Part shown: positions 1 to 64,000 of the stretch, piece by piece
Numbering within the stretch: position 1 is the first letter of the stretch
Layout: every line of letters begins with the position of its first letter
Origin: Crambe crambe
Lineage: Eukaryota; Porifera; Demospongiae; Poecilosclerida; Crambeidae
Direction: 5' to 3'
Assembly: GCA_963924555.1 (NCBI GenBank)
Contig: OZ004590.1
Span: 62,001 to 126,000 of the forward strand
DNA: 64,000 nt
Program-made: the position numbers and the translations under genes
Notes under the pieces: model-generated
What the model saw: only the letters and a program-made list of their open reading frames with translations
Databases searched by the model: none
What the model was told of the DNA's origin: nothing

Positions 1-217
1 AATATTTATTATAAAAAAAAGAGAAGTAGGGATGGCTGTGCACAGTTCAAAAAAAGTTCAGCAACAAGAGAGTGAACTCCTCTTACCCATTACCTACTTC
101 ATAAGTGAAGTAGGAATAGTCACTGGGTAAGGGGAGTTCACTCTCCTGTTGCTGAACTTTTTTGAACCGCACACAGCCATCCCTACTTCTCTTTTTTATT
201 TAGAATAAATATTTTTT
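1..217. repeat. Long foldback inverted repeat
   Basis: Positions 1-106 and 111-217 are near-perfect reverse complements, each carrying the block AAGTAGGGATGGCTGTG and the block GAGAGTGAACTCC, with a few mismatches. The loop is only a few bases, so the whole segment could fold as one hairpin. It looks like the end of a foldback-type mobile element. The left limit is cut by the window, so no target duplication can be judged. No coding capacity is seen. Confidence 0.85.
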
Positions 218-342
218 CCTTTACTTGTTCATCTCTTTTGATGTAATGCTCCATTATTTTATTATAGGCAACCGGATGCTATCAAAAGTTAAAAGTTCAC
301 ATATTGTAGCTATGTAGTTCATGGAAGAACTATAGTTTATAA

Positions 343-502
343 TAAGATAAGTAAAGAAAAAATACTTATTCTAAATTAAAAAAAGGCAAGTAGGGATGGC
401 TAATGTGTAAGGTTCCAAAAAGTTCAACAAGAGGGTGAACTTCAGTCAAGTAACCCCCTTACCCATTGCCAAACTACAAGCTAACTATTCCTACTTCACT
501 CC
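343..502. repeat. Diverged third arm of the foldback repeat
   Basis: This stretch repeats the left arm of the 1-217 hairpin in the same orientation (AAGTAGGGATGGCTAATG, then AAAAAGTTCAACAAGAG, then CTTACCCATTGCC) with more changes. The element was duplicated or is composite. Between the arms (218-342) only AT-rich DNA without a gene is seen. Confidence 0.7.
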
Positions 503-540
503 CATGACAGGCCAAGATGATATAGAGTAGCGCACTGCTA

Positions 541-1062
541 AAAGTCTGCCATATTCAAGTGTGAAAGTATTTTTGAACACGTCGAGTTAAAGCTAAAGGA
601 TTATAGCTGAACCGTTTTGAAGTAGTTTGGTATAAAAATTACGGCATTTGAATGAACCATTTCTGAAATAATGGCCTGGAAGATTATGATGAACGACCAG
701 ATGAAAACGGCGATTTTAGGAATCGCAATAAAGAGACACCGCTTTGTCTTCTGCTCTTCATACTCGAGTCCTAGCACATTAGTGTTCTGTCTTCAAGTAA
801 GGAGGGGTTAATTCATAACCACACTAGCACTCCGAGTATCGAGAAGCTAATGACAGATTTAACAGTTGCGAGGTCAAGGTCCAAGAATCACATGTACGAG
901 GCGGGGCATAAAAAAGTCTGCCTCGTTGTAGGTTGAAAGCTAACAAGTTGGAAAATGACATGGTATTTTTGAACATGTCGATTTAAAGGTAAAGGATTAT
1001 AGCGCAGTCATTTCTGAGTAGATTGGTATAAGAATTATAGCATTTGAATGAACCATTTCTGA
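541..1062. repeat. Direct repeat pair (541-675 and 913-1062)
   Basis: About 130 bp is present twice in the same orientation. Both copies contain GTATTTTTGAACA, TAAAGGATTATAG and GCATTTGAATGAACCATTTC, and differ by scattered substitutions and small indels. The DNA between them has no supported gene. The second copy lies just downstream (minus-strand sense) of the putative exon at 1099-1274. Confidence 0.7.
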
Positions 1063-1098
1063 AATAATTTGTTTGATGATGATGATACACCTGCTTAC

Positions 1099-1274
1099 TT
1101 GTTGGTGAAATAGCCACAGGATGAATAGGAATTCCGTTTAGATTTCCCAAGGCATTCTTTACTACTTCCTTAGATATGAGGGTTCCACGCATATATGGAT
1201 TTGCTGATACTGGGAACACTCCAAAATGATCATCAGTTATTGAGAAGAGTTCTTTCAGTGAAACCATTCCACAA
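1099..1274 (-). CDS. Putative internal exon of an unidentified gene
   Basis: The minus strand has an acceptor-like TTTTATTAG at the right edge, an open frame with good codon character (reading ...VSLKELFSITDDHFGVFP... and ...NGIPIHPVAIS...), and a donor AA|GTAAGC at the left edge. I do not recognise the family. The exon lies about 400 bp downstream of a promoter/leader cassette that points at it, with a MITE in between, so it is probably part of the first gene of the repeated gene-cassette-spacer series. Other exons would lie to the left of the window or were lost. It could also be a relic. Confidence 0.4.
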
Positions 1275-1359
1275 CTAATAAAATAATAAACAACTTTAGG
1301 CTAGGAGAATAACTACAACACCTGGGAGATTGCAATACACACAGAATGCTAGGCAGAGA

Positions 1360-1612
1360 TAAGGCCACTACAACTTGTTTTCCTGTTTCTGGTCAGCCAC
1401 CCGCATGTTTTAGAACGATATCAATAAATTGGGAAACATGTGGTATGCACATGCGTATTTATTTATTTTAGTAAACAGCTTTAGTTAATTGCAGTGTTTA
1501 TACAAGTACAAGAGATGATGTAACTAGTTGCTGTAATCCTAATTCCCCCCCCCCCCAATCAGTTGTGGGAAAATCCCTGACCAGAAACAGGAAATCAAGT
1601 TGTAGTGGCCTA
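1360..1612. mobile_element. Foldback MITE, about 250 bp
   Basis: The ends are inverted repeats of about 35 bp: AAGGCCACTACAACTTG at the left and CAAGTTGTAGTGGCCT at the right, continuing into CCTGTTTCTGGTCAG and its complement. There is no open frame. A C-rich run lies near 1545. It sits between the leader cassette and the putative exon 1099-1274, probably in an intron or 5' region. The superfamily is not determined. Confidence 0.75.
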
Positions 1613-1679
1613 AAATATTACTGTCAGGAGAACTGACAGCTATTACACCATGAAATATTTCAAGAGTAGCTAGCAAAGT

Positions 1680-2480
1680 TAGTTGCGGTTTTTAGCTTGT
1701 ATCAAGCTACGGTTGAATACTTACAGGTCAGGAGACTGACAACAGGAATCCAAGGAAACAGTCCTGAGCAGGCAAACGGGAGTCACAGCAGGGAGACTCA
1801 GTGACAGCTACCACACAATGAAATATTTTAGTTCATACAATGAAATATTTTAATAACCTAGCTAGTAATAAGTCTCAAATTTGACAATTTTGCCAAGGAA
1901 CAACCATTACATAAAATTAATGACAACAAGAGCAGACTAGTTTGCTGCAAAAGTATTTCTTACCAAAATTTGATAGAGAAATGCAGGCGATTAGCAAGTA
2001 ATTGTAACAATTTAGGCCATTAGTCATAGCTCACCCACACAATGATAATTCAAGAGTACCTAGCTAGCAATAAAAGTCTCAAATTTGACAATTTTGCCAA
2101 GGAACGACCATTACATAAATGACAACAAGAGTAGACTAGTTTGCTGCAAAAGTGTTTCTTACCAGCAGATGAAGGTCAGCAAACAGCTCCAACTGTGAAA
2201 AATTTGATAGAGAAATGCAGGCGATTAGCAAGTAATTTAAGCCATTAGTCATAGCTCACCCAAGGAACAGACCTTACCAGTACACTTACCAGTTAACTGG
2301 AAGAAGGCCGAGAGCAGAAGAACTAAAGTAACAACGAGAGACAGCAACGAGCGACAGTCCAGCAGCTGGCAGACAAATAGTCTTCTCTGCCAAAAGGCCT
2401 TTTATAGGCTCTAACCACGATACGCGTCATAATTATATCACATCGTGACGTAATTAATTTGTACCTGACCCTTGACCCAC
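1680..2480 (-). promoter_or_regulatory. Promoter/leader cassette 1
   Basis: On the minus strand, a DR1-like pair (complement of TGACCCTTGACCC, 2466-2478) is followed by TATAAAAG (complement of 2399-2406). Then comes a leader ending in GTTAACTG|GTAAGTG (donor near 2289), and further leader exons ending ACCT|GTAAGTATTC (near 1720). The same arrangement recurs at 23880-24342, 29990-31710, 40355-42453 and 48060-49623, each time pointing at a gene. The target here is probably the gene containing 1099-1274. Promoter function is inferred from motif order and repetition. Confidence 0.65.
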
Positions 2481-5400
2481 ATTGTTGGATCAATCACTGC
2501 TCTCTCCCTACCTCTACCGTGTCTCCTTCGGGGAACCCATAGTTAGGAGAGGATTGCAAGATTGCAAGAATGATTGTAAGTTGTGAGGATTGCAAGTCGG
2601 TTGTCCAATGAGAGATGCAAAACTTGAGGCTGTTCCTCAATAGATGCAGTTGTGCTTTACATTTGGACAACAGACTTGTAGATGAGACGTGGTGTAACGT
2701 AATGCCAAGTTGTGTGTTGCAGGACCTTGTAAACTAGTGGCACAGATCACATACAGTATTTCGTGACATGTCTGCTTCTTCCTCTGGGTTGGCTATGCCA
2801 CTATTATTATTATAGCTAATTTGAGCCTGACCTTTGACCCTAATCTCAATGCTAAGTAAGTTTATCCCCCTTGCAGGCAAGCCAGCTTAAGGACTAAACA
2901 GTTTGGTTTGAACTGGAGCGCTACCAGCTACTATGACGGATGCTATTTTTATGTCTCTTTCTGGTGAGGATTGTATGGACTATAGATTCCATATCATTAA
3001 TTAATTAATTAATTAGTGTGTGGAATGCTGTCCAGTGGTAGAAGTGGCGTGTAATGAGTGAATTACCCCGACAGTAATCTCAAATTTGATTTTGTTTCCT
3101 CTAAATTGGCAGTGACAGCATTGGCAGACGTAGCCTTTCTTTTAATAGACACCAGGTTTGAATGAAACTGTTGGAGCTACCACACGGGTCTGAAATGAGG
3201 CAAAGAAATAGGTTAGAGACCAGACAGGCAAGGTGTCTGCCAATGCTGTCACTGCCAATCTTGAGGCTTATTGTGTTCGTCACCTACTAAAGTATAGGCC
3301 CATTATGTTAATAAAGTTCTTGCCTATATCACATAATTCATGGTGGTAAATATCTCTTTACAAACTTGATGGATGACTAAATGAGGTTAATATTTGAATG
3401 TGAGACTAAGAATGATTATTATTATTATATTTTGGGATGCCACAACCTTCACTATTAAAATTGACATAGTGACATAGTTACAACAAGCCTTCTACTCTGG
3501 TGGCATGGATGCTGGCTATGCAAGATTACATTGGTGGTTGCTGTCACCATTACTGTCACTTTCTAAACTTTACCATCTCATGTTGTTGGCTAATCACAGA
3601 AATGGCATAGTAGAGTGAAGGTCAGCACACTAGCAACCTCAACAGCTCGTTGACTGTTCCCTTGAGGTCAACCTCACTCCAAGATAGTGTTGATGAGCTG
3701 TATGCTGTTGATAAGACAGTGCTTTGACTATGAATGGTGCTTTGACAGTGTTGATGCTGTTGATAAGACAGTGGTTTGACTAGAAGCCTCAGTGATAACT
3801 GACCATTGTGCTGATTTCTAGCAAATTGTGTGGATAGTGAACTTATGCCAGTATAGGGTTATGTCGCCCGTTATAATTATGGGCTTGAGGTAGGTAACCT
3901 GCAGGTGGAGCAAACCCACCAGCATGGATCCCAAGCCACACCACATGGGATATCCATGTTTACCATCTTGCCTACAATATCATGTTGTTGGCTAAATAGC
4001 CATCCTAGGCATCCTTGCCATAGTACAGTGAAGGTCAGCACACTAGCTTCTAACCTAAACAGCTCTAAACAGGTATATAGTTTGGTTGACTGCTCCCATG
4101 AAGGTGCAGGCTAGTTGTAGATAGTTCTAGAAGCCCCTGCAGGATTGGGTAATCAATTGATAACTGACCAGTGTTTTGAGACTACAAAAACTAAAGCAGC
4201 TGCAGGCTGCCAACTGATTTCTAGAAAACCATGTGGATAGTAAACTTTCCTGCTACATTTCATATTTGGTTTGGAGTGTATGGAAATGTGAACAAACAAG
4301 TCTGTAGTATCTTAATATGGGAACAGACAAACTGACAGAATAACACAGAGAGAGGAATTGGTATAGTTCAGAGAAGGGAGGGGGCTTGGCCACTTTAGTG
4401 GACTGAATGGCGAATCGAAACCACCTCTATGGCATTTTACTCTCTGGGGTTAACGTTATCTGAACTGAGCTTAGACTAACACCTGGCTCGAGGTCAAAGG
4501 TATCCTGATTCGTAATCGTCTTAGAAAGGTGTAGATGCAATATGTGTAGCCAATAGCATATCACTCCCCAAAGGGTGTTCAATGCCACTCTGATGGGGCC
4601 CATTGTATTTGAATAGCCAGGTGAATATCGAAATCCCATTCAAGCACCTTTTTCACCGGCTGACAGGAATGATTCTTTGACGTGTATTTTAATACACCTC
4701 GTGGGTGAAGTAGTTTGGGTGTGATTATTGAAATTCAGGGAACCCATAGTGAGGACGAGATTGTGAGGATTGCAAAACTTGAGCTCTACATTTAACCACC
4801 ATCCAAACTTTCTGCAGGGCATTAGTGTGTGGAATGCAAAGTTGTGTGTTCAGGCACAGGTGGGGCATGTTATAATTATGAGCTAGACCAAAAATGGAAT
4901 TAATATGTGGCCTGAACATGGGCTTGAGCTAGGTACCCTGGCTAATCACAGAAATGGCCATCCTGGCAGTGAAGGTCAGCTCATCAACAGGTGGTTGACT
5001 GTTCCCACGAGGTCAACATAGTGTTGATGCTGTTGATAAGACAGTGCTTTGACTAGAAGCCTGTTGATAAGACAGTGCTTTGACTAGAAGCCACAGGGTT
5101 GGGATAACTGACCAGTGTGCTGCCAACAGATTTGTAGTGAAATGATTCCCTTCTCTCTAGAAGGCTATGCCAGTATACTTGGTTTGCAGTGTATGGAAAT
5201 ATGACTGATATTGCTTTAGTGGAAAATGAAATGGCACTTTACTCTCTGGGATTAATGTTATCTTAGAACAACATCTGGCAGTACCATGACATGTATATTC
5301 TCTTCACTATAGGCATATCATCTGACTCACTAAGCATGCAGTGCATGGGATCCCTAAGGAAACTAAAGAGCTCGAGGTCAAAGGTTTAGTCAGGTGGGTA

Positions 5401-6095
5401 GCCAATAGCATATCATCTGGGCCCATTGTATTTTAATAACCACATGAATATCGAAATCCTTTAATGTGGCTAATAATTCTTTGATGTGAATTTTAATACA
5501 CCTTGTGGTGAAGTAGTTTTTATTGTGCTTTACATTTGGACAACCGACTTGCAGACCAGACTTGCAGACCAGACATGACCTGTTGTAACCACTGACTTGA
5601 CCTGTGGTAACCACTATCCAGCCTTTCTGCAGAGCATAAAATTATACTTAGGAGCCTTCACCCATTAATAATTATTACAAGCATGGATGGAATATTGGTG
5701 ACACGATGGACGAGTGCAGACCATGTTATTTATATCTGATATTATCACATGGTAAATATTTCTTTGCAGAGTGTTCCATGCTGCAAACTAACTTGATGGA
5801 TGACTAAATGAGGCTGCAATGTATGCTACGATAACTAGGGCAATGTACATTTGAGTCACAGAAGATTTAAATGTGAGTTTTATATGTAAGTGGCAGGCAG
5901 CTGTATACATAGAAAAACTGCAAAGTACTTGTACATGAGCCTGCTGCCCAAAAAGGCTGTAGAAACTGATAACTGATTTGTGCTTTGCTGTTGAGTTATA
6001 AAAGTGGCAGGCAGCTGCATGCAAGTACTTACCACAAAGCTTGTCTAGTGCCTACAATCGATCCTACAAAGCATGTGATGTAGAAATCAATCGAG
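2481..6095. repeat. Duplicated non-coding spacer, copy 1 (left part)
   Basis: No supported gene. Blocks recur elsewhere: 2480-3290 matches 24343-25180, 31711-32040 and 49624-50300; 5030-6095 is nearly identical to 32337-33425. It includes a (TTAA)n stretch near 3000, a DR1 motif TGACCTTTGACC near 2828, and a short direct duplication of 'TTGATAAGACAGTGCTTTGA' near 5033-5080. Short open frames here overlap in several frames and follow the repeats, so they are not genes. Confidence 0.85.
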
Positions 6096-6100
6096 CAATT
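6096..6100. repeat. 5' target-site duplication CAATT
   Basis: CAATT stands directly left of the 5' LTR and again directly right of the 3' LTR (10619-10623). The paralogous spacer near 33431 carries the undisrupted site with a single CAATT, so the duplication and the exact ends of the retrotransposon are confirmed inside the window. Confidence 0.97.
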
Positions 6101-6313
6101 TGTAGTGACTTGAACTTTGGACTGTATTACTATCATTTATGTAATCATGTTAGTGTATGCGCATGTTCATCCTTAGCTGGCTACCATTGTTGTGTGGCGC
6201 CTTTGCGCCTTATGTGTGTGTCATTTTTTGTATCAATTGGTGGATTGTTGTCACAAGTTAGACCTCGAGTATAATAAAGAGTTTTGATTATTATCGAACC
6301 CTAGTACACAACA
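6101..6313 (+). repeat. 5' LTR
   Basis: Starts TGTAGTGACTTG and ends CTAGTACACAACA. It contains AATAAA at 6273-6278, a likely polyadenylation signal, within an AT-rich end. It differs from the 3' LTR at one base. Confidence 0.97.
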
Positions 6314-6315
6314 AC

Positions 6316-6333
6316 TGGCGACGAGGATGCCGG
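6316..6333 (+). promoter_or_regulatory. Primer binding site overlapping the gag start
   Basis: Two bases after the LTR the sequence reads TGGCGACGAGGATGCC. The TGG start is the complement of a tRNA CCA end, as expected for a minus-strand primer site. A serine tRNA is the usual primer in the Mag clade, but the exact tRNA is not shown here. The gag ATG (6327) lies inside the site, so the internal leader is only 13 nt. Confidence 0.7.
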
Positions 6334-9300
6334 AGATAAGTGCAACAACCATCGTGGGGAAGATAGAGGAGTTCAACCCTGACGAGGAACCGTTCTCCTC
6401 GTATATGGAAAGAGTCGAGCTGTTCTTCCTAGCCAACAGTGTGGCCGACGACAGGAAGGTGCCTATATTTCTGAACGGGGTCGGTAAGAAGACCTACGGA
6501 CTTTTGAGAAATTTGGTCGCACCAGATGTACCAAAAGATCAGACTTTTGAAAGAATTCAGACAGCCCTCAAGCACCATTTCGAGCCGAAGCCCCTGGTGA
6601 TAGCAGAACGTTTTCACTTCCACCAACGATCCCAGGCTATGGGCGAGTCTATAGCAGAGTACGTTGCAGAGCTTCGCCGGCTGACCACTCATTGTCAATA
6701 TGGTACACACCTCAACGAAGCATTGAGGGACAGGCTGGTATGTGGTGTACGTAATATGGCCATCCAGAAGAAGTTACTCTCTGAGGCTGACCTCACACTA
6801 GCCAGAGCTATTGAGATAGCACAAGGGATGGAGACTGCCGAGAAGAGTGCTAGATCCCTGAAGGGGAAAGAGGCTGCAGTAAATACCCTTGTCAGGTCCA
6901 CAGCTACAGCGACAAGATGTCACAGGTGTGGAAAGGACACGCATGATCAGAAGGATTGCAAATTTCGAGACGCAGATTGCCATTGTTGTGGAAAAAAGGG
7001 CCACATCGCATCTGTCTGCCGCTCAAAGAAGACAACACAGCAGCCCCATACGAGAAGTCGACGAACACGACGTCGCCCAAAGAAAGATAGTCGAACATCA
7101 ACACAAGGAACGAATTATGTGGCTCCTGAAGGTGACCAGGAACGGGAAAGTGAGTCCGACAGCTTACCCTTACACCAAATAGGAGGATCCTCCACACCTC
7201 CCATCAAGGTACCTCTTGTAATTAATGGTAGATTACATGAGATGGAGTTAGATACGGGAGCAGCAGTCACCATCATTTCTGAAAAGAAATTCAGGGAGCT
7301 TTTCCCAGAAACCCAACTCACTAGGTCCTCAGTTCTATTGAAGACATATACTGGGGAGAGACTGTCAGTAGCTGGGGATGCGAATGTACGAGTCCAGTAT
7401 GAGGATCAGGTACGAGACCTGGTTCTGACTGTGGTCTCTGGAGGCGGACCGAGTCTGCTTGGGAGAAATTGGATGCAGTATCTCAAGCTAAACTGGCGTG
7501 AAATCAAGGCGGTGAGAAGCCATCCTTTGGGAAGCCTTGACTACCTTCTGGACAAGTACAGTGATCTTTTTCGGGGTGAATTAGGAACTATCAAGTCATT
7601 TATGGCTAAATTGCATGTTCCCTCTGGCGAGAAGCCAAGATTTTTCAAACCCCGTTCTGTTCCTTATGCAGTGAGAAGCTCCATTGAAGAGGAAATAGAC
7701 CGCCTGGAACGAGAGGGTATCCTTGAAAAGGTGACACACAGCGAATGGGCTACCCCGATTGTTGCAGTACCGAAAGCTGATGGAAGGGTGCGGCTCTGTG
7801 GTGATTTCAAAGTCACCGTGAATCAAGTGTTGCAAGTGGACCAATACCCCCTTCCTAAAGCCGAGGATCTCTTCGCCACGCTAGCTGGTGGAAAGAAATT
7901 CACCAAGTTGGACTTATCACAGGCATACCTGCAATTGGAACTGCATCCTGATTCGTTGAAATATTGCACGGTTAATACACACAAGGGCCTTTATCAGTTC
8001 ACTCGACTCCCGTTTGGAATAGCATCTGCCCCCTCTATTTTTCAAAAAGTCATGGATACGATATTACAGGGAATTCCCCGGACTGTGTGCTACCTAGATG
8101 ACATACTTGTGACAGGAACCTCTGAAGAGGAGCACTTGCGTAACTTGGAGGAGACACTATCTCGCCTGCAAGCTCATGGAGTCAGAGTCAAGCGGAGTAA
8201 GTGCACTTTTCTGGAAGATAGTGTTGAGTATTTGGGTCACAGAGTGGATGCCGAGGGTCTCCGTGCCACACCCGAAAAGATAGCGGCAATCCAAAATGCT
8301 CCACAACCGCAGGATGTACAACAGCTGAGATCTTTTTTAGGTCTCTTGAATTATTATCGAAAGTTTCTGCCAAATCTGGCCAGTCTCATACAGCCTTTGA
8401 ATGACCTACTTCAAAAGGGCAGGAAGTGGAACTGGTCCACCCAGTGTGTACAAGCTGTAAAGGCAGCCAAACAACTTCTCACCACAAGTAATTTACTCAC
8501 TCACTATGATCCCACTTTGGAATTGAAGCTGGCAGCTGATGCATCACAGTATGGAGTAGGTGCAGTCATCTCACACGTCTTACCAGAAGGAGTGGAGAGA
8601 CCGATAGCCTTTGCATCTCGGTCATTATCAAAGAGTGAAAGAAACTATTCGCAAATTGACAAAGAAGCCCTTGCTTTAGTTTATGGTGTAAAGAAATTTC
8701 ATACCTATCTATATGGTAGAAAATTCAAGCTAGTGACAGACCACAAGCCGCTAACCAGTATACTGGGTCCCAAGAAAGGAGTTTCATCTGTAGCTGCCGC
8801 CAGACTGCAGAGGTGGGCTATTCTCCTATCAGCTTATCAGTATGATATAGAGTTCAGATCTACTTCAGCACATGGAAATGCTGATGCTCTGTCACGCCTA
8901 CCGTTACCAGATGATGAAGGAGAACACCCCTCAGAGACTAGATTGTGCAACATACGACAGATCGAGATGTTACCGGTGACAAGCAAGGAGATCCGAGTTG
9001 CCACACAGAGGGATCAAATCCTCAGCAAGGTCCTGTCTTACACCCGTAAGGGATGGCCAAATCAGGTACCTAAAGCTTTACAACCATACCGTTCAAAGCT
9101 AGCAGAGCTAAGTGTAGAAGAAGGTTGTTTATTATGGGGAGGCCGGGTGGTTATCCCAAGCTCTTTAAAGGATAAAATCCTGGCTGAGTTGCACAAAGAG
9201 CATATGGGGATTTCCCGCATGAAGGCCTTAGCCAGAGGGTATGTCTGGTGGTTGGGAGTGGCCAAAGACATTGAGAGAATGGCTAAGTCTTGTAAATCTT

Positions 9301-10397
9301 GCCTCTCAGTGAAGCAAGCACCCCCGAAGGCCCCGTTGCACCCCTGGATTTGGCCCGGCCAGCCGTGGCAACGCATTCACATAGACTATGCAGGCCCATT
9401 CATGGAAAAGTCTTTTCTGATAGTTGTGGATGCACATTCAAAATGGGCTGAAGTGGTGGAAGTTCCATCTACCACTACTACCAAGACCATTAGTGTCCTC
9501 CGTCATTTATTTGCCACTCATGGATTACCTGAACAAATAGTATCAGATAATGGACCCCAATTTACATCATCGGAATTTGAAGAATTTACGAGGAAGAATG
9601 GTATTGTACATACTCGATCATCACCTTACCATCCAGCTGCAAATGGGGAAGCTGAACGTTTTGTGAGGAGTTTTAAGGAAGCCATGAAAGCGGGAAAGGG
9701 AGATGGACTTACCCTGACTCATCGGCTGGACAATTTTCTGCTGACCTATCGCATAACACCCCATTCTACCACAGGGACTCCGCCATGTGAGCTCCTTATG
9801 GGCAGAAGTCTACGCACTCGTTGGGACTTAGTGAAGCCTGACATACGAAAGAGTGTCACCTGGCGTCAAATGAAACAGAAAGATGGGCACGACCGACATG
9901 CCCGCCAGAGAGTGTTGTATCCAGGACAGTCCATAATGGCTAAGAACTTCAGATCTGGAGATGACTGGATTCCGGGAGTAATCGTGCAGCAGTTAGGACC
10001 TTTGACGTATATGGTAGATGTTGCCGATGGACGACTCTGGAAACGCCATGTGGATCATTTGAAGGAGTGTAGCGTCCAGCACCCGAGGCCAGTTGCTTCC
10101 GAACAGGATGTGGAAGATGAAGATTTTCCAGCACCCTCAGGCCCCAGTTCAATTGAGCCAACTAGCCATACTCCACCCACGACTGTTCCAGATCCTTCCG
10201 TCCCTGAGCCTTCAGTAGATGTCACTACAAGGATGACCTCTGCCCCTGGAGGCACACCACCCACTGAAATCCGATCCACTGAGTCAGCACGTACTACTGG
10301 AAACTCTACAACCTCACCTCCTGGTACTGAAGCAACCCCGAGGTACCCTCGACGACAGAGGAACCCTCCTATTCGCTATGACCATCAGACTTGGTGA
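6327..10397 (+). CDS. Gag-Pol polyprotein of the Ty3/gypsy element
   Basis: One uninterrupted frame of 1356 aa encodes all proteins for reverse transcription and integration. Gag spans about residues 1-260 with two CX2CX4HX4C zinc knuckles (198-211 and 218-231), which bind RNA. Protease has the LDTGAA active site at Asp309. Reverse transcriptase runs about 430-700 with YLDD at 589-592. RNase H has Asp738, Glu780, Asp805 and Asp853. Integrase has the HHCC zinc site (His956, His959, Cys989, Cys992) and the DDE triad Asp1020, Asp1074, Glu1110 with the standard 35-residue gap. A Pro/Ser/Thr-rich tail ends the protein. All catalytic residues are present. Gag and Pol share one frame with no stop or shift between them, so their ratio must be set by processing or another means. 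No envelope frame follows. The ATG was chosen because it is the first after the LTR. Confidence 0.96.
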   Translation: MPEISATTIVGKIEEFNPDEEPFSSYMERVELFFLANSVADDRKVPIFLNGVGKKTYGLLRNLVAPDVPKDQTFERIQTALKHHFEPKPLVIAERFHFHQRSQAMGESIAEYVAELRRLTTHCQYGTHLNEALRDRLVCGVRNMAIQKKLLSEADLTLARAIEIAQGMETAEKSARSLKGKEAAVNTLVRSTATATRCHRCGKDTHDQKDCKFRDADCHCCGKKGHIASVCRSKKTTQQPHTRSRRTRRRPKKDSRTSTQGTNYVAPEGDQERESESDSLPLHQIGGSSTPPIKVPLVINGRLHEMELDTGAAVTIISEKKFRELFPETQLTRSSVLLKTYTGERLSVAGDANVRVQYEDQVRDLVLTVVSGGGPSLLGRNWMQYLKLNWREIKAVRSHPLGSLDYLLDKYSDLFRGELGTIKSFMAKLHVPSGEKPRFFKPRSVPYAVRSSIEEEIDRLEREGILEKVTHSEWATPIVAVPKADGRVRLCGDFKVTVNQVLQVDQYPLPKAEDLFATLAGGKKFTKLDLSQAYLQLELHPDSLKYCTVNTHKGLYQFTRLPFGIASAPSIFQKVMDTILQGIPRTVCYLDDILVTGTSEEEHLRNLEETLSRLQAHGVRVKRSKCTFLEDSVEYLGHRVDAEGLRATPEKIAAIQNAPQPQDVQQLRSFLGLLNYYRKFLPNLASLIQPLNDLLQKGRKWNWSTQCVQAVKAAKQLLTTSNLLTHYDPTLELKLAADASQYGVGAVISHVLPEGVERPIAFASRSLSKSERNYSQIDKEALALVYGVKKFHTYLYGRKFKLVTDHKPLTSILGPKKGVSSVAAARLQRWAILLSAYQYDIEFRSTSAHGNADALSRLPLPDDEGEHPSETRLCNIRQIEMLPVTSKEIRVATQRDQILSKVLSYTRKGWPNQVPKALQPYRSKLAELSVEEGCLLWGGRVVIPSSLKDKILAELHKEHMGISRMKALARGYVWWLGVAKDIERMAKSCKSCLSVKQAPPKAPLHPWIWPGQPWQRIHIDYAGPFMEKSFLIVVDAHSKWAEVVEVPSTTTTKTISVLRHLFATHGLPEQIVSDNGPQFTSSEFEEFTRKNGIVHTRSSPYHPAANGEAERFVRSFKEAMKAGKGDGLTLTHRLDNFLLTYRITPHSTTGTPPCELLMGRSLRTRWDLVKPDIRKSVTWRQMKQKDGHDRHARQRVLYPGQSIMAKNFRSGDDWIPGVIVQQLGPLTYMVDVADGRLWKRHVDHLKECSVQHPRPVASEQDVEDEDFPAPSGPSSIEPTSHTPPTTVPDPSVPEPSVDVTTRMTSAPGGTPPTEIRSTESARTTGNSTTSPPGTEATPRYPRRQRNPPIRYDHQTW

Positions 10398-10405
10398 GGG
10401 AGGGA
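10393..10405 (+). promoter_or_regulatory. Polypurine tract
   Basis: The purine-rich run GGTGAGGGAGGGA directly abuts the TG of the 3' LTR, the expected place for the plus-strand primer. It overlaps the gag-pol stop codon region, showing how compact the element is. Confidence 0.85.
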
Positions 10406-10618
10406 TGTAGTGACTTGAACTTTGGACTGTATTACTATCATTTATGTAATCATGTTAGTGTATGCGCATGTTCATCCTTAGCTGGCTACCATTGTTGTGC
10501 GGCGCCTTTGCGCCTTATGTGTGTGTCATTTTTTGTATCAATTGGTGGATTGTTGTCACAAGTTAGACCTCGAGTATAATAAAGAGTTTTGATTATTATC
10601 GAACCCTAGTACACAACA
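10406..10618 (+). repeat. 3' LTR
   Basis: 213 bp, identical to the 5' LTR except for one base. Followed by CAATT (10619-10623), the second copy of the target duplication. Confidence 0.97.
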
Positions 10619-10623
10619 CAATT

Positions 10624-13600
10624 ACTGTATATAGCCAGGGGCATTTTATATTGCTCTTGCCCAGATTTTTTTAAGGCATGGTAGGCATTTCGGTTGAGCA
10701 TAATAGGGCAGGGGTTCTGGCGTTATATAATTGGAGCATATCTCTACATATTGGCATAAATGTAGACCCACAGACTGTTGCTGCAATAAGAATGATTATA
10801 TTTTGGCATGCCACAACCTTCACTATTAAAATTGACATAGTGACATAGTTACAACAAGCCTTCAACTCTAGGGCCTATAGGGATGGTGGCACGGATGCTG
10901 ATTGCATGTGCCTCATCACCTTTATTACTGTCACCTTTTGTTGGCATAGTAGAGTGAAGGTCAGCACACTAGCAACCTCAGATGTGTTGATTGAGCTGTA
11001 TGCTGTCAAACTGATTCCCTTTAGAAGGCTATGCCAGTATACTGGGTTTGCAGTATTGGGGCCCATTGTATTTGAATAGAAAACCTATAATGTGGCATTC
11101 AATCACTCTTTGTGAGTAAAGTAGTTTGGTAATATGGGTGTGATTATTGAAATTAGGTATGATGGCAATCAATAGTGAGGATAAGATTGCAAAGTTGGTT
11201 GTCCAAAAGAATCTGTGAGGCTGTTCCTGAATATTATGCTTTACATTTGGACAACTGACTTGCAGACAAGACGTGGCCTGTGGTAACCACTGTCTGACCT
11301 TTCTGCAGAGCATATCAGAAACTTGTATTAATGCCCAGTTGTGTGTTACAGCACATGTGGGGCATCGTTATAATTATGAGCTAGAGCCAAATCGAAATAA
11401 TGAACCCACCCATCCATTATGTCACCCATTATGATTATGGCATTGGGCTTGAGCGTAGGTAACCTGCAGGTGGAGCAAACCCACCAGCATGGATCCCAAG
11501 CCACACCACCTGGGATATCCAACGAGTAGACGTGGATGGGTTCAGGCCGTCTTGTACTATTAGGTACTCCCCTACCAAGCCTGTCTCTACGATGTCTAAA
11601 AGTATTCCAAGCAGCGGAATTACACTTTTTACTAGCTTTCTCAAGAGCTAGGTCGTATGTTGCAGTGTGAGGATATCATGCTGTAAGTTGTCTTGTTAGC
11701 TGGGTCAGTGAATCCAAAGATCCCAGTATATTATAGTGCATAGTTGTCGTATTGAGCTGGAAAGTGTTGGAATTTGTAGTAAAGTAAGGATCTTTAATTA
11801 TCCATGTAATGTAGATGGTGACTGTGTGTGTTGAGTCAACTCTTTCAAACCTGCCATTCCTGTATGTTTGTGTTGTACAGTGAATTGCAAGTTTGTGAGA
11901 TGCAAAATCTAAAAGAGCTGTGTAAACTTGAGGCTGTTCCTGAATAGATGTGTGGCTTTTCCTCAATAGTTTTTATTGCAGTCAATTTATGCTTTACATC
12001 TGGACAACCAACTGGGTCAGAGGTCAAGTATAACTCTGTGCCATGTGCGGACCCTCAGTTTCTTGTCTTTGAATGCAGTAGGCCTAGGTGAGCTCCCTTA
12101 AAACTTGACGATATTCCAACCGACTTGCAGCTGAAACAAGCTTAGACTGACACCCTATTTCTGCTGATGCCTAATTGGTTAAAACCCTTTACCGTCTATT
12201 CTATGTTAAAGTTTGATATGTTTCCCATTTCTGATGGTCCTACCTTACTTTAGGTACCAGATGGCAGTCTAAATGGTATTTCCATAGCTGATGTTTCGGT
12301 CCAAGCGTAGACACATTGGCTATAGCCAGTTTGTTAATGGCTATAACTAGATTGTTAAGTGGTTATAGCCATTTGTTAAACAGTTTAAATATGCCACATG
12401 GCCATTTTTTTGATGGTCTAACTGTAGGTACATTGTTTGTTGATGGATTGTTCATAGTGGTTATAGCCTTTTAGTTGAATGGCATTCTGGTTCATGGTTA
12501 TAGCATATAGCCAGTTTGTTAATCAATGGCAGTCTAAATAGCTGTGTTTCCGTAGCCATTCCAACTGTAGATACACTCCACCCTAGTTCTACCACAGCTT
12601 TCCTATCCGAATATCAATTGTGCAGACCCTCCATTCTCACTGTTTCGATCCAATTTGCATCTTGCAGTAGGCCTATGTGAGCTCCCTCAAAATCAGCTCC
12701 ATCGTGATTTGTCATCTGAAGACCATAGCCCTGCTACAGCTTTCCTATGTCTATATCGATCGTCATCTGTGTAGTTTAACTTGTATAATTTAGTTATGAC
12801 TTTGATCAGTAAAGTAGCTACTGCAGAACAATTCAGGATGGAGCTGTTTTCATAGCTTGCCACTAGCCGCTCCCAGCCCGTTTTGATCGGTTAGTTATGG
12901 AGTGCTAGGGCTAGGGCTAGCCTCAAGTCAAACCACCGAGGAGAAAGCCTCTGAGATAAATCCTCTTTCCAACCGGGTACCCCTACAGAAGTTCGTGGCT
13001 ATAGCCAGTTTAGCTGATGTTTCCATTTCTGATAGTCCAAACGTAGAGAAGTTACATTGGCTATATAGCCATTTTGCAGTTTGTTAAAGTTATGCAGAAG
13101 GTGGACACGAGATTGGAAATGGAATTTTAGCTATAGCTACACATACTTTGTAGTCACACGCTTCAGTAGATGATGATAGCAAACCCAACTCTTCTGATAC
13201 ATAATCAGCCTTGCCGATTCGGGTGCATTACATATTGAACCTTCAGTTTCTTGTCCATTCATGCATGACATTTTCTGAATTCGGTTCCCGTTTCGGTTGG
13301 TTAGTTATGGAGCCATCAACTGGCTACCGAGGCCCAGGGAGATGGAAGCACAAGGAGATCAGCCTCGAATCAAACCACCACCAAGAAGAGGCCGCCTAGG
13401 AAGATGGAAGCGCCTGGAGAGCATCTTTGAGTGGAAAACCTCTTAACAATCCCAACTGCAGGTTTATCTATAGCCAGTTTGATCTAAACAGCTTTATCAT
13501 GTGGCTTGTTTCCATTTTTGGTGGTCCCATAGCTGATGTTTCCATTTCTGATGATCCTACCTTACTGTAGGTACCAAACGGCAGTCTAAATGGTATTTCC

Positions 13601-16337
13601 ATGGCTTGTATTTCGGTCCAAGCGTAGGCACATTGGCTGTAGCCAGTTTGTTAATGGCTATAGCTAGATTGTTAAATAAATGTCAGCCACATAGCTTATG
13701 TTTCCATTTTTGATGGTCCACATTGGCTATAGCCAGTTTGTTAATGGTTGTCAATGGTTATACCCTTTTTGTTGAATGGCAGTCTAAATTGCTATAGCTG
13801 ATGTTTCCATTTCTGATTTCCTAGCATATAGCCAGTTCGTCAATCCATGGCAGTCTAAATAGCTGTAGCTGTCGTAGGTACACTGATGTTTCCAGTCTTA
13901 GCAAAAACCACATTATAATTTATTTTAGCTGGAACCACAGATGGCCCTTATTCCTATCTGAATATAAATTGTCGACTTAATCTTCTAGCTGGATATGAAT
14001 CTTCTAACGGATGGCTCTATTATAGTTCTACCACAGCTTCCTATCCGAATATCAATTGTGCAGACCCTCGATACTCACTGTTTTGGTCCAATATGCATCT
14101 TGTCTTTGAATACAGTATAGGCCTACCTCGAAATCAGATTTGGAGATCATAGCCCTGCTACAGCTTTCCTATATCATTTTGTTGTTAATTTGTATTCGTT
14201 ATTATTATTATTTTATGACTTTATCTACTTCAGAACAATTGTCACTGTGTAGCTGTTTTCGTAGCCCTATGGAGCATCGACTGGGCACTGAGACCAGGGA
14301 GATGGAAGCACCAGGAGATCAGCCTCGAGAAAGCCTCTTCTTGAGGGCCAGGAAGATGGAAGCACCGTGACATAAATCCTCTTTCCAAGCGGGTACCCCT
14401 ACGTAAGTCCGTGGCTATAGCCAGTTTGTTAAATGGCAGTCTAAATAGCTATAGCTGATGTTTCCATTTCTGACGTAGGTGAGTTACATTGGCTATAGCC
14501 AGTTTGTTGAAATGTCGTAACCAGTTTGTTAAACTTATGCAGTAGGTGGACACGAGGTTGGAAATGGAATATTTAGCTATAGCTACACACGCAATCTTAC
14601 CTTCGTACCTGATTCGAGTTGATCACAGACTTCAGTAGCTCTTCTGATACGTAATCAGCCTTGCTGATTAGCCATCAGCAGAAATCGGGTGCATTGCATG
14701 TTGAACCTTGTCCATTCACACGTGACATTTTTTGAATTCGATTTCTTGTCCATTCGTCGTGACAGTTTTCCACCCCATTTTGGTCGGTTATATGGTTTAT
14801 CGATCCATGGCAGTCTAAATAGCTGTAGCTGTTGTGTTTCAAAAGCCATTCCAACTGTAGGTACACAGCAAAAACCACCTTATAATTAATTTTTGTCGTG
14901 TGTATACCACAGATGGCCCTTATTCCTATCTGAATAGCAAATCTTCTAACTTGATGGCTCTACCATAGTTCTACCACAGCTTTCCTATCCATTGTGCAGA
15001 CACTGTTTCGGTCCTTGTCTTTGAATGCAGTAGGCCTATGTGAGCCAGGAGATCATCCTTGAATCAAATCATGGAGGAGAAAGCCTCTTCTTGAGGTCCC
15101 AGGAAGATGGAAGCACCAGGAGATCAGCCTTGTGTCAAGCTAAATCCTCTTTCGGACCCGGTACCCCTACATAGGTTCATTTCTGATAATCCAACCATAG
15201 GTGAGTTATACATTGGCTATAGCCAGTTCGTTAAAATATCCATAGCCAGTTTATTAAAGTCATGCAACTGTGCTGAAGGTGGAGACGAGTTGGAAATGCT
15301 ACATTTGTCACACACAATCTCATCTTCGTAGCTGATTTGAGTTGATCACAAACTTCAGTAGATGATGACAGAAAACCCAACTCTTCTGATACATAATCAC
15401 AATTAGCCATCAGCAGAAGTAGGGTGCATTGCATATCTTGTCCATTCACGCATAGTGCCTAGATACTTACCCCAAGGCTTATAGACTTGCAATTTGTTGT
15501 GAATCTAAACATTCGGCATGATGCCTAACCTCACTTCTGACTGTTAAAATCCAAATTGGTCACTAAATAGCAATGCTAAAATAGACATTAATTTTTAAAA
15601 AATGGCCAATTTTTTTACGAGACCAATAGCATTCCAGTGTGAATCTAAACATTCAGCGTGATGCCTAAATTTACTTTTTGACTGTTAAAACCCATGTCTG
15701 TCATAATGATTTTTGGAAATTTACCAAGGCTATATACTTGTGAAATTGGCCAATTTTTTATGAGATCAATAGCACTCAAATATGAAGCTAAATGTCCAGC
15801 ATGATTGCCTAGATTCACTTTTGACCGTTGAAACCCAAGTTGGAATGGACCTTGTAATATGCTTGCAAATCACCAAAGGTGAGTGCATATGTGGTTGAGC
15901 CTGGAACTAAATTTTAGCACATCATGTCTGTCTAGAAGCCAACAAATTTTTTCACCAAGATGACTGATATGCATCTCCTTTGCTCTACATTAGGTAAGGA
16001 GAAATTTAGCGTGACACAAAACCTGTGAGATTATAATAATATAGGTGGCGATGGGACAGATGTTGTGGCACACAAATCGGCACCGTTAAAGTAATGATGC
16101 ATCGAGTTCAGTATTGGTCGTGTGACTTGGTAGAGTTAGGTGGCATCATAAACAAACCTAGCATCGTCCCAAGGCTCTCTGCACAATTACAAGGTGAAGG
16201 AACCTCCCCTTTTCACATGGAGAGCCTGGGGATGAGGCTAGACAGTGCTTTGCAAGTTGGTTTGCAGATTTATATTACATGGACACTGCCAACAAACTTA
16301 CTACAGGGCTCCTACTTAACTGGCTTCTTTACATGTA
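10624..16337. repeat. Duplicated non-coding spacer, copy 1 (middle part)
   Basis: No supported gene. 10624-13200 is nearly identical to 33434-36125, apart from small indels; one about 90-bp segment of the other copy is missing near 10985. From about 12300 the sequence is dominated by a scattered motif, GGCTATAGCCAGTTTGTTAA and variants, in loose repeats of a few hundred bp that also include AGCTGATGTTTCCATTTCTG and CTTTGAATGCAGTAGGCCTA. The same repeats fill 35100-36000 and 53800-57700. 15440-16330 matches 57650-58590. Short open frames overlap across frames and change between copies, so coding is unlikely. Confidence 0.85.
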
Positions 16338-16780
16338 TACCGTAATCGTATAAATTTTCGATGGGGTTTTATTTTCGTTTTTTTCGTAGTCGATCAGAAT
16401 CCTCGAAAATAATAAACGAAGTCTTAGTACTATGACGTCATATATGACGACGATGCGCATGCGTGTGTGATATCGATAGCAGCTGGAAAACAGATAGTCG
16501 AGAGTATCATGCTTCATTACCGCCGTTACCTGTCTCTCTTGCTTCTACAACGAAGCGTCTCGCCTTCCATAGCAGTCTAGATTTTAGTTTGGCCGTCGCC
16601 AGCCCAGCTTTTCTTGCATGTCACTCGGCCCCAGCAGCAGGCAATGATATAGCTATTAATATACGCGCATGTGCTTGCTACGTACGTACGAAAATTAGAC
16701 CTGTGGAAATTTTTTATTATAGGAACAATCCGGAAATCACGAAATTTTAAACCTCCGAAAATTTATACGATTACGGTATA
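16338..16780. mobile_element. TA-flanked MITE, 443 bp
   Basis: Terminal inverted repeats of about 23 bp begin TACCGTAATCGTATAAATTT and end with the complement. TA stands on both sides, as in Tc1/mariner-type insertion. The related spacer near 58585 runs through without the element, giving an empty site. It contains a palindromic CRE-like TGACGTCA (16434-16441), a CpG-rich segment (GATGCGCATGCGTGTG) and a block GTCGCCAGCCCAGCTTTTCTT that is also the arm of the 88-bp element at 21687. The small open frame inside shows no transposase motifs. Confidence 0.85.
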
Positions 16781-18300
16781 TAGCTAAATATCGGACCTCA
16801 GGCCCTGAAATGAGACATTCAGGTAGTTGCTTCGTAATATATATCCACCATGCATGAGGGTGGCAGCCCAGATAAGACTACACAACCCAAAACCACTCCC
16901 TATTTCTCATCCTAGAACCTGTTCTAGCAGAGCTCCTATTCATATGCCTTCTAGCTTAGCCAGAGCTCATGTTAATACTGTTCAATACAGGTCAATCATT
17001 GTTCTAGTAAGTTTGTCAATGTGTTGCTTTCTCCAGATGAGGATATCATGCTGTAAGTTGTCTTTGTTCGATATTTTTACTGGGTCATTGCTGGGTCAGC
17101 AAATTGAACGATCCCAGTACATTACAGTGCATAGTGCTAGAATGTGTAGTGCAGTGAAAACCATGTAGTAGCATCTTTAAAACAGTATTATCTGTGTAAC
17201 GTAGATGACGACTGTGTGTGTTGAGTCGACTCTTTCAAACCTGCCATTCCTGCATGTTTGTATGTTTCTCCATATCCATCAACTCTGCCAGTCCTACATT
17301 ATCTTGTCGTCAGTACAATACGTCACCATGCCCTGACATGTCATAGTCCTTCAGGTCAGAGGTTAAGTATAACTCGTGCCATGTAGCCAGTGTGTGACCA
17401 GTAGTCAGAAATAGGTAATGGCAAGAAACCTGAATATGCAATTGTGTAAACTGAGGGGGCTTCCTGCTGCATACACAACAACCTGAAATATTGGGTCCAG
17501 CCTCTTTGCAGGTTGGTTGACTTCCCACTCACCAGTTGCAGCATGCTATGACTTGGTAGCTAAAGTAATTTTATGTAGAGCTAAGTCTGCTAGCATAGTT
17601 TTGGGAATAATAGGTCCATCAAAGCAAGAAGCATAAAAGAATAACGACTTTATACAGCTGGAATTAAAGAATAGAATAATAGGGAAGCAAAAAAGCATAA
17701 TGTTTATATAAGTACAGAGTGCACTGAATAGCTAGAGAGTTTACTTGCACATGAACTCTGCCAACCAACTTGCAAAGCACTGTATGAAGTATACAAAATA
17801 TTTATGCCAGTTAAAGTAGGAGCCCTATAGCAAGTCTGTTGGCAGAGTTAATGTAACTGACAAAGCACTACTATCTGCAACAAGCTTAGATTTTCTTGAT
17901 CAGTCAATACACCTGATTGCTGCTGATGCCTAATTGGCTTTGCCAATTGGGTACCAGAAGGGTCAGGTTTGCTCTCTCCACTAAAGTGATCACTACAAGA
18001 ATAATATCAGTGATGATACAAGGTAAACATAACTCTAAAACTACTTGCAGCACAATTAAATTGCTTTGTTAGTTTTATTACCCAACAGTTGCAGAAGCGG
18101 ACAAGGTGTAGAGAGGCACTGAAGAGGTGGAGAGACGATCCCCCATTCATAATCATCTTAGAAGATCACATCTCTATTATGGTAACCAGTTGATCAGGGT
18201 ATTGGATGCTATTTTGCCACTGAATAGATTACTAAAATTTATTGTGTAGAGAGAGTGTAGATGAAGCAAAGCTGTGGGAATTGGGTGCTTTGGGTACTGA
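16781..18300. repeat. Duplicated non-coding spacer, copy 1 (right part)
   Basis: 16800-17560 matches 58600-59440 and, in part, 11660-12030. 17880-18170 matches 59820-60150. 17586-17705 is inverted relative to parts of 26925-27225, where about 160 bp of extra sequence splits the match. No gene is supported. Confidence 0.8.
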
Positions 18301-18488
18301 AAATCCTATAGTTTTGAACCATACAGTATGGTATGTTCTCAGTCAACAATTTGGTATGAGAGGAGTCCACAAATGATGTTAGAAGACTTCAAAATCGTGA
18401 AAAATCCTCAAAAAAATGAAATCAGGTATATTGGACAGAAGCAGTTACCTATAATTTTGATAATATTTATATCCCACTTACCACTGCA

Positions 18489-18588
18489 CCCCCCTTTAGA
18501 CCTTCACGGAAGGTCTCGGAGCTCAAATAAGAGTTCCTCTAAGCAAATGCATTGACAAAGCTGACTCTGCATGCATGTTGCCCCATAT
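18489..18588 (-). repeat. Inverted copy of the stem-loop repeat
   Basis: This is the reverse complement of 22051-22152, with few changes. It contains the short palindrome GACCTTCACGGAAGGTC. The unit is tandemly repeated at 21560-22180, so the Merlin region is bracketed by this repeat in opposite orientations. Confidence 0.85.
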
Positions 18589-18869
18589 TGTAATTGTGAT
18601 ATCTTGAGAACTGTCATGCATACATCTTATCAGCCTAATCAGGTGTTTAAACTAGTGAAACCACTTTTTTTTGCAGCAGGCCACTAACCACTGTTCATTC
18701 AGTTGACATGACTGAGCTTCCACAGTAGTTTTTTACGGATCAATTGACTTATCCGGCACTAGTGCTGAACTATTTCGCGCGATGAAAATAAGTTCGCGGG
18801 TGGGTGTGGTTTGCGAGTGGGCATGATTTTGCGATAGCGGGAAATTGGCGGGAAACTCAAATCTTGAAG

Positions 18870-19901
18870 ATGTCTCTCCTTAGTGTAGGCCCAGTGATTT
18901 TTGGAGACATTGAAAAAATTATAACTTACCTGAGAGGCAAAAGACTTTTAGCCAGTCTTGGAGATTTCACTTGCCCCAGGTACAATATTTTACTATAATT
19001 ATATCACAGTTCATAATTATTAGTACAAAATAATCATAAACAGCTATATCTCTAGGTGTCTTGGTTTGGTCATGGATGAAGCCCATAGGAGAGATGTAAC
19101 TGATCAGTATAGTTGGCAATGCTATAATTGTAAGACTAGAAGGAGCATTAGACATGGGAGCTTTTTCTCCAAATCCAAGCTCCCGTTACAAAAGTGGCTC
19201 CTAATGTTGTATTTATGGGCGAGGGAATACCCTGTTACAGATGCTGCCGAAGAATCTGAAATCAGTGCCCGTGTAGCTGTTGATATTTATCAATGGTTAC
19301 GTGAGGTATGTACAACCAAACTCCTTCAGACCCCAATAATATTAGGAGGTCCTGGTGTTGTTGTGCAAATTGACGAATCTCTTTTCAGGCACAAGCCAAA
19401 GGTGAACATAATATGCTCCATCCTACAGTTTACTTGATAAATTTTCCCCCCTACAGAACCACAGAGGTAGAGTTACAACTCAAGAGGTGTGGGTGTTTGG
19501 ACTTGTTGATACCTCACATACACCAGCCCTGGGGTTCATGATGGAAGTTGCACAGAGAGATGCTGCAACCTTACTTCCAATTATTCAGGCCCATGTTGCT
19601 CCAGGGACAATCATTCATTCAGATCAGTGGGCCTCCTATAATTGTGTTGCCGAATGTAACCTCTCACTCAACAGTGAACCACTCAATTACATTCATCGAT
19701 CCAGTCACTGGGACTCATACCCAAAACGTGGAGTCGTACTGGAACCGAGTAAAGACTAAGCTCAAGAGAATGAAGGGATGCCATGCCACTCAGCTGACTA
19801 GCTACCTCGATGAGTTTATGTGGAGGGAGAGGTACGGCCAAACCAAGGCAGATGCATTTGCCAATATCATGCGTGATATTGCTGCCCAATATCCATTCTA
19901 A
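18870..19901 (+). pseudogene. Merlin transposase, ISXO2-like DDE, frameshifted
   Basis: Three exons join in phase: 18870-18979, 19056-19401 and 19457-19901, with introns of 76 and 55 bp. The N-terminus has a zinc ribbon (CPRC ... CYNC) followed by SIRHGSFF, as in the ISXO2-like family that cuts and pastes DNA. The DDE triad is visible: Asp in VQIDESLF, Asp in IHSDQWASY, Glu in TQNVESYW. Between the second Asp and TVNHS the frame changes by one (around 19645-19670), so the protein does not read through. The downstream frame still carries the conserved NHSITFIDPVTGTHTQ block, so the break is recent or a sequence error. A 30-bp intron could also explain it but would be very small. No other gene depends on it. 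Confidence 0.88.
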
Positions 19902-20001
19902 GATTAAATAATACATAAATAATACTTTGATATTTAGGAAAACTTTTTTGTACATCATACTAACTTTATTATACTCACTTTTGTTATTTAAGTAGCTAGC
20001 C

Positions 20002-21398
20002 CCAATATACGGTGGCCCCGGAGGTCACGCCTCAATCCAGTGGCATCACTCCAGTGCAAGTCCCGCATCCAGCACCATTCCAGTATTCTCATTCCAGCTC
20101 TTATCATTCCAGTCTGGCTCACTCCTGTGCAAGTCCTGCATCCAGCACCATTCCAGTATTCTCATTCCAGCTTTTATCATTCCAGTCTGGCTCACTCCTG
20201 TGCTAGTCCCACATTCAGCATCATTCCAGTTCTTATCATTCTAGTTTTTATCATTCCAGTTCTTATAGCTAATCATACAGCCATGTATTGCAAAGCCATA
20301 AGGCTTGAGGTTGTCATAGCCATCTAGGTGCCACACATAATTTGGACCCTACATTCATACAAATCGATTCTTTGCATCAAAGGCTCTACACATTATACTG
20401 CAGTATACTTTGTCTGGTAGCTACACTCTTCATTTGACCCGATTACGACACCTCCTTTCAACACCAATTGGATCCAAAATCTTGACTATCATCATTACTG
20501 TTGACCTATCCTTAATAACTGCAGATATTAGATATAGTTTTTTTTAACCTTTTAGTGACATAACCATAGCTATTTATCCTGAATGATCCTCCACATTTGC
20601 CTATATCCCACATTGCACTTTGGACCATTTAACTCTGCCTACATACATAAGTTATCATAAAGTAACCTTCTTATTCAACTTTACCTGAATAGCAGCACGG
20701 AGCAATGATAGTGGTGTGTAGTTCACATTTGCACCTCTTCTAAATAGGCCCATTTTCTTGATCTTCAACCAGGTCATGCTGATTAAGATTGATTAATCAA
20801 CAACAGTTTGTCCCAATGATAACTTACCTTACAGATACACCATGAACTAAATGCAGGTAAGCAAGAATTACTGCATACCTTTTGTGTAGACCCCAGTAGT
20901 GTCTAATTATCCCTGTTATCCAAATTTTAACACACAACATGAAATTATGGCCCTATATACACTCACTTTCAACCTCTGGGCCATCTCTCAATAAAGCACT
21001 ACTACATGTACATGGGGAACAGAAAAGCAACACATGCACACAATTATCTTCATTTTGCCTCTCTGGACCTAGCCACACCCATACCAGGCCTAGCCTACAT
21101 AATTCGCTCCTTAGCTAATTAGGCATTAATTTTGTCGTTAGCATTAAATTTCATGCAGCTGCCTGCCACTTACATTATTCACTAAGGAGTTGAAGCACAA
21201 AAGTAATATCAGCTCTAAAAGCCTATAGAAATACATGCTCCCTCGCTGTAAAAATTAATGTTGCAATACTGGAATGATGTGGGACTAGCACAGGAGTGAG
21301 CCGATAAGAGCTGATACTGGAATGGTGCTGGATGTGGGACTTGCACTGGAGTGATGCCACTGGATTGAGGTGTGACCTCCAGGGCCACCGTACCAATA
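20002..21398. mobile_element. Nested TIR element with 6-bp target duplication
   Basis: The element proper is 20008-21392. Its ends are inverted repeats of about 75 bp starting TACGGTGGCCC, with GGAGGTCAC and TCAATCCAGTGGCATCACTC further in. CCAATA flanks both sides (20002-20007, 21393-21398). The interior has no transposase. The left arm continues into a tandem repeat (20070-20270). It sits within the Merlin element, after the transposase gene. The superfamily is not determined. Confidence 0.8.
20070..20270 (+). repeat. Tandem repeat based on CATTCCAG
   Basis: A unit of about 85 bp (CACCATTCCAGTATTCTCA ... CAGTCTGGCTCACTCCTGTG) is present about twice, followed by shorter repeats of CATTCCAGTTCTTAT. 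Open frames in this stretch are Ser/Pro/His-rich readings of the repeat, not genes. Confidence 0.85.
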
Positions 21399-21559
21399 AT
21401 CTCCAAGAAGTTCATTCCAGCAGCACGAGGCTACACAGAATCATGCCCACTCGCAAACCACACCCACCCGCGAATAATTTGAAGAATTATCGGGAATTAT
21501 CACTTTTCATCATTTTTCATTTTTCACTGAAGATTTGAAGATATGAAGAATTGAAGAAT

Positions 21560-22180
21560 TGAACACCCGAGACCTTCCACGAAGGTCCAAAGGGGTCGCT
21601 AATTAACTCCAGTCTATAGGCACACAGTAAGAAATCGATCAGTTTATAAGGTCCAACATGTTCCTCCATTGCCGTCCCTTAATTACTAGTCTGGCGTCGC
21701 CAGCCCAGCTTTTCTTCTTTTTTTTTCCGTCCCCCCCAAAAAAGAAGAAAAGCTGGGCTGGCGACGCCAGACTACTTAATTACATGGATTGACATGCATG
21801 CAAAGTCAGCTCTGTCATTTGAGCTCTCCTAGACCTTTCGTGAGGGTCTAAAGGGGTCACTCGTTAACTCCAGTAAGAAACGTATCGGTTTACAAGGTCC
21901 AGCATGTTCCTCCATTGCCGTCCTTAATTACATGGAACATGCATGCATTTGCTTAGAGGAACTCTGATTTGAGCTCTCCAAGACCCTAAAGGGGTCGCTA
22001 ATTAGATGTATCAGTTTATAAGGTCCACCATTGCCGTCTTTAACTACGACATGGGGCAACATGCACGCAGTCAGCTTTGTCAATGCATTTGCTTAGAGGA
22101 ACTCTGATTTGAGCTCTCCGAAATCTTCCGTGAGGGTCTAAAGGGGTCGCTAATTAACTCCAGTCTACAGTAAGAAAGCA
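21560..22180 (+). repeat. Tandem stem-loop repeat, about four units
   Basis: Each unit contains a palindrome of the type GACCTTCCGTGAAGGTC, often degenerate, then TAAAGGGGTCGCTAATTAACTC, TTTATAAGGTCCA, CATTGCCGTC and TTTGCTTAGAGGAACTCTGA. Units are about 130-280 bp and differ by deletions; one is split by the 88-bp element. It ends about 100 bp from the stop of gene A. No gene is seen. A role in 3' processing is possible but unproven. Confidence 0.8.
21687..21774. mobile_element. 88-bp palindromic MITE with 9-bp target duplication
   Basis: Starts TAGTCTGGCGTCGCCAGCCC and ends with its complement; the arms are nearly the whole element with a short C-rich loop. CTTAATTAC flanks it on both sides (21678-21686 and 21775-21783). 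Sister units of the tandem repeat carry the site once, without the insert. Shares TAGTCTGGC ends and target length with the 59-bp element at 24383. Nine-bp duplications are typical of Mutator-like transposases; Merlin makes 8-9 bp. Confidence 0.93.
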
Positions 22181-22278
22181 CAGACACTGTCGAACATTAC
22201 ACGTCAGCAGTCTACACAAAAAATAAAAGCAATTATTAATTCAAATATTAATTGGATAGACACTATCGAACATTAACA

Positions 22279-23807
22279 TCAGCAGTCTACACAAAAAATA
22301 AAAGCAATTATTAATTCAAATATTAATTGGATAGTTTCCAATTTGTCCAATCGATTTTCAGGAAAGGTATGCATTACGAGTCTGTCGGAATATTTTCTCA
22401 AAATTTTAATCATAACCTTACTTGGTTTTATAGCTATTCCCAACATACACTTCTGGTTTTCTCGTAATAGTCCACACATTTGTTCTGTGGTTTGATCATC
22501 AAATGACTGCGCATCTCCAGACTTGATTTTGCCAATTATTCTGTATAATTTTTGGATGTAATCCCAGAAGGATACATCTGGGTATCTATTGTGTGTTTCT
22601 TTGTTATAAATACGACCGTACGATGGTATGGCTGACGTGGATGGCGTTGATGGAGTACAACTACGGCTTTGACTAGGACTAGGGCGGCTAGGGCTTTGAC
22701 TACGGCTTTTACTTCTGTCGTTCTCGTATTTCAGCCAGTAATAAGTTATCTGTGTACACCCAGGCTGCTCCTCACCAGATGCATTTGTTCCCATGTTTGC
22801 AAATTTCCTGAAAGGCCGTTTGATCCAACAAGCAAATTTCATAAGCTCGCAGAGAAAAACCTTCCCTGCTGCACTGTCAAAAGAAACGGTTTTTGCTGTA
22901 TTGAAATAGTCTCGAAGTATCAAAAAATCTTCCAAAATAAATTTCCAATCGTCTGGAGGAAATGCTGGAGATATAACTGAATCGGTGACCTGTTCGCCAC
23001 CAGAATCTGACTCGGCAAGAGCAGCTGGGCGCTGGTATTGCCTTATGTCTCTTGCATTTGTGAAAAGGTGCTCAAGAATTCCTTTTAATTGTCTTGCTTT
23101 TTGGTCGATGTGAACCTGGTGACATTTCAGGCGTACGTCGTCGATATTGACATATTGAAGATCCGGTCCGATGACAACTTCGATCAGAATAGAATTCACT
23201 CTCAACCACTTGAGCTTCGTTCCATCATGGAGTATAACTTCGTCCACATATCCCCAATTGAAAATTTCGCTCCTTTTGCATACCACGGAATTTCCCTTCA
23301 ACATGGAGGACCATGCTCTCTCGGTTTCAGTGGGTGTGACTTTCTCTGGGGGGATAAAAATACATAGTGTGACACAGAGAAAAATTAATTGTTATTGCAG
23401 ATGTTGGTCTTCTACTGTGGGCTTTGGTGACCTAGCCATACCTATAGTAAAACCTCCAGTATCCAGTCTCTCCGTGCTAGTGTTCAATTAGCATCACCAG
23501 AACGAGTACAGGCTTCTACTGTGGGCTTTGGTGACTAGCTACCTATTGTAAAACCTCCCATTTACCTGGAGATGAATTGTCAGAAGTTGAAGTAGGCTCT
23601 ACAATCTTCGTTGTGGCTACGGGGGCTGCCCGTTTCTTTAATCTCTTCGTCTTTTTATTCGTCGGGATTTTTCCTTTGGAGGTCTGCATAATTTAGAAGG
23701 GACCCAGATAAACTGCTTTGGCAGACGTGCACATGAAAACATCGACTTACAGATCTCAAAGTCATTCCTAAAGTCTTCTCGAAGGTGTCCCCTGGTGGTT
23801 CAGTCAT
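22279..23807 (-). CDS. Gene A: PD-(D/E)XK-like C-terminal domain protein
   Basis: Proposed exons are 23751-23807, 23566-23683 and 22279-23345; phases join exactly to about 413 aa. The start is uncertain: an ATG at 23689 gives a two-exon form of 396 aa. The N-terminus is Lys/Arg-rich (KKTKRLKKR), possibly a nuclear signal. The centre is unknown, then a Ser/Arg/Pro-rich linker. The C-terminus reads RYPDVSFWDY, 15 residues, GKIKS, then QTTEQMCGLLRENQKCMLG. Gene C has the same pattern and spacing with GEIKS, which fits the Asp ... Glu-X-Lys site of PD-(D/E)XK nucleases. Here Glu is Lys, so activity may be lost. Leader cassette 2 lies directly upstream. I know no named family; the nuclease fold is inference. 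Confidence 0.75.
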
Positions 23808-23879
23808 GTCCTTCCCTGGTGGTTCAGTCGTGATGCAATTGCAGCGGCAATAAGAGGCAGCACCTTGGAGAGCAGGAGG

Positions 23880-24342
23880 CAGAGCGAGGCAGCACAATAA
23901 AAGTCTGAAATTTGACAATTTTGCCAAGGAACAACCATTACATAAATGACAACAAGAGTAGACTAGTTTGCTGCAAAAGTGTTTCTTACCAGCAGATGAA
24001 GGCCAGCAAACAGCTCCAACTGTGAAAAATTTGATAGAGAAATGCAGGGGATTAGCAAGTAATTTACGCATAGCTCACCCAAGGAACAGACCTTACCAGT
24101 ACACTTACCAGTTAACTGGAAGAAGGCCGAGAGCAGAAGAACTAACGATTGACAGCAACGAGCGACAGCAACGAGCGCGAGCGACAGCAACGAGCGACAG
24201 CAACGAGCAGTCCAGCAGCAGGCAGACAAATAGTCTTCTCTGCCCAAAAGGCCTTTTATAGGCTCTAACCGAACCATAGATACGCGCGTACGCGTGACTT
24301 GACGTACGTGACGTAGATTAATTTGTACCTGACCCTTGACCC
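23880..24342 (-). promoter_or_regulatory. Promoter/leader cassette 2 (gene A)
   Basis: On the minus strand: DR1-like pair (24330-24342), TATAAAAG (24253-24260), a leader rich in short CAACGAGCGACAG repeats (given on the plus strand), donor GTTAACTG|GTAAGTG near 24112, then the block shared with the other cassettes. Only one leader unit is kept before the gene-specific exon. The gene start follows within 75-200 bp. Confidence 0.75.
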
Positions 24343-24382
24343 ACATTGTTGGATCAATCACTGCTAGCTCCCTACCTCTACC

Positions 24383-24441
24383 TAGTCTGGCATAGCACCG
24401 CCCACCGACTTGAGTAATGTGGGCGGTGCTGTGCCAGACTA
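24383..24441. mobile_element. 59-bp palindromic MITE with 9-bp target duplication
   Basis: Two 23-bp arms, starting TAGTCTGGCATAGCACCGCC, differ at one pair and enclose a 13-bp loop. ACCTCTACC stands on both sides (24374-24382, 24442-24450). The paralogous spacers near 2510, 31740 and 49660 have one ACCTCTACC and no insert. It is among the shortest complete elements one can define. Same family as 21687-21774. Confidence 0.95.
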
Positions 24442-24450
24442 ACCTCTACC

Positions 24451-27400
24451 GTGTCTCCTTCGGGGAACCCATAGTTAGGAGAGGATTGCAAGATTGCAAG
24501 GATGATTGTAAGTTGTGAGGATTGCAAGTCGGTTGTCCAATGAGAGATGCAAAACTTGGGGCTGTTCCTCAATAGATGCAGTTGTGCTTTACATTTGGAC
24601 AACAGACTTGTAGATGAGACATGGTGTAATGTTGTGTGTTGCAGGACCTTGTAAACTAGTGGCACAGATCACATACAGTATTTCGTGACATGTCTGCTTC
24701 TTCCTCTGGGTTGGCTATGCCACTATTATTATTATAGCTAATTTGAGCCTGACCTTTGACCCTAATCTAAGTTTATCCCCCTTGCAGGCAAGCCAGCTTA
24801 AGGACTGAACAGTTTGGTTTGAACTGGAGCGCTACCAGCTACTATGATGGATGCTATTTTTATGTCTCTTTCTGGTGAGGATTGTATGGACTATAGATTC
24901 CATATCATTAATTAATTAATTAATTAGTGTGTGGAATGCTGTCCAGTGGTACAAGTGCCGTGTAATAAGTGAATTACCCTGACAGTAAATCTCAAATTTG
25001 ATTTTGTTTCCTCTAGATTGGCAGCAACAGCTAGCCTTTCTTTTAATAGACACCAGGTTTGAATGAAACTGTTGGAGCTATGACACGGGTCTGAAATGAG
25101 GCAAAGAAATAGGTTAGAGACCAGACAGGCAAGGTGTCTGCCAATGCTGTCACTGCCAATCTTGAGGCTTATTGTACCTCATCACCTTTACCTACTAAAG
25201 TATAGGCCCATTATGTTGTTGGCTAATCACAGAAATGGTTGACTTTGGGTAATCAAGTGATAACTGAGTAAACCATGTGGATAGTAAACTGACCCTTCTC
25301 CTCTCTAGAAGGAGTAGCTATACTTTGTTTGATAACACAGAGAGAGGAATTGTTATAGTAACAGTGTCACTGGAAATTTGTTAAAAGATGTGGTATAATT
25401 AAGACCCTCCAGCCAGTAGCGAAGCCACTTTAGCTGACTGAATGAAAACCACCTCTATGGCACTTTACTCTCTGTTGATGCCTATTACCTGAAACAAGCC
25501 TGGCTGTACCGTGACATGTATAATTATTGTCGTCACTATAGGCATATAGTCAATTGTAATTGAATAGCCATCGAGGTCCTTTGTAGCAAGTTTTCACTGG
25601 CTGGCAGGAATCATCCATTGATGTGAATATTATTTTATTAGTATAGGTAATCACATGCTTTTGAATGCAATTTGGGTATAATTGCATGAGAAACTGGCTA
25701 GGTAATTGAGGCCAAGCCGAGTGCAATTTTAGACTGTTTCCAATGCAATTATACCCAAATTGCACGGAAAAGGCATGTGATTGCCTATTAGCTGCATGTA
25801 GGAAGCTGTTAGCTAATGTGTTGCCTCAATATGCTTACATAAGCCTAGCGTGGCCAACAATCCACTTACATAAGCCTAGCACTTACAATCTTTGAAAAAA
25901 CACAAGCTAGTCTACCATCCATCTTGTTGTACACAGAGGTGTTAACAGTTTACTGCTATTTGTGTACCCTTGTTTTCAAACATGAATAACAAAACAAAAA
26001 AAAAACAACTTCAGCTGGGGCAGTTGCATGTAGGAAGCTGTTAATATGAACCTGCAATACTTGCACAAATGCTTATAAGCCTATCTGGTGGCCAACAATC
26101 CACTTAGATAAGCCTAGCACCTACAATTCACTTTGAAAAAACTTTGTAGGATGGCTATTAATTGTCTGCAATTAATTATGGATTAATTGCAGAACTAAAT
26201 ACAGGGTGTGAGGTAGGACAAGCACGTCTCCTTCGGGGAACCCATAGCTGATCCTGAATAGGGATCCTAGCCCCTATATCACCTGTTATAATTTGGAATA
26301 TCATCGTGGACGAGTTCAGGCCACGTCATTTGTGCTTTGCTGTCAGTTATAGAGGTGGCAGGCAGCTGCATGCAAGTACGCATATGTCTAGTGCCTAAGA
26401 TCCTACAAAGAGATGTAGAAATCAATCTGAGCAATTACTGTATGTAGCCAGGGGCATTTTGGTAGATATCCCCAAAGTTATCCGCCAGTTTCTGCTCAGT
26501 TCTCACTCATCAACATTATTGCAATACTTCCAGCTTTTGGCTGTTGGGTTTTGACACCATCCACCTCAAGAATTTGGCTCAGTCAGCTGTCCTGTGGACC
26601 CTATGGATATTAGGGGGGAAATATAGTAAGCTTGCCATCTCCATAGAATGACTATTGTATAGAAAACGAATGCACCAATTCCATTTACTGTTCTATCCTT
26701 TCCCTGAAATAACTAATACAGTTTCAATATTGTTAATCTATTTCTTGGGAGAGGGATTACAGTTTTAACACCACTTGCAAATGCTAGAGACAATATATGT
26801 CAGCTAATACAAAAACTAACATTACTATTCCATGTAGCTAAAGTTTACATGCCTTTTGATCAGAAAATGGGCAACAGCAATTGATTCTATCAAGCGTGAG
26901 AGGGATAGGGACTGGCACATTATGCTTTTTTGCTTCCCTATTATTCTATTCTTTAATTCCAGCTGTATAAAGTCATTATTCTTTTTTTACTGACCTATTA
27001 ATCTTTAATTATGCTCATAGCTGATGTCATATGTATTGAAGACTATGTAAATAGCTATCTGTAATCTCATTAGCAGACGAGTTTGGTCAAACTAGGCTAG
27101 CTAGTATAGGCACACATGATAAAAACATCCATGGAGTTCACTTCCCATAGCCTATTATGCCAGCATTATGCTTCCTGCTTTGATAGACCTATTATTCCCA
27201 AAACTATGCTGGCAGAATGTGCCAGTCCCTAGAGAGGGATTATAGTCCCATTAACCACTACAGTAGTATTTGTAGGATTAAACTTGAAAATCTGAGCTAA
27301 AATTTATTTCATACAGTAAATCTATGCCCTAGTGTATTATAGTATCATTGGCATAAGTCTTACCTCATGGATCTTGTCAGAACAGCAACTTTGACAAAAG

Positions 27401-27561
27401 TGCTATGTCATTCAGCTGTCAACGCGCCTCGGTTGTTAGTTGCTAATGAGAGCACGTGATCCGTTTCCAATCCCGTAAACCTCTTATATCTATGATCTAA
27501 CTGACTTCTTCATCCAATACTTATTACTATTGCTAGCTAGTCTAGCTTTTGTGATAAATTG

Positions 27562-27598
<37 letters not shown>

Positions 27599-27800
27599 GT
27601 TAATCCAGCCGTTTCCAATCCCGTGTACGTAGTATAGATTATCTATGTCTCTATAAATCCCTGGAATCTCCTTATTACATTTATTTCATATCTGAATAAT
27701 CCCTTGGGGACCTGCTTGCTGGTCGTGGCTCTTGACCACCCAAGCACCCAAGTATGAAATATACAAAGTTGCAATTGTGAAGTGAACGAGTTTGTGAGTT
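24451..27800. repeat. Non-coding spacer after gene A cassette
   Basis: 24451-25180 repeats 2510-3270. 25980-26460 matches 50570-51100 in part. 26925-27225 holds an inverted, split match to 17586-17705. A run of 30 A (27565-27594) lies between two copies of CCGTTTCCAATCCCGT (27471 and 27610). No supported gene. Confidence 0.75.
25642..25789. mobile_element. Foldback MITE, about 148 bp
   Basis: The left arm TAGGTAATCACATGC ... TGCAATTTGGGTATAATTGC and the right arm, its complement with a few changes, enclose about 55 bp. No coding capacity is seen, and the target duplication is unclear. The copy of this spacer near 50550 lacks the element. Confidence 0.8.
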
Positions 27801-27823
27801 AATCCTTTACTTGCTTTTTTTGT

Positions 27824-29512
27824 CTACACTCTGGTTGCCATACTTTGGCTGCAGTCTGGGGGGGGGGGGGGGGGGGGGGGTGGTGGTGTTGGTGTTGGAG
27901 AACTCTTTGCCATCATTTTCGACAATATATAGGAAATCGATCCCTCCACAGCCCAGCCTACACTATCGTTACTTCTGTACCGTACCGTAGCGGTAGTTTG
28001 TGCAGCCCTAAAATCTACAGTTAATTTCAGCAACAAGTGTAGTGATCGATATCCAAATGTAAGTCCGTATATAGTCATGTTTAGCTGCAAAAGTTCTTCA
28101 GAAGTATAATTCACTAATATCGATTCGAGCTCCCTAGCTAAACACAACAGCATATTGGCCCTGAGCTGAAGTTCAATGGATTCTTCCATCTCCCTCTGTT
28201 TATGCTTCAGCTCGATGTTGGAGCCCAGTCTAACCTCATCTGAATGTACAGGGCTTTGCTCGTCATCCCCTTCCTCTTGCTCCCCACATGATCCACCCAA
28301 GGACAATACAGCCTGTTGGGACTTGAATTTTATTTCAATGTCCCCTCCTCCACTAAATTGGCTCATTAAGCATTCTTTTTTTGAGCTTATACACACTTTG
28401 CACTTGTCCTTCAATTTTTCTTGGCTTAGTTTATCGAGAATGTGACTCTGCACGTCACTCTCAGTCGAGAATGTGGGTTCTTTCGCTTCCCTGTACATGT
28501 AGACAGCTTTAACACCATCGCCTTCTATGTGTACCTCTACTTCTTCAGCAGCCCCATCGATGTATTTAGCGAGCCCATGCATATGTTCGTCCCTGTACTT
28601 AAACAGTTTTTTATTGCTGAGCAGGTCATCGGTTGAGCCTGGGAACGTGCCATGTACATTTGGATCTATAGCTCTGCAACCTCTACGGGTCGCAAATTCG
28701 TACCGGTAAATAGGAGCGTGGTCAGGTCGTTTAACAAGGTGAAATTGACCTCCCGCAAGATTGTATGGAAGGGCTTTTATTCCTTGAGCAGAACATGCCT
28801 CATTCACCGTGATCGGATTGAAAATGACCCGGTTAGGTAGGCTCACTTCAATTCTAAAAGGTTCGATACCGAGTCCAAACAATATGGCAGGTCTTTCTAC
28901 TTCCTGGAAAGGAGGACGGGGAAAGAAGATTGTATGCAGTAAATTTGGGTATATTTTCGGTATGATGTATACGTTACATTTTACTGATGGGGTCGTACTG
29001 AACCTACCTTGGGCCGTTTTGAGGTCAACGAACGTTGAAAATCGACACTCTGAAAAAGCCCCACAACATACTCGGTCAATACACTATTGATAAGTAGTAA
29101 TAGTAGTAGTCTCACCATTAAATAATGAAAAATCTTGTTACAGTATTGTAGTGACTGGGTCTTATTGAAGGTAGTTCCCAAGCATCTTCCAATCATAAAC
29201 TTCAAATCGTCACCCTGAGAGGAAGCGATGCTAATATCAAATGCATGAGCCCAGGAAAGCTTACCCTGTCCTTATCCTGGCAATAAGAATCTATATCAAT
29301 GTCTGCTAGGTATGGGACTAGATTTGTAGGAACCTCTAGCACTTCACATATATTTGTCCATTCTGTAATAATTACATACGATAATATTGGCCCATAAGAC
29401 ATACTATAATACATTTTACGACATACTATTAGACAAACTTAGTTATACCTTCTCTTGATTTCTGCAGTAGCATCTTTTCATGACTTCTCTTGGCCGCCAT
29501 AATGGGCTGCAT
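27824..29512 (-). CDS. Gene B: five-exon gene of unknown family
   Basis: Exons 29449-29512, 29265-29362, 29116-29214, 29008-29049 and 27824-28903 join in phase (1383 nt, 460 aa). All introns start GT and end AG (86, 50, 66 and 104 bp). The start is ATG 29512 or the in-frame ATG 29500. I do not recognise the family. The last exon has GGGDIEIKFKSQ, then an acidic stretch, a helical ELQLRANMLLCLARELE block and a YGLTFGYRSLHLL strand block. This order resembles PD-(D/E)XK domains of CR-type effectors (Glu-X-Lys, Gln helix, late strand) but is weak evidence. Near the C-terminus, prolines are encoded by a run of 23 C (27858-27880), so length changes would alter the last residues. Cassette 3 lies about 480 bp upstream. 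Confidence 0.8.
27858..27880 (-). repeat. Homopolymer (C)23 inside gene B coding sequence
   Basis: Twenty-three G on the plus strand encode prolines about 15 codons before the stop. Runs this long slip at replication and are often misread, so the length and the downstream frame (DCSQSMATRV) are uncertain. Confidence 0.85.
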
Positions 29513-29989
29513 AAAAATATACATTTGCCCTTGATCATGAATATACATTTGCCTCTACATGAACTGGGGCAGGGGATATGTTCGTATAGTGTGTCATATA
29601 ATGTAAGTGTCCTGCCTATAGGAAGATTTGCCCTTGACTCCATTATTTTTGTGCTGGGTACTAGTCTGCTAGTAGATTGGTACTAGGATAGTCGTAGTGT
29701 CTGTGCTTGTGTATACATGCATGGTTACTGAATGTGCACACACGTTCAAAGTTATCCACGACTTGGAGTCTCTGTAAGAGGGGTGCATGTGCATATTCAA
29801 GTGCCATCATAATAGATGCAATCACAGGTTACTATTCCGCTTAATAATTGCACTGGTGGAGCTGGGAGTCATTTTTGGGATATGTTCATGTGGTGGGTAT
29901 ATACAAGTGGGCCCATTTTGGTGCGAACACTGCTCCTTTTAGGTGGGTAGGTCCGCGTAATGATTAAGGCAGCAATTGTAATCTGGTGT

Positions 29990-31710
29990 AGCTTGTTCTG
30001 TCTAGCTACGGTTGAACACCTGCGGGTCAGGAGACTGGACGAGAGAATAGTCCCGTGCAGGCAAGAGAGCCACAGCAGGCAGAAGCGGGAGGGAGACTCG
30101 GCAACAGTTATTACACAACGAAATGAGCTTAGCTAGCAACAAATCTCAAATGTCAGTATTGATGGTGCTCACTAGCCATAACAAAGGCAACGCATGGACT
30201 ATCTGTCGATACTCACCAAAAACAATGCCAAGGCAGACAGGCCAGAGAGAGCCAGCTACAGAGCTGCAGGCCAGAGAGCCCCAAGCCAGAGAGAGTTGCA
30301 GGCAAGAGAGTCGCAGGCAACTATAAGCACAAAGCACAATACGAAACAAGACATGGGACGAAGCTACATAGGGGTATCTGTCCAGCACTTTTGTTGTCAT
30401 TTTAAAATTGTAATGGCTGTTCTAGGAAGAGTAGCTAGCAATAAATGTGACCAGTTTTGACAGCCATTACACTTCAAAAGAAAACAAAGCTTAACTGGGA
30501 AAACTGCAACAGGTAGAGTAGGCAAACACGGAGACTGACAGCTATTACGAATGTTAGTTGTGGTGTAGCTTGTTCTATCTAGCTAGGTTGAATACTTACA
30601 GGTTAGGAGACCGGAAGACGGGAATCCACAAAAGAATGAGGGAACAGTCCCACAACAGGCAGAAGCAGGAGGAAGACTCGGTGACAGCTACCACACAATG
30701 AAATATTTTAATTCACACAATGAAATAATTCAAGAGTACCTAGCTAGCAATAAAAGTCTCAAATTTGACAATTTTGCCAAGGAACAACCATTACATAAAT
30801 GACAACAAGAGTAGACTAGTTTGCTGCAAAAGTGTTCTTGTTCTATCTAGCTAGGTTGAATACTTACAGGTTAGGAGACCGAAGACAGGAATCCACAAAA
30901 GAACGAGGTAACAGTCCCACAACAGGCAGAAGCAGGAGGAAGACTCGGTGACAGCTACCACACAATGAAATATTTTAATTCACACAATGAAATTGTTCTA
31001 TCTAGCTAGGTTGAATACTTACAGGTTAGGAGACCGAAGACAGGAATCCACAAAAGAACGAGGTAACAGTCCCACAACAGGCAGAAACAGGAGGAAGACT
31101 CGGTGACAGCTACCACACAATGAAATATTTTAATTCACACAATGAAATTGTTCTATCTGGCTAGGTTGAATACTTACAGGTTAGGAGACCGAAGACAGGA
31201 ATCCACAAAAGAATGAGGTAACAGTCCCACAACAGGCAGAAGCAGGAGGAAGACTCGGTGACAGCTACCACACAATGAAATATTTTAATTCACACAATGA
31301 AATAATTCAAGAGTACCTAGCTAGCAATAAAAGTCTCAAATTTGACAATTTTGCCAAGAAACAACCATTACATAAAATTTAATGATAACAAGAGTAGACT
31401 AGTTTGCTGCAAAAGTGTTTCTTACCAGCAGATGAAGGCCAGCAAACAGCTCCAACTGTAAGAAATTTGATAGAGAAATGCAGGCGATTATTCATAGCTC
31501 ACCCAAGGAACAGACCTTGCCAGTACACTTACCAGTTAACGGGAAGAAAGCCGAGAGCAGAAGAACTAACGATCAACAGCAACGAGCGAGAGCGACAGCA
31601 ACAGCAACGGGCGAGAGTTCTCTGCCAAAAGGCCTTTTATAGGCTCTAACCATAGATACGCGCGCGTGGCTTGACGTGACGTAGATTAATTTGTACCTGA
31701 CCCTTGACCC
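29990..31710 (-). promoter_or_regulatory. Promoter/leader cassette 3 (gene B)
   Basis: On the minus strand: DR1-like pair (31698-31710), TATAAAAG (31634-31641), a leader exon with donor GTTAACGG/CTG|GTAAG near 31530, and then a series of leader units each ending CCT|GTAAGTATTC. Three are perfect-length tandem copies (30838-31302); others lie near 30600 and 30010. An older unit near 30120-30330 is rich in GCCAGAGAGAG-type repeats. The strand agrees with gene B. Confidence 0.75.
30838..31302 (-). repeat. Three tandem 155-bp leader units
   Basis: Units start at 30838, 30993 and 31148, exactly 155 bp apart, and differ at a handful of positions. Read on the minus strand, each has a T-rich acceptor-like ATTGTGTGGTAG region, a pyrimidine-rich exon-like body (TGGGACTGTTACCTCGTTC) and the strong donor AACCT|GTAAGTATTC. 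The near identity shows recent tandem duplication. Confidence 0.92.
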
Positions 31711-32041
31711 AATCACTGCTATGCTAGCTCCCTATACCTCTACCGTGTCTCCTTCGGGGAACCCATAGTTAGGAGAGGATTGCAAGATTGCAAGGATGAT
31801 TGTAAGTTGTGAGGATTGCAAATCGGTTGTCTAATGAGAGATGCAAAACTTGAGGCTGTTCCTCAATAGATGCAGTTGTGCTTTACATTTGGACAACAGA
31901 CTTGTAGATGAGACGTGGTGTAATGTAATGCCAAGTTGTGTGTTGCAGGACCTTGTAAACTAGTGGCACAGATCACATACAGTATTTCGTGACATGTCTG
32001 CTTCTTCCTCTGGGTTGGCTATGCCACTATTATTATTATAG

Positions 32042-32325
32042 AACCTAAGAAACCCGATCCTTTCATGTCCTATACAATCCATGCAGTTGTGTACTGTAGA
32101 TTTCAGGTTGGTTGTCAGAAAGGTTAGGGGAATAGGTGGATACAGTTTGTCCTATGGTTTACACAACTGCATGGATTGAATAGGATTGGGTTTCTTAGGT
32201 CCTTGTAAGCCACTACCTATTTCTCATTCCTTATGGACAACCATCCTGAAATCTACAGTAAACCATAGGACAAATGGTATCCACCTATTCCCCAAACCTT
32301 CCTGACAACCAACCTGCAATGGACA
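32042..32325. mobile_element. Complex foldback element
   Basis: CCTAAGAAACCCGATCCT at the left is repeated in reverse near 32185-32202. A second inverted pair (GGTTGGTTGTCAG ... GGGGAATAGGTGGATAC) links 32105-32165 with 32250-32320. The insert replaces spacer sequence that is continuous near 2815. No open frame of note. Confidence 0.75.
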
Positions 32326-32336
32326 GTAGAAGCCTG

Positions 32337-35300
32337 TTGATGAGACGGTGCTCTGACTAGAAGCCTGTTGATAAGACAGTGCTTTGACTAGAAGCCACAG
32401 GGTTGGGATAACTGACCAGTGTGCTGCCAACAGATTTGTAGTGAAATGATTCCCTTCTCTCTAGAAAGCTATGCCAGTATACTTGGTTTGCAGTGTATGG
32501 AAATATGACTGATATTGCTTTAGTGGAAAATGAAATGGCACTTTACTCTCTGGGATTAATGTTATCTTAGAACAACATCTGGCAGTACCATGACATGTAT
32601 ATTCTCTTCACTATAGGCATATCATCTGACTCACTAAGCATGCAGTGCATGGGATCCCTAAGGAAACTAAAGAGCTCGAGGTCAAAGGTTTAGTCAGGTG
32701 GGTAGCCAATAGCATATCATCTGGGCCCATTGTATTTTAATAACCACATGAATATCGAAATCCTTTAATGTGGCTAATAATTCTTTGATGTGAATTTTAA
32801 TACACCTTGTGGTGAAGTAGTCTTTATTGTGCTTTACATTTGGACAACTGACTTGCAGACCAGACTTGCAGACCAGCCGTGACCTGTTGTAACCACTATC
32901 CAGCCTTTCTGCAGAGCATAAAATTATACTTAGGAGCTAGAGCCAAACTGAAATAGCGTGGCCTGAACCCATGTCACCCATTAATAATTATTACAAGCAT
33001 GGATGGAATATTGGTGACATGATGGACGAGTGCAGACCATGTTATTTATATCTGATATTATCACATGGTAAATATTTCTTTGCAGAGTGTTCCATGCTGC
33101 AAACTAACTTGATGGATGACTAAATGAGGCTGCAATGTATGCTACGATAACTAGGGCAATGTACATTTGAGTCACAGAAGATTTAAATGTGAGTTTTATA
33201 TGTAAGTGGCAGGCAGCTGTATACATAGAAAAACTGCAAAGTACTTGTACGTGACTATTAAGCCTTGAGCCTGCTGCCCAAAAAGGCTGTAGAAACTGAT
33301 AACTGATTTGTGCTTTGCTGTTGAGTTATAAAAGTGGCAGGCAGCTGCATGCAAGTACTTACCACAAAGCATGTCTAGTGCCTACAATCGATCCTACAAA
33401 GCGTGTGATGTAGAAATCAATCGAGCAATTACTGTATGTAGCCAGGGGCATTTTATATTGCTCTTGCCCAGATTTTTTTAAGGCATGCATGGTAGGCATT
33501 TCGGTTGAGCATAATAGGGCAGGGGTTCTGGCATTATATAATTGGAGCATATCTCTACATATTGGCATAAAGGTAGACCCACAGACTGTTGCTGCAATAA
33601 GAATGATTATATTTTGGCATGCCACAACCTTCACTATTAAAATTGACATAGTGACATAGTTACAACAAGCCTTCAACTCTAGGGCCTATAGGGATGGTGG
33701 CACGGATGCTGATTGCATGTGCCTCGTCACCTTTATTACTGTCACCTTTTGTTGGCATAATAGAGTGAAGGTCAGCACACTAGCAACCTCAGATAGTGTT
33801 GATGAGCTGTATGCTGTTAATAAGACAGTGCTTTGACTATAACTGACCAGTGTGCTGCCAACTGATTTCTAGTAAACTGATTCCCTTTAGAAGGCTATGC
33901 CAGTATACTGGGTTTGCAGTATTGGGGCCCATTGTATTTGAATAGAAAACCTATAATGTGGCATTCAATCACTCTTTGTGAGTAAAGTAGTTTGGTAATA
34001 TGGGTGTGATTATTGAAATTAGGTATGATGGCAATCGATAGTGAGGATAAGATTGCAAAGTTGGTTGTCCAAAAGAATCTGTGAGGCTGTTCCTGAATAT
34101 TATGCTTTACATCTGGACAACCGACTTGCAGCCGAGACATGGCCTGTGGTAACCACTATCTGACCTTTCTGCAGAGCATATCAGAAACTTGTATTAATGC
34201 CAAGTTGTGTGTTACAGCACAGGTGGGGCATCGTTAAATTATGAGCTAGAGCCAAATCGAAATAATGAACCCACCCATCCATTATGTCACCCATTATGAT
34301 TATGGCATTGGGCTTGAGCGTAGGTAACCTGCAGGTGGAGCGAACCCACCAGCATGGATCCCAAGCCACACCACCTGGGATATCCAACAAGTAGACGTGG
34401 ATGGGTTCAGGCCATCTTGTACTATTAGGTACTCCCCTACCAAGCCTGTCTCTACGATGTCTAAAAGTATTCCAAGCAGCGGAATTACACTTTTTACTAG
34501 CTTTCTCAAGAGCTAGGTCGTATGTTGCAGTGTGAGGATATCATGCTGCAAGTTGTCTTCTTTGCTGGGTCAGTGAATCCAAAGATCCCAGTATATTATA
34601 GTGCATAGTTGTCGTATTGAACTGGAAAGTGTTGGAATTTGTAGTAAAGTAAGGATCTTTAATTATCCATGTAACGTAGATGGTGACTGTGTGTGTTGAG
34701 TCAACTCTTTCAAACTTGCCATTCCTGCATGTTTCTCCATATCCATCGACTCCTACGTTATCTAATGTTGTACAGTGAATTGCAAGTTTGTGAGATGCAA
34801 AATCTAAAAGAGCTGTGTAAACTTGAGGCTGTTCCTGAATAGATGTGTGGCTTTTCCTCAATAGTTTTTATTGCAGTCAATTTATGCTTTACATTTGGAC
34901 AACCAACTGGGTTAGAGGTCAAGTATAACTCTGTGCCATGTGCAGACCCTCAGTTTCTTGTCTTTGAATGCAGTAGGCCTAGGTGAGCTCCCTTAAAACT
35001 TGACGATATTCCAACCGACTTGCTGCTGAAACAAGCTTAGACTGACACCCTATTTCTGCTGATGCCTAATTGGTTAAAACCCTTTACCTTCTATTCTATG
35101 TTAAAGTTTGATATGTTTCCCATTTCTGATGGTCCTACCTTACTTTAGGTACCAGATGGCAGTCTAAATGGTATTTCCATAGCTGATGTTTCGGTCCAAG
35201 CGTAGACACATTGGCTATAGCCAGTTTGTTAATGGCTATAACTAGATTGTTAAGTGGTTATAGCCATTTGTTAAACAGTCTAAATATGCCACATGGCCAT

Positions 35301-36125
35301 TTTTTTGATGGTCTAACTGTAGGTACATTGTTTGTTGATGGATTGTTCATAGTGGTTATAACCTTTTTGTTGAATGGCATTCTGGTTCATGGTTATAGCA
35401 TATAGCCAGTTTGTTAATCAATGGCAGTCTAAATAGCTGTGTTTCCGTAGCCATTCCAACTGTAGGTACACTCCACCCTAGTTCTACCTCAGCTTTCCTA
35501 TCCGAATATCAATTGTGTAGACCCTCCATTCTCACTGTTTCGATCCAATTTGCATCTTGCAGTAGGCCTGTGTGAGCTCCCTCAAAATCAGCTCCATCGC
35601 GATTTGTTATCTGAAGACCATAGCCCTGCTACAGCTTTCCTATGTCTATATCGATCGTCATCTGTGTAGTTTAACTTGTATTATTTAGTTATGATCAGTA
35701 AAGTAGCTACTGCAGAACAATTCAGGATGGAGCTGTTTTCATAGCTTGCCACTAGCCGCTCCCAGCCCGTTTTGATCGGTTAGTTATGGAGTGCTAGGGC
35801 TAGGGCTAGGGCTAGCCTCGAGTCAAACCACCGAGGAGAAAGCCTCTGAGATAAATCCTCTTTCCAACCGGGTACCCCTACAGAAGTTCATAGCTATAGC
35901 CAGTTTGTTAACTATAGCTGATGTTTCCATTTCTGATAGTCCAAACGTAGAGAAATTACATTGGCTATAGCCAGTTTGCAGTTTGTTCAAGTTATGCAGA
36001 AGGTGTAGCTACCTATAGCTACACACACTTTGTAGCTGACTCGAGACTTCAGTAGATGATGATAGCAAACCCAACTCTTCTGATACATAATCAGCCTTGC
36101 CGATTAGCCGTCAGCAGAAATCGGG
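32337..36125. repeat. Segmental duplication of 5030-13200 without the retrotransposon
   Basis: Same order and near-identical sequence as 5030-6100 joined to 10624-13200, with only small indels. Position 33421-33445 reads GCAATTACTGTATGTAGCC, the undisrupted insertion site of the LTR element. No gene is supported. It includes the GGCTATAGCC-type repeats at 35100-36000 and a GCTAGG hexamer run near 35798 that is one unit longer than its partner near 12903. Confidence 0.93.
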
Positions 36126-38860
36126 TGCATTGCATGTTACGATAACTAGGACAATGTACATTTGAGCCACAGAAGGAAGCCTGCTGCCCAAAAGGCTGTA
36201 GAAACTGATAGTTGATTTGTGCCTTGCTGTTGAGTTAAATACTTACCACAAAGCACTTGGATATGTCTAGTGCCTACAGCATGCTAGCATATTAAAATAT
36301 ATATAATAGGCATCGTTAATTTTTGAGAATTTTAGGTGATTTTTGCTCGTTAATCTTTATGCCTCAGATTCATGCTGACATCATTGCCTGCAAATCTGAT
36401 TGGTCCAGTGGCTAGTATATATAGTGTCAAGCACTGTATATCTGTGCTCTAACGTTATTGCCTGACCTTTGACCTGACCTTTGTTGGATCAATCACTGTT
36501 CTCCTTTACCAGCACCCAACTCCCTACCTCTACCATGTCTCCTTCAGGGAACCCATAGTTGGGAAGATTGCAAGGATCACATACAGTATTTCACGATATG
36601 TAGCAGCCTATCCTACCTTTAATTTGGGCCTGACCTTTGACCCTCACTGTTGCCATGTAGTAAATTTATCCCGCCAGCTTAAGGACTGAACAGCTTGGTT
36701 TGAACTGGGGTGCTACCAGCTACTATGATTGATGTTATTTTTAAGGATTGTATCGATGATAGATTTCATAGGCCACATAATTATACTCGTTGGCTGCAAC
36801 CTTAATTAGAATCTTAAATCAGTCAAATCGCAGATCGATACTTTAGAGAAACGAGTGAATTACTTGATTTTGAATCTCGTTTCCGCTAAATTGGCAGTGA
36901 CAGCATTGGCAGACACGTCTGCATCTGGAAATACTTTGCTTAAAAAATAGAAACGAGGCAAAGAAATGGGTTCTCGGTCACTTAAGATACAAATTTGTTG
37001 CTATAGTCAGCCGTGGACAGGTAAGGCTAACCGACAGACTTGGTGGGGACTGGATATATAGAGACCAGGTCTACGTGTCTGCCGATGCTGTCACTGCCAA
37101 TCGTAAAATTATTGTCTTTATTACTGTCCCTTCTAAAGTATAGGCCCACACTTGATTTCTCATGTTGTTGGCTATGGCCATAGTAGAGTGACTGTTCCCT
37201 TGAGGTCAACCGCACTCGAGATAGTGTTGACGAGCTGTATGCTGTTGATGAGACAGTGCTTTGACTAGAAGCTGCAATCGAGTGATAACTAAATCATGTG
37301 GACAGGGTTCTGCCCGGGATTCTCGAGTGATGGCCGAAATTTATTTTTCCGTGCCTACTCTGATAATGTACGAGCCTAAAGTTACTGCAGCCAAGTGTAA
37401 CGAGTGGTGGCCAAAATAGCCGAGTGGTGGCCGAAATAACTGAGTGGTGGCCAGAATGGCCACTGTCGACCAGTGTGGGCAGAACCCTGTGTGGACAGTA
37501 AACTGATTCCATTTTCCTTTCTCCTCTCTAGAAGGCTATGCCAGTATACTTGGCTTGCAGTGTATGGAAATATGACTGATATTCCAGAATAACACAGATA
37601 GTAACTATGTCCTGCTAGCTGTCTCGGAAGGGGGGAAATGTGTTAAAAGGTGTGGGTAGCCAATAGCAATACCACTCTGATGGGGCCCATTGTATTTGAA
37701 TAGCCACATGAATATCGAAATCCTATAATGTGGCATTCGAGCACCTTTTTCACTGGAATAATTCTTTGATGTGAATTTTAATACTCCTGGGAAAGTAGTT
37801 TGGTAATATGGGTGTGATTATTGAAATTAGGTATGATGGCAATCATATGTCTCCATGAGATTGCAAAGTCGGTTGTCTGTGTAAACTTGAGGCTGTTCCT
37901 GAATAGATGCAAGTTTTATTGTGCTTTACATGATTTGCAGACCAGACGTGACCTGTGGTAACCACTATCTGACCTTTCTGCAGAGCATATCAGTATTAGT
38001 GTGTGGAATGCTAAGCAAAATCAAAAAATAATGAACCCATCCGTTATGTCACCCATTATAATTATGGGCTTGAGCCTAGGTAACCTGCAGGTGGAGCAAA
38101 CCCACCAGCATGGATCCCAAGCCAAAATCTGAATCTATATTAATATGTAATTATCACGTAAATTTGTTCGTGTCGAGGATGTGCACATCGGTAGGGACTA
38201 CTCCTGTAGCGATGTAGGATTCGGAGCAAGTTACCCTACCTTTCTATATACATTACGTGTGCAAGTAAATGTATTCCAACCGACTTGCAAACTGAGAAGA
38301 CGGGGGATCAGCCGATGCCTAATTGGCAAGGAGTCGGGTTTGCTCTCTCCGCTAAAGTTATGAGGTAGGCTTTTAAGCTTATGGACTTGGAATAATGAAC
38401 TAACTAAGCTATTTTCACTACCTCTTCAATACCGTTTTGTGTTGTGAATGGCTAGCAAACTCTTGATTGCTGATTGAATGCATAGCCATTTCTTGACCTT
38501 TATAGCCTTTTTGTCGAATGGCAGTGCACAACCTTAGTCTTGTCATTAGTACCACCTTCTGTAACTATACAGTAGCTAGTGGCTAAGAACAATAAGGCTT
38601 TGAAAACATTTCATTACTTTGAGGCCACCACCTATCCCTGCCTGATGCAAGACAATTGTTCTACAAACTACTCACTAGAACCATAGCATAGCCGGTAACC
38701 GAGAGAAGACTGGCAGTCAGAGACCGAAGGATCAGCCAATGCAGAAGACCAAAGTACAATATGCACTGCTGCTGATGCCTAATTGGCCTTGCCGATTATG
38801 TATCAAAAGAGTTTGGTTTGCTGTCGTCATCTACTAAAGTGTGTGGTCAAGCCATGTAGA
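36126..38860. repeat. Spacer mosaic
   Basis: A patchwork of spacer blocks: 36460-37270 is a diverged copy of 2450-3700, with two DR1-type motifs in tandem near 36475 (TGACCTTTGACCTGACCTTT); 37500-38110 resembles 4600-5000 and 33880-34390. No supported gene; short open frames do not persist between copies. Confidence 0.7.
37303..37489. mobile_element. 187-bp MITE with CAGGGTTCTGCCC ends
   Basis: Inverted ends CAGGGTTCTGCCC/GGGCAGAACCCTG are flanked by TGTGGA on both sides (37297-37302 and 37490-37495). Paralogous spacers near 4230 and 25262 have one uninterrupted GTGGATAGTAAAC. Inside, a 16-bp motif (GAGTGGTGGCCGAAAT) is repeated about four times. Ends starting CAGGG suggest hAT, but the visible duplication is 6 bp rather than 8. 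Confidence 0.88.
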
Positions 38861-39721
38861 CAGATGTAGCTATAGGTAAAATCTCCTAGGGATGTACTAG
38901 TATATTGAAATCCCCCTGATGGTTTTCGAGATATGGTGACTTGACGAGTATTTCGCATGTGTTGTGGGGATATACTAGTTCAGCGAGTGAGCTGACTCTC
39001 AAAAATATATATATCGTGCTGCTTTTCTTTACTAAATGTTCCAGCAAACTAAGGATTAAGACCCGAGAGGGATACCACCCAGCCACATCATGTCCTAATT
39101 ATTACACCCGCCCATGCAAATACAATAAGACTTTGATCTGTAAGGAATGTGTATTCAATTTACCTTTGTTGTTAACAATTTGTCATCATTGGCCTATACG
39201 AGTCCTACTCGCTGCATGGACTGCATCTGTCCCCTGCCAACTGTCATAGATTATACATATCACTGGCTACTCCTTGTAGCGATGTAGGATTTATGTCGAT
39301 TCTCATGCAGCGATGTAGGGTTTGTGTCGATACTATGACAGTTACAGAGTACAAATGCAGTACCCTACCTTGTTTCTGTACTTTTATTGTTTTCTATGTA
39401 CGTTATGTATGCAAGGAATAACAGATATCATATGCAAAGAATAATTGATATTTTATGCCAGTTTCATGTATTCCAACCGACTTGCAAACTGAGAAGATGG
39501 GGGGTCAGCCAATGCACCTGATTGCTGCTGATGCCTAATTGGCCTTGCCAATTAGGTACCAGAAGAGTCAGGTTTGCTCTCTCCACTCTAATAATGTCAG
39601 TAATGATACGAGGTAAATTACTTGCAGCACAATTAATTTGCGTTTCTTTTTTTACCAAACAGTTGAAGACACAGAAGAGGTGGAGAATAGACCAGCTGAC
39701 TAGTGGTGCTCGATGATTTTT
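38861..39721. other. Low-information region with short spacer blocks
   Basis: No gene. 38740-38860 and 39480-39710 share CTGCTGATGCCTAATTGGCC and TTGCTCTCTCCACT with 17920-18160 and 59920-60110. Two short direct copies of GCGATGTAGGATTTATGTCG-like sequence lie near 39275-39320. Nothing else recognisable. Confidence 0.6.
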
Positions 39722-40354
39722 TTTTTTGAGATTACCAATCTGTGATTTGACTGATTTAAGATTCTAACCACATTTCCATGGGAGCCCTCCTCCCCAAGTT
39801 AAGCAGCCTCATCACAAGAGATGGTGCCTACCTCAAAGTTGCCATCTGTGCCACTACTTTATAAGGTTCGGGAACGTGCCACTTGTACCAAATCTATCAT
39901 CGATACAATCCTCACCGTGGGTACCCCGAAGGAGACATCAAAAATAGCATCCGTCGTAGTAGCTGGCAGCGCTCCAGTTCAAACGAAGCTGTTCAGTCCT
40001 TAAGCTGGCTTGCCGGTGAGGGGACAAATTTACTATTTGGCAACAGTGAAGGTCAAAGGCCAGGCCCAAATTAAGGCTGCTATTCTAGTGGCATAGCCAA
40101 CCAGAGTTCTCCACCAGACTACCATTTCGAGGAAGAGAAATACTGTATGTGATCCCCCACCTGTGCCACTAGTTTACAAGGTCACAACTTTGCATAAAAA
40201 CCTGCATCTATTGAACATCTATTCGGGAACAGCCTCGAGTTTACACAGATTTTGGGTCTTTCATTGGACAACCGACTTGCAATCCTCACAACTTACAATC
40301 TTCCTTGAAATCTTGCAATCCTCTCCTAACTATGGGTTCACAGGGTCAAATGTC
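39722..40354 (-). repeat. Inverted spacer copy leading into cassette 5
   Basis: Reverse complement of the block seen at 49680-50200 and 2490-2960 (CCCGAAGGAGACA, GCGCTCCAGTTCAAAC, AACTTACAATC). The whole gene C unit, spacer and cassette included, is inverted relative to the others. It contains an AAGGTCAAAGGCCA DR1-like motif near 40048. Confidence 0.8.
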
Positions 40355-42453
40355 AGGTCAAAGGTCAGACCATAATGCTGACGCGTATAGAGCAGAGGCC
40401 TTCTCTGCTTCCGCTATTTATTTGCCTGCTGTGGGACTGTTCCCTATTCATCTCGTTGCCGTTTCGTCTGCTCTCTGCCTTCTTCCCGTTAACTGGTAAG
40501 TCTACCGGTAAAGTCTGTTCCTTGGCTGGTAGTTTGAGAAATGGCCGTAAATCTTTACAATTACTTGCTACTCGCCTGCATTTCTCTATCAAATTTTTCA
40601 TTCTTCAGGCAGAGCTGTTGGCCTTCTCTTTATCTGGACCGTTCCCTCGTCCTGTTGTCAGTCTCCTGAGCCGTAAGCACTCGACTGTAGCTAGATACAA
40701 GCTAAAAACCGCAAGTCTTGTTCACGAGACTACTGGCTAGCTACTGAAATATTTTATCGTGTAGCTGTTGGTCTCCCTCCCACTCCTGTTTGCCTGCTGT
40801 GGGACTGTTGCCTCGTCGTGAGTCTACTGCCTGCTGTGGCTCCTGTTTGCCTGCGTGGGACTGTTCCCTCGTCCCGTTGTCAGTCTCCTGAGCAGTAAGC
40901 ACTCGACTGTAGCTAGATACAAGCTAAAAACTGCAACTAACAGGCAAAACCTGTCACAATTGCTTGAATTTATATATTTCATTGTGTAGTAGCTGTCACT
41001 GAGTCTCCCTCTCGCTTCTGCCTGCTGCTGGACTGTATCCTCTTCAGCTCAGTATCTGTGTCTTCTGCTCTCGGCCTTCTTCCCGTTAACTGGTAAGTGT
41101 ACTGGTAAGGTCTGTTCCTTGGGTGAGCTATGTCACAATTACTTGCTAATCACCTGCATTTCTCTATCAAATTTTTCATAGTTGGAGCTGTTTGCTGGCC
41201 TTCTTCTGCTGGTAAGAAACACTTTTGCAGCAAACTAGTCTACTCTTGTGATCATTTATGTAATGGTAGTTCCTTGGCAAAATTGTCAAATTTGAGACTT
41301 TTATTGCTAGCTAGGTACTCTTTAATTATTTCATTGTGTGAATTAAAATATTTCATTGTGTGGTAGCCGTCACTGAGTCTTCCTCCTGCTTCAGCCTGTT
41401 GTGGGACTGTCCCCTCGTTCTTTGGATTCCTGTCTTCAGTCTCCTAACCAGTAAGTATTCAACCTAGCTAGCTAACCAGTAAGTATTCAACCTAGCTAGA
41501 TAGAACAAGAACACTTTTGCAGCTAAAAACCGCAGCTAACTTTGCTAGCTACCCTTGAAATATATTTTGCGTGTAATAGCTGTCAGTCTTCCTCCCACTA
41601 CCGTTTGCCTGCTGTGGGACTGTTCTCTCATTGGCTTGTTCCCCAATTTACTCCCTCCCGGTCCTGTTTGCCTGCTACCCGCCGAGAGACTGTTCCCTCG
41701 TCTGCTTATTTCTGTTATCGGTCTCCTGACACGTAAGTGTTCAACCTTAGCTAGATAGAACAAGCTACACCATAACTAAGGCAAAACTTGTCACAATTGT
41801 AAGATACTCTCGAATTAAAATATTTCATTGTGTAGTAGCTATCACTGAGTCTCCCTCCTCTTCTTCCTGCTGTGGCTCCCGTTTGCCTGCGTGGGACTGT
41901 TCTCTCTTCCTGTTGTCAGTCTCTTGACCCGTAAGCATTCTAGATACAAGCTAAAAACCGCAACTAACTTTGCTAGCTACCCTTGAAATATTTTGTGTGT
42001 AATAGCTGTCTGTCTTCCTCCCACTCCCGTTTGCCTGCTGTGGGACTGTTCTCTCGTTGGCTTGTTTCTCCCTCCTGGTCCTGTTTGCTTGCTGTCTGCT
42101 GTGAGACTGTTCCCTCGTTGGCTTGTTTCTGTTATCGGTCTCCTGATCCGTAAGTGTTTACACTTGAGATTTATTGCTAGCTACTCTTAAATATTTTATT
42201 GTGTAATAGATGCCAGTTCTCTCTCCCGCTCCTGTTTGTTTGCTGCCCGCTGTGAGACTGTTCCCTCGTCTGCTTGTTTCTGTTGTCGGTCTCCTGACCC
42301 GTAAGTATTCAAACTGTAGCTAGACGGACACCACAACTAACGGTCACACTTGAGATTTATTGCTAGCTACTCTTGGATTGAAATATTTTATTGTGTAGTA
42401 GCTGTCAGTTCTCTCTCCTGCTCCTGTTTGCCTGCTGTGGGACTGTTCCTACC
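40355..42453 (+). promoter_or_regulatory. Promoter and tandem leader array (gene C)
   Basis: Begins with a perfect DR1 element AGGTCAAAGGTCA (40355-40367), then TATAGAGCAGAGG (40386), about 20 bp further on. Donor-like sites follow at about 40494 and 41091 (AACTG|GTAAGT) and at about 40671, 40894, 41456, 41730, 41935, 42150 and 42302 (CCTGANCC|GTAAG). Each later unit has the order TATTT(T/C)ATTGTGTAG, then TGTCA, then a pyrimidine-rich body with TGCCTGCTGTGGGACTGTTCC, then the donor. The last unit lacks the donor and runs into the gene C ATG 6 bases after GACTGTTCC. This is the longest of the arrays. Confidence 0.75.
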
Positions 42454-43675
42454 ATGTCTACATCACCTGAAGAAGAAAGACAACCTCCACCATCGAAAAG
42501 GTACTAGCATCATTCACCACCATGGTCCACATCAAAATACTACCACCTCGCACCCTTACAGGTGCTGTCGTCCAGACACCTCACACAGCTCTGATCAGGA
42601 TGCACCAGCCACTCGAGGCAACTCATTTCGTGGGACTACTGGGGTGCCCTATCCTAACATGCTCGGTTGGAACCGCCTCGTATTTGACTCGACTGATATC
42701 GACTACTCTGATTTAAAGGTACTCCTACTGTCCACCAGTGACAAGAACAAAAGTCATCAACCTCTGGAAGGAGAATTGAGTCTCGAGTTTACTGGCCCCA
42801 CCATTCTAAGTTCTTGGAGGGATATCAGCATCATGTTTAACGAGCCCTCGGTTTCCATTCAAGACGACCTGCTTCTCATCACATGCTCCAAGGCTAATCC
42901 TATCAACATTCGTCGAGCTAAAGCGTTGTTAATTAATTTATCAAGGCTAACATTATCCACCAAACCAACATTTGTTTACGATGTTGGGCCTGGCAACACT
43001 GGAGATTCAGACTCTAGTGACGAGGATGTGCCGCTCACACTTGAAAGGACTCCACTCTTCGCCTCTGAGGAACTAGGGGTAATTCAACACTTTTTAGAAC
43101 AAGCATGGGTGAGCTACCAGCGTGCAATCTCTGGGCATTTCTCCAATGGGCCGGGCAAGTTCTTCATGGACCACCTAGCCACGTACCTTGGGTTTGCTTT
43201 AACCTCCACTCGTTCCCGTTTCGAGTCAAGTCACAGCACTACCTTGGGTGGGTCCGGCACTATAGGTGACAAGGAAACACAGGCCGGATCAAGTACAGTC
43301 ACAACAATTTCGCTCAGCAGGTGTGACACCAGGGTTGGGTCCAGGTTTGTCTGTTCACAAATCAGGCGCTATTCAGATGTTTCAACATTTGATCACCTTG
43401 CCGGTGTGTATGTATCATGCGGGGAGATAAAGTCAACGCTTGACTCTGCAAACTTTCAGAATCTTGAACAGATGTTGGGACTGTGGAGATCAAACCAAAA
43501 GTATATGTTAGGGTGGACAATAAACCCTGATGACATTTATTGTCGAATTCTCGTCAGGAAACCGGAACAAATGGTGGAGCTGTTTCAATTGCGGGTGAAG
43601 AATAACATTGAGAATGTAAGATCCCTGGCGAAATTGTACCTTGCCTCGATCTTAATTGTCGACACTACCTGCTGA
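42454..43675 (+). CDS. Gene C: PD-(D/E)XK-like nuclease candidate, homologue of gene A
   Basis: Exons 42454-42500 and 42562-43675 (intron 61 bp) join in phase to 386 aa. The start ATG was chosen because it directly follows the leader unit and opens a short disordered head (MSTSPEEERQPPPSKR), like the head of gene A. The middle is unrecognised and has an acidic stretch (DSDSSDEDV). The C-terminus reads RYSDVSTFDH (Asp288), then CGEIKS (Glu304, Lys306), then NLEQMLGLWRSNQKYMLG and an end in VDTTC. Gene A matches this with the same spacing. Asp ... Glu-X-Lys plus a Gln-containing helix is the pattern of PD-(D/E)XK nucleases, so catalysis is possible here. Family and substrate are unknown. Nuclear or cytosolic location is likely, as no signal peptide or membrane segment is seen. 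Confidence 0.8.
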
Positions 43676-44376
43676 CTGTAGCATTCCCAGACTGCATCTA
43701 AAGAAAATAATTGAAATATCCATGCACTGCAAACTTATACTGACATAGAAAATGTAGCCCTTGTACAAAGAAATATACTGCATAAAGTGACCTAGCCTCG
43801 AATCCAGCCTGGGGATGGATAAAAAAAGAGAGAGCCTGGTATTCATTGTTGACGCTAGCAATTGTGTAGCTACGTACTATTCCGAGAATGCTTAGATCCT
43901 CCAGGGCATTAGAAGTAACAAGGGCTTCAGGGGCTCAGAAGATGAGGCTATCTGATCTAAGACTGGCAAATGTAGCGAGGTAGCTTAGTACTGCAAAACA
44001 TCGTTGGTCGATCATCAGATATCTACATCTACGATCAGAGCAACTAGTGGAGAGGCAACCAGTACTGCACCATTATGAAGGGGAGAGTCTGGTAGAACAG
44101 ATCTTTCTATAACCAGTTTGGTAGACATACAGAAACATCCTTCCCATCATAGACTGTAGTGTGTGTTTAAGTTTCTCCAAGGAGAAACGAAGAGCAGCAG
44201 CAAAGGAGCACAAGTAAAACTATAGCTAGCATGCTAGTTGTGCAACCGTGCCCTGTCACGAAAATTTTGGTCCCCCCGCCAAAAGAGGTCTCCCGGACAA
44301 CTCTTGGCTGCCAAAATTAGCCAAAATGTGTCCTAATGCGTGCTTCATTTGGCGCGGCAGCTGGCAACTGCGTGGT
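43676..44376. other. Intergenic region, no gene seen
   Basis: Nothing clearly recognisable. The sequence is not an obvious spacer copy. It separates gene C from the integrase pseudogene and may contain the 3' end of gene C; no clear AATAAA was fixed. Confidence 0.5.
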
Positions 44377-45541
44377 ATGGCTTTATCCAGTGAAGAAATT
44401 TCCCTATCTTGCAGTCAGAATTGCCAGGATAACCAAATCGAGTTGATTATAAAAGCCTTCAATTATCTGACTAAGAAGGAATACCCGCTACTGGCAGATA
44501 AGAATGAAAGGAGGATCATTAGAAGGAAGGCTGCAAAATTAACAGTTGATAAAGAGGATATATTTCTTACCAAAAGAGGTGGTAGAAAGGTAGGCTTCTT
44601 AAGCTAGTAGATTTGCCACCGATATTATCTTCATTTACTATTGTGATAGATTCGGATCATTTTAGATCCTAAGGAACAGCAGCGTATACTTAATGCCTGT
44701 CATTTTGATGCCACATCTGGACACCTTGGAATAAAGAAAACCATTTCCCGTATTAATGAGCGTTTCACATGGCCTGGAGTCACTAAGGATGTGAACAAAA
44801 TGGTAATGGTCATTACCATCTTAAGTCTACATTCTACTCTTTTTTTTTTTCACAGATTAGAACATGTGATGTGTGTCAGAAGAGTGGGAAAAAACTGAAT
44901 ATAGATGCTCCAGAATTGCATCCTGTTCCTGTTATCTCCCTGTGGCACCATATTGGAATTGATTTCATTGGCCCAATCTCACCACCATCTGTTCGAGGAA
45001 ACAAATATAGGTATTGATGAAATATGGATTATGCAAAGTAGTTACATCAGATTAAGGTACAGAGTTCAACAATGCCATAAATCAAGAACTGATGAAATTG
45101 CTAAAGATTGACTACAGGCTCACAACACCATACCATCCACAGGTTAAATAGTATTGTATATAAAAACTGAAAACTCTATTGCTTATTTCTAAATAGGCCA
45201 ATGGTCTTGTGGAACGCTTCAACCAAACTGTACAAAATATGTTAGTGAAGTTTATTGGAGAGAAGAAAGAGTCATGGGAAGATTATTTGGACACCTGTGT
45301 GTATGCGTATAATACATCGAGGCATGAGTCATCATTGTACACACCTTTTGAATTGATGTTTGGAAGAAAACCAATTATACCAGTTGATATCAGAAATGAT
45401 GGCATTGAAGTTTTACCTGAATATTCCAACATACAAACTGGTATGTTTAATGAAATGTACAATCTCGTCATTATCTTATTGACTGTGGCTGTATATAATA
45501 CAGATTTACCATCCACGTGGCTAAGAACAATAGGGCTATGA
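44377..45541 (+). pseudogene. GIN/Ginger-type integrase, degenerate
   Basis: Exons are visible at 44377-44589, 44650-44802 (ending KDVNKM), 44856-about 45010, about 45045-45140 and 45197-45440. The N-terminal part (MALSSEEISL...) is followed by an HHCC-like integrase zinc region (ACH..., GHLG, CDVCQ), GIDFIGPIS with the first catalytic Asp, TSD with the second Asp, and NGLVERFNQT with the catalytic Glu. The region between RGNKY and the second Asp is missing, and a TAA stop follows TSD where Gln is usual. Introns inside an integrase suit cellular GIN1/KRBA2-like genes or Ginger DNA transposons rather than a retroelement. It is inactive. Confidence 0.82.
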
Positions 45542-45639
45542 AAACAGCTCCAGAGCTTAGTTAAGTAACTAAAATTAATCATAATAATGAATACAACAAA
45601 AAATATTGATACAACAAAAAATATTGATATGGTCATTAT

Positions 45640-46240
45640 AGGAAAGCTGTAGCAGGGTGGTCTAGATTACGATGGAGCAGATTTTGAGGGAGCTCACCTA
45701 GGCCTACTGCATTCAAAGACGAGATGCAAATTGAAACTGAGGGTCTGCACAATTGATATTCGGATAGGAAAGCTTGAAGATTCATATCCAGCTAGAAGAT
45801 TGAGTTGACGATTGTGGTAGTGTGGTAGGGTAGGGCCATCCAGCTAGAAGGAATGGAAATAATACACACAATAAAAACATAAGGTGGTAAAACATAAGTG
45901 TACCTACAGTTTGAATGGCTATGGAAACAAAACTATTTAGACTGATAAACTGGCTATTGAACCTACAGTTGGAAATCAGCAATTTAGACTGTTAACACCA
46001 TTTAACAATCGAGCTATTATAGCCTGGCTATAGCCAATGTGCCAGCCATGGAAATATCAATCAAAAATGGGAAACATATCAGCTATAGCTACCATAGACA
46101 CTGTACCTACGGTAGGACCATAAAAAATGGAAAGAAGCCACGATATAGGCTATGGATAAACCTACACTTTTGGTTGTAAACAGTTGACACAGAAGAGGTG
46201 GAGAATAGATCGGCTGACTAGTGGTGCTCAAAGATTTTTT
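45640..46240 (-). repeat. Inverted fragment of GGCTATAGCC-type spacer
   Basis: Reverse complement of spacer blocks such as 12580-12720 (AATGCAGTAGGCCTA, CTCCCTCAAAATC) and 53820-54400, in shuffled order. No gene. Confidence 0.75.
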
Positions 46241-46460
46241 CCCCATAGCTTCACACCACTGCCCCAGTTGTGATATTGATATTAAATGTAGTCACAAAGC
46301 ATGCTATGGAGGTAATGTTAGCCTACACCACTGCCCCCATATACACCACCAGTGACGACACAGACACTGACCTTTTTTTTCAGCAATAATAATAATGTAC
46401 ATACTATACAGGTATATTGTATTGTAATTATCAGGCTGAGGATATGCTATATAGAGCTGA

Positions 46461-47914
46461 TCATGTGTCCAGACCAAGCTTGAGATACTTGGTTATAGGC
46501 ACTGCATTGCCAGTAGACTTTGTCCTCTTTCTGACTCCAGCTGCAACGTTATCAAAAGTATCTTTGTGATCGTCATCTTCGCCGCTATCAGCACTAATAT
46601 ATTCATCTTCGCTATCTTCAGACTCGAGCAACTCATTTGTTGTCTTTTCTTCTTTTGAGGAGATTGCATAAACGCTTGGAATCGAGTTAGAAGACTTCAG
46701 GTTCCACGCTGCACAGAAGTTAGTGGGTACATGTGGGAGAACATCATCACCGACATCCGTCCACTTATGACTCAGCACAAGTGATGTTAGGATGCTGGCC
46801 CTGAGTCCTATGCGACTATCATACGTCCATGCATATGATCTCAATGTGGACAGACATACGTCATTTTTTGGAAAGTACAAGAACGGCCTGGTCCTATTTC
46901 TCGTACATAAAAAAGCAGCAGTAGGTTGCTGTTTTTTTTGTCCCAACACCAGCAGTTCCATCACTACTTGGGATACAGTCCGTAAATCCCACAACTGTTT
47001 TTTCTTTTTCATGCGCCTGGCATACAGAGCTGTGTTTACTGATTTGTTTCGCCCATAACTGTTCGCACCAGCACCAAAGACGACTTTTTTCTTTTGCTGT
47101 ACGATCCTATTAATAAGTCCAAGTCCCCATGCACCGCTCCACTTTTTTTTATTGGTCTGATTGAGGACTCGTTAGAGATCATCAGGTATCCATCTTCTGG
47201 TGCCTGGCTGAGTACGGTGAGGATGACTGCACTGACCGACCGATCAGTGCTCTTCTTGGCTGTGCTCTCTGAAGCCCCACTTCCCTCAACATTTAAAGGA
47301 AACTGGAGCAGCGCCATTGCCTGGCACTTGTTGGCAATGTGCTCTTCATCGCTTGTCTTCGGCCTCTTCATCATGTTGCCTAGTGGTACTGTTATATCAT
47401 GGTGTACTTTTACACCGAGGATATCTACAAGGTTAAGGAGGTGGGTATAAGTTGAACATATCCATTGAAGCAGGTTTCATTATATCATTTTCATATCAGT
47501 CAAAAAAAATAAATAAATGATCATACATGTTATGTAATGGGACACCCCTGCTTGACCCTCATTACAACTTACCTGATATTTTGGAAAAAGTCTTTCTACT
47601 GTTCACTAGGAATTCCCCAAGTTTTTCCAAATTGTTTCCCTTGTCAAGATGTATAGAAACGGAATGAAATTGTATTCCTAGTACTTCAGACATCCTATTC
47701 CTTACAGCCGTCCTACTTACAACTACAAAGCTTAGTTTTGGCTGTTTTTTGCTGTGTCTAGTGGGTTCGGCAAGCGCTACGGCTCCAACAGCTAAAAGAA
47801 GTTTGAATGAAGGACATATCACTGGTGGTATTCAATGCTTACCTGGTATCTTTATAGGCTGGGTCAAACGTATCTCGAGAGCCCCACTCCCTCCAGACTC
47901 GGCTGTTCTCCCAT
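46461..47914 (-). CDS. Gene D: multi-exon gene with a frame break
   Basis: Exons 47843-47914, 47573-47791 and 47036-47424 join in phase; GT..AG introns of 51 and 148 bp separate them. The family is not recognised. A second open frame (47152 down to 46461) continues past the first one's stop, with a basic segment (ARRMKKKKQ), a helical block and a Glu/Asp-rich tail. The frames meet at a run of eight A in the coding strand (47143-47150). A one-base slip there would join them into one long protein, so either the gene is recently broken, the run is misread, or the second frame is a relic. The 5' end is unresolved; cassette 4 begins about 150 bp upstream. No catalytic motif can be named safely. 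Confidence 0.6.
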
Positions 47915-48059
47915 CTGTATGAATGACAACACAACACGTATTACAAAGTCTTCACCCGAAAGCTTCTCAAGTCAATTCCGAGATTGACAACTTCGATGTT
48001 CTCAAAATGGTGGCAGTTACACGAGAAAGAGCTACCTGGTTGGGCTTGTGTGCTTATGG

Positions 48060-49623
48060 TGTAGCTTGTTACGGTTGAATGCTTACAGGTCAGGAGACTG
48101 ACAACAGGAACCCACAAAAGGACGAGGGAACAGTCCCACAGCAGGCAGCAGGCAGGAGCGGGAGGGAGACTCAGTGACAGCTATTAGACAACGAGATATT
48201 GCAATTGTGACTTGGTGCAGCTTGTTCTATCTAGCTACAGTTGAACACTTACAGGTCAGGAGACTGACAACAGGACGAGGAACAATCCCACACAGGCAAA
48301 CAGGAGCCACAGCAGGCAGAAGTGGGAGGGAGACTCAGTGACAGCTACCACACAATGAAATATATAAATTCAAGAGTATCTAGCAATTGTGACAGGTTTT
48401 GCCTGTTAGTTGCGGTTTTTAGCTTGTATCTAGCTACAGTTGAGTGCTTACGGCTCAGGAGACTGACAACAGGATGAGGGAACAGTCCAGATAAAAAGAA
48501 GGCCAACAGCTCTGCCTGCACAATGAAAAATTTGATATAGAAATGCAGGCGAGTAGCAAGTAATTGTAAAGATTTACAGCCATTTCTCAAGAAGAACATA
48601 TTAACTACCAGCCACTTTACCAGTAGACTTACCAGTTAACGGGAAGAAGGCCAAGAGCAGAAGAAACACACTGACAGTAACGAGCTGAAGAGGATACAGT
48701 CCAGCAGCAGGCAGAAGCAAGAGGGAGACTCAGTGACAGCTACCACACAATGAAATATTTTAATAACCTAGCTAGCAATAAAAGTCTCAAATTTGACAAT
48801 TTTGCCAAGGAACAACCATTACATAAATGATAACAAGAGTAGACTAGTTTGCTGCAAAAGTGTTCTTGTACTATCTAGCTAGGTTGAATACTTACAGGTT
48901 AGGAGACTGAAGACAGGAATCCAAAGAACGAGGGAACAGTCCCACAACAGGCGGAAGCAGGAGGAAGACTCGGTGACAGCTACCACACAATGAAATATTT
49001 TAATTCACACAATGATAATTCAAGAGTACCTAGCTAGCAATAAAAGTCTCAAATTTGACAATTTTGGCAAGGAATAACCATTACATAAATGACAACAAGA
49101 GCAGACTAGTTTGCTGCAAAAGTGTTCTTGTTCTATCTAGTTCTATCTAGCTAGGTTGAATACTTACAGGACCGAAGACAGGAATCCACACAAGGGAACA
49201 GTCCCACGCAGGCAAACAGAGCAACAGCAGGCAGAAGCAGGAATCCACACAAGGGAACAGTCCCACACAGGCAAACAGAGCAACAGCAGGCAGAAGCAGG
49301 AGGAAGACTCAGTGACAGCTACCACACAATGAAATATTTTAATTCACACAATGAAATAATTAAAGAGTACCTAGTACCTAGCTAGCAATTTGACAATTTT
49401 GCCAAGGAACAACCATTACATTAATGACAAGAGTAGACTAGTTTGCTGCAAAAGTGTTTCTTACCAGCAGAAGAAGGTCAGCAAACAGCTCCAACTGTGA
49501 AAAATTTGATAGAGAAATGCCGGCGATTAGCAAGTAATTTAGGCCATTATTCATAGCTCACCCAAGGAATAGATACGCGTGGCTTGACGTGACGTAGATT
49601 AATTTGTACCTGACCCTTGACCC
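48060..49623 (-). promoter_or_regulatory. Promoter/leader cassette 4 (gene D), TATA part deleted
   Basis: At least five leader units on the minus strand, with donors near 48085, 48250, 48450, 48890 and 49165, point at gene D. The distal DR1-like pair is present (49611-49623), but the segment with the TATA box and first exon is missing: CCCAAGGAA joins directly to TAGATACGCG at about 49569. A separate copy of the GTTAACGG leader with its donor survives near 48630. The promoter may have moved or be weak. Confidence 0.65.
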
Positions 49624-52600
49624 ACATTGTTGGATCAATCACTGCTAGCTCCCTACCTCTACCGTGTCTCCTTCAGGGAACCCTGAGAGGATTGCAAGAT
49701 TGCAAGGATGATTGTAAGTTATGAGGATTGCAAGTCGGTTGTCCAATGAGAGATGCAAAACTTGAGGCTGTTCCTCAATAGATGCAGTTGTGCTTTACAT
49801 TTGGACAACAGACTCGTAGATGAGACATGGTGTAGTGTTGTGTGTTGCAGGACCTTGTAAACTAGTTGCACAGATCACATACAGTATTTCATGACATGTC
49901 TGCTTCTTCCTCGAAATGGTAGTCTGGTGGAGAACTTGGGTTGGCTATGCCACTAGAAGACAATATTATATAGGTAATTTGGGCCTGACCTTTGACCCTA
50001 ATCTCAATGCTAAAGAAGTTTATCCCCTTGCAGGCAAGCCAGCTTAAGGACTGAACAGTTTGATACTGGAGCGCTGCCAGCTACTATGATGTATGCTATT
50101 TTTATGTCTCCTTTAGGGTACCCATGGTGAAGATTGTATTGATGATAGATTCCATATAATTAATTAATTAGTGTGTGGAATGCTGTCCAGTGGTACAAGT
50201 GGCGTGTAATATGTGAATTACTGTGACAGTAATCTCAAATTTGATTTTGTTTCCTCTAAATTGGCAGCACAGCATTGGCAGACATGCATCTTGGCCTTTA
50301 TTACCGTCACCTACTAAAGTATAGGCCCATTATGTTGTTGGCTAATCACAGAAATGATTGACTTTGGGTAATCAAGTGATAACTGACCCTGAACCATGTG
50401 GATAGTAAACCCTCTCTAGAAGGAGTATACTTTGTTTGATAGCACAGAGAGAGGAATTGTTATAGTAACAATGTCACTGGAAATTTGTTAAAAGATGTGG
50501 TATAATTAAGACCCTCCAGCCGGTAGCGAAGCCACTTTAGCGGACTCAGGTGTTAGCTATTAATTTTGTGTACCCTTGTTTTCAAACATGAAAAACAAAA
50601 CAAAAAAAAAACAACTTCAGCCCGGGGCAGCTGCATGTAGGAAGCTGTTAATATGAACCTGCAAATGCTTATAAGCCTATCTGGTGGCCAACAATCCACT
50701 TAGATAATAAGCCTAGCACACTTTGATAAAACATTGTAGGAATAAATCAATGAAACATCAACATTGTTACTATGGCTATTAATTGTCTGCAATTAATTAT
50801 GGATTAATTGCAGAACTAAATACAGGGTGTGAGGTAATATAAACATGTCTCCTTCAGGGAACCCATAGCTGATGCTGAATAGGGATCCTAGCATGTCACC
50901 CGTTATAATTTAGAATATCATCGGTGACATAGTGGACGAGTTCAGGCCACATTATTTGTGCTTTGCTGTTGAGTTATAGAGGTGGCAGGCAGCTGCATGC
51001 AAGTACGCATGTCTAGTGCCTTAAAAAAAATATAAAAAAAATAAAAACAAAGAGATGTAGAAATCAATCTGAGCAATTACTGTATGTAGCCAGGGGCATT
51101 TTGGTAGATATACTATTGCTCTTGCCCAGATTTTTTTTAAGCATTAAAGCATGATAGGCATTTCGGTTGAGCATGATAGGGCAGGGGTTCTGGCGTTATG
51201 TAATTGGAGTATATCTCTACATATTGGCATAAATGTAGACCCACAGACTGTTGCTGCAATAAGAATGATTATGTTTTGCAACCTTCACTATTAAAATTGA
51301 CATAGTGACATAGTTACGACAAGCCTTCTACTCTAGGGATGGTGGCACCGATGCTGGCTATGCAAGATTACATTGGTGGTTGCTGTCACTGCCGTGCCTC
51401 ATCACCTTTATTACTGTCACCTTCTAAAATTTACCACCTCCTATTGTTGGCTAGTCACAGAAATGGCATAGCAGATAGTGTTGATGAGCTGTATGCTGTT
51501 GATAAGACAGTGCTTTGACTAGAAGCCACAGGGTTGGGTAATTGAGTGACCAGTGTGCTGCCAACTGATTTCTAGTAAACTGATTCCCTTTTCCCTTATC
51601 CTCTCTAGAAGCTATGCCAGTATACTGGGTTTGCAGTGTATAAAAATGTGACTGATATTGCAATGAGTGCTCCATAGTGTGACATGATTACAACCCTCAG
51701 TCGTAGCGAAGCCACTTTAGTGGCAAATGAAAACCTATCATCAGCATGCAGTGCATGGGATCCCTAAGGAAACCAAAGAGCTCGAGGTCAAAGGTGATTC
51801 GGGGTTATCCCCAAAGGGTGTCAAGAGAGGTGCAATACCACTCTGATGGGGCCCATTGTATTTAAATAGAAAACCTATAATGTGGCATTCAATCACTCTT
51901 TGTGAGTAGGTAATATGGGTGTGATTATTGAGATTAGGTATGATGGCAATCGATAGTGAGGATGAGATTGCAAAGTTGATTGTCCAAAAGAATCTGTGAG
52001 GCTGTTCCTGAATAGATGCAAGTTTTATTGTGCTTTACCAACTTGCAGCCAAGATGTGGCCTGTGGTAACCACTATCTGACCTTTCCGCAGAGCGTATCA
52101 GAAACTTGTATTAGTGTGTGGAATACCAAGTTGTGTGTTCCAGCACACCGTTATAATTATGAGCTAGAGCCAATGAACCCATCCATTATGTCACCCATTA
52201 TAATTATGGGCTCGAGCGTAGGTAACCTGCAGGTGGAGCAAACCCCCCAGCATGGATCCCAAGCCACACCACCTGCCCTAGACGTGGATGGGTTCAGGCC
52301 ATCTTGTACTATTTGGTACTCCCCTACCAAGCCTGTCTCTACAATGTCTAAAAGTATTCCAAGCAGCGGAATTACACTTTTTACTAGCTTTCTCGGGAGC
52401 TAGGTTGTATGTTGCAGTGTGAGGATATCGTGCTGTAAGTTGTCTTGTTTGCTGGGTCAGTGAAGTAAAATCTTTAATTATCTATGGTGACTGTGTGTGT
52501 TGAGTCAACTCTTTCAAACCTGCCATTCCTGCATGTTTCTCCATATCCATCAACTCCTATGTTGTAGGGTGAATTGCAAGTTTGTAAGATGCAAAATCTA

Positions 52601-53300
52601 AAAGAGCTGTGTAAACTTGAGGCTGTTCCTGAATAGATGTGTGGCTTTTCCTCGATAGTTTTTATTGCATGCTTTACATTTGGACAACCAACTAGGTCAG
52701 AGGTCAAGTATAACTCTGTGCCATGTAACCTTGTGCAGACCCACAGTTTCAATTTGCATCTTGTCTTTGAATGCAGTGAGCTTTAAAACTTGGCAATATT
52801 CCAACCGATTTGCAGCTGAAATAAGCTTAGACTCCTAATTGGCCTTACCAGTTAGGTACCAGAAGAGTCAGGTTTGCTCTCTGCTAAAGTGATCACTTTA
52901 TAATTTTCGGCACACTAATTGCACATTTCTTTCTTTTTTTATCCAACAGTTGAAGCAAGGTGTAGAGAAGACACTGACTAGTGGTGCGTAATGGGATCCA
53001 AGCTTCGACATCGTCTGGTAAGACCCTATGAGTTACGTTACTTTTGCAACTGCATCGCATCTGTCTTGCTATATTCTCGTCTCTGTGTGTGGCAACCGAT
53101 CCTTAGCTAGCCAGTTTGTTAGCTGATGTCGAGTCACCTGTGTGTGGCTGTACTGTGATATATTCTCGTCGCTATAGGCAGATAGATTCGTGATGGGGCC
53201 TATTGTAGCTATTTGAATAGCCACATGAATATCAACGTTTTCACTGGCTCATGTGAATTTTAATACACCTCAGTAATTTGGTAATATATTGAATTGAGGT
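49624..53300. repeat. Duplicated non-coding spacer, copy 3 (left part)
   Basis: Collinear but more diverged copy of 2480-6100/10624-12900 and 31711-35000: 51110-51330 matches 10640-10860, and 51820-52800 matches 11050-12070. There is no retrotransposon at the equivalent site near 51070 (GAGCAATTACTGTATG). No supported gene. Confidence 0.85.
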
Positions 53301-53800
53301 ATGACGTATCTTTCTAGAGCATGTATATAGATAGAGTTTAACAATGTATAAGTATGTCAGCAATGTGTCACAGGCTGTACAATTCCATTCCACGTTGTCA
53401 TGAGATTTGTTTTCACGTGTGGAAACACAGCTTCTGTATAGGTAGGATGAGCACGAGTGGTCAGTTATAATATGCAGAACCTGCATTTTTTGGGGCGCAA
53501 GGGTACAGGTGGAGCCCGATTCCCTAAATTAAAACCGTTGCCCTCTGTGTAAGCCTTCTATTGATATGCTTACTTTGGCAAAAGTTTCAATCGAAAGAAG
53601 ATTGTATCATAGGTGGGTATCGTATATTTTGCGAAATTATCGATATCCACAAATTAAACATGATATGATCAGAAAGTACACACAGAGAGCATTTATCGTC
53701 TGTATAATAATAAAAACGTTATAAGCCAAAAGAAAATTTCTGTATTATATAGGTACACAAACTCCGTTAACCCTTTACAGTACATGTCTATGTTAAAGTT
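53301..53800. other. Unique AT-rich stretch, no gene seen
   Basis: No match to other spacer blocks was noticed and no convincing exon was found. Confidence 0.5.
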
Positions 53801-56800
53801 AGTTGAAATGGCTACGCCACCTGGTGGAGAAAACCTCTTCACAACCACAAGTGTATGTTTGTCCATAGCCAGTTTGGTGTATCGTGGCTTGTTTCCACTT
53901 TTGATGGTCCAACCGTAGGTACAGTGTCTATGGTAGCTATAGCTGGTCCTACCTTACTGTAGGTACCAAATGGCAGTCTAAATGATATTAGATGTTTCAG
54001 TCCAAGCGTAGGCACATTGGCTATAGCCAGTTTGTTAATGGCTGAGCTAGATTGTTAATGTCAGTTTGTTAATGGTTGTAGCCAGATTGTTCAATGGTTA
54101 TACCCGTTTTTGTTGAATGACAGTCTAAATTGCTATAGTTGATGTTTCCATTTCTGATTTCCTACAGTAGGTTCGTGGTTATAGCATATAGCCAGTTCGT
54201 TAATCCATGGCAGTCTAAATAGTTGTGTTTCCATAGCCATTCCAACTATAGGTACACTGATGTTTCCAGTCTTAGCAAAAACCGCCTTATAATTGTTGTG
54301 TGTATATTCGTTCTAGCTGGATGGCTCTACCATAGTTCTACCACAGCTTTCCTATCCGAATATCAATTGTGCAGACCCTCAGTTTCAATTTGCATCTTGT
54401 CTTTGAATGCAGTAGGCCTATGTGAGCTCCATCGTGATTCCGAAAATCTGTCTGAAGATCATATCCCTGCTACAGCTTTCCTATAATAATTATCTATAAC
54501 AGTCGTCATCTGTGTAGTTATTTTTTGTTGTTAACTTGTAATTTTAGTTATGACTTGAGGGAGATGGAGATCAGCCTCGAATCAAACCACCATGTCGAAA
54601 GCCTGGGTCCAGGAAGATGGAAGCATCGGGAGATAAGCCGCTATCTTTCCAACCCGTAAGTTAAATAGCCCTAGCCCTTAGCTGATGTTTCCATTTCTGA
54701 TGGTCCTACCTATCATGCCAAATGGCAGTCTAAATAGCTATATCTGGTATTTCTTTGGCTGATGTTCAATGGTCCAACCGTAGGTTCATCAATCCATGGC
54801 AGTCTAAAAAGCTGTAGCTGTTGTGTTTCAATAGCCATTCCAACTGTAGGTGCACCGATGTTTCTGATCCAACCTTAGTTTGAGTTAGCAAAACTTTGTT
54901 GTGTATATTCCTTCTAGCTGGATATGAATTTTCAAACTGGATGGCTCTACCATAGTTCTACCACAGCTTTCCTAAATTGTGCAGACCCTCAACTCTCACT
55001 GTTTCGGTCCAATTCGCATCTTGTCTTTGAATGCAGTAGACCTGTGAGTCCCACTCCTAGCCCGTTTTTGTCTGGAGCCATCGACTCGGCTACCTAGGCC
55101 AGGGAGATGGAAGCACCATGAGATATGTCTCGTGTCAAGCTAATTTCCAACCGGGTTACTACAGAAGTTCATGGCTATAGCCAATTTGTTAATGGTAGTC
55201 TAAATAGCTATAGCTGATGTTTCCATTTCTGATAGTCCAACCTACATCGGCTATAGCCAGTTTGCAGTTTGTTAAAGTTATGACAATGGAATTTTAGCTA
55301 TAGCTACACATACTTTGTAGTCACACGCTTCAGTAGATGATGATAGCAAACCCAACTCTTCTGATACATAATCAGTCCTACTGATTAGCCATCAGCAGAA
55401 ATCGGGTGTATATTGAACTTTCAGCTTCTTGTCCATTCACTCATGGTGCCTAGATATACCAAGGCTCAAGGCTATAGACTTACAATTTTTTGCAAGACGG
55501 ATGACACTGAAATGTGAATCTATACATTCAGCATGATGTCTAGCCTCACTTTAAAATCCAACTTGGTCACAAAATTTTTTTTCCTACCAATGCTTTCGAC
55601 TTCAAAAAAATTTTTTTTTACGTGACCAATAGCAGTGATGTAGGGTTTGTTTCAATACCACAATAAATACTGCATGAATACAGTAAAAGCCCTCTAATCG
55701 GGATCCCTGAAATGAGGCAACCCCTGTATTCAGAAAGTCTCAATGTATACTTCATACAATTTGGTTGGCAGAGTTCATGTCTTAACTGCAGTTGTAGTTA
55801 TGTTACAGTGAATTGCAAGTTGGTTATCCAATGCCAGATGCAAACTTCAACTCTCACTGTTCAGTCCAATTTGCATCTTGTCTTTGAATGCTGATACAGC
55901 TTTCCTATGTAGTTATTATTATAATTAGTTGGTATTCGTTATTATCATTTCGTATGACTTTAGTTTTAGTTAGCTGCTATTGTCACTGTGGCTGGCTCTT
56001 TAGTTATGGAGCCATGGACTGGAAGCACCAGTATTTTAGTTTGCTATTGTCACTGTGGCTGGCTGGAGCTGTTTTCATGGCCCTAAACCACTAGCCACTC
56101 GCAGCCAGTTTTGCTTGTTAGTTATGGAGTGAAGCACCAGGAGATCAGCCTAGAGAAACCCTCTTCTTGAGGGCCCAGGAAGATGAAAGTACTGTGAGAT
56201 AAGCCTCGTATCGAGCTAAATCCTCTTTCCAACCGGGTACCCCTACAGAAATTTGTTAAATGGCAGTCTAAATTGATGTTTCCATTTCTGACATAGGTTA
56301 GTTACATTGGCATGGCCAGTTTGTTGGACACAATGTTGGAAATGTAATTTATAGCTATAGCTACATTGATCACACACTTCAGTAGATGATAGCAAACCAG
56401 ACTCTTCTGATACATGATCGGCATTGCCGATTAGCCATCAGCAGAAATTGGGTGTATTGCATATTGAACCTTCAGCTTCTTGTCCATTCATGCATGGTTC
56501 CTAGATATACCAAGGTTATGGACTTGCAATTTTTTGCAAGATGGATAACACTCAGATGTGAATCTAAACATTCATCATGATGTCTAGCCTCACTTTTTTG
56601 AACATTATAATCCAAATTGGTCACAAAAATTGTTTCCTACCAATGCTATAGACTTTACCAATTTTTTACGAGACCAGTAGCATTCTAATGTCTAGATTCA
56701 CTTTAGACTGTTAAAACCCAAGTCGGTCATAATGATTTTTTTTTTTTTTTTTTTTTTTTGCAATTTACCAAGGTAGAAATTGGCCAATTTTTTTACGAGA

Positions 56801-59800
56801 CCAATAGCACTCAAATATGAACCTAAACGTTCAGCATGATGCCTAGATTGGAATGACCTTGTAATGTCCTTGCAAATCATCAATTGGAGTTCTTTGTAAT
56901 CTAGAAACTTGTCGCAAAGGTGGTCCCAAGTTGATGTTGGGTCACAAGTTGATGATGGGACCGGGACTTGGGACCTGGTCCCAAGTTGATGTTGAGACCT
57001 TGTCCCATTTGTCACAATACTTGCATGATTATAGTAAACTCCCTCTAATTGGGATCCCTGAAATGAGGCAACCCCTGTATTCATGAAGTCTGTACTTTGC
57101 AAGTTGGTTAGCAGAGTTCATGTCTTAACTGAATTGCAAGTTGGTTGTCCAATGCTAAAAGACTTAAACTGTCACTCTGGCCTATGTGAGATTCTCTAGC
57201 TCCTCAAAATCAGCTATTGTTATTTGCTGAAGACCATATATAATTATTATAACCCTTTCCTATATATATCTCTTTAGCTATTGTCACTGTGGCCTGCTGG
57301 AGCTAGCTGTTTTCATACCCCTATAGTTCTTATCCATTAGCCACTCCCAGCCAGGAGATCAGCCTTGAATCAAACCATGGAGGAGAAAGCCTCTTCTCGA
57401 GGAGATGGAGATCAAGCTAAATCCTCTTTCCAACCCGGTACCCCTACGTAGGTTCATTTCTGCATTGGTGAGTTACATTGACAGTTTGTTAAAATATCCA
57501 TAGCCAGTTTGTTAAAGTTATGCAACGTGCTGAAGGTGGAGAAAAGTTGGAAATGCTACATTTGTCACACACAATCTTACCTTCGTAGCTGATTTGAGTC
57601 GATCATAAACTTCAGTAGATGATGAGCAATTAGCAGAAGTAGGGTGCATTGCATATTGTCCATTCACACATGGTGCCTAGATAGAGATTTGCCAAGGCTA
57701 TAATATATAGACTTGCAATTTTTTACAAGCCGGATAGCACTCAAATGTGAATCTAAACATTCAGCATGATGCCTGACTGTTATAATCCAAATTGGTCACA
57801 AAAAATTATTTCCTAGCAATGCTATAGTAGACTTGGGAAATTTCAAAAAAAAATCAATTGCTTTACGAGACCAATAGCATTCTAATGTGAATCTAGATTC
57901 ACTTTTTGACTGTTAAAACCCAAATCGGTCTTAATGATTCTTGGAAATTTACCAAGGCTATAGACAATAGCACTCAAATATGAAGCTTGACGTTCAGCAG
58001 GATGCCTAGATTCACTTTTGAACGTTGAAACCCAAATTGGTCAGACTTGGGGAATAATGTCGAGAGTTGGAATGACCTTGTAATTATGCTCACCAATAGG
58101 AGTTCTTTGTAATCTGGAAACTTATCACAAATACGTGGTTGAGCCTGGCACGAATGAATTTCATTTGCTAGTTGAATTAGCCCTTCATGTCTGTCTAGAA
58201 GCCAATAAATTTTCTCGCCAAGATGACTGATATGCATCTCCATTTGGTTAGGAGAAATTTACAGTGACACAAAACCTGTGGGATGATATAGGTGGCAATA
58301 GGACAGATGTTGTGGCACACAAATCGGCACCGTTAAGGTAATGATGCATCAAATTCGGTATTGGTTGTGTGACTTGGTAGAGTTAGGTGGCTGGCCCAGG
58401 CATCATAAACAAACCTAGCATCGTCCCCAGGCTCTCTGCACAAAAAGAAAAGGGGAAGATGAACCTCCCCTTTTCACATGGAGAGCCAGAGGATGGGGCT
58501 AGACAGTGCTTTGCCAGTTGGTTGGCAGATTTATATTGCATGGACTGCCAACAAACTTACTACAGGTCTCCTACTTCTTTACATACATGTATTATATCCA
58601 TTAATCCTGAAATGAGGGTGGCAGCTCAGATTAGACTGTATAGTTTACACAACACAGGTTGCGTAAACCACTCCCTATTTCTCATTCTAGAACCTGTTCT
58701 AACAGAGCTCCTATTCATATGCCTTCTCCCTTAGCCAGAGCTCATGTTAATACTGTTCAATGCAGGTCAATCGTTGAGTAAATTTGTCAGTATGTTGCTT
58801 TCTCCAGAGCTACAAAGCTGTATGGACATACAGTCAATATGGCTACACCTTGCCATCTACTTAGCTCTTTATGCTCTTTAGCTTCCCAATGAATTCAATA
58901 CAATAATAACAAGCATTCCAAGCAGCAGAATTACACTTTTTACTCGCTTTCTCCAGAGCTAGGTCCTATTTAGTCACTATGTTCCTGTTGAGTTTACGCT
59001 GTCGTGATTGTGTGTTGTTGTTCATTTGCAGTGTGAGGATATGCTGTAAGTTTTCTTGTTTGATATTTTTGCTGGGTCAGTGAATCCAAAGGTCCCAGTA
59101 CATTACAGTGCATAGTTGTTGTATTGAGCTGGAAAGTGTTGGAATGTGTAGTGCAGTGAAAAAACCAAATAAAACAGTATTATCTGACGTAAATGACGAC
59201 TGCGTTTGTTGTGTTGACTCTTTCAAACCGGCCATTCCTGCATGTTTGTATGTTTCTCTATATCCATCGACTCCTGTCAGTCCTACATTATCTTGTCATC
59301 AGTATAATACGTCACCGGCCAGTTCTATGACATGTCATCCTCGCTAGTCCTTCAGGTCAGAGGTCAAGTATAACTGTACAATTGAGGGCTTCCTACTGCA
59401 TACACAACCAACCTGAAATATTGGGTCCAGCCTCATGGTACAGTGCTTTGCAAGAGTCTTAAATTGACTTCAACTTGCATCTATTGAGGAAAGTTTACAC
59501 AGCTCTTTTAGATTTCCCATCTTGGTAATAGCACTCAATAGAGAGTGTACATAACTACGAACAACTTGTAAAGCACTGTCTGAAGTATACAGTGAGACCT
59601 CCTGAATACAGGGGTTGCCCTCCCAAGTTTATTATTATTTATAGCTATGTGACAGTCGAGAGTAGAAATCAAACTTTTGAAAAAAAAAGTTTGAAAGGCA
59701 GAAATTTATTGTAGAGCATCAGTCGTGACAAAAGTGAACTTTGACTAAAACGTGAATAAAGTTTGATTTCTACCCTCGACTGTCACATGTACATGTATGC

Positions 59801-60150
59801 AAGATATTCCCTATAGCAAGTCTGTTGGCAGAGTTCGTGTATTCCAACCAACTGACAAAGCAGTACCATCTGCAATGAGCTTAAACTCCTTTTTCTTGAA
59901 ACTAGCCGATACGCCTGACTGCTGCTGATGCCTAATTGGCTTTGTCAATTGGGTACCAGAAGGGTCAGGTTTGCTCTCTCCACTACAAGAGTTTGAATAA
60001 TATCGGTGATGAAACTACAATTAAATTGCATTTCTTTTTTGTTGATTATTACCAAACAGTTGCAGAAGAAAAGGTGTAGAGAGACACAGAAGAGGTGGAG
60101 AGAGACGATCCCCCATTCGTAATCGTCTTAGAAGGTCACATCTCTATTAA
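53801..60150. repeat. Duplicated non-coding spacer, copy 3 (right part)
   Basis: 53820-55440 is the GGCTATAGCC-type repeat field; 55440-58250 holds three to four copies of a unit with TGCCTAGAT, AACATTCAGCATGATG and TTTTACGAGACCAATAGCA; 58290-59440 matches 16030-17480 without the MITE. A run of about 25 T lies at 56735-56759. Near 56920-57000 GTCCCAAGTTGATG is repeated four times. No gene is supported. Confidence 0.85.
59647..59788. mobile_element. 142-bp foldback MITE
   Basis: ATGTGACAGTCGAGAGTAGA and its complement (one or two changes) form the ends; the arms extend about 30 bp. Internal AT-rich loop, no coding capacity. Confidence 0.85.
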
Positions 60151-61694
60151 TAATTAAGGAAATGCATGGGTTGCCTTGAGGTTTCTTTAATGATCGTAAT
60201 TATTATATATGGTCAGTCAACATAAGTCTCTGACAACACTCACAAAGCTTAGTGGCTATAAACATGTTTTCCACAGTTTTATATATCCCTATACCCTTCC
60301 TATCTGAATTCATTGTAATATATAAATTTTACATCGACATTTTTTCATAAAGATCTGTTCTCTGATAAAGATGCCACACACTTTAGTAGACGATGACAGC
60401 AAACCTAACTCTTCTGATACGTAATCGGCTAGGCCAATTAGGCATCAGCAGCAGTTGGGTGCATTGCATATCTGTACCGGCTATGCTATGGCTCTAGTGA
60501 GTAGCCTTGAAGTAATGAAATGTTTTCAAAACCCTTAGCTACTAGCTATTCCAGAGGTGCTGCCTATCTCTGCCTTGTGTTTGACAACTGTTCTGCAAAC
60601 TACTGTACAGTGCTACTACTTTCACCACGGAAGGATGGTATAATGATAAAAGCACAAACTAAGATTGGACCATTAGAAATGGAAACATTAGCTATGACTA
60701 TAGTAATCTTACCTATGTAGCTGGTTCAAGCTAATCACACACTTTGGTAGGTGATTATAGCGAAATAATTGCAACTCGTAATTGGCAAGGCGTCTAGGGC
60801 TAGTGGTGTGTAGCTTGTTCTATCTACGTAGCTGAACACTTACCGGTCAGGAGACTGACAACAGTAACAAGCAACAGTTGCGGTTTTAGCTAGACGGCAA
60901 GTTTCTTTGCCTTGTAAAGCCAGAGTCTAGTCAATTTGTTCTACTGAGTTAGTGTACATGAACCTGGTGCTTAGTCAGTGGGGAAACTTGCTGTAGTGTT
61001 TTGAAAAAACTGTAAAGGGAATCTGCATGTATACTATAAAATATCTGGTACGATATCTAACACTGGGTTGTCAAATAGAAATGTGTATGTATGGCACTCT
61101 CGTGTCTATAGGGAGGGCGCGCATTGCCAGAGTGAATCGAGAAAAGAATAGAGAAAAAAAAACATACAAAAAACAAAACAAAAAATACAACAAACCGTGT
61201 GTATTTCCGGAATTCCAGTGAGGGTTCCAATCACATTATGGTATGTTGGGTGTGCCTGCAGTTAAATAACACAACAAACGTTGCTATTTTGGCTTGTGCA
61301 CTTGTTCCAGTACAGAAACAGTAAGCTGTGTGACATCAGTTTTGGAGATGGTAGACACTCTCCTTTTTTTTCTTTAAGCTCCTGGTTTGTGCTCTTTTCA
61401 GAAGCCCTCTTTCCTCTTTCACCGTTTAGTAGCTACTTCCTATGTCTGGCACATCAAAAACAAGTGCCATCCATCGCGAAAAATACTTTTGACCATAATG
61501 ATCACGTGCAGTAAGGGAGGTCTAACTGGTGTGTCGTCCCCCATTTAGTTTATATCCTTGGAGGTGCCCTCTGGGCCTGTGTGGATGTCACACTATTACC
61601 TGAACGGATGGAATGAATAATTTACTCTGATCTGCATTTTTTTTTAAAAGGTAGAATTCAAGGAGAACAAAAATAAAAATTAGCGATGAAACAA
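60151..61694. other. Intergenic region with a leader-unit relic
   Basis: 60807-60895 is a single diverged leader unit on the minus strand (donor ACC|GGTAAGTGTTC-like, then GTCTCCTGAC in reverse). It has no gene downstream and may be left from a lost gene unit. 60440-60620 is an inverted match to 38560-38740. The rest is unremarkable. Confidence 0.6.
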
Positions 61695-63884
61695 TCAATC
61701 CTCGTGAAGAACATCTTTAAACTTCTTGACCCAGAAAATGTCATGTTCCTTTGCAATGAGTGCCCCATCAGTAGCTCCTTCAGGCCAAGTGATGTGTACG
61801 TGGTTCATATACAGTGGGTATTTTGCCTGCCCCAATTTTCCAGCCCACTCGTAATCTAGGGCACAAATCCTCTTCTCCCTAACCAAGATGTTGACATCAC
61901 GAAAGTCGCCATGGCATAGGCCTTTCTCGTGCAAGGTATTCAATACCTCGTCACATTGGTCTAGAATTTTCTGCTTTTCCTCGCAATCAGTTTCGTTGCG
62001 CAAGTAGCTTCCAAGGTCTGCTCCTTCCACAAACTCCATGACCACCATCTTGAATCGCCTGGACACGTCGACACAACAGTATAAACGAGGTGCACACCCT
62101 ATAGACTCCAAGAGGCGATGTGCTTCTTCACTGTACTCTTCACAAAACTTGACAACCACTTTTTCACCATCTACTGTGCCTTGGAAAAGGTGACACTGCA
62201 TCTCGCGCTCGTACTTGATATTCTTCTCGCCGGTTTCAGACTCGAAAGAATCGTATGCAGGGAATCCATGGTTTATATTCGTGGCTGGTAGTTGAGAGTA
62301 GTAATCGTGCAGGGATTGGATCCCCTTCTTAAGAGCTGCCAACACCCTTACGATATCCGTCATTGCCTCTTGGTTTTGAGTTTGAGGGACTAACCACAGA
62401 GGAGGTGCCAATCTGTCAACGCAAAATGCATTGCAATACACTGCTCCAGAGATGATCAAGTGAGGTCCAATGACTTCAAGTAAGAATGCTGGGACTGGGC
62501 AGTGCTTGGAAAAATTGGTGGAGATGCCATTAGCCCAATAAGAAATGACCTCAGAAAAACTCTCTGCCCCCTTTGCTCCGACTTCATTCTTTACTTCAGC
62601 GTATAGTTTTCCGTCAATGGCGATGTAGCATTTACTTTCTCCAGGAATGCTTTTGGTACATCCATATGGCAAGTATTCCTGCAGAACTAGAAATAATGCA
62701 TTTTTGCGATCCTCTTCCTCGTGATAATACTTGCACATTGCATTGCACAAGGCCATGGCAAAATTACAATCTGATAAAGTAGCAATTATGTTTTTGCAAT
62801 CGTCCATGAAATGTTGAAACGGAGGATAGTACAGAGCAACATCGTTACCGACCTTCCCTTCTCTGTGGTTATACAGTGGTGTTTTACAAAAGTCTAGGAC
62901 TTTGTTACACTCGCTCGTTGCACATCTGGAGGTTGTGGGTGGACCAGCATATGTTGAAGCAGGAGCCATCAATTTTGCGCAGTTCAACTTGTCCTCTTCG
63001 GAAAGTGGCTTGAAACCTACATAACCAATTTTGTGTGGATCCATTCAAGCATGCATGCATGCATACTTACCGAAAAAGAATGGTAAATGTAGCGAAAAAT
63101 TCACAACCGGTTGAGACCAATCCTCCACTTCCGAATCATCATGTTTCAGTAGCACATTTTTATTCTCAAGCTTCCACTTCGTTTTAGATGTGTTTAAGCG
63201 GGACCGTAATTCATCGACAAGCTTTTGTACTGGGCTGGTTGCTTCAATTTCAACATCTGTAGTCTCACTCTTCTTGTACTTGATCTGGACCTTAACAACT
63301 GCAAGATGGGTTGAGTTACCTGAAATAAAATCTACTCGTGTGAATCGTACGACTCACTGATTTTTGACACGACTCTAAGGTGGTTGATTGGAGTCGTCTT
63401 CCCTAAAGTGTGCGAATAAGTGTGTCAGGGTGCACAATTTCGTCCTTGAAGAATACAACAAAGGTTTCGAAATCTAAACGATCGTCAATCATTGCATCCC
63501 CCAAAGTATAGTTGGGTGTTATCATTAATTTCTTCCTTAATCTCTTCACTGGATCACCATTCACCTTTACATGTAATACTATAGGATAAAGACAAATTAT
63601 ATTGGCAAACACCGTGCACACTAAAAAAACCTACCGACTTCAGTGATAAAGTGCAAGGGATGATCTGGACTTGTGACAGGTATTTTGTCAGATGGACTTA
63701 GTTTGACGTTCTTATGCAGCACAGTGGCACGTGTCAAGTCAAGTTCTTCAGCCAAATCAGCAACTAACATCTCTGTAGTTGGCTTGAAACTTTGAACTTC
63801 CTCGGTGTTTAATTTGTGGTATGTTGTTTCGAGATGTTGCCTCTTTAATGGAGGATCTATTCCTCCTTGTCTTTCCATGGCCAT
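61695..63884 (-). CDS. Gene E: ubiquitin-like segments, PD-(D/E)XK-like domain and atypical kinase (CR-effector-like)
   Basis: Exons 63635-63884, 63578 down to about 63405 (end uncertain), 63071-63298 and 61695-63016. The first three encode segments with a beta-grasp (ubiquitin-like) look, e.g. MLVADLAEELDL and SPVQKLVDELRSRL. The last exon has a nuclease-like domain (Asp144 ... AEVKNE, Glu150/Lys152, counted from the frame opening at 63044) with FLLEVIGP and ISGAVY, then a kinase: VVVKF (Lys299), HGDFRDVN (Asp380, Asn385) and LDYEWAG (Asp397). Kinase key residues are all present. This order matches Crinkler/RHS-type (CR) effectors with ubiquitin-like headers, known from oomycetes, fungi and some animals. 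The open-frame ATG at 63044 falls in a 54-bp intron and is not the start. An in-frame stop at 63403 means exon 2 either ends earlier or the gene is split. Confidence 0.82.
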
Positions 63885-64000
63885 TCGGTAGAGTATTTAC
63901 ACAGCAGATTAATTTCCTAACACTAAGCAAACAAACAGAAGCACATTACATTCAGCCCGCTGGGTCATAACCAGACAACCCAAAGTGTAACCAATCGAGT
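63885..64000. other. Upstream of gene E, window end
   Basis: Too short to judge whether a leader cassette is present; none of its marks (GTAAGTATTC, TGGGACTGTTCC) is seen in these 116 bases. Confidence 0.5.

Follow-up and report, generated by a model that had tools for sequence, protein, structure and literature searches.

Subtelomeric promoter and leader cassettes precede groups of coding modules without detected mutual similarity in the sponge Crambe crambe

We analysed a stretch of 64,000 nucleotides (the window) from the demosponge Crambe crambe, which lies 62-126 kb from a telomere. Five homologous copies of a promoter and leader cassette are present at about the positions given by the original prediction; one of the five is on the plus strand, the others are on the minus strand. 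An intact cassette consists of a DR1 site, an ACGTCA site, a TATA box, a first exon that ends in GTTAACTG followed by GTAAG, and repeated leader exons. The whole window contains 13 DR1 sites (4 on the plus strand and 9 on the minus strand), against none in 20 mononucleotide shuffles, and every one of the five copies carries a DR1. The features are as follows; other contigs are designated C1, C3 and so on, and P0004 is a full-length relative of gene E.

1626..2250, minus: leader repeats of cassette A, without a recognised gene downstream
2250..2710, minus: promoter and exon 1 of cassette A, intact (DR1 2466-2478, TATAAA 2401-2406, exon 1 last base 2290)
2710..3309, minus: upstream flank of cassette A, common to other units
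22279..23391, minus: module B ORF, 370 aa, stop to stop
24069..24632, minus: promoter and exon 1 of cassette B, intact (DR1 24330-24342, TATAAA 24255-24260, exon 1 last base 24109)
27824..29083, minus: module F ORF, 419 aa (FSGGGD ... IELKHK ... QLRANM)
29990..31493, minus: leader repeats of cassette F, with 155-bp and 267-bp spacings
31493..31936, minus: promoter and exon 1 of cassette F, intact (DR1 31698-31710, TATAAA 31636-31641, exon 1 last base 31533)
40216..40528, plus: cassette C (DR1 40355-40367, without TATA box, exon 1 last base 40495)
40529..42448, plus: leader repeats of cassette C, with a second exon-end copy at 41085-41097
42341..43675, plus: module C ORF, 444 aa (YSDVS ... GEIKS ... 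QNLEQM)
46461..47476, minus: module D, two overlapping ORFs of 236 and 146 aa, weakly similar to a gene on C6
48040..49588, minus: leader repeats of cassette D, with an exon-end copy (last exon base 48633)
49588..49834, minus: remnant of cassette D (DR1 49611-49623), without TATA box and exon 1
61695..63044, minus: main ORF of module E, 449 aa, kinase domain
63045..63896, minus: probable N-terminal exons of E (63045-63353 matches P0004 residues 160-239; 63621-63896 assigned by eye)

The predicted sharing of DR1, TATA box, exon 1 and leaders holds for cassettes A, B and F, but C has lost its TATA box and D both TATA box and exon 1. Each copy had also been expected to lie upstream of a gene; this is not so for cassette A, which has no same-strand ORF of at least 130 aa within 5 kb, and is so for the others. 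The kinase gene E (61695-63896) has a sixth cassette copy just outside the window, at C13:128409-128858, whose own first-exon end is deleted. Modules B and C share about 100 aa at 37% identity, with GKIKS in B corresponding to GEIKS in C, and the homology of module C to an internal copy on C1 starts at 42633.

Splice sites in the leader are largely kept. The exon-end anchor is followed by GT in 40 of the 41 copies examined, the remaining one being cut by the end of the sequence piece. All 31 copies of leader exon 2 examined have AG before them, and only 20 of the 31 have GT after them. In the sequence examined, promoters match 14-22 other places per 50 bp, leaders 9-25 and upstream flanks 6.5-12, and leader repeats of different chromosome ends are highly similar. 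Near the coding ORFs, homology to other units ends: the ORFs of D and F match no other place per 50 bp, B and E one, and C 2.2, the last value reflecting an ORF that overlaps leader repeats. Homology reaches kilobases upstream of the promoters, so that what is repeated extends beyond the cassette itself. An Rfam scan of the window gave no match at gathering score.

The exon-end pattern GTTAACTGGTAAG occurs in 50 exact copies in 143 Mb (none for the reversed-pattern control), and 41 of the 50 are at most 200 kb away from a contig end, in a zone that makes up about 5.0% of the genome (36 x 0.2 Mb / 143.1 Mb, 18 chromosomes). The copy on C12 was rejected as a chance match; the flanking cassette is entirely absent there. 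Leader matches away from the ends are few, comprising at least two on C16, one at C3:303858, one at 1.8 Mb on C10 and several clustered on C3, 533 kb from its end. A promoter match covers the TATA position at 25 genome places. Near the ends, 21 of 24 cassettes whose match spans the TATA box are directed to that end and three away from it; by majority, 11 of 12 contig ends are telomere-directed (sign p 0.006), telomere repeats being directly visible only on C13 and C10. Among near-end exon-end patterns, 11 of 41 are directed away from the end. The subtelomeric setting and the orientation are invisible to a reader of the window alone. No paper on CTAGGG telomeres in sponges was found among the matches listed.

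The genes downstream fall into seven groups without detected similarity (F/S, B/C, D/G6, kinase E, K, P-loop NTPase and W), in line with the prediction that these proteins are mostly unlike each other; sequence and profile comparison between groups yielded few similarities. Module E matches PK_Tyr_Ser-Thr and RIO1 of Pfam above the cut-off, Pkinase just below it, and kinases in PDB. A match to nSTAND_NTPase5 is weak (E 0.0053; 17 bits, where the cut-off is 34). PD-(D/E)xK motifs recognised by eye in five groups suggest putative nucleases; Pfam, NCBIfam and PDB sequence searches gave no support for such a REase module, PDB profile searches with modules C and F returned only matches with E above 0.5, and hhalign detected no relation of C to F or to E. 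P0004 showed no Crinkler or ubiquitin-like header in Pfam at E<=1. Four of five coding pairs tested have a significant synonymous excess (Fisher p: E 1e-4; W C18/C10 4e-6; K 0.02; F15 3e-4), and pair S does not (p 0.10). The dN/dS of 1.85 for pair B rests on 8 differences.

We also addressed the objection that most copies might point at no gene, which is not the case among those examined. Downstream DNA was examined for 19 TATA cassettes, and 15 of them are followed within at most 5 kb by a same-strand ORF of at least 130 aa, comprising 11 recognised modules, two transposon ORFs and two ORFs without identification; four have none. Antisense ORFs of this size accompany 6 of the 19.

Promoters and coding parts are discordant in at least one pair. 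The copies of kinase gene E on C10 and C13 are 98.3% identical over 3813 bp and their promoters 90.9%, whereas the C10 promoter is 98% identical to that of an unrelated P-loop gene and 97% to that of gene B. An AU test, run after these identities had been seen, rejected the E promoters as sisters (p-AU 0.000124). For W on C18 and C19 the corresponding identities are 98.0% over 4144 bp and 91.7%. The discordance is clear for E and suggestive for W; sister promoters were not rejected for W (p-AU 0.113), P (0.080) or S (0.125). Pair P differs little between coding part (~92% identity) and promoter (~91%), and non-homologous DNA is present within the S block on C13.

Modules also occur with and without cassettes. 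K on C21 matches K on C1 at 96.5% identity, starting 285 nt beyond the exon end and without the promoter, and W on C10 is preceded by leader repeats without a promoter of its own. B on C3 and C13 is 99.0% identical over 1568 bp, and a 1.2-kb cassette is cleanly absent on C3. A retrocopy of B at C3 was rejected, as the missing interval has no terminal AG. The breaks in E, W and K fall in leader repeats or about 35 bp from them, and internal relatives of modules have no detected cassette. The predicted exchange of coding modules is supported by the discordance in E and, suggestively, W. Modules that occur both behind a cassette and without one (K on C1 and C21, B on C13 and C3) also speak for it, as do the internal relatives; the unrejected sisterhood in W, P and S speaks against it.

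Several other explanations were weighed. Concerted evolution of stationary units, in which gene conversion homogenises promoters and leaders and the coding parts stay unmoved, would account for two C10 promoters that are 29 kb apart and 98% identical despite unrelated genes, and for the similarity of leader repeats between ends. We consider it unlikely: E, W, K, S and B each occur at more than one place, so coding parts have also moved or been copied, and K stands on C21 without a promoter. Segmental duplication of whole units followed by coding divergence, with no exchange, fits the duplicated upstream flanks and spacers, and C5 and C14 do share an intact unit (promoter part and leader at 98.5%). 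However, promoters more than 90% identical precede coding parts without detected similarity, and the E pair, whose promoters are not sisters, is already hard to reconcile with this explanation, which makes it very improbable.

We give a similarly small chance to inert subtelomeric repeats whose DR1, TATA box and leader are unused and lie near genes by neighbourhood only. In its favour, several cassettes are damaged and some lack an ORF, but splice sites are kept, ORFs favour the same strand (15/19 against 6/19 antisense) and coding pairs are constrained. That the cassette is, or is part of, a transposable element landing before genes by chance seems to us most improbable. It is dispersed across many chromosome ends and cleanly missing from the C3 copy of B; yet this sole empty-site-like junction shows no target-site duplication by eye, and the copies are concentrated near contig ends, with few leader matches elsewhere, instead of being spread genome-wide.

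Taken together, we favour, with a probability of roughly 0.6, a family of subtelomeric expression cassettes whose promoters and modules reassort via leader repeats. Each unit would comprise a promoter with a DR1 nuclear-receptor-type site, an ACGTCA site and a TATA box, and a variable number of leader exons and introns, which may be transcribed and spliced and are probably untranslated. Such units stand before one of at least seven module groups, mostly in an orientation that would send transcription to the chromosome end. The leader repeats separate promoter from module; recombination or gene conversion within them may reassort the two among units and chromosome ends and thereby bring different effectors under one regulatory programme. 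These effectors, some of them putative nucleases, may act in intracellular defence or in genetic conflict. Points counted against this reading are the intact unit of C5 and C14, the damaged cassettes of C, of D and of E on C13, the lack of significant constraint in pair S, the dN/dS of pair B, the absence of a promoter before W on C10, the W, P and S promoters, the four cassettes without ORF and those directed away from the end.

Trypanosome VSG expression sites and Plasmodium var ups groups serve subtelomeric genes with shared upstream promoter types, and repeats upstream of the coding part serve recombination. The cassettes resemble these in setting, in shared promoter type and in the proposed recombining upstream repeats; the parasites, however, have one homologous surface-antigen family, whereas unlike, intracellular-looking modules are present here in an animal. 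In Fusarium, unrelated effector genes share mimp elements in their promoters, a likeness to our units; mimp is a small transposable element, though, and is not known to come with leader exons or telomere-directed arrays. Crinkler/RHS-type (CR) effectors were reportedly treated by Zhang et al. in 2016. According to a review, CR effectors occur also in free-living eukaryotes and carry kinase, NTPase and nuclease-like C-terminal modules behind differing N-terminal parts (PMC5289972). The Crambe modules, with a kinase and putative NTPase and nuclease-like members, may resemble them in this; by contrast, P0004 has no header domain by Pfam, and the shared part here is promoter and leader, not a protein header. 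As another paper describes, the msg families of Pneumocystis jirovecii use a UCS/CRJE expression site: each genome has a single UCS, the surface-protein genes are homologous, and they are subtelomeric, oriented towards the telomere and exchanged through recombination at a repeated element that directly precedes their coding part, behind a promoter-bearing upstream element (PMC5676039). The setting, the orientation, the upstream promoter element and the proposed way of exchange are alike in Crambe crambe. Unlike the msg system so described, the sponge has at least 25 promoter matches, not one site, its modules form seven unlike groups, and what they share appears to be untranslated. In the literature searched, we recognised no description of this cassette system or of Crinklers in sponges among the matches listed.

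We read the whole as subtelomeric promoter/coding reassortment in an animal. More speculatively, and rather doubtfully in full, a single nuclear-receptor/TATA promoter family may control a set of nuclease, kinase and NTPase effectors that all face the telomere, and recombination of promoters and modules through the untranslated leader exons may renew this set. Such a machine would resemble antigenic variation but serve intracellular immunity or genetic conflict, and its expression might depend on position or be exclusive. Parasites that vary a surface coat are known to exchange promoter and coding parts near telomeres. A similar layout appears here in a sponge, a free-living animal, whose coding modules resemble nuclease, kinase and NTPase effectors. 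Were the units expressed, the animal would have a mechanism by which recombination that leaves the coding sequence itself untouched brings new effectors under a regulatory programme already in place.

In this part of the genome, one family of promoter and leader DNA precedes coding genes that are mostly unlike each other. The original prediction held that five copies of one promoter/leader cassette each lie upstream of a gene on their own strand; this holds for copies B, F, C and D, which are followed by same-strand ORFs, and fails for copy A. Its further claim, that intact copies have DR1, the TATA box, the exon end and repeated leaders in common, describes A, B and F, while C and D are damaged.

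Cassette copies in the window, and the kinase gene near its end
2250-2710: cassette A, intact; no ORF on its own strand after it
24069-24632: cassette B, intact; followed by an ORF on its own strand
31493-31936: cassette F, intact; followed by an ORF on its own strand
40216-40528, plus strand: cassette C, lacking the TATA box; followed by an ORF on its own strand
49588-49834: cassette D, lacking the TATA box and first exon; followed by an ORF on its own strand
61695-63896: kinase gene E, belonging to a sixth cassette past the window's end

Per 50 bp, the subtelomeric sequence compared contains 14-22 other places matching the promoters, 9-25 matching the leaders and 6.5-12 matching the upstream flanks; for the coding ORFs the values are 0 (D and F), 1 (B and E) and 2.2 (C). 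A Ty3/gypsy-like ORF of 1369 aa (6288-10397), which matches protease, integrase, RT and RNase H and has almost no second copy in that sequence, separates the stretches 5030-6100 and 10619-13219, which adjoin in another unit. An ORF at 19542-19901 matches an IS1595-type transposase narrowly over the Pfam cut-off.

Alignment of the copies demonstrated a common anatomy. A direct repeat, GGGTCAAGGGTCA, of the type named DR1 and tied to nuclear receptors, is present in 18 of 21 promoter blocks and lies 52-104 nt 5' of the TATA box in the 16 blocks with both. The aligned copies also share an ACGTCA site and a GAGCCTATAAAAGGCC-type TATA box. The first exon ends in CTTCTTCCCGTTAACTG, followed by GTAAG; GT lies directly 3' of this anchor in 40 of 41 copies, the remaining copy being cut off there. 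TATAAA is found 72-187 nt 5' of the exon end in 16 of the 27 copies examined, and the lengths between the two differ by non-multiples of three, suggesting that the first exon is untranslated. Leader exon 2 is preceded by AG in 31/31 copies and followed by GT in 20/31, and the leader units are repeated, with at least 70 genome-wide matches to one unit.

The genome searched comprises 143.1 Mb (143,139,886 bases, 119 contigs). The Crambe crambe assembly odCraCram1.1 has 18 chromosomes (PMC12166358), and the contig containing the window, C13 (window at 62001-126000), corresponds to its chromosome 10 (7.57 Mb). An animal source is consistent with the Wnt C-terminal exons present at five places. CCCTAG repeats of about 6 kb open both C13 (C13:1-6146) and C10 (C10:1-5674), and the window is therefore subtelomeric. 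The telomere repeat of the sponge is CCCTAG/CTAGGG, not TTAGGG, the usual animal repeat; its six-fold form has 40,370 exact matches genome-wide (reversed control, 0).

The cassettes are concentrated near chromosome ends and mostly oriented toward them. The exact exon-end pattern occurs 50 times genome-wide (reversed control, 0), and for 41 of these a contig end is no more than 200 kb away, with 30 facing that end and 11 facing away from it; the majority faces the end at 13 of 14 contig ends. Among the promoter-query matches listed, 25 cover the TATA position, of which 24 are near a contig end and 21 of these face it (the majority does so at 11 of 12 ends; p 0.006 by sign test). The exceptions are two cassettes on C17 and one at C13:187667; the gene C cassette, outside this set of 24, likewise faces away. 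Copies of gene G6 lie close to both ends of C6 (C6:9038776-9039900, plus; C6:24815-25923, minus), each facing its own end.

We surveyed 2.8-5 kb downstream of each of 19 TATA cassettes with an ORF threshold of 130 aa. Same-strand ORFs of at least this length follow 15 cassettes, which argues against most genomic copies pointing at no gene; none follows the other 4 within the DNA surveyed, and antisense ORFs of at least 130 aa were found at 6/19. Recognised modules account for 11 of the 15 (S, E and W twice each, B, F, K, G6 and an F-like fragment). The remaining four comprise an ORF at C11 that looks Ty3/gypsy-like by eye, one of Helitron type at C5, and two ORFs without a recognised module, of 342 aa at C10:55 (a P-loop module lies 7.8 kb off) and 141 aa at C13:42. 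At C17:6756300-6761100, an antisense Ulp1-type peptidase ORF lies 3' of a cassette that matches copy A at 98% identity, with a P-loop gene about 12 kb beyond.

The coding modules form seven groups.

Groups of coding modules
i: F, relatives on C15 and at C13:161 kb (26% identity), and S; FSGGGD ... ExK ... QLxANM
ii: B and C (37% over ~100 aa); YSDVS ... GEIKS in C, GKIKS in B
iii: D with gene G6 of C6 (in a set of 14 proteins, E 1e-4)
iv: E, a kinase together with a VKNE-type part
v: K
vi: P-loop NTPase
vii: W

By hhalign, F and S are related (probability 94.5%, E 8e-8), and no relation of C to F or to E was detected. The motifs of groups i-v resemble, by eye, those of PD-(D/E)xK nucleases; family libraries and PDB sequence searches gave this reading no support. 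Among named proteins, those most closely related to E (ORF 61695-63044) come from fungi (Armillaria and Desarmillaria, identity 26-31%), and nameless matches score better. Each of the six groups searched (i-vi) has internal relatives away from the ends; among the matches listed (best candidates), no cassette match lies near them, and the sequence at C1:3.36 Mb and C9:5.0 Mb contains neither the exact exon end nor TATAAAAGG. Coding pairs gave dN/dS values of 0.17 (E), 0.09 (W, C18/C10), 0.33 (K), 0.44 (F15) and 0.45 (S), and Fisher tests of these five were significant for all except S (p 0.10). The W C18/C19 pair has two differences, both synonymous, and the B pair a dN/dS of 1.85 from 8 differences.

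The data show discordance between promoters and coding modules, clearly so for E. The E copies on C10 and C13 are 98.3% identical over 3813 bp and their promoters 90.9%; the E promoter on C10 has 98% identity with the promoter of the P-loop gene, which is unrelated to E, and 97% with that of gene B. In a tree of 20 of the 21 blocks (L036 was too short), sister E promoters were rejected (p-AU 0.000124, in a test chosen once the identities were known); sister promoters were not rejected for the W, P and S pairs (p-AU 0.113, 0.080 and 0.125). The partner's promoter was never the nearest (0/4 same-module pairs), although the P pair has similar coding and promoter identities and the S promoter block on C13 includes non-homologous DNA. 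W is 98.0% identical over 4144 bp versus 91.7% for its promoter. K on C21 and C1 is 96.5% identical starting 285 nt past the exon end, and K on C21 lacks the exact exon end and TATAAAAGG. B on C3 matches the window copy at 99.0% over 1568 bp (modules at C3:160884-161991 and window 22279-23391; protein 98.1%), with a 230 bp upstream flank (95%) joined on and the ~1.2 kb cassette absent; because the repeated unit includes this flank, cassette loss is simpler than gain. The E, W and K blocks start inside leader-repeat matches (C13:126804, C10:26045, C18:15910, C1:9553011), and the C19 block some 35 bp away from such a match. Speaking against exchange, an intact unit is common to C5 and C14, with promoter part and leader 98.5% identical over 1745 bp. 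A third W copy (C10:18514-18981) has leader repeats before it but lacks its own promoter; the first one met 5' of it is that of E.

Trypanosomes possess a subtelomeric expression-site system, and the sponge cassettes would work similarly. As read here from sequence, the cassettes would also resemble in their working the Pneumocystis system (PMC5676039). However, the sponge lacks two of the features tested, a single site and homologous genes. In content it resembles Crinkler/RHS-type repertoires, as reviewed in PMC5289972; a Pfam test found no header domain of that type. We file it as a new form of subtelomeric expression-site system, belonging to neither comparison class.

Taken together, we propose that repeats sited between promoter and coding module supply homology across chromosome ends, which would serve ectopic recombination or conversion among them. 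If the leader repeats are untranslated and spliced, as the anatomy suggests, a splice acceptor and a start codon would be all that a new module has to bring. Different effectors, some of them possibly nucleases, would thus come under one promoter, with a possible role in defence or conflict.
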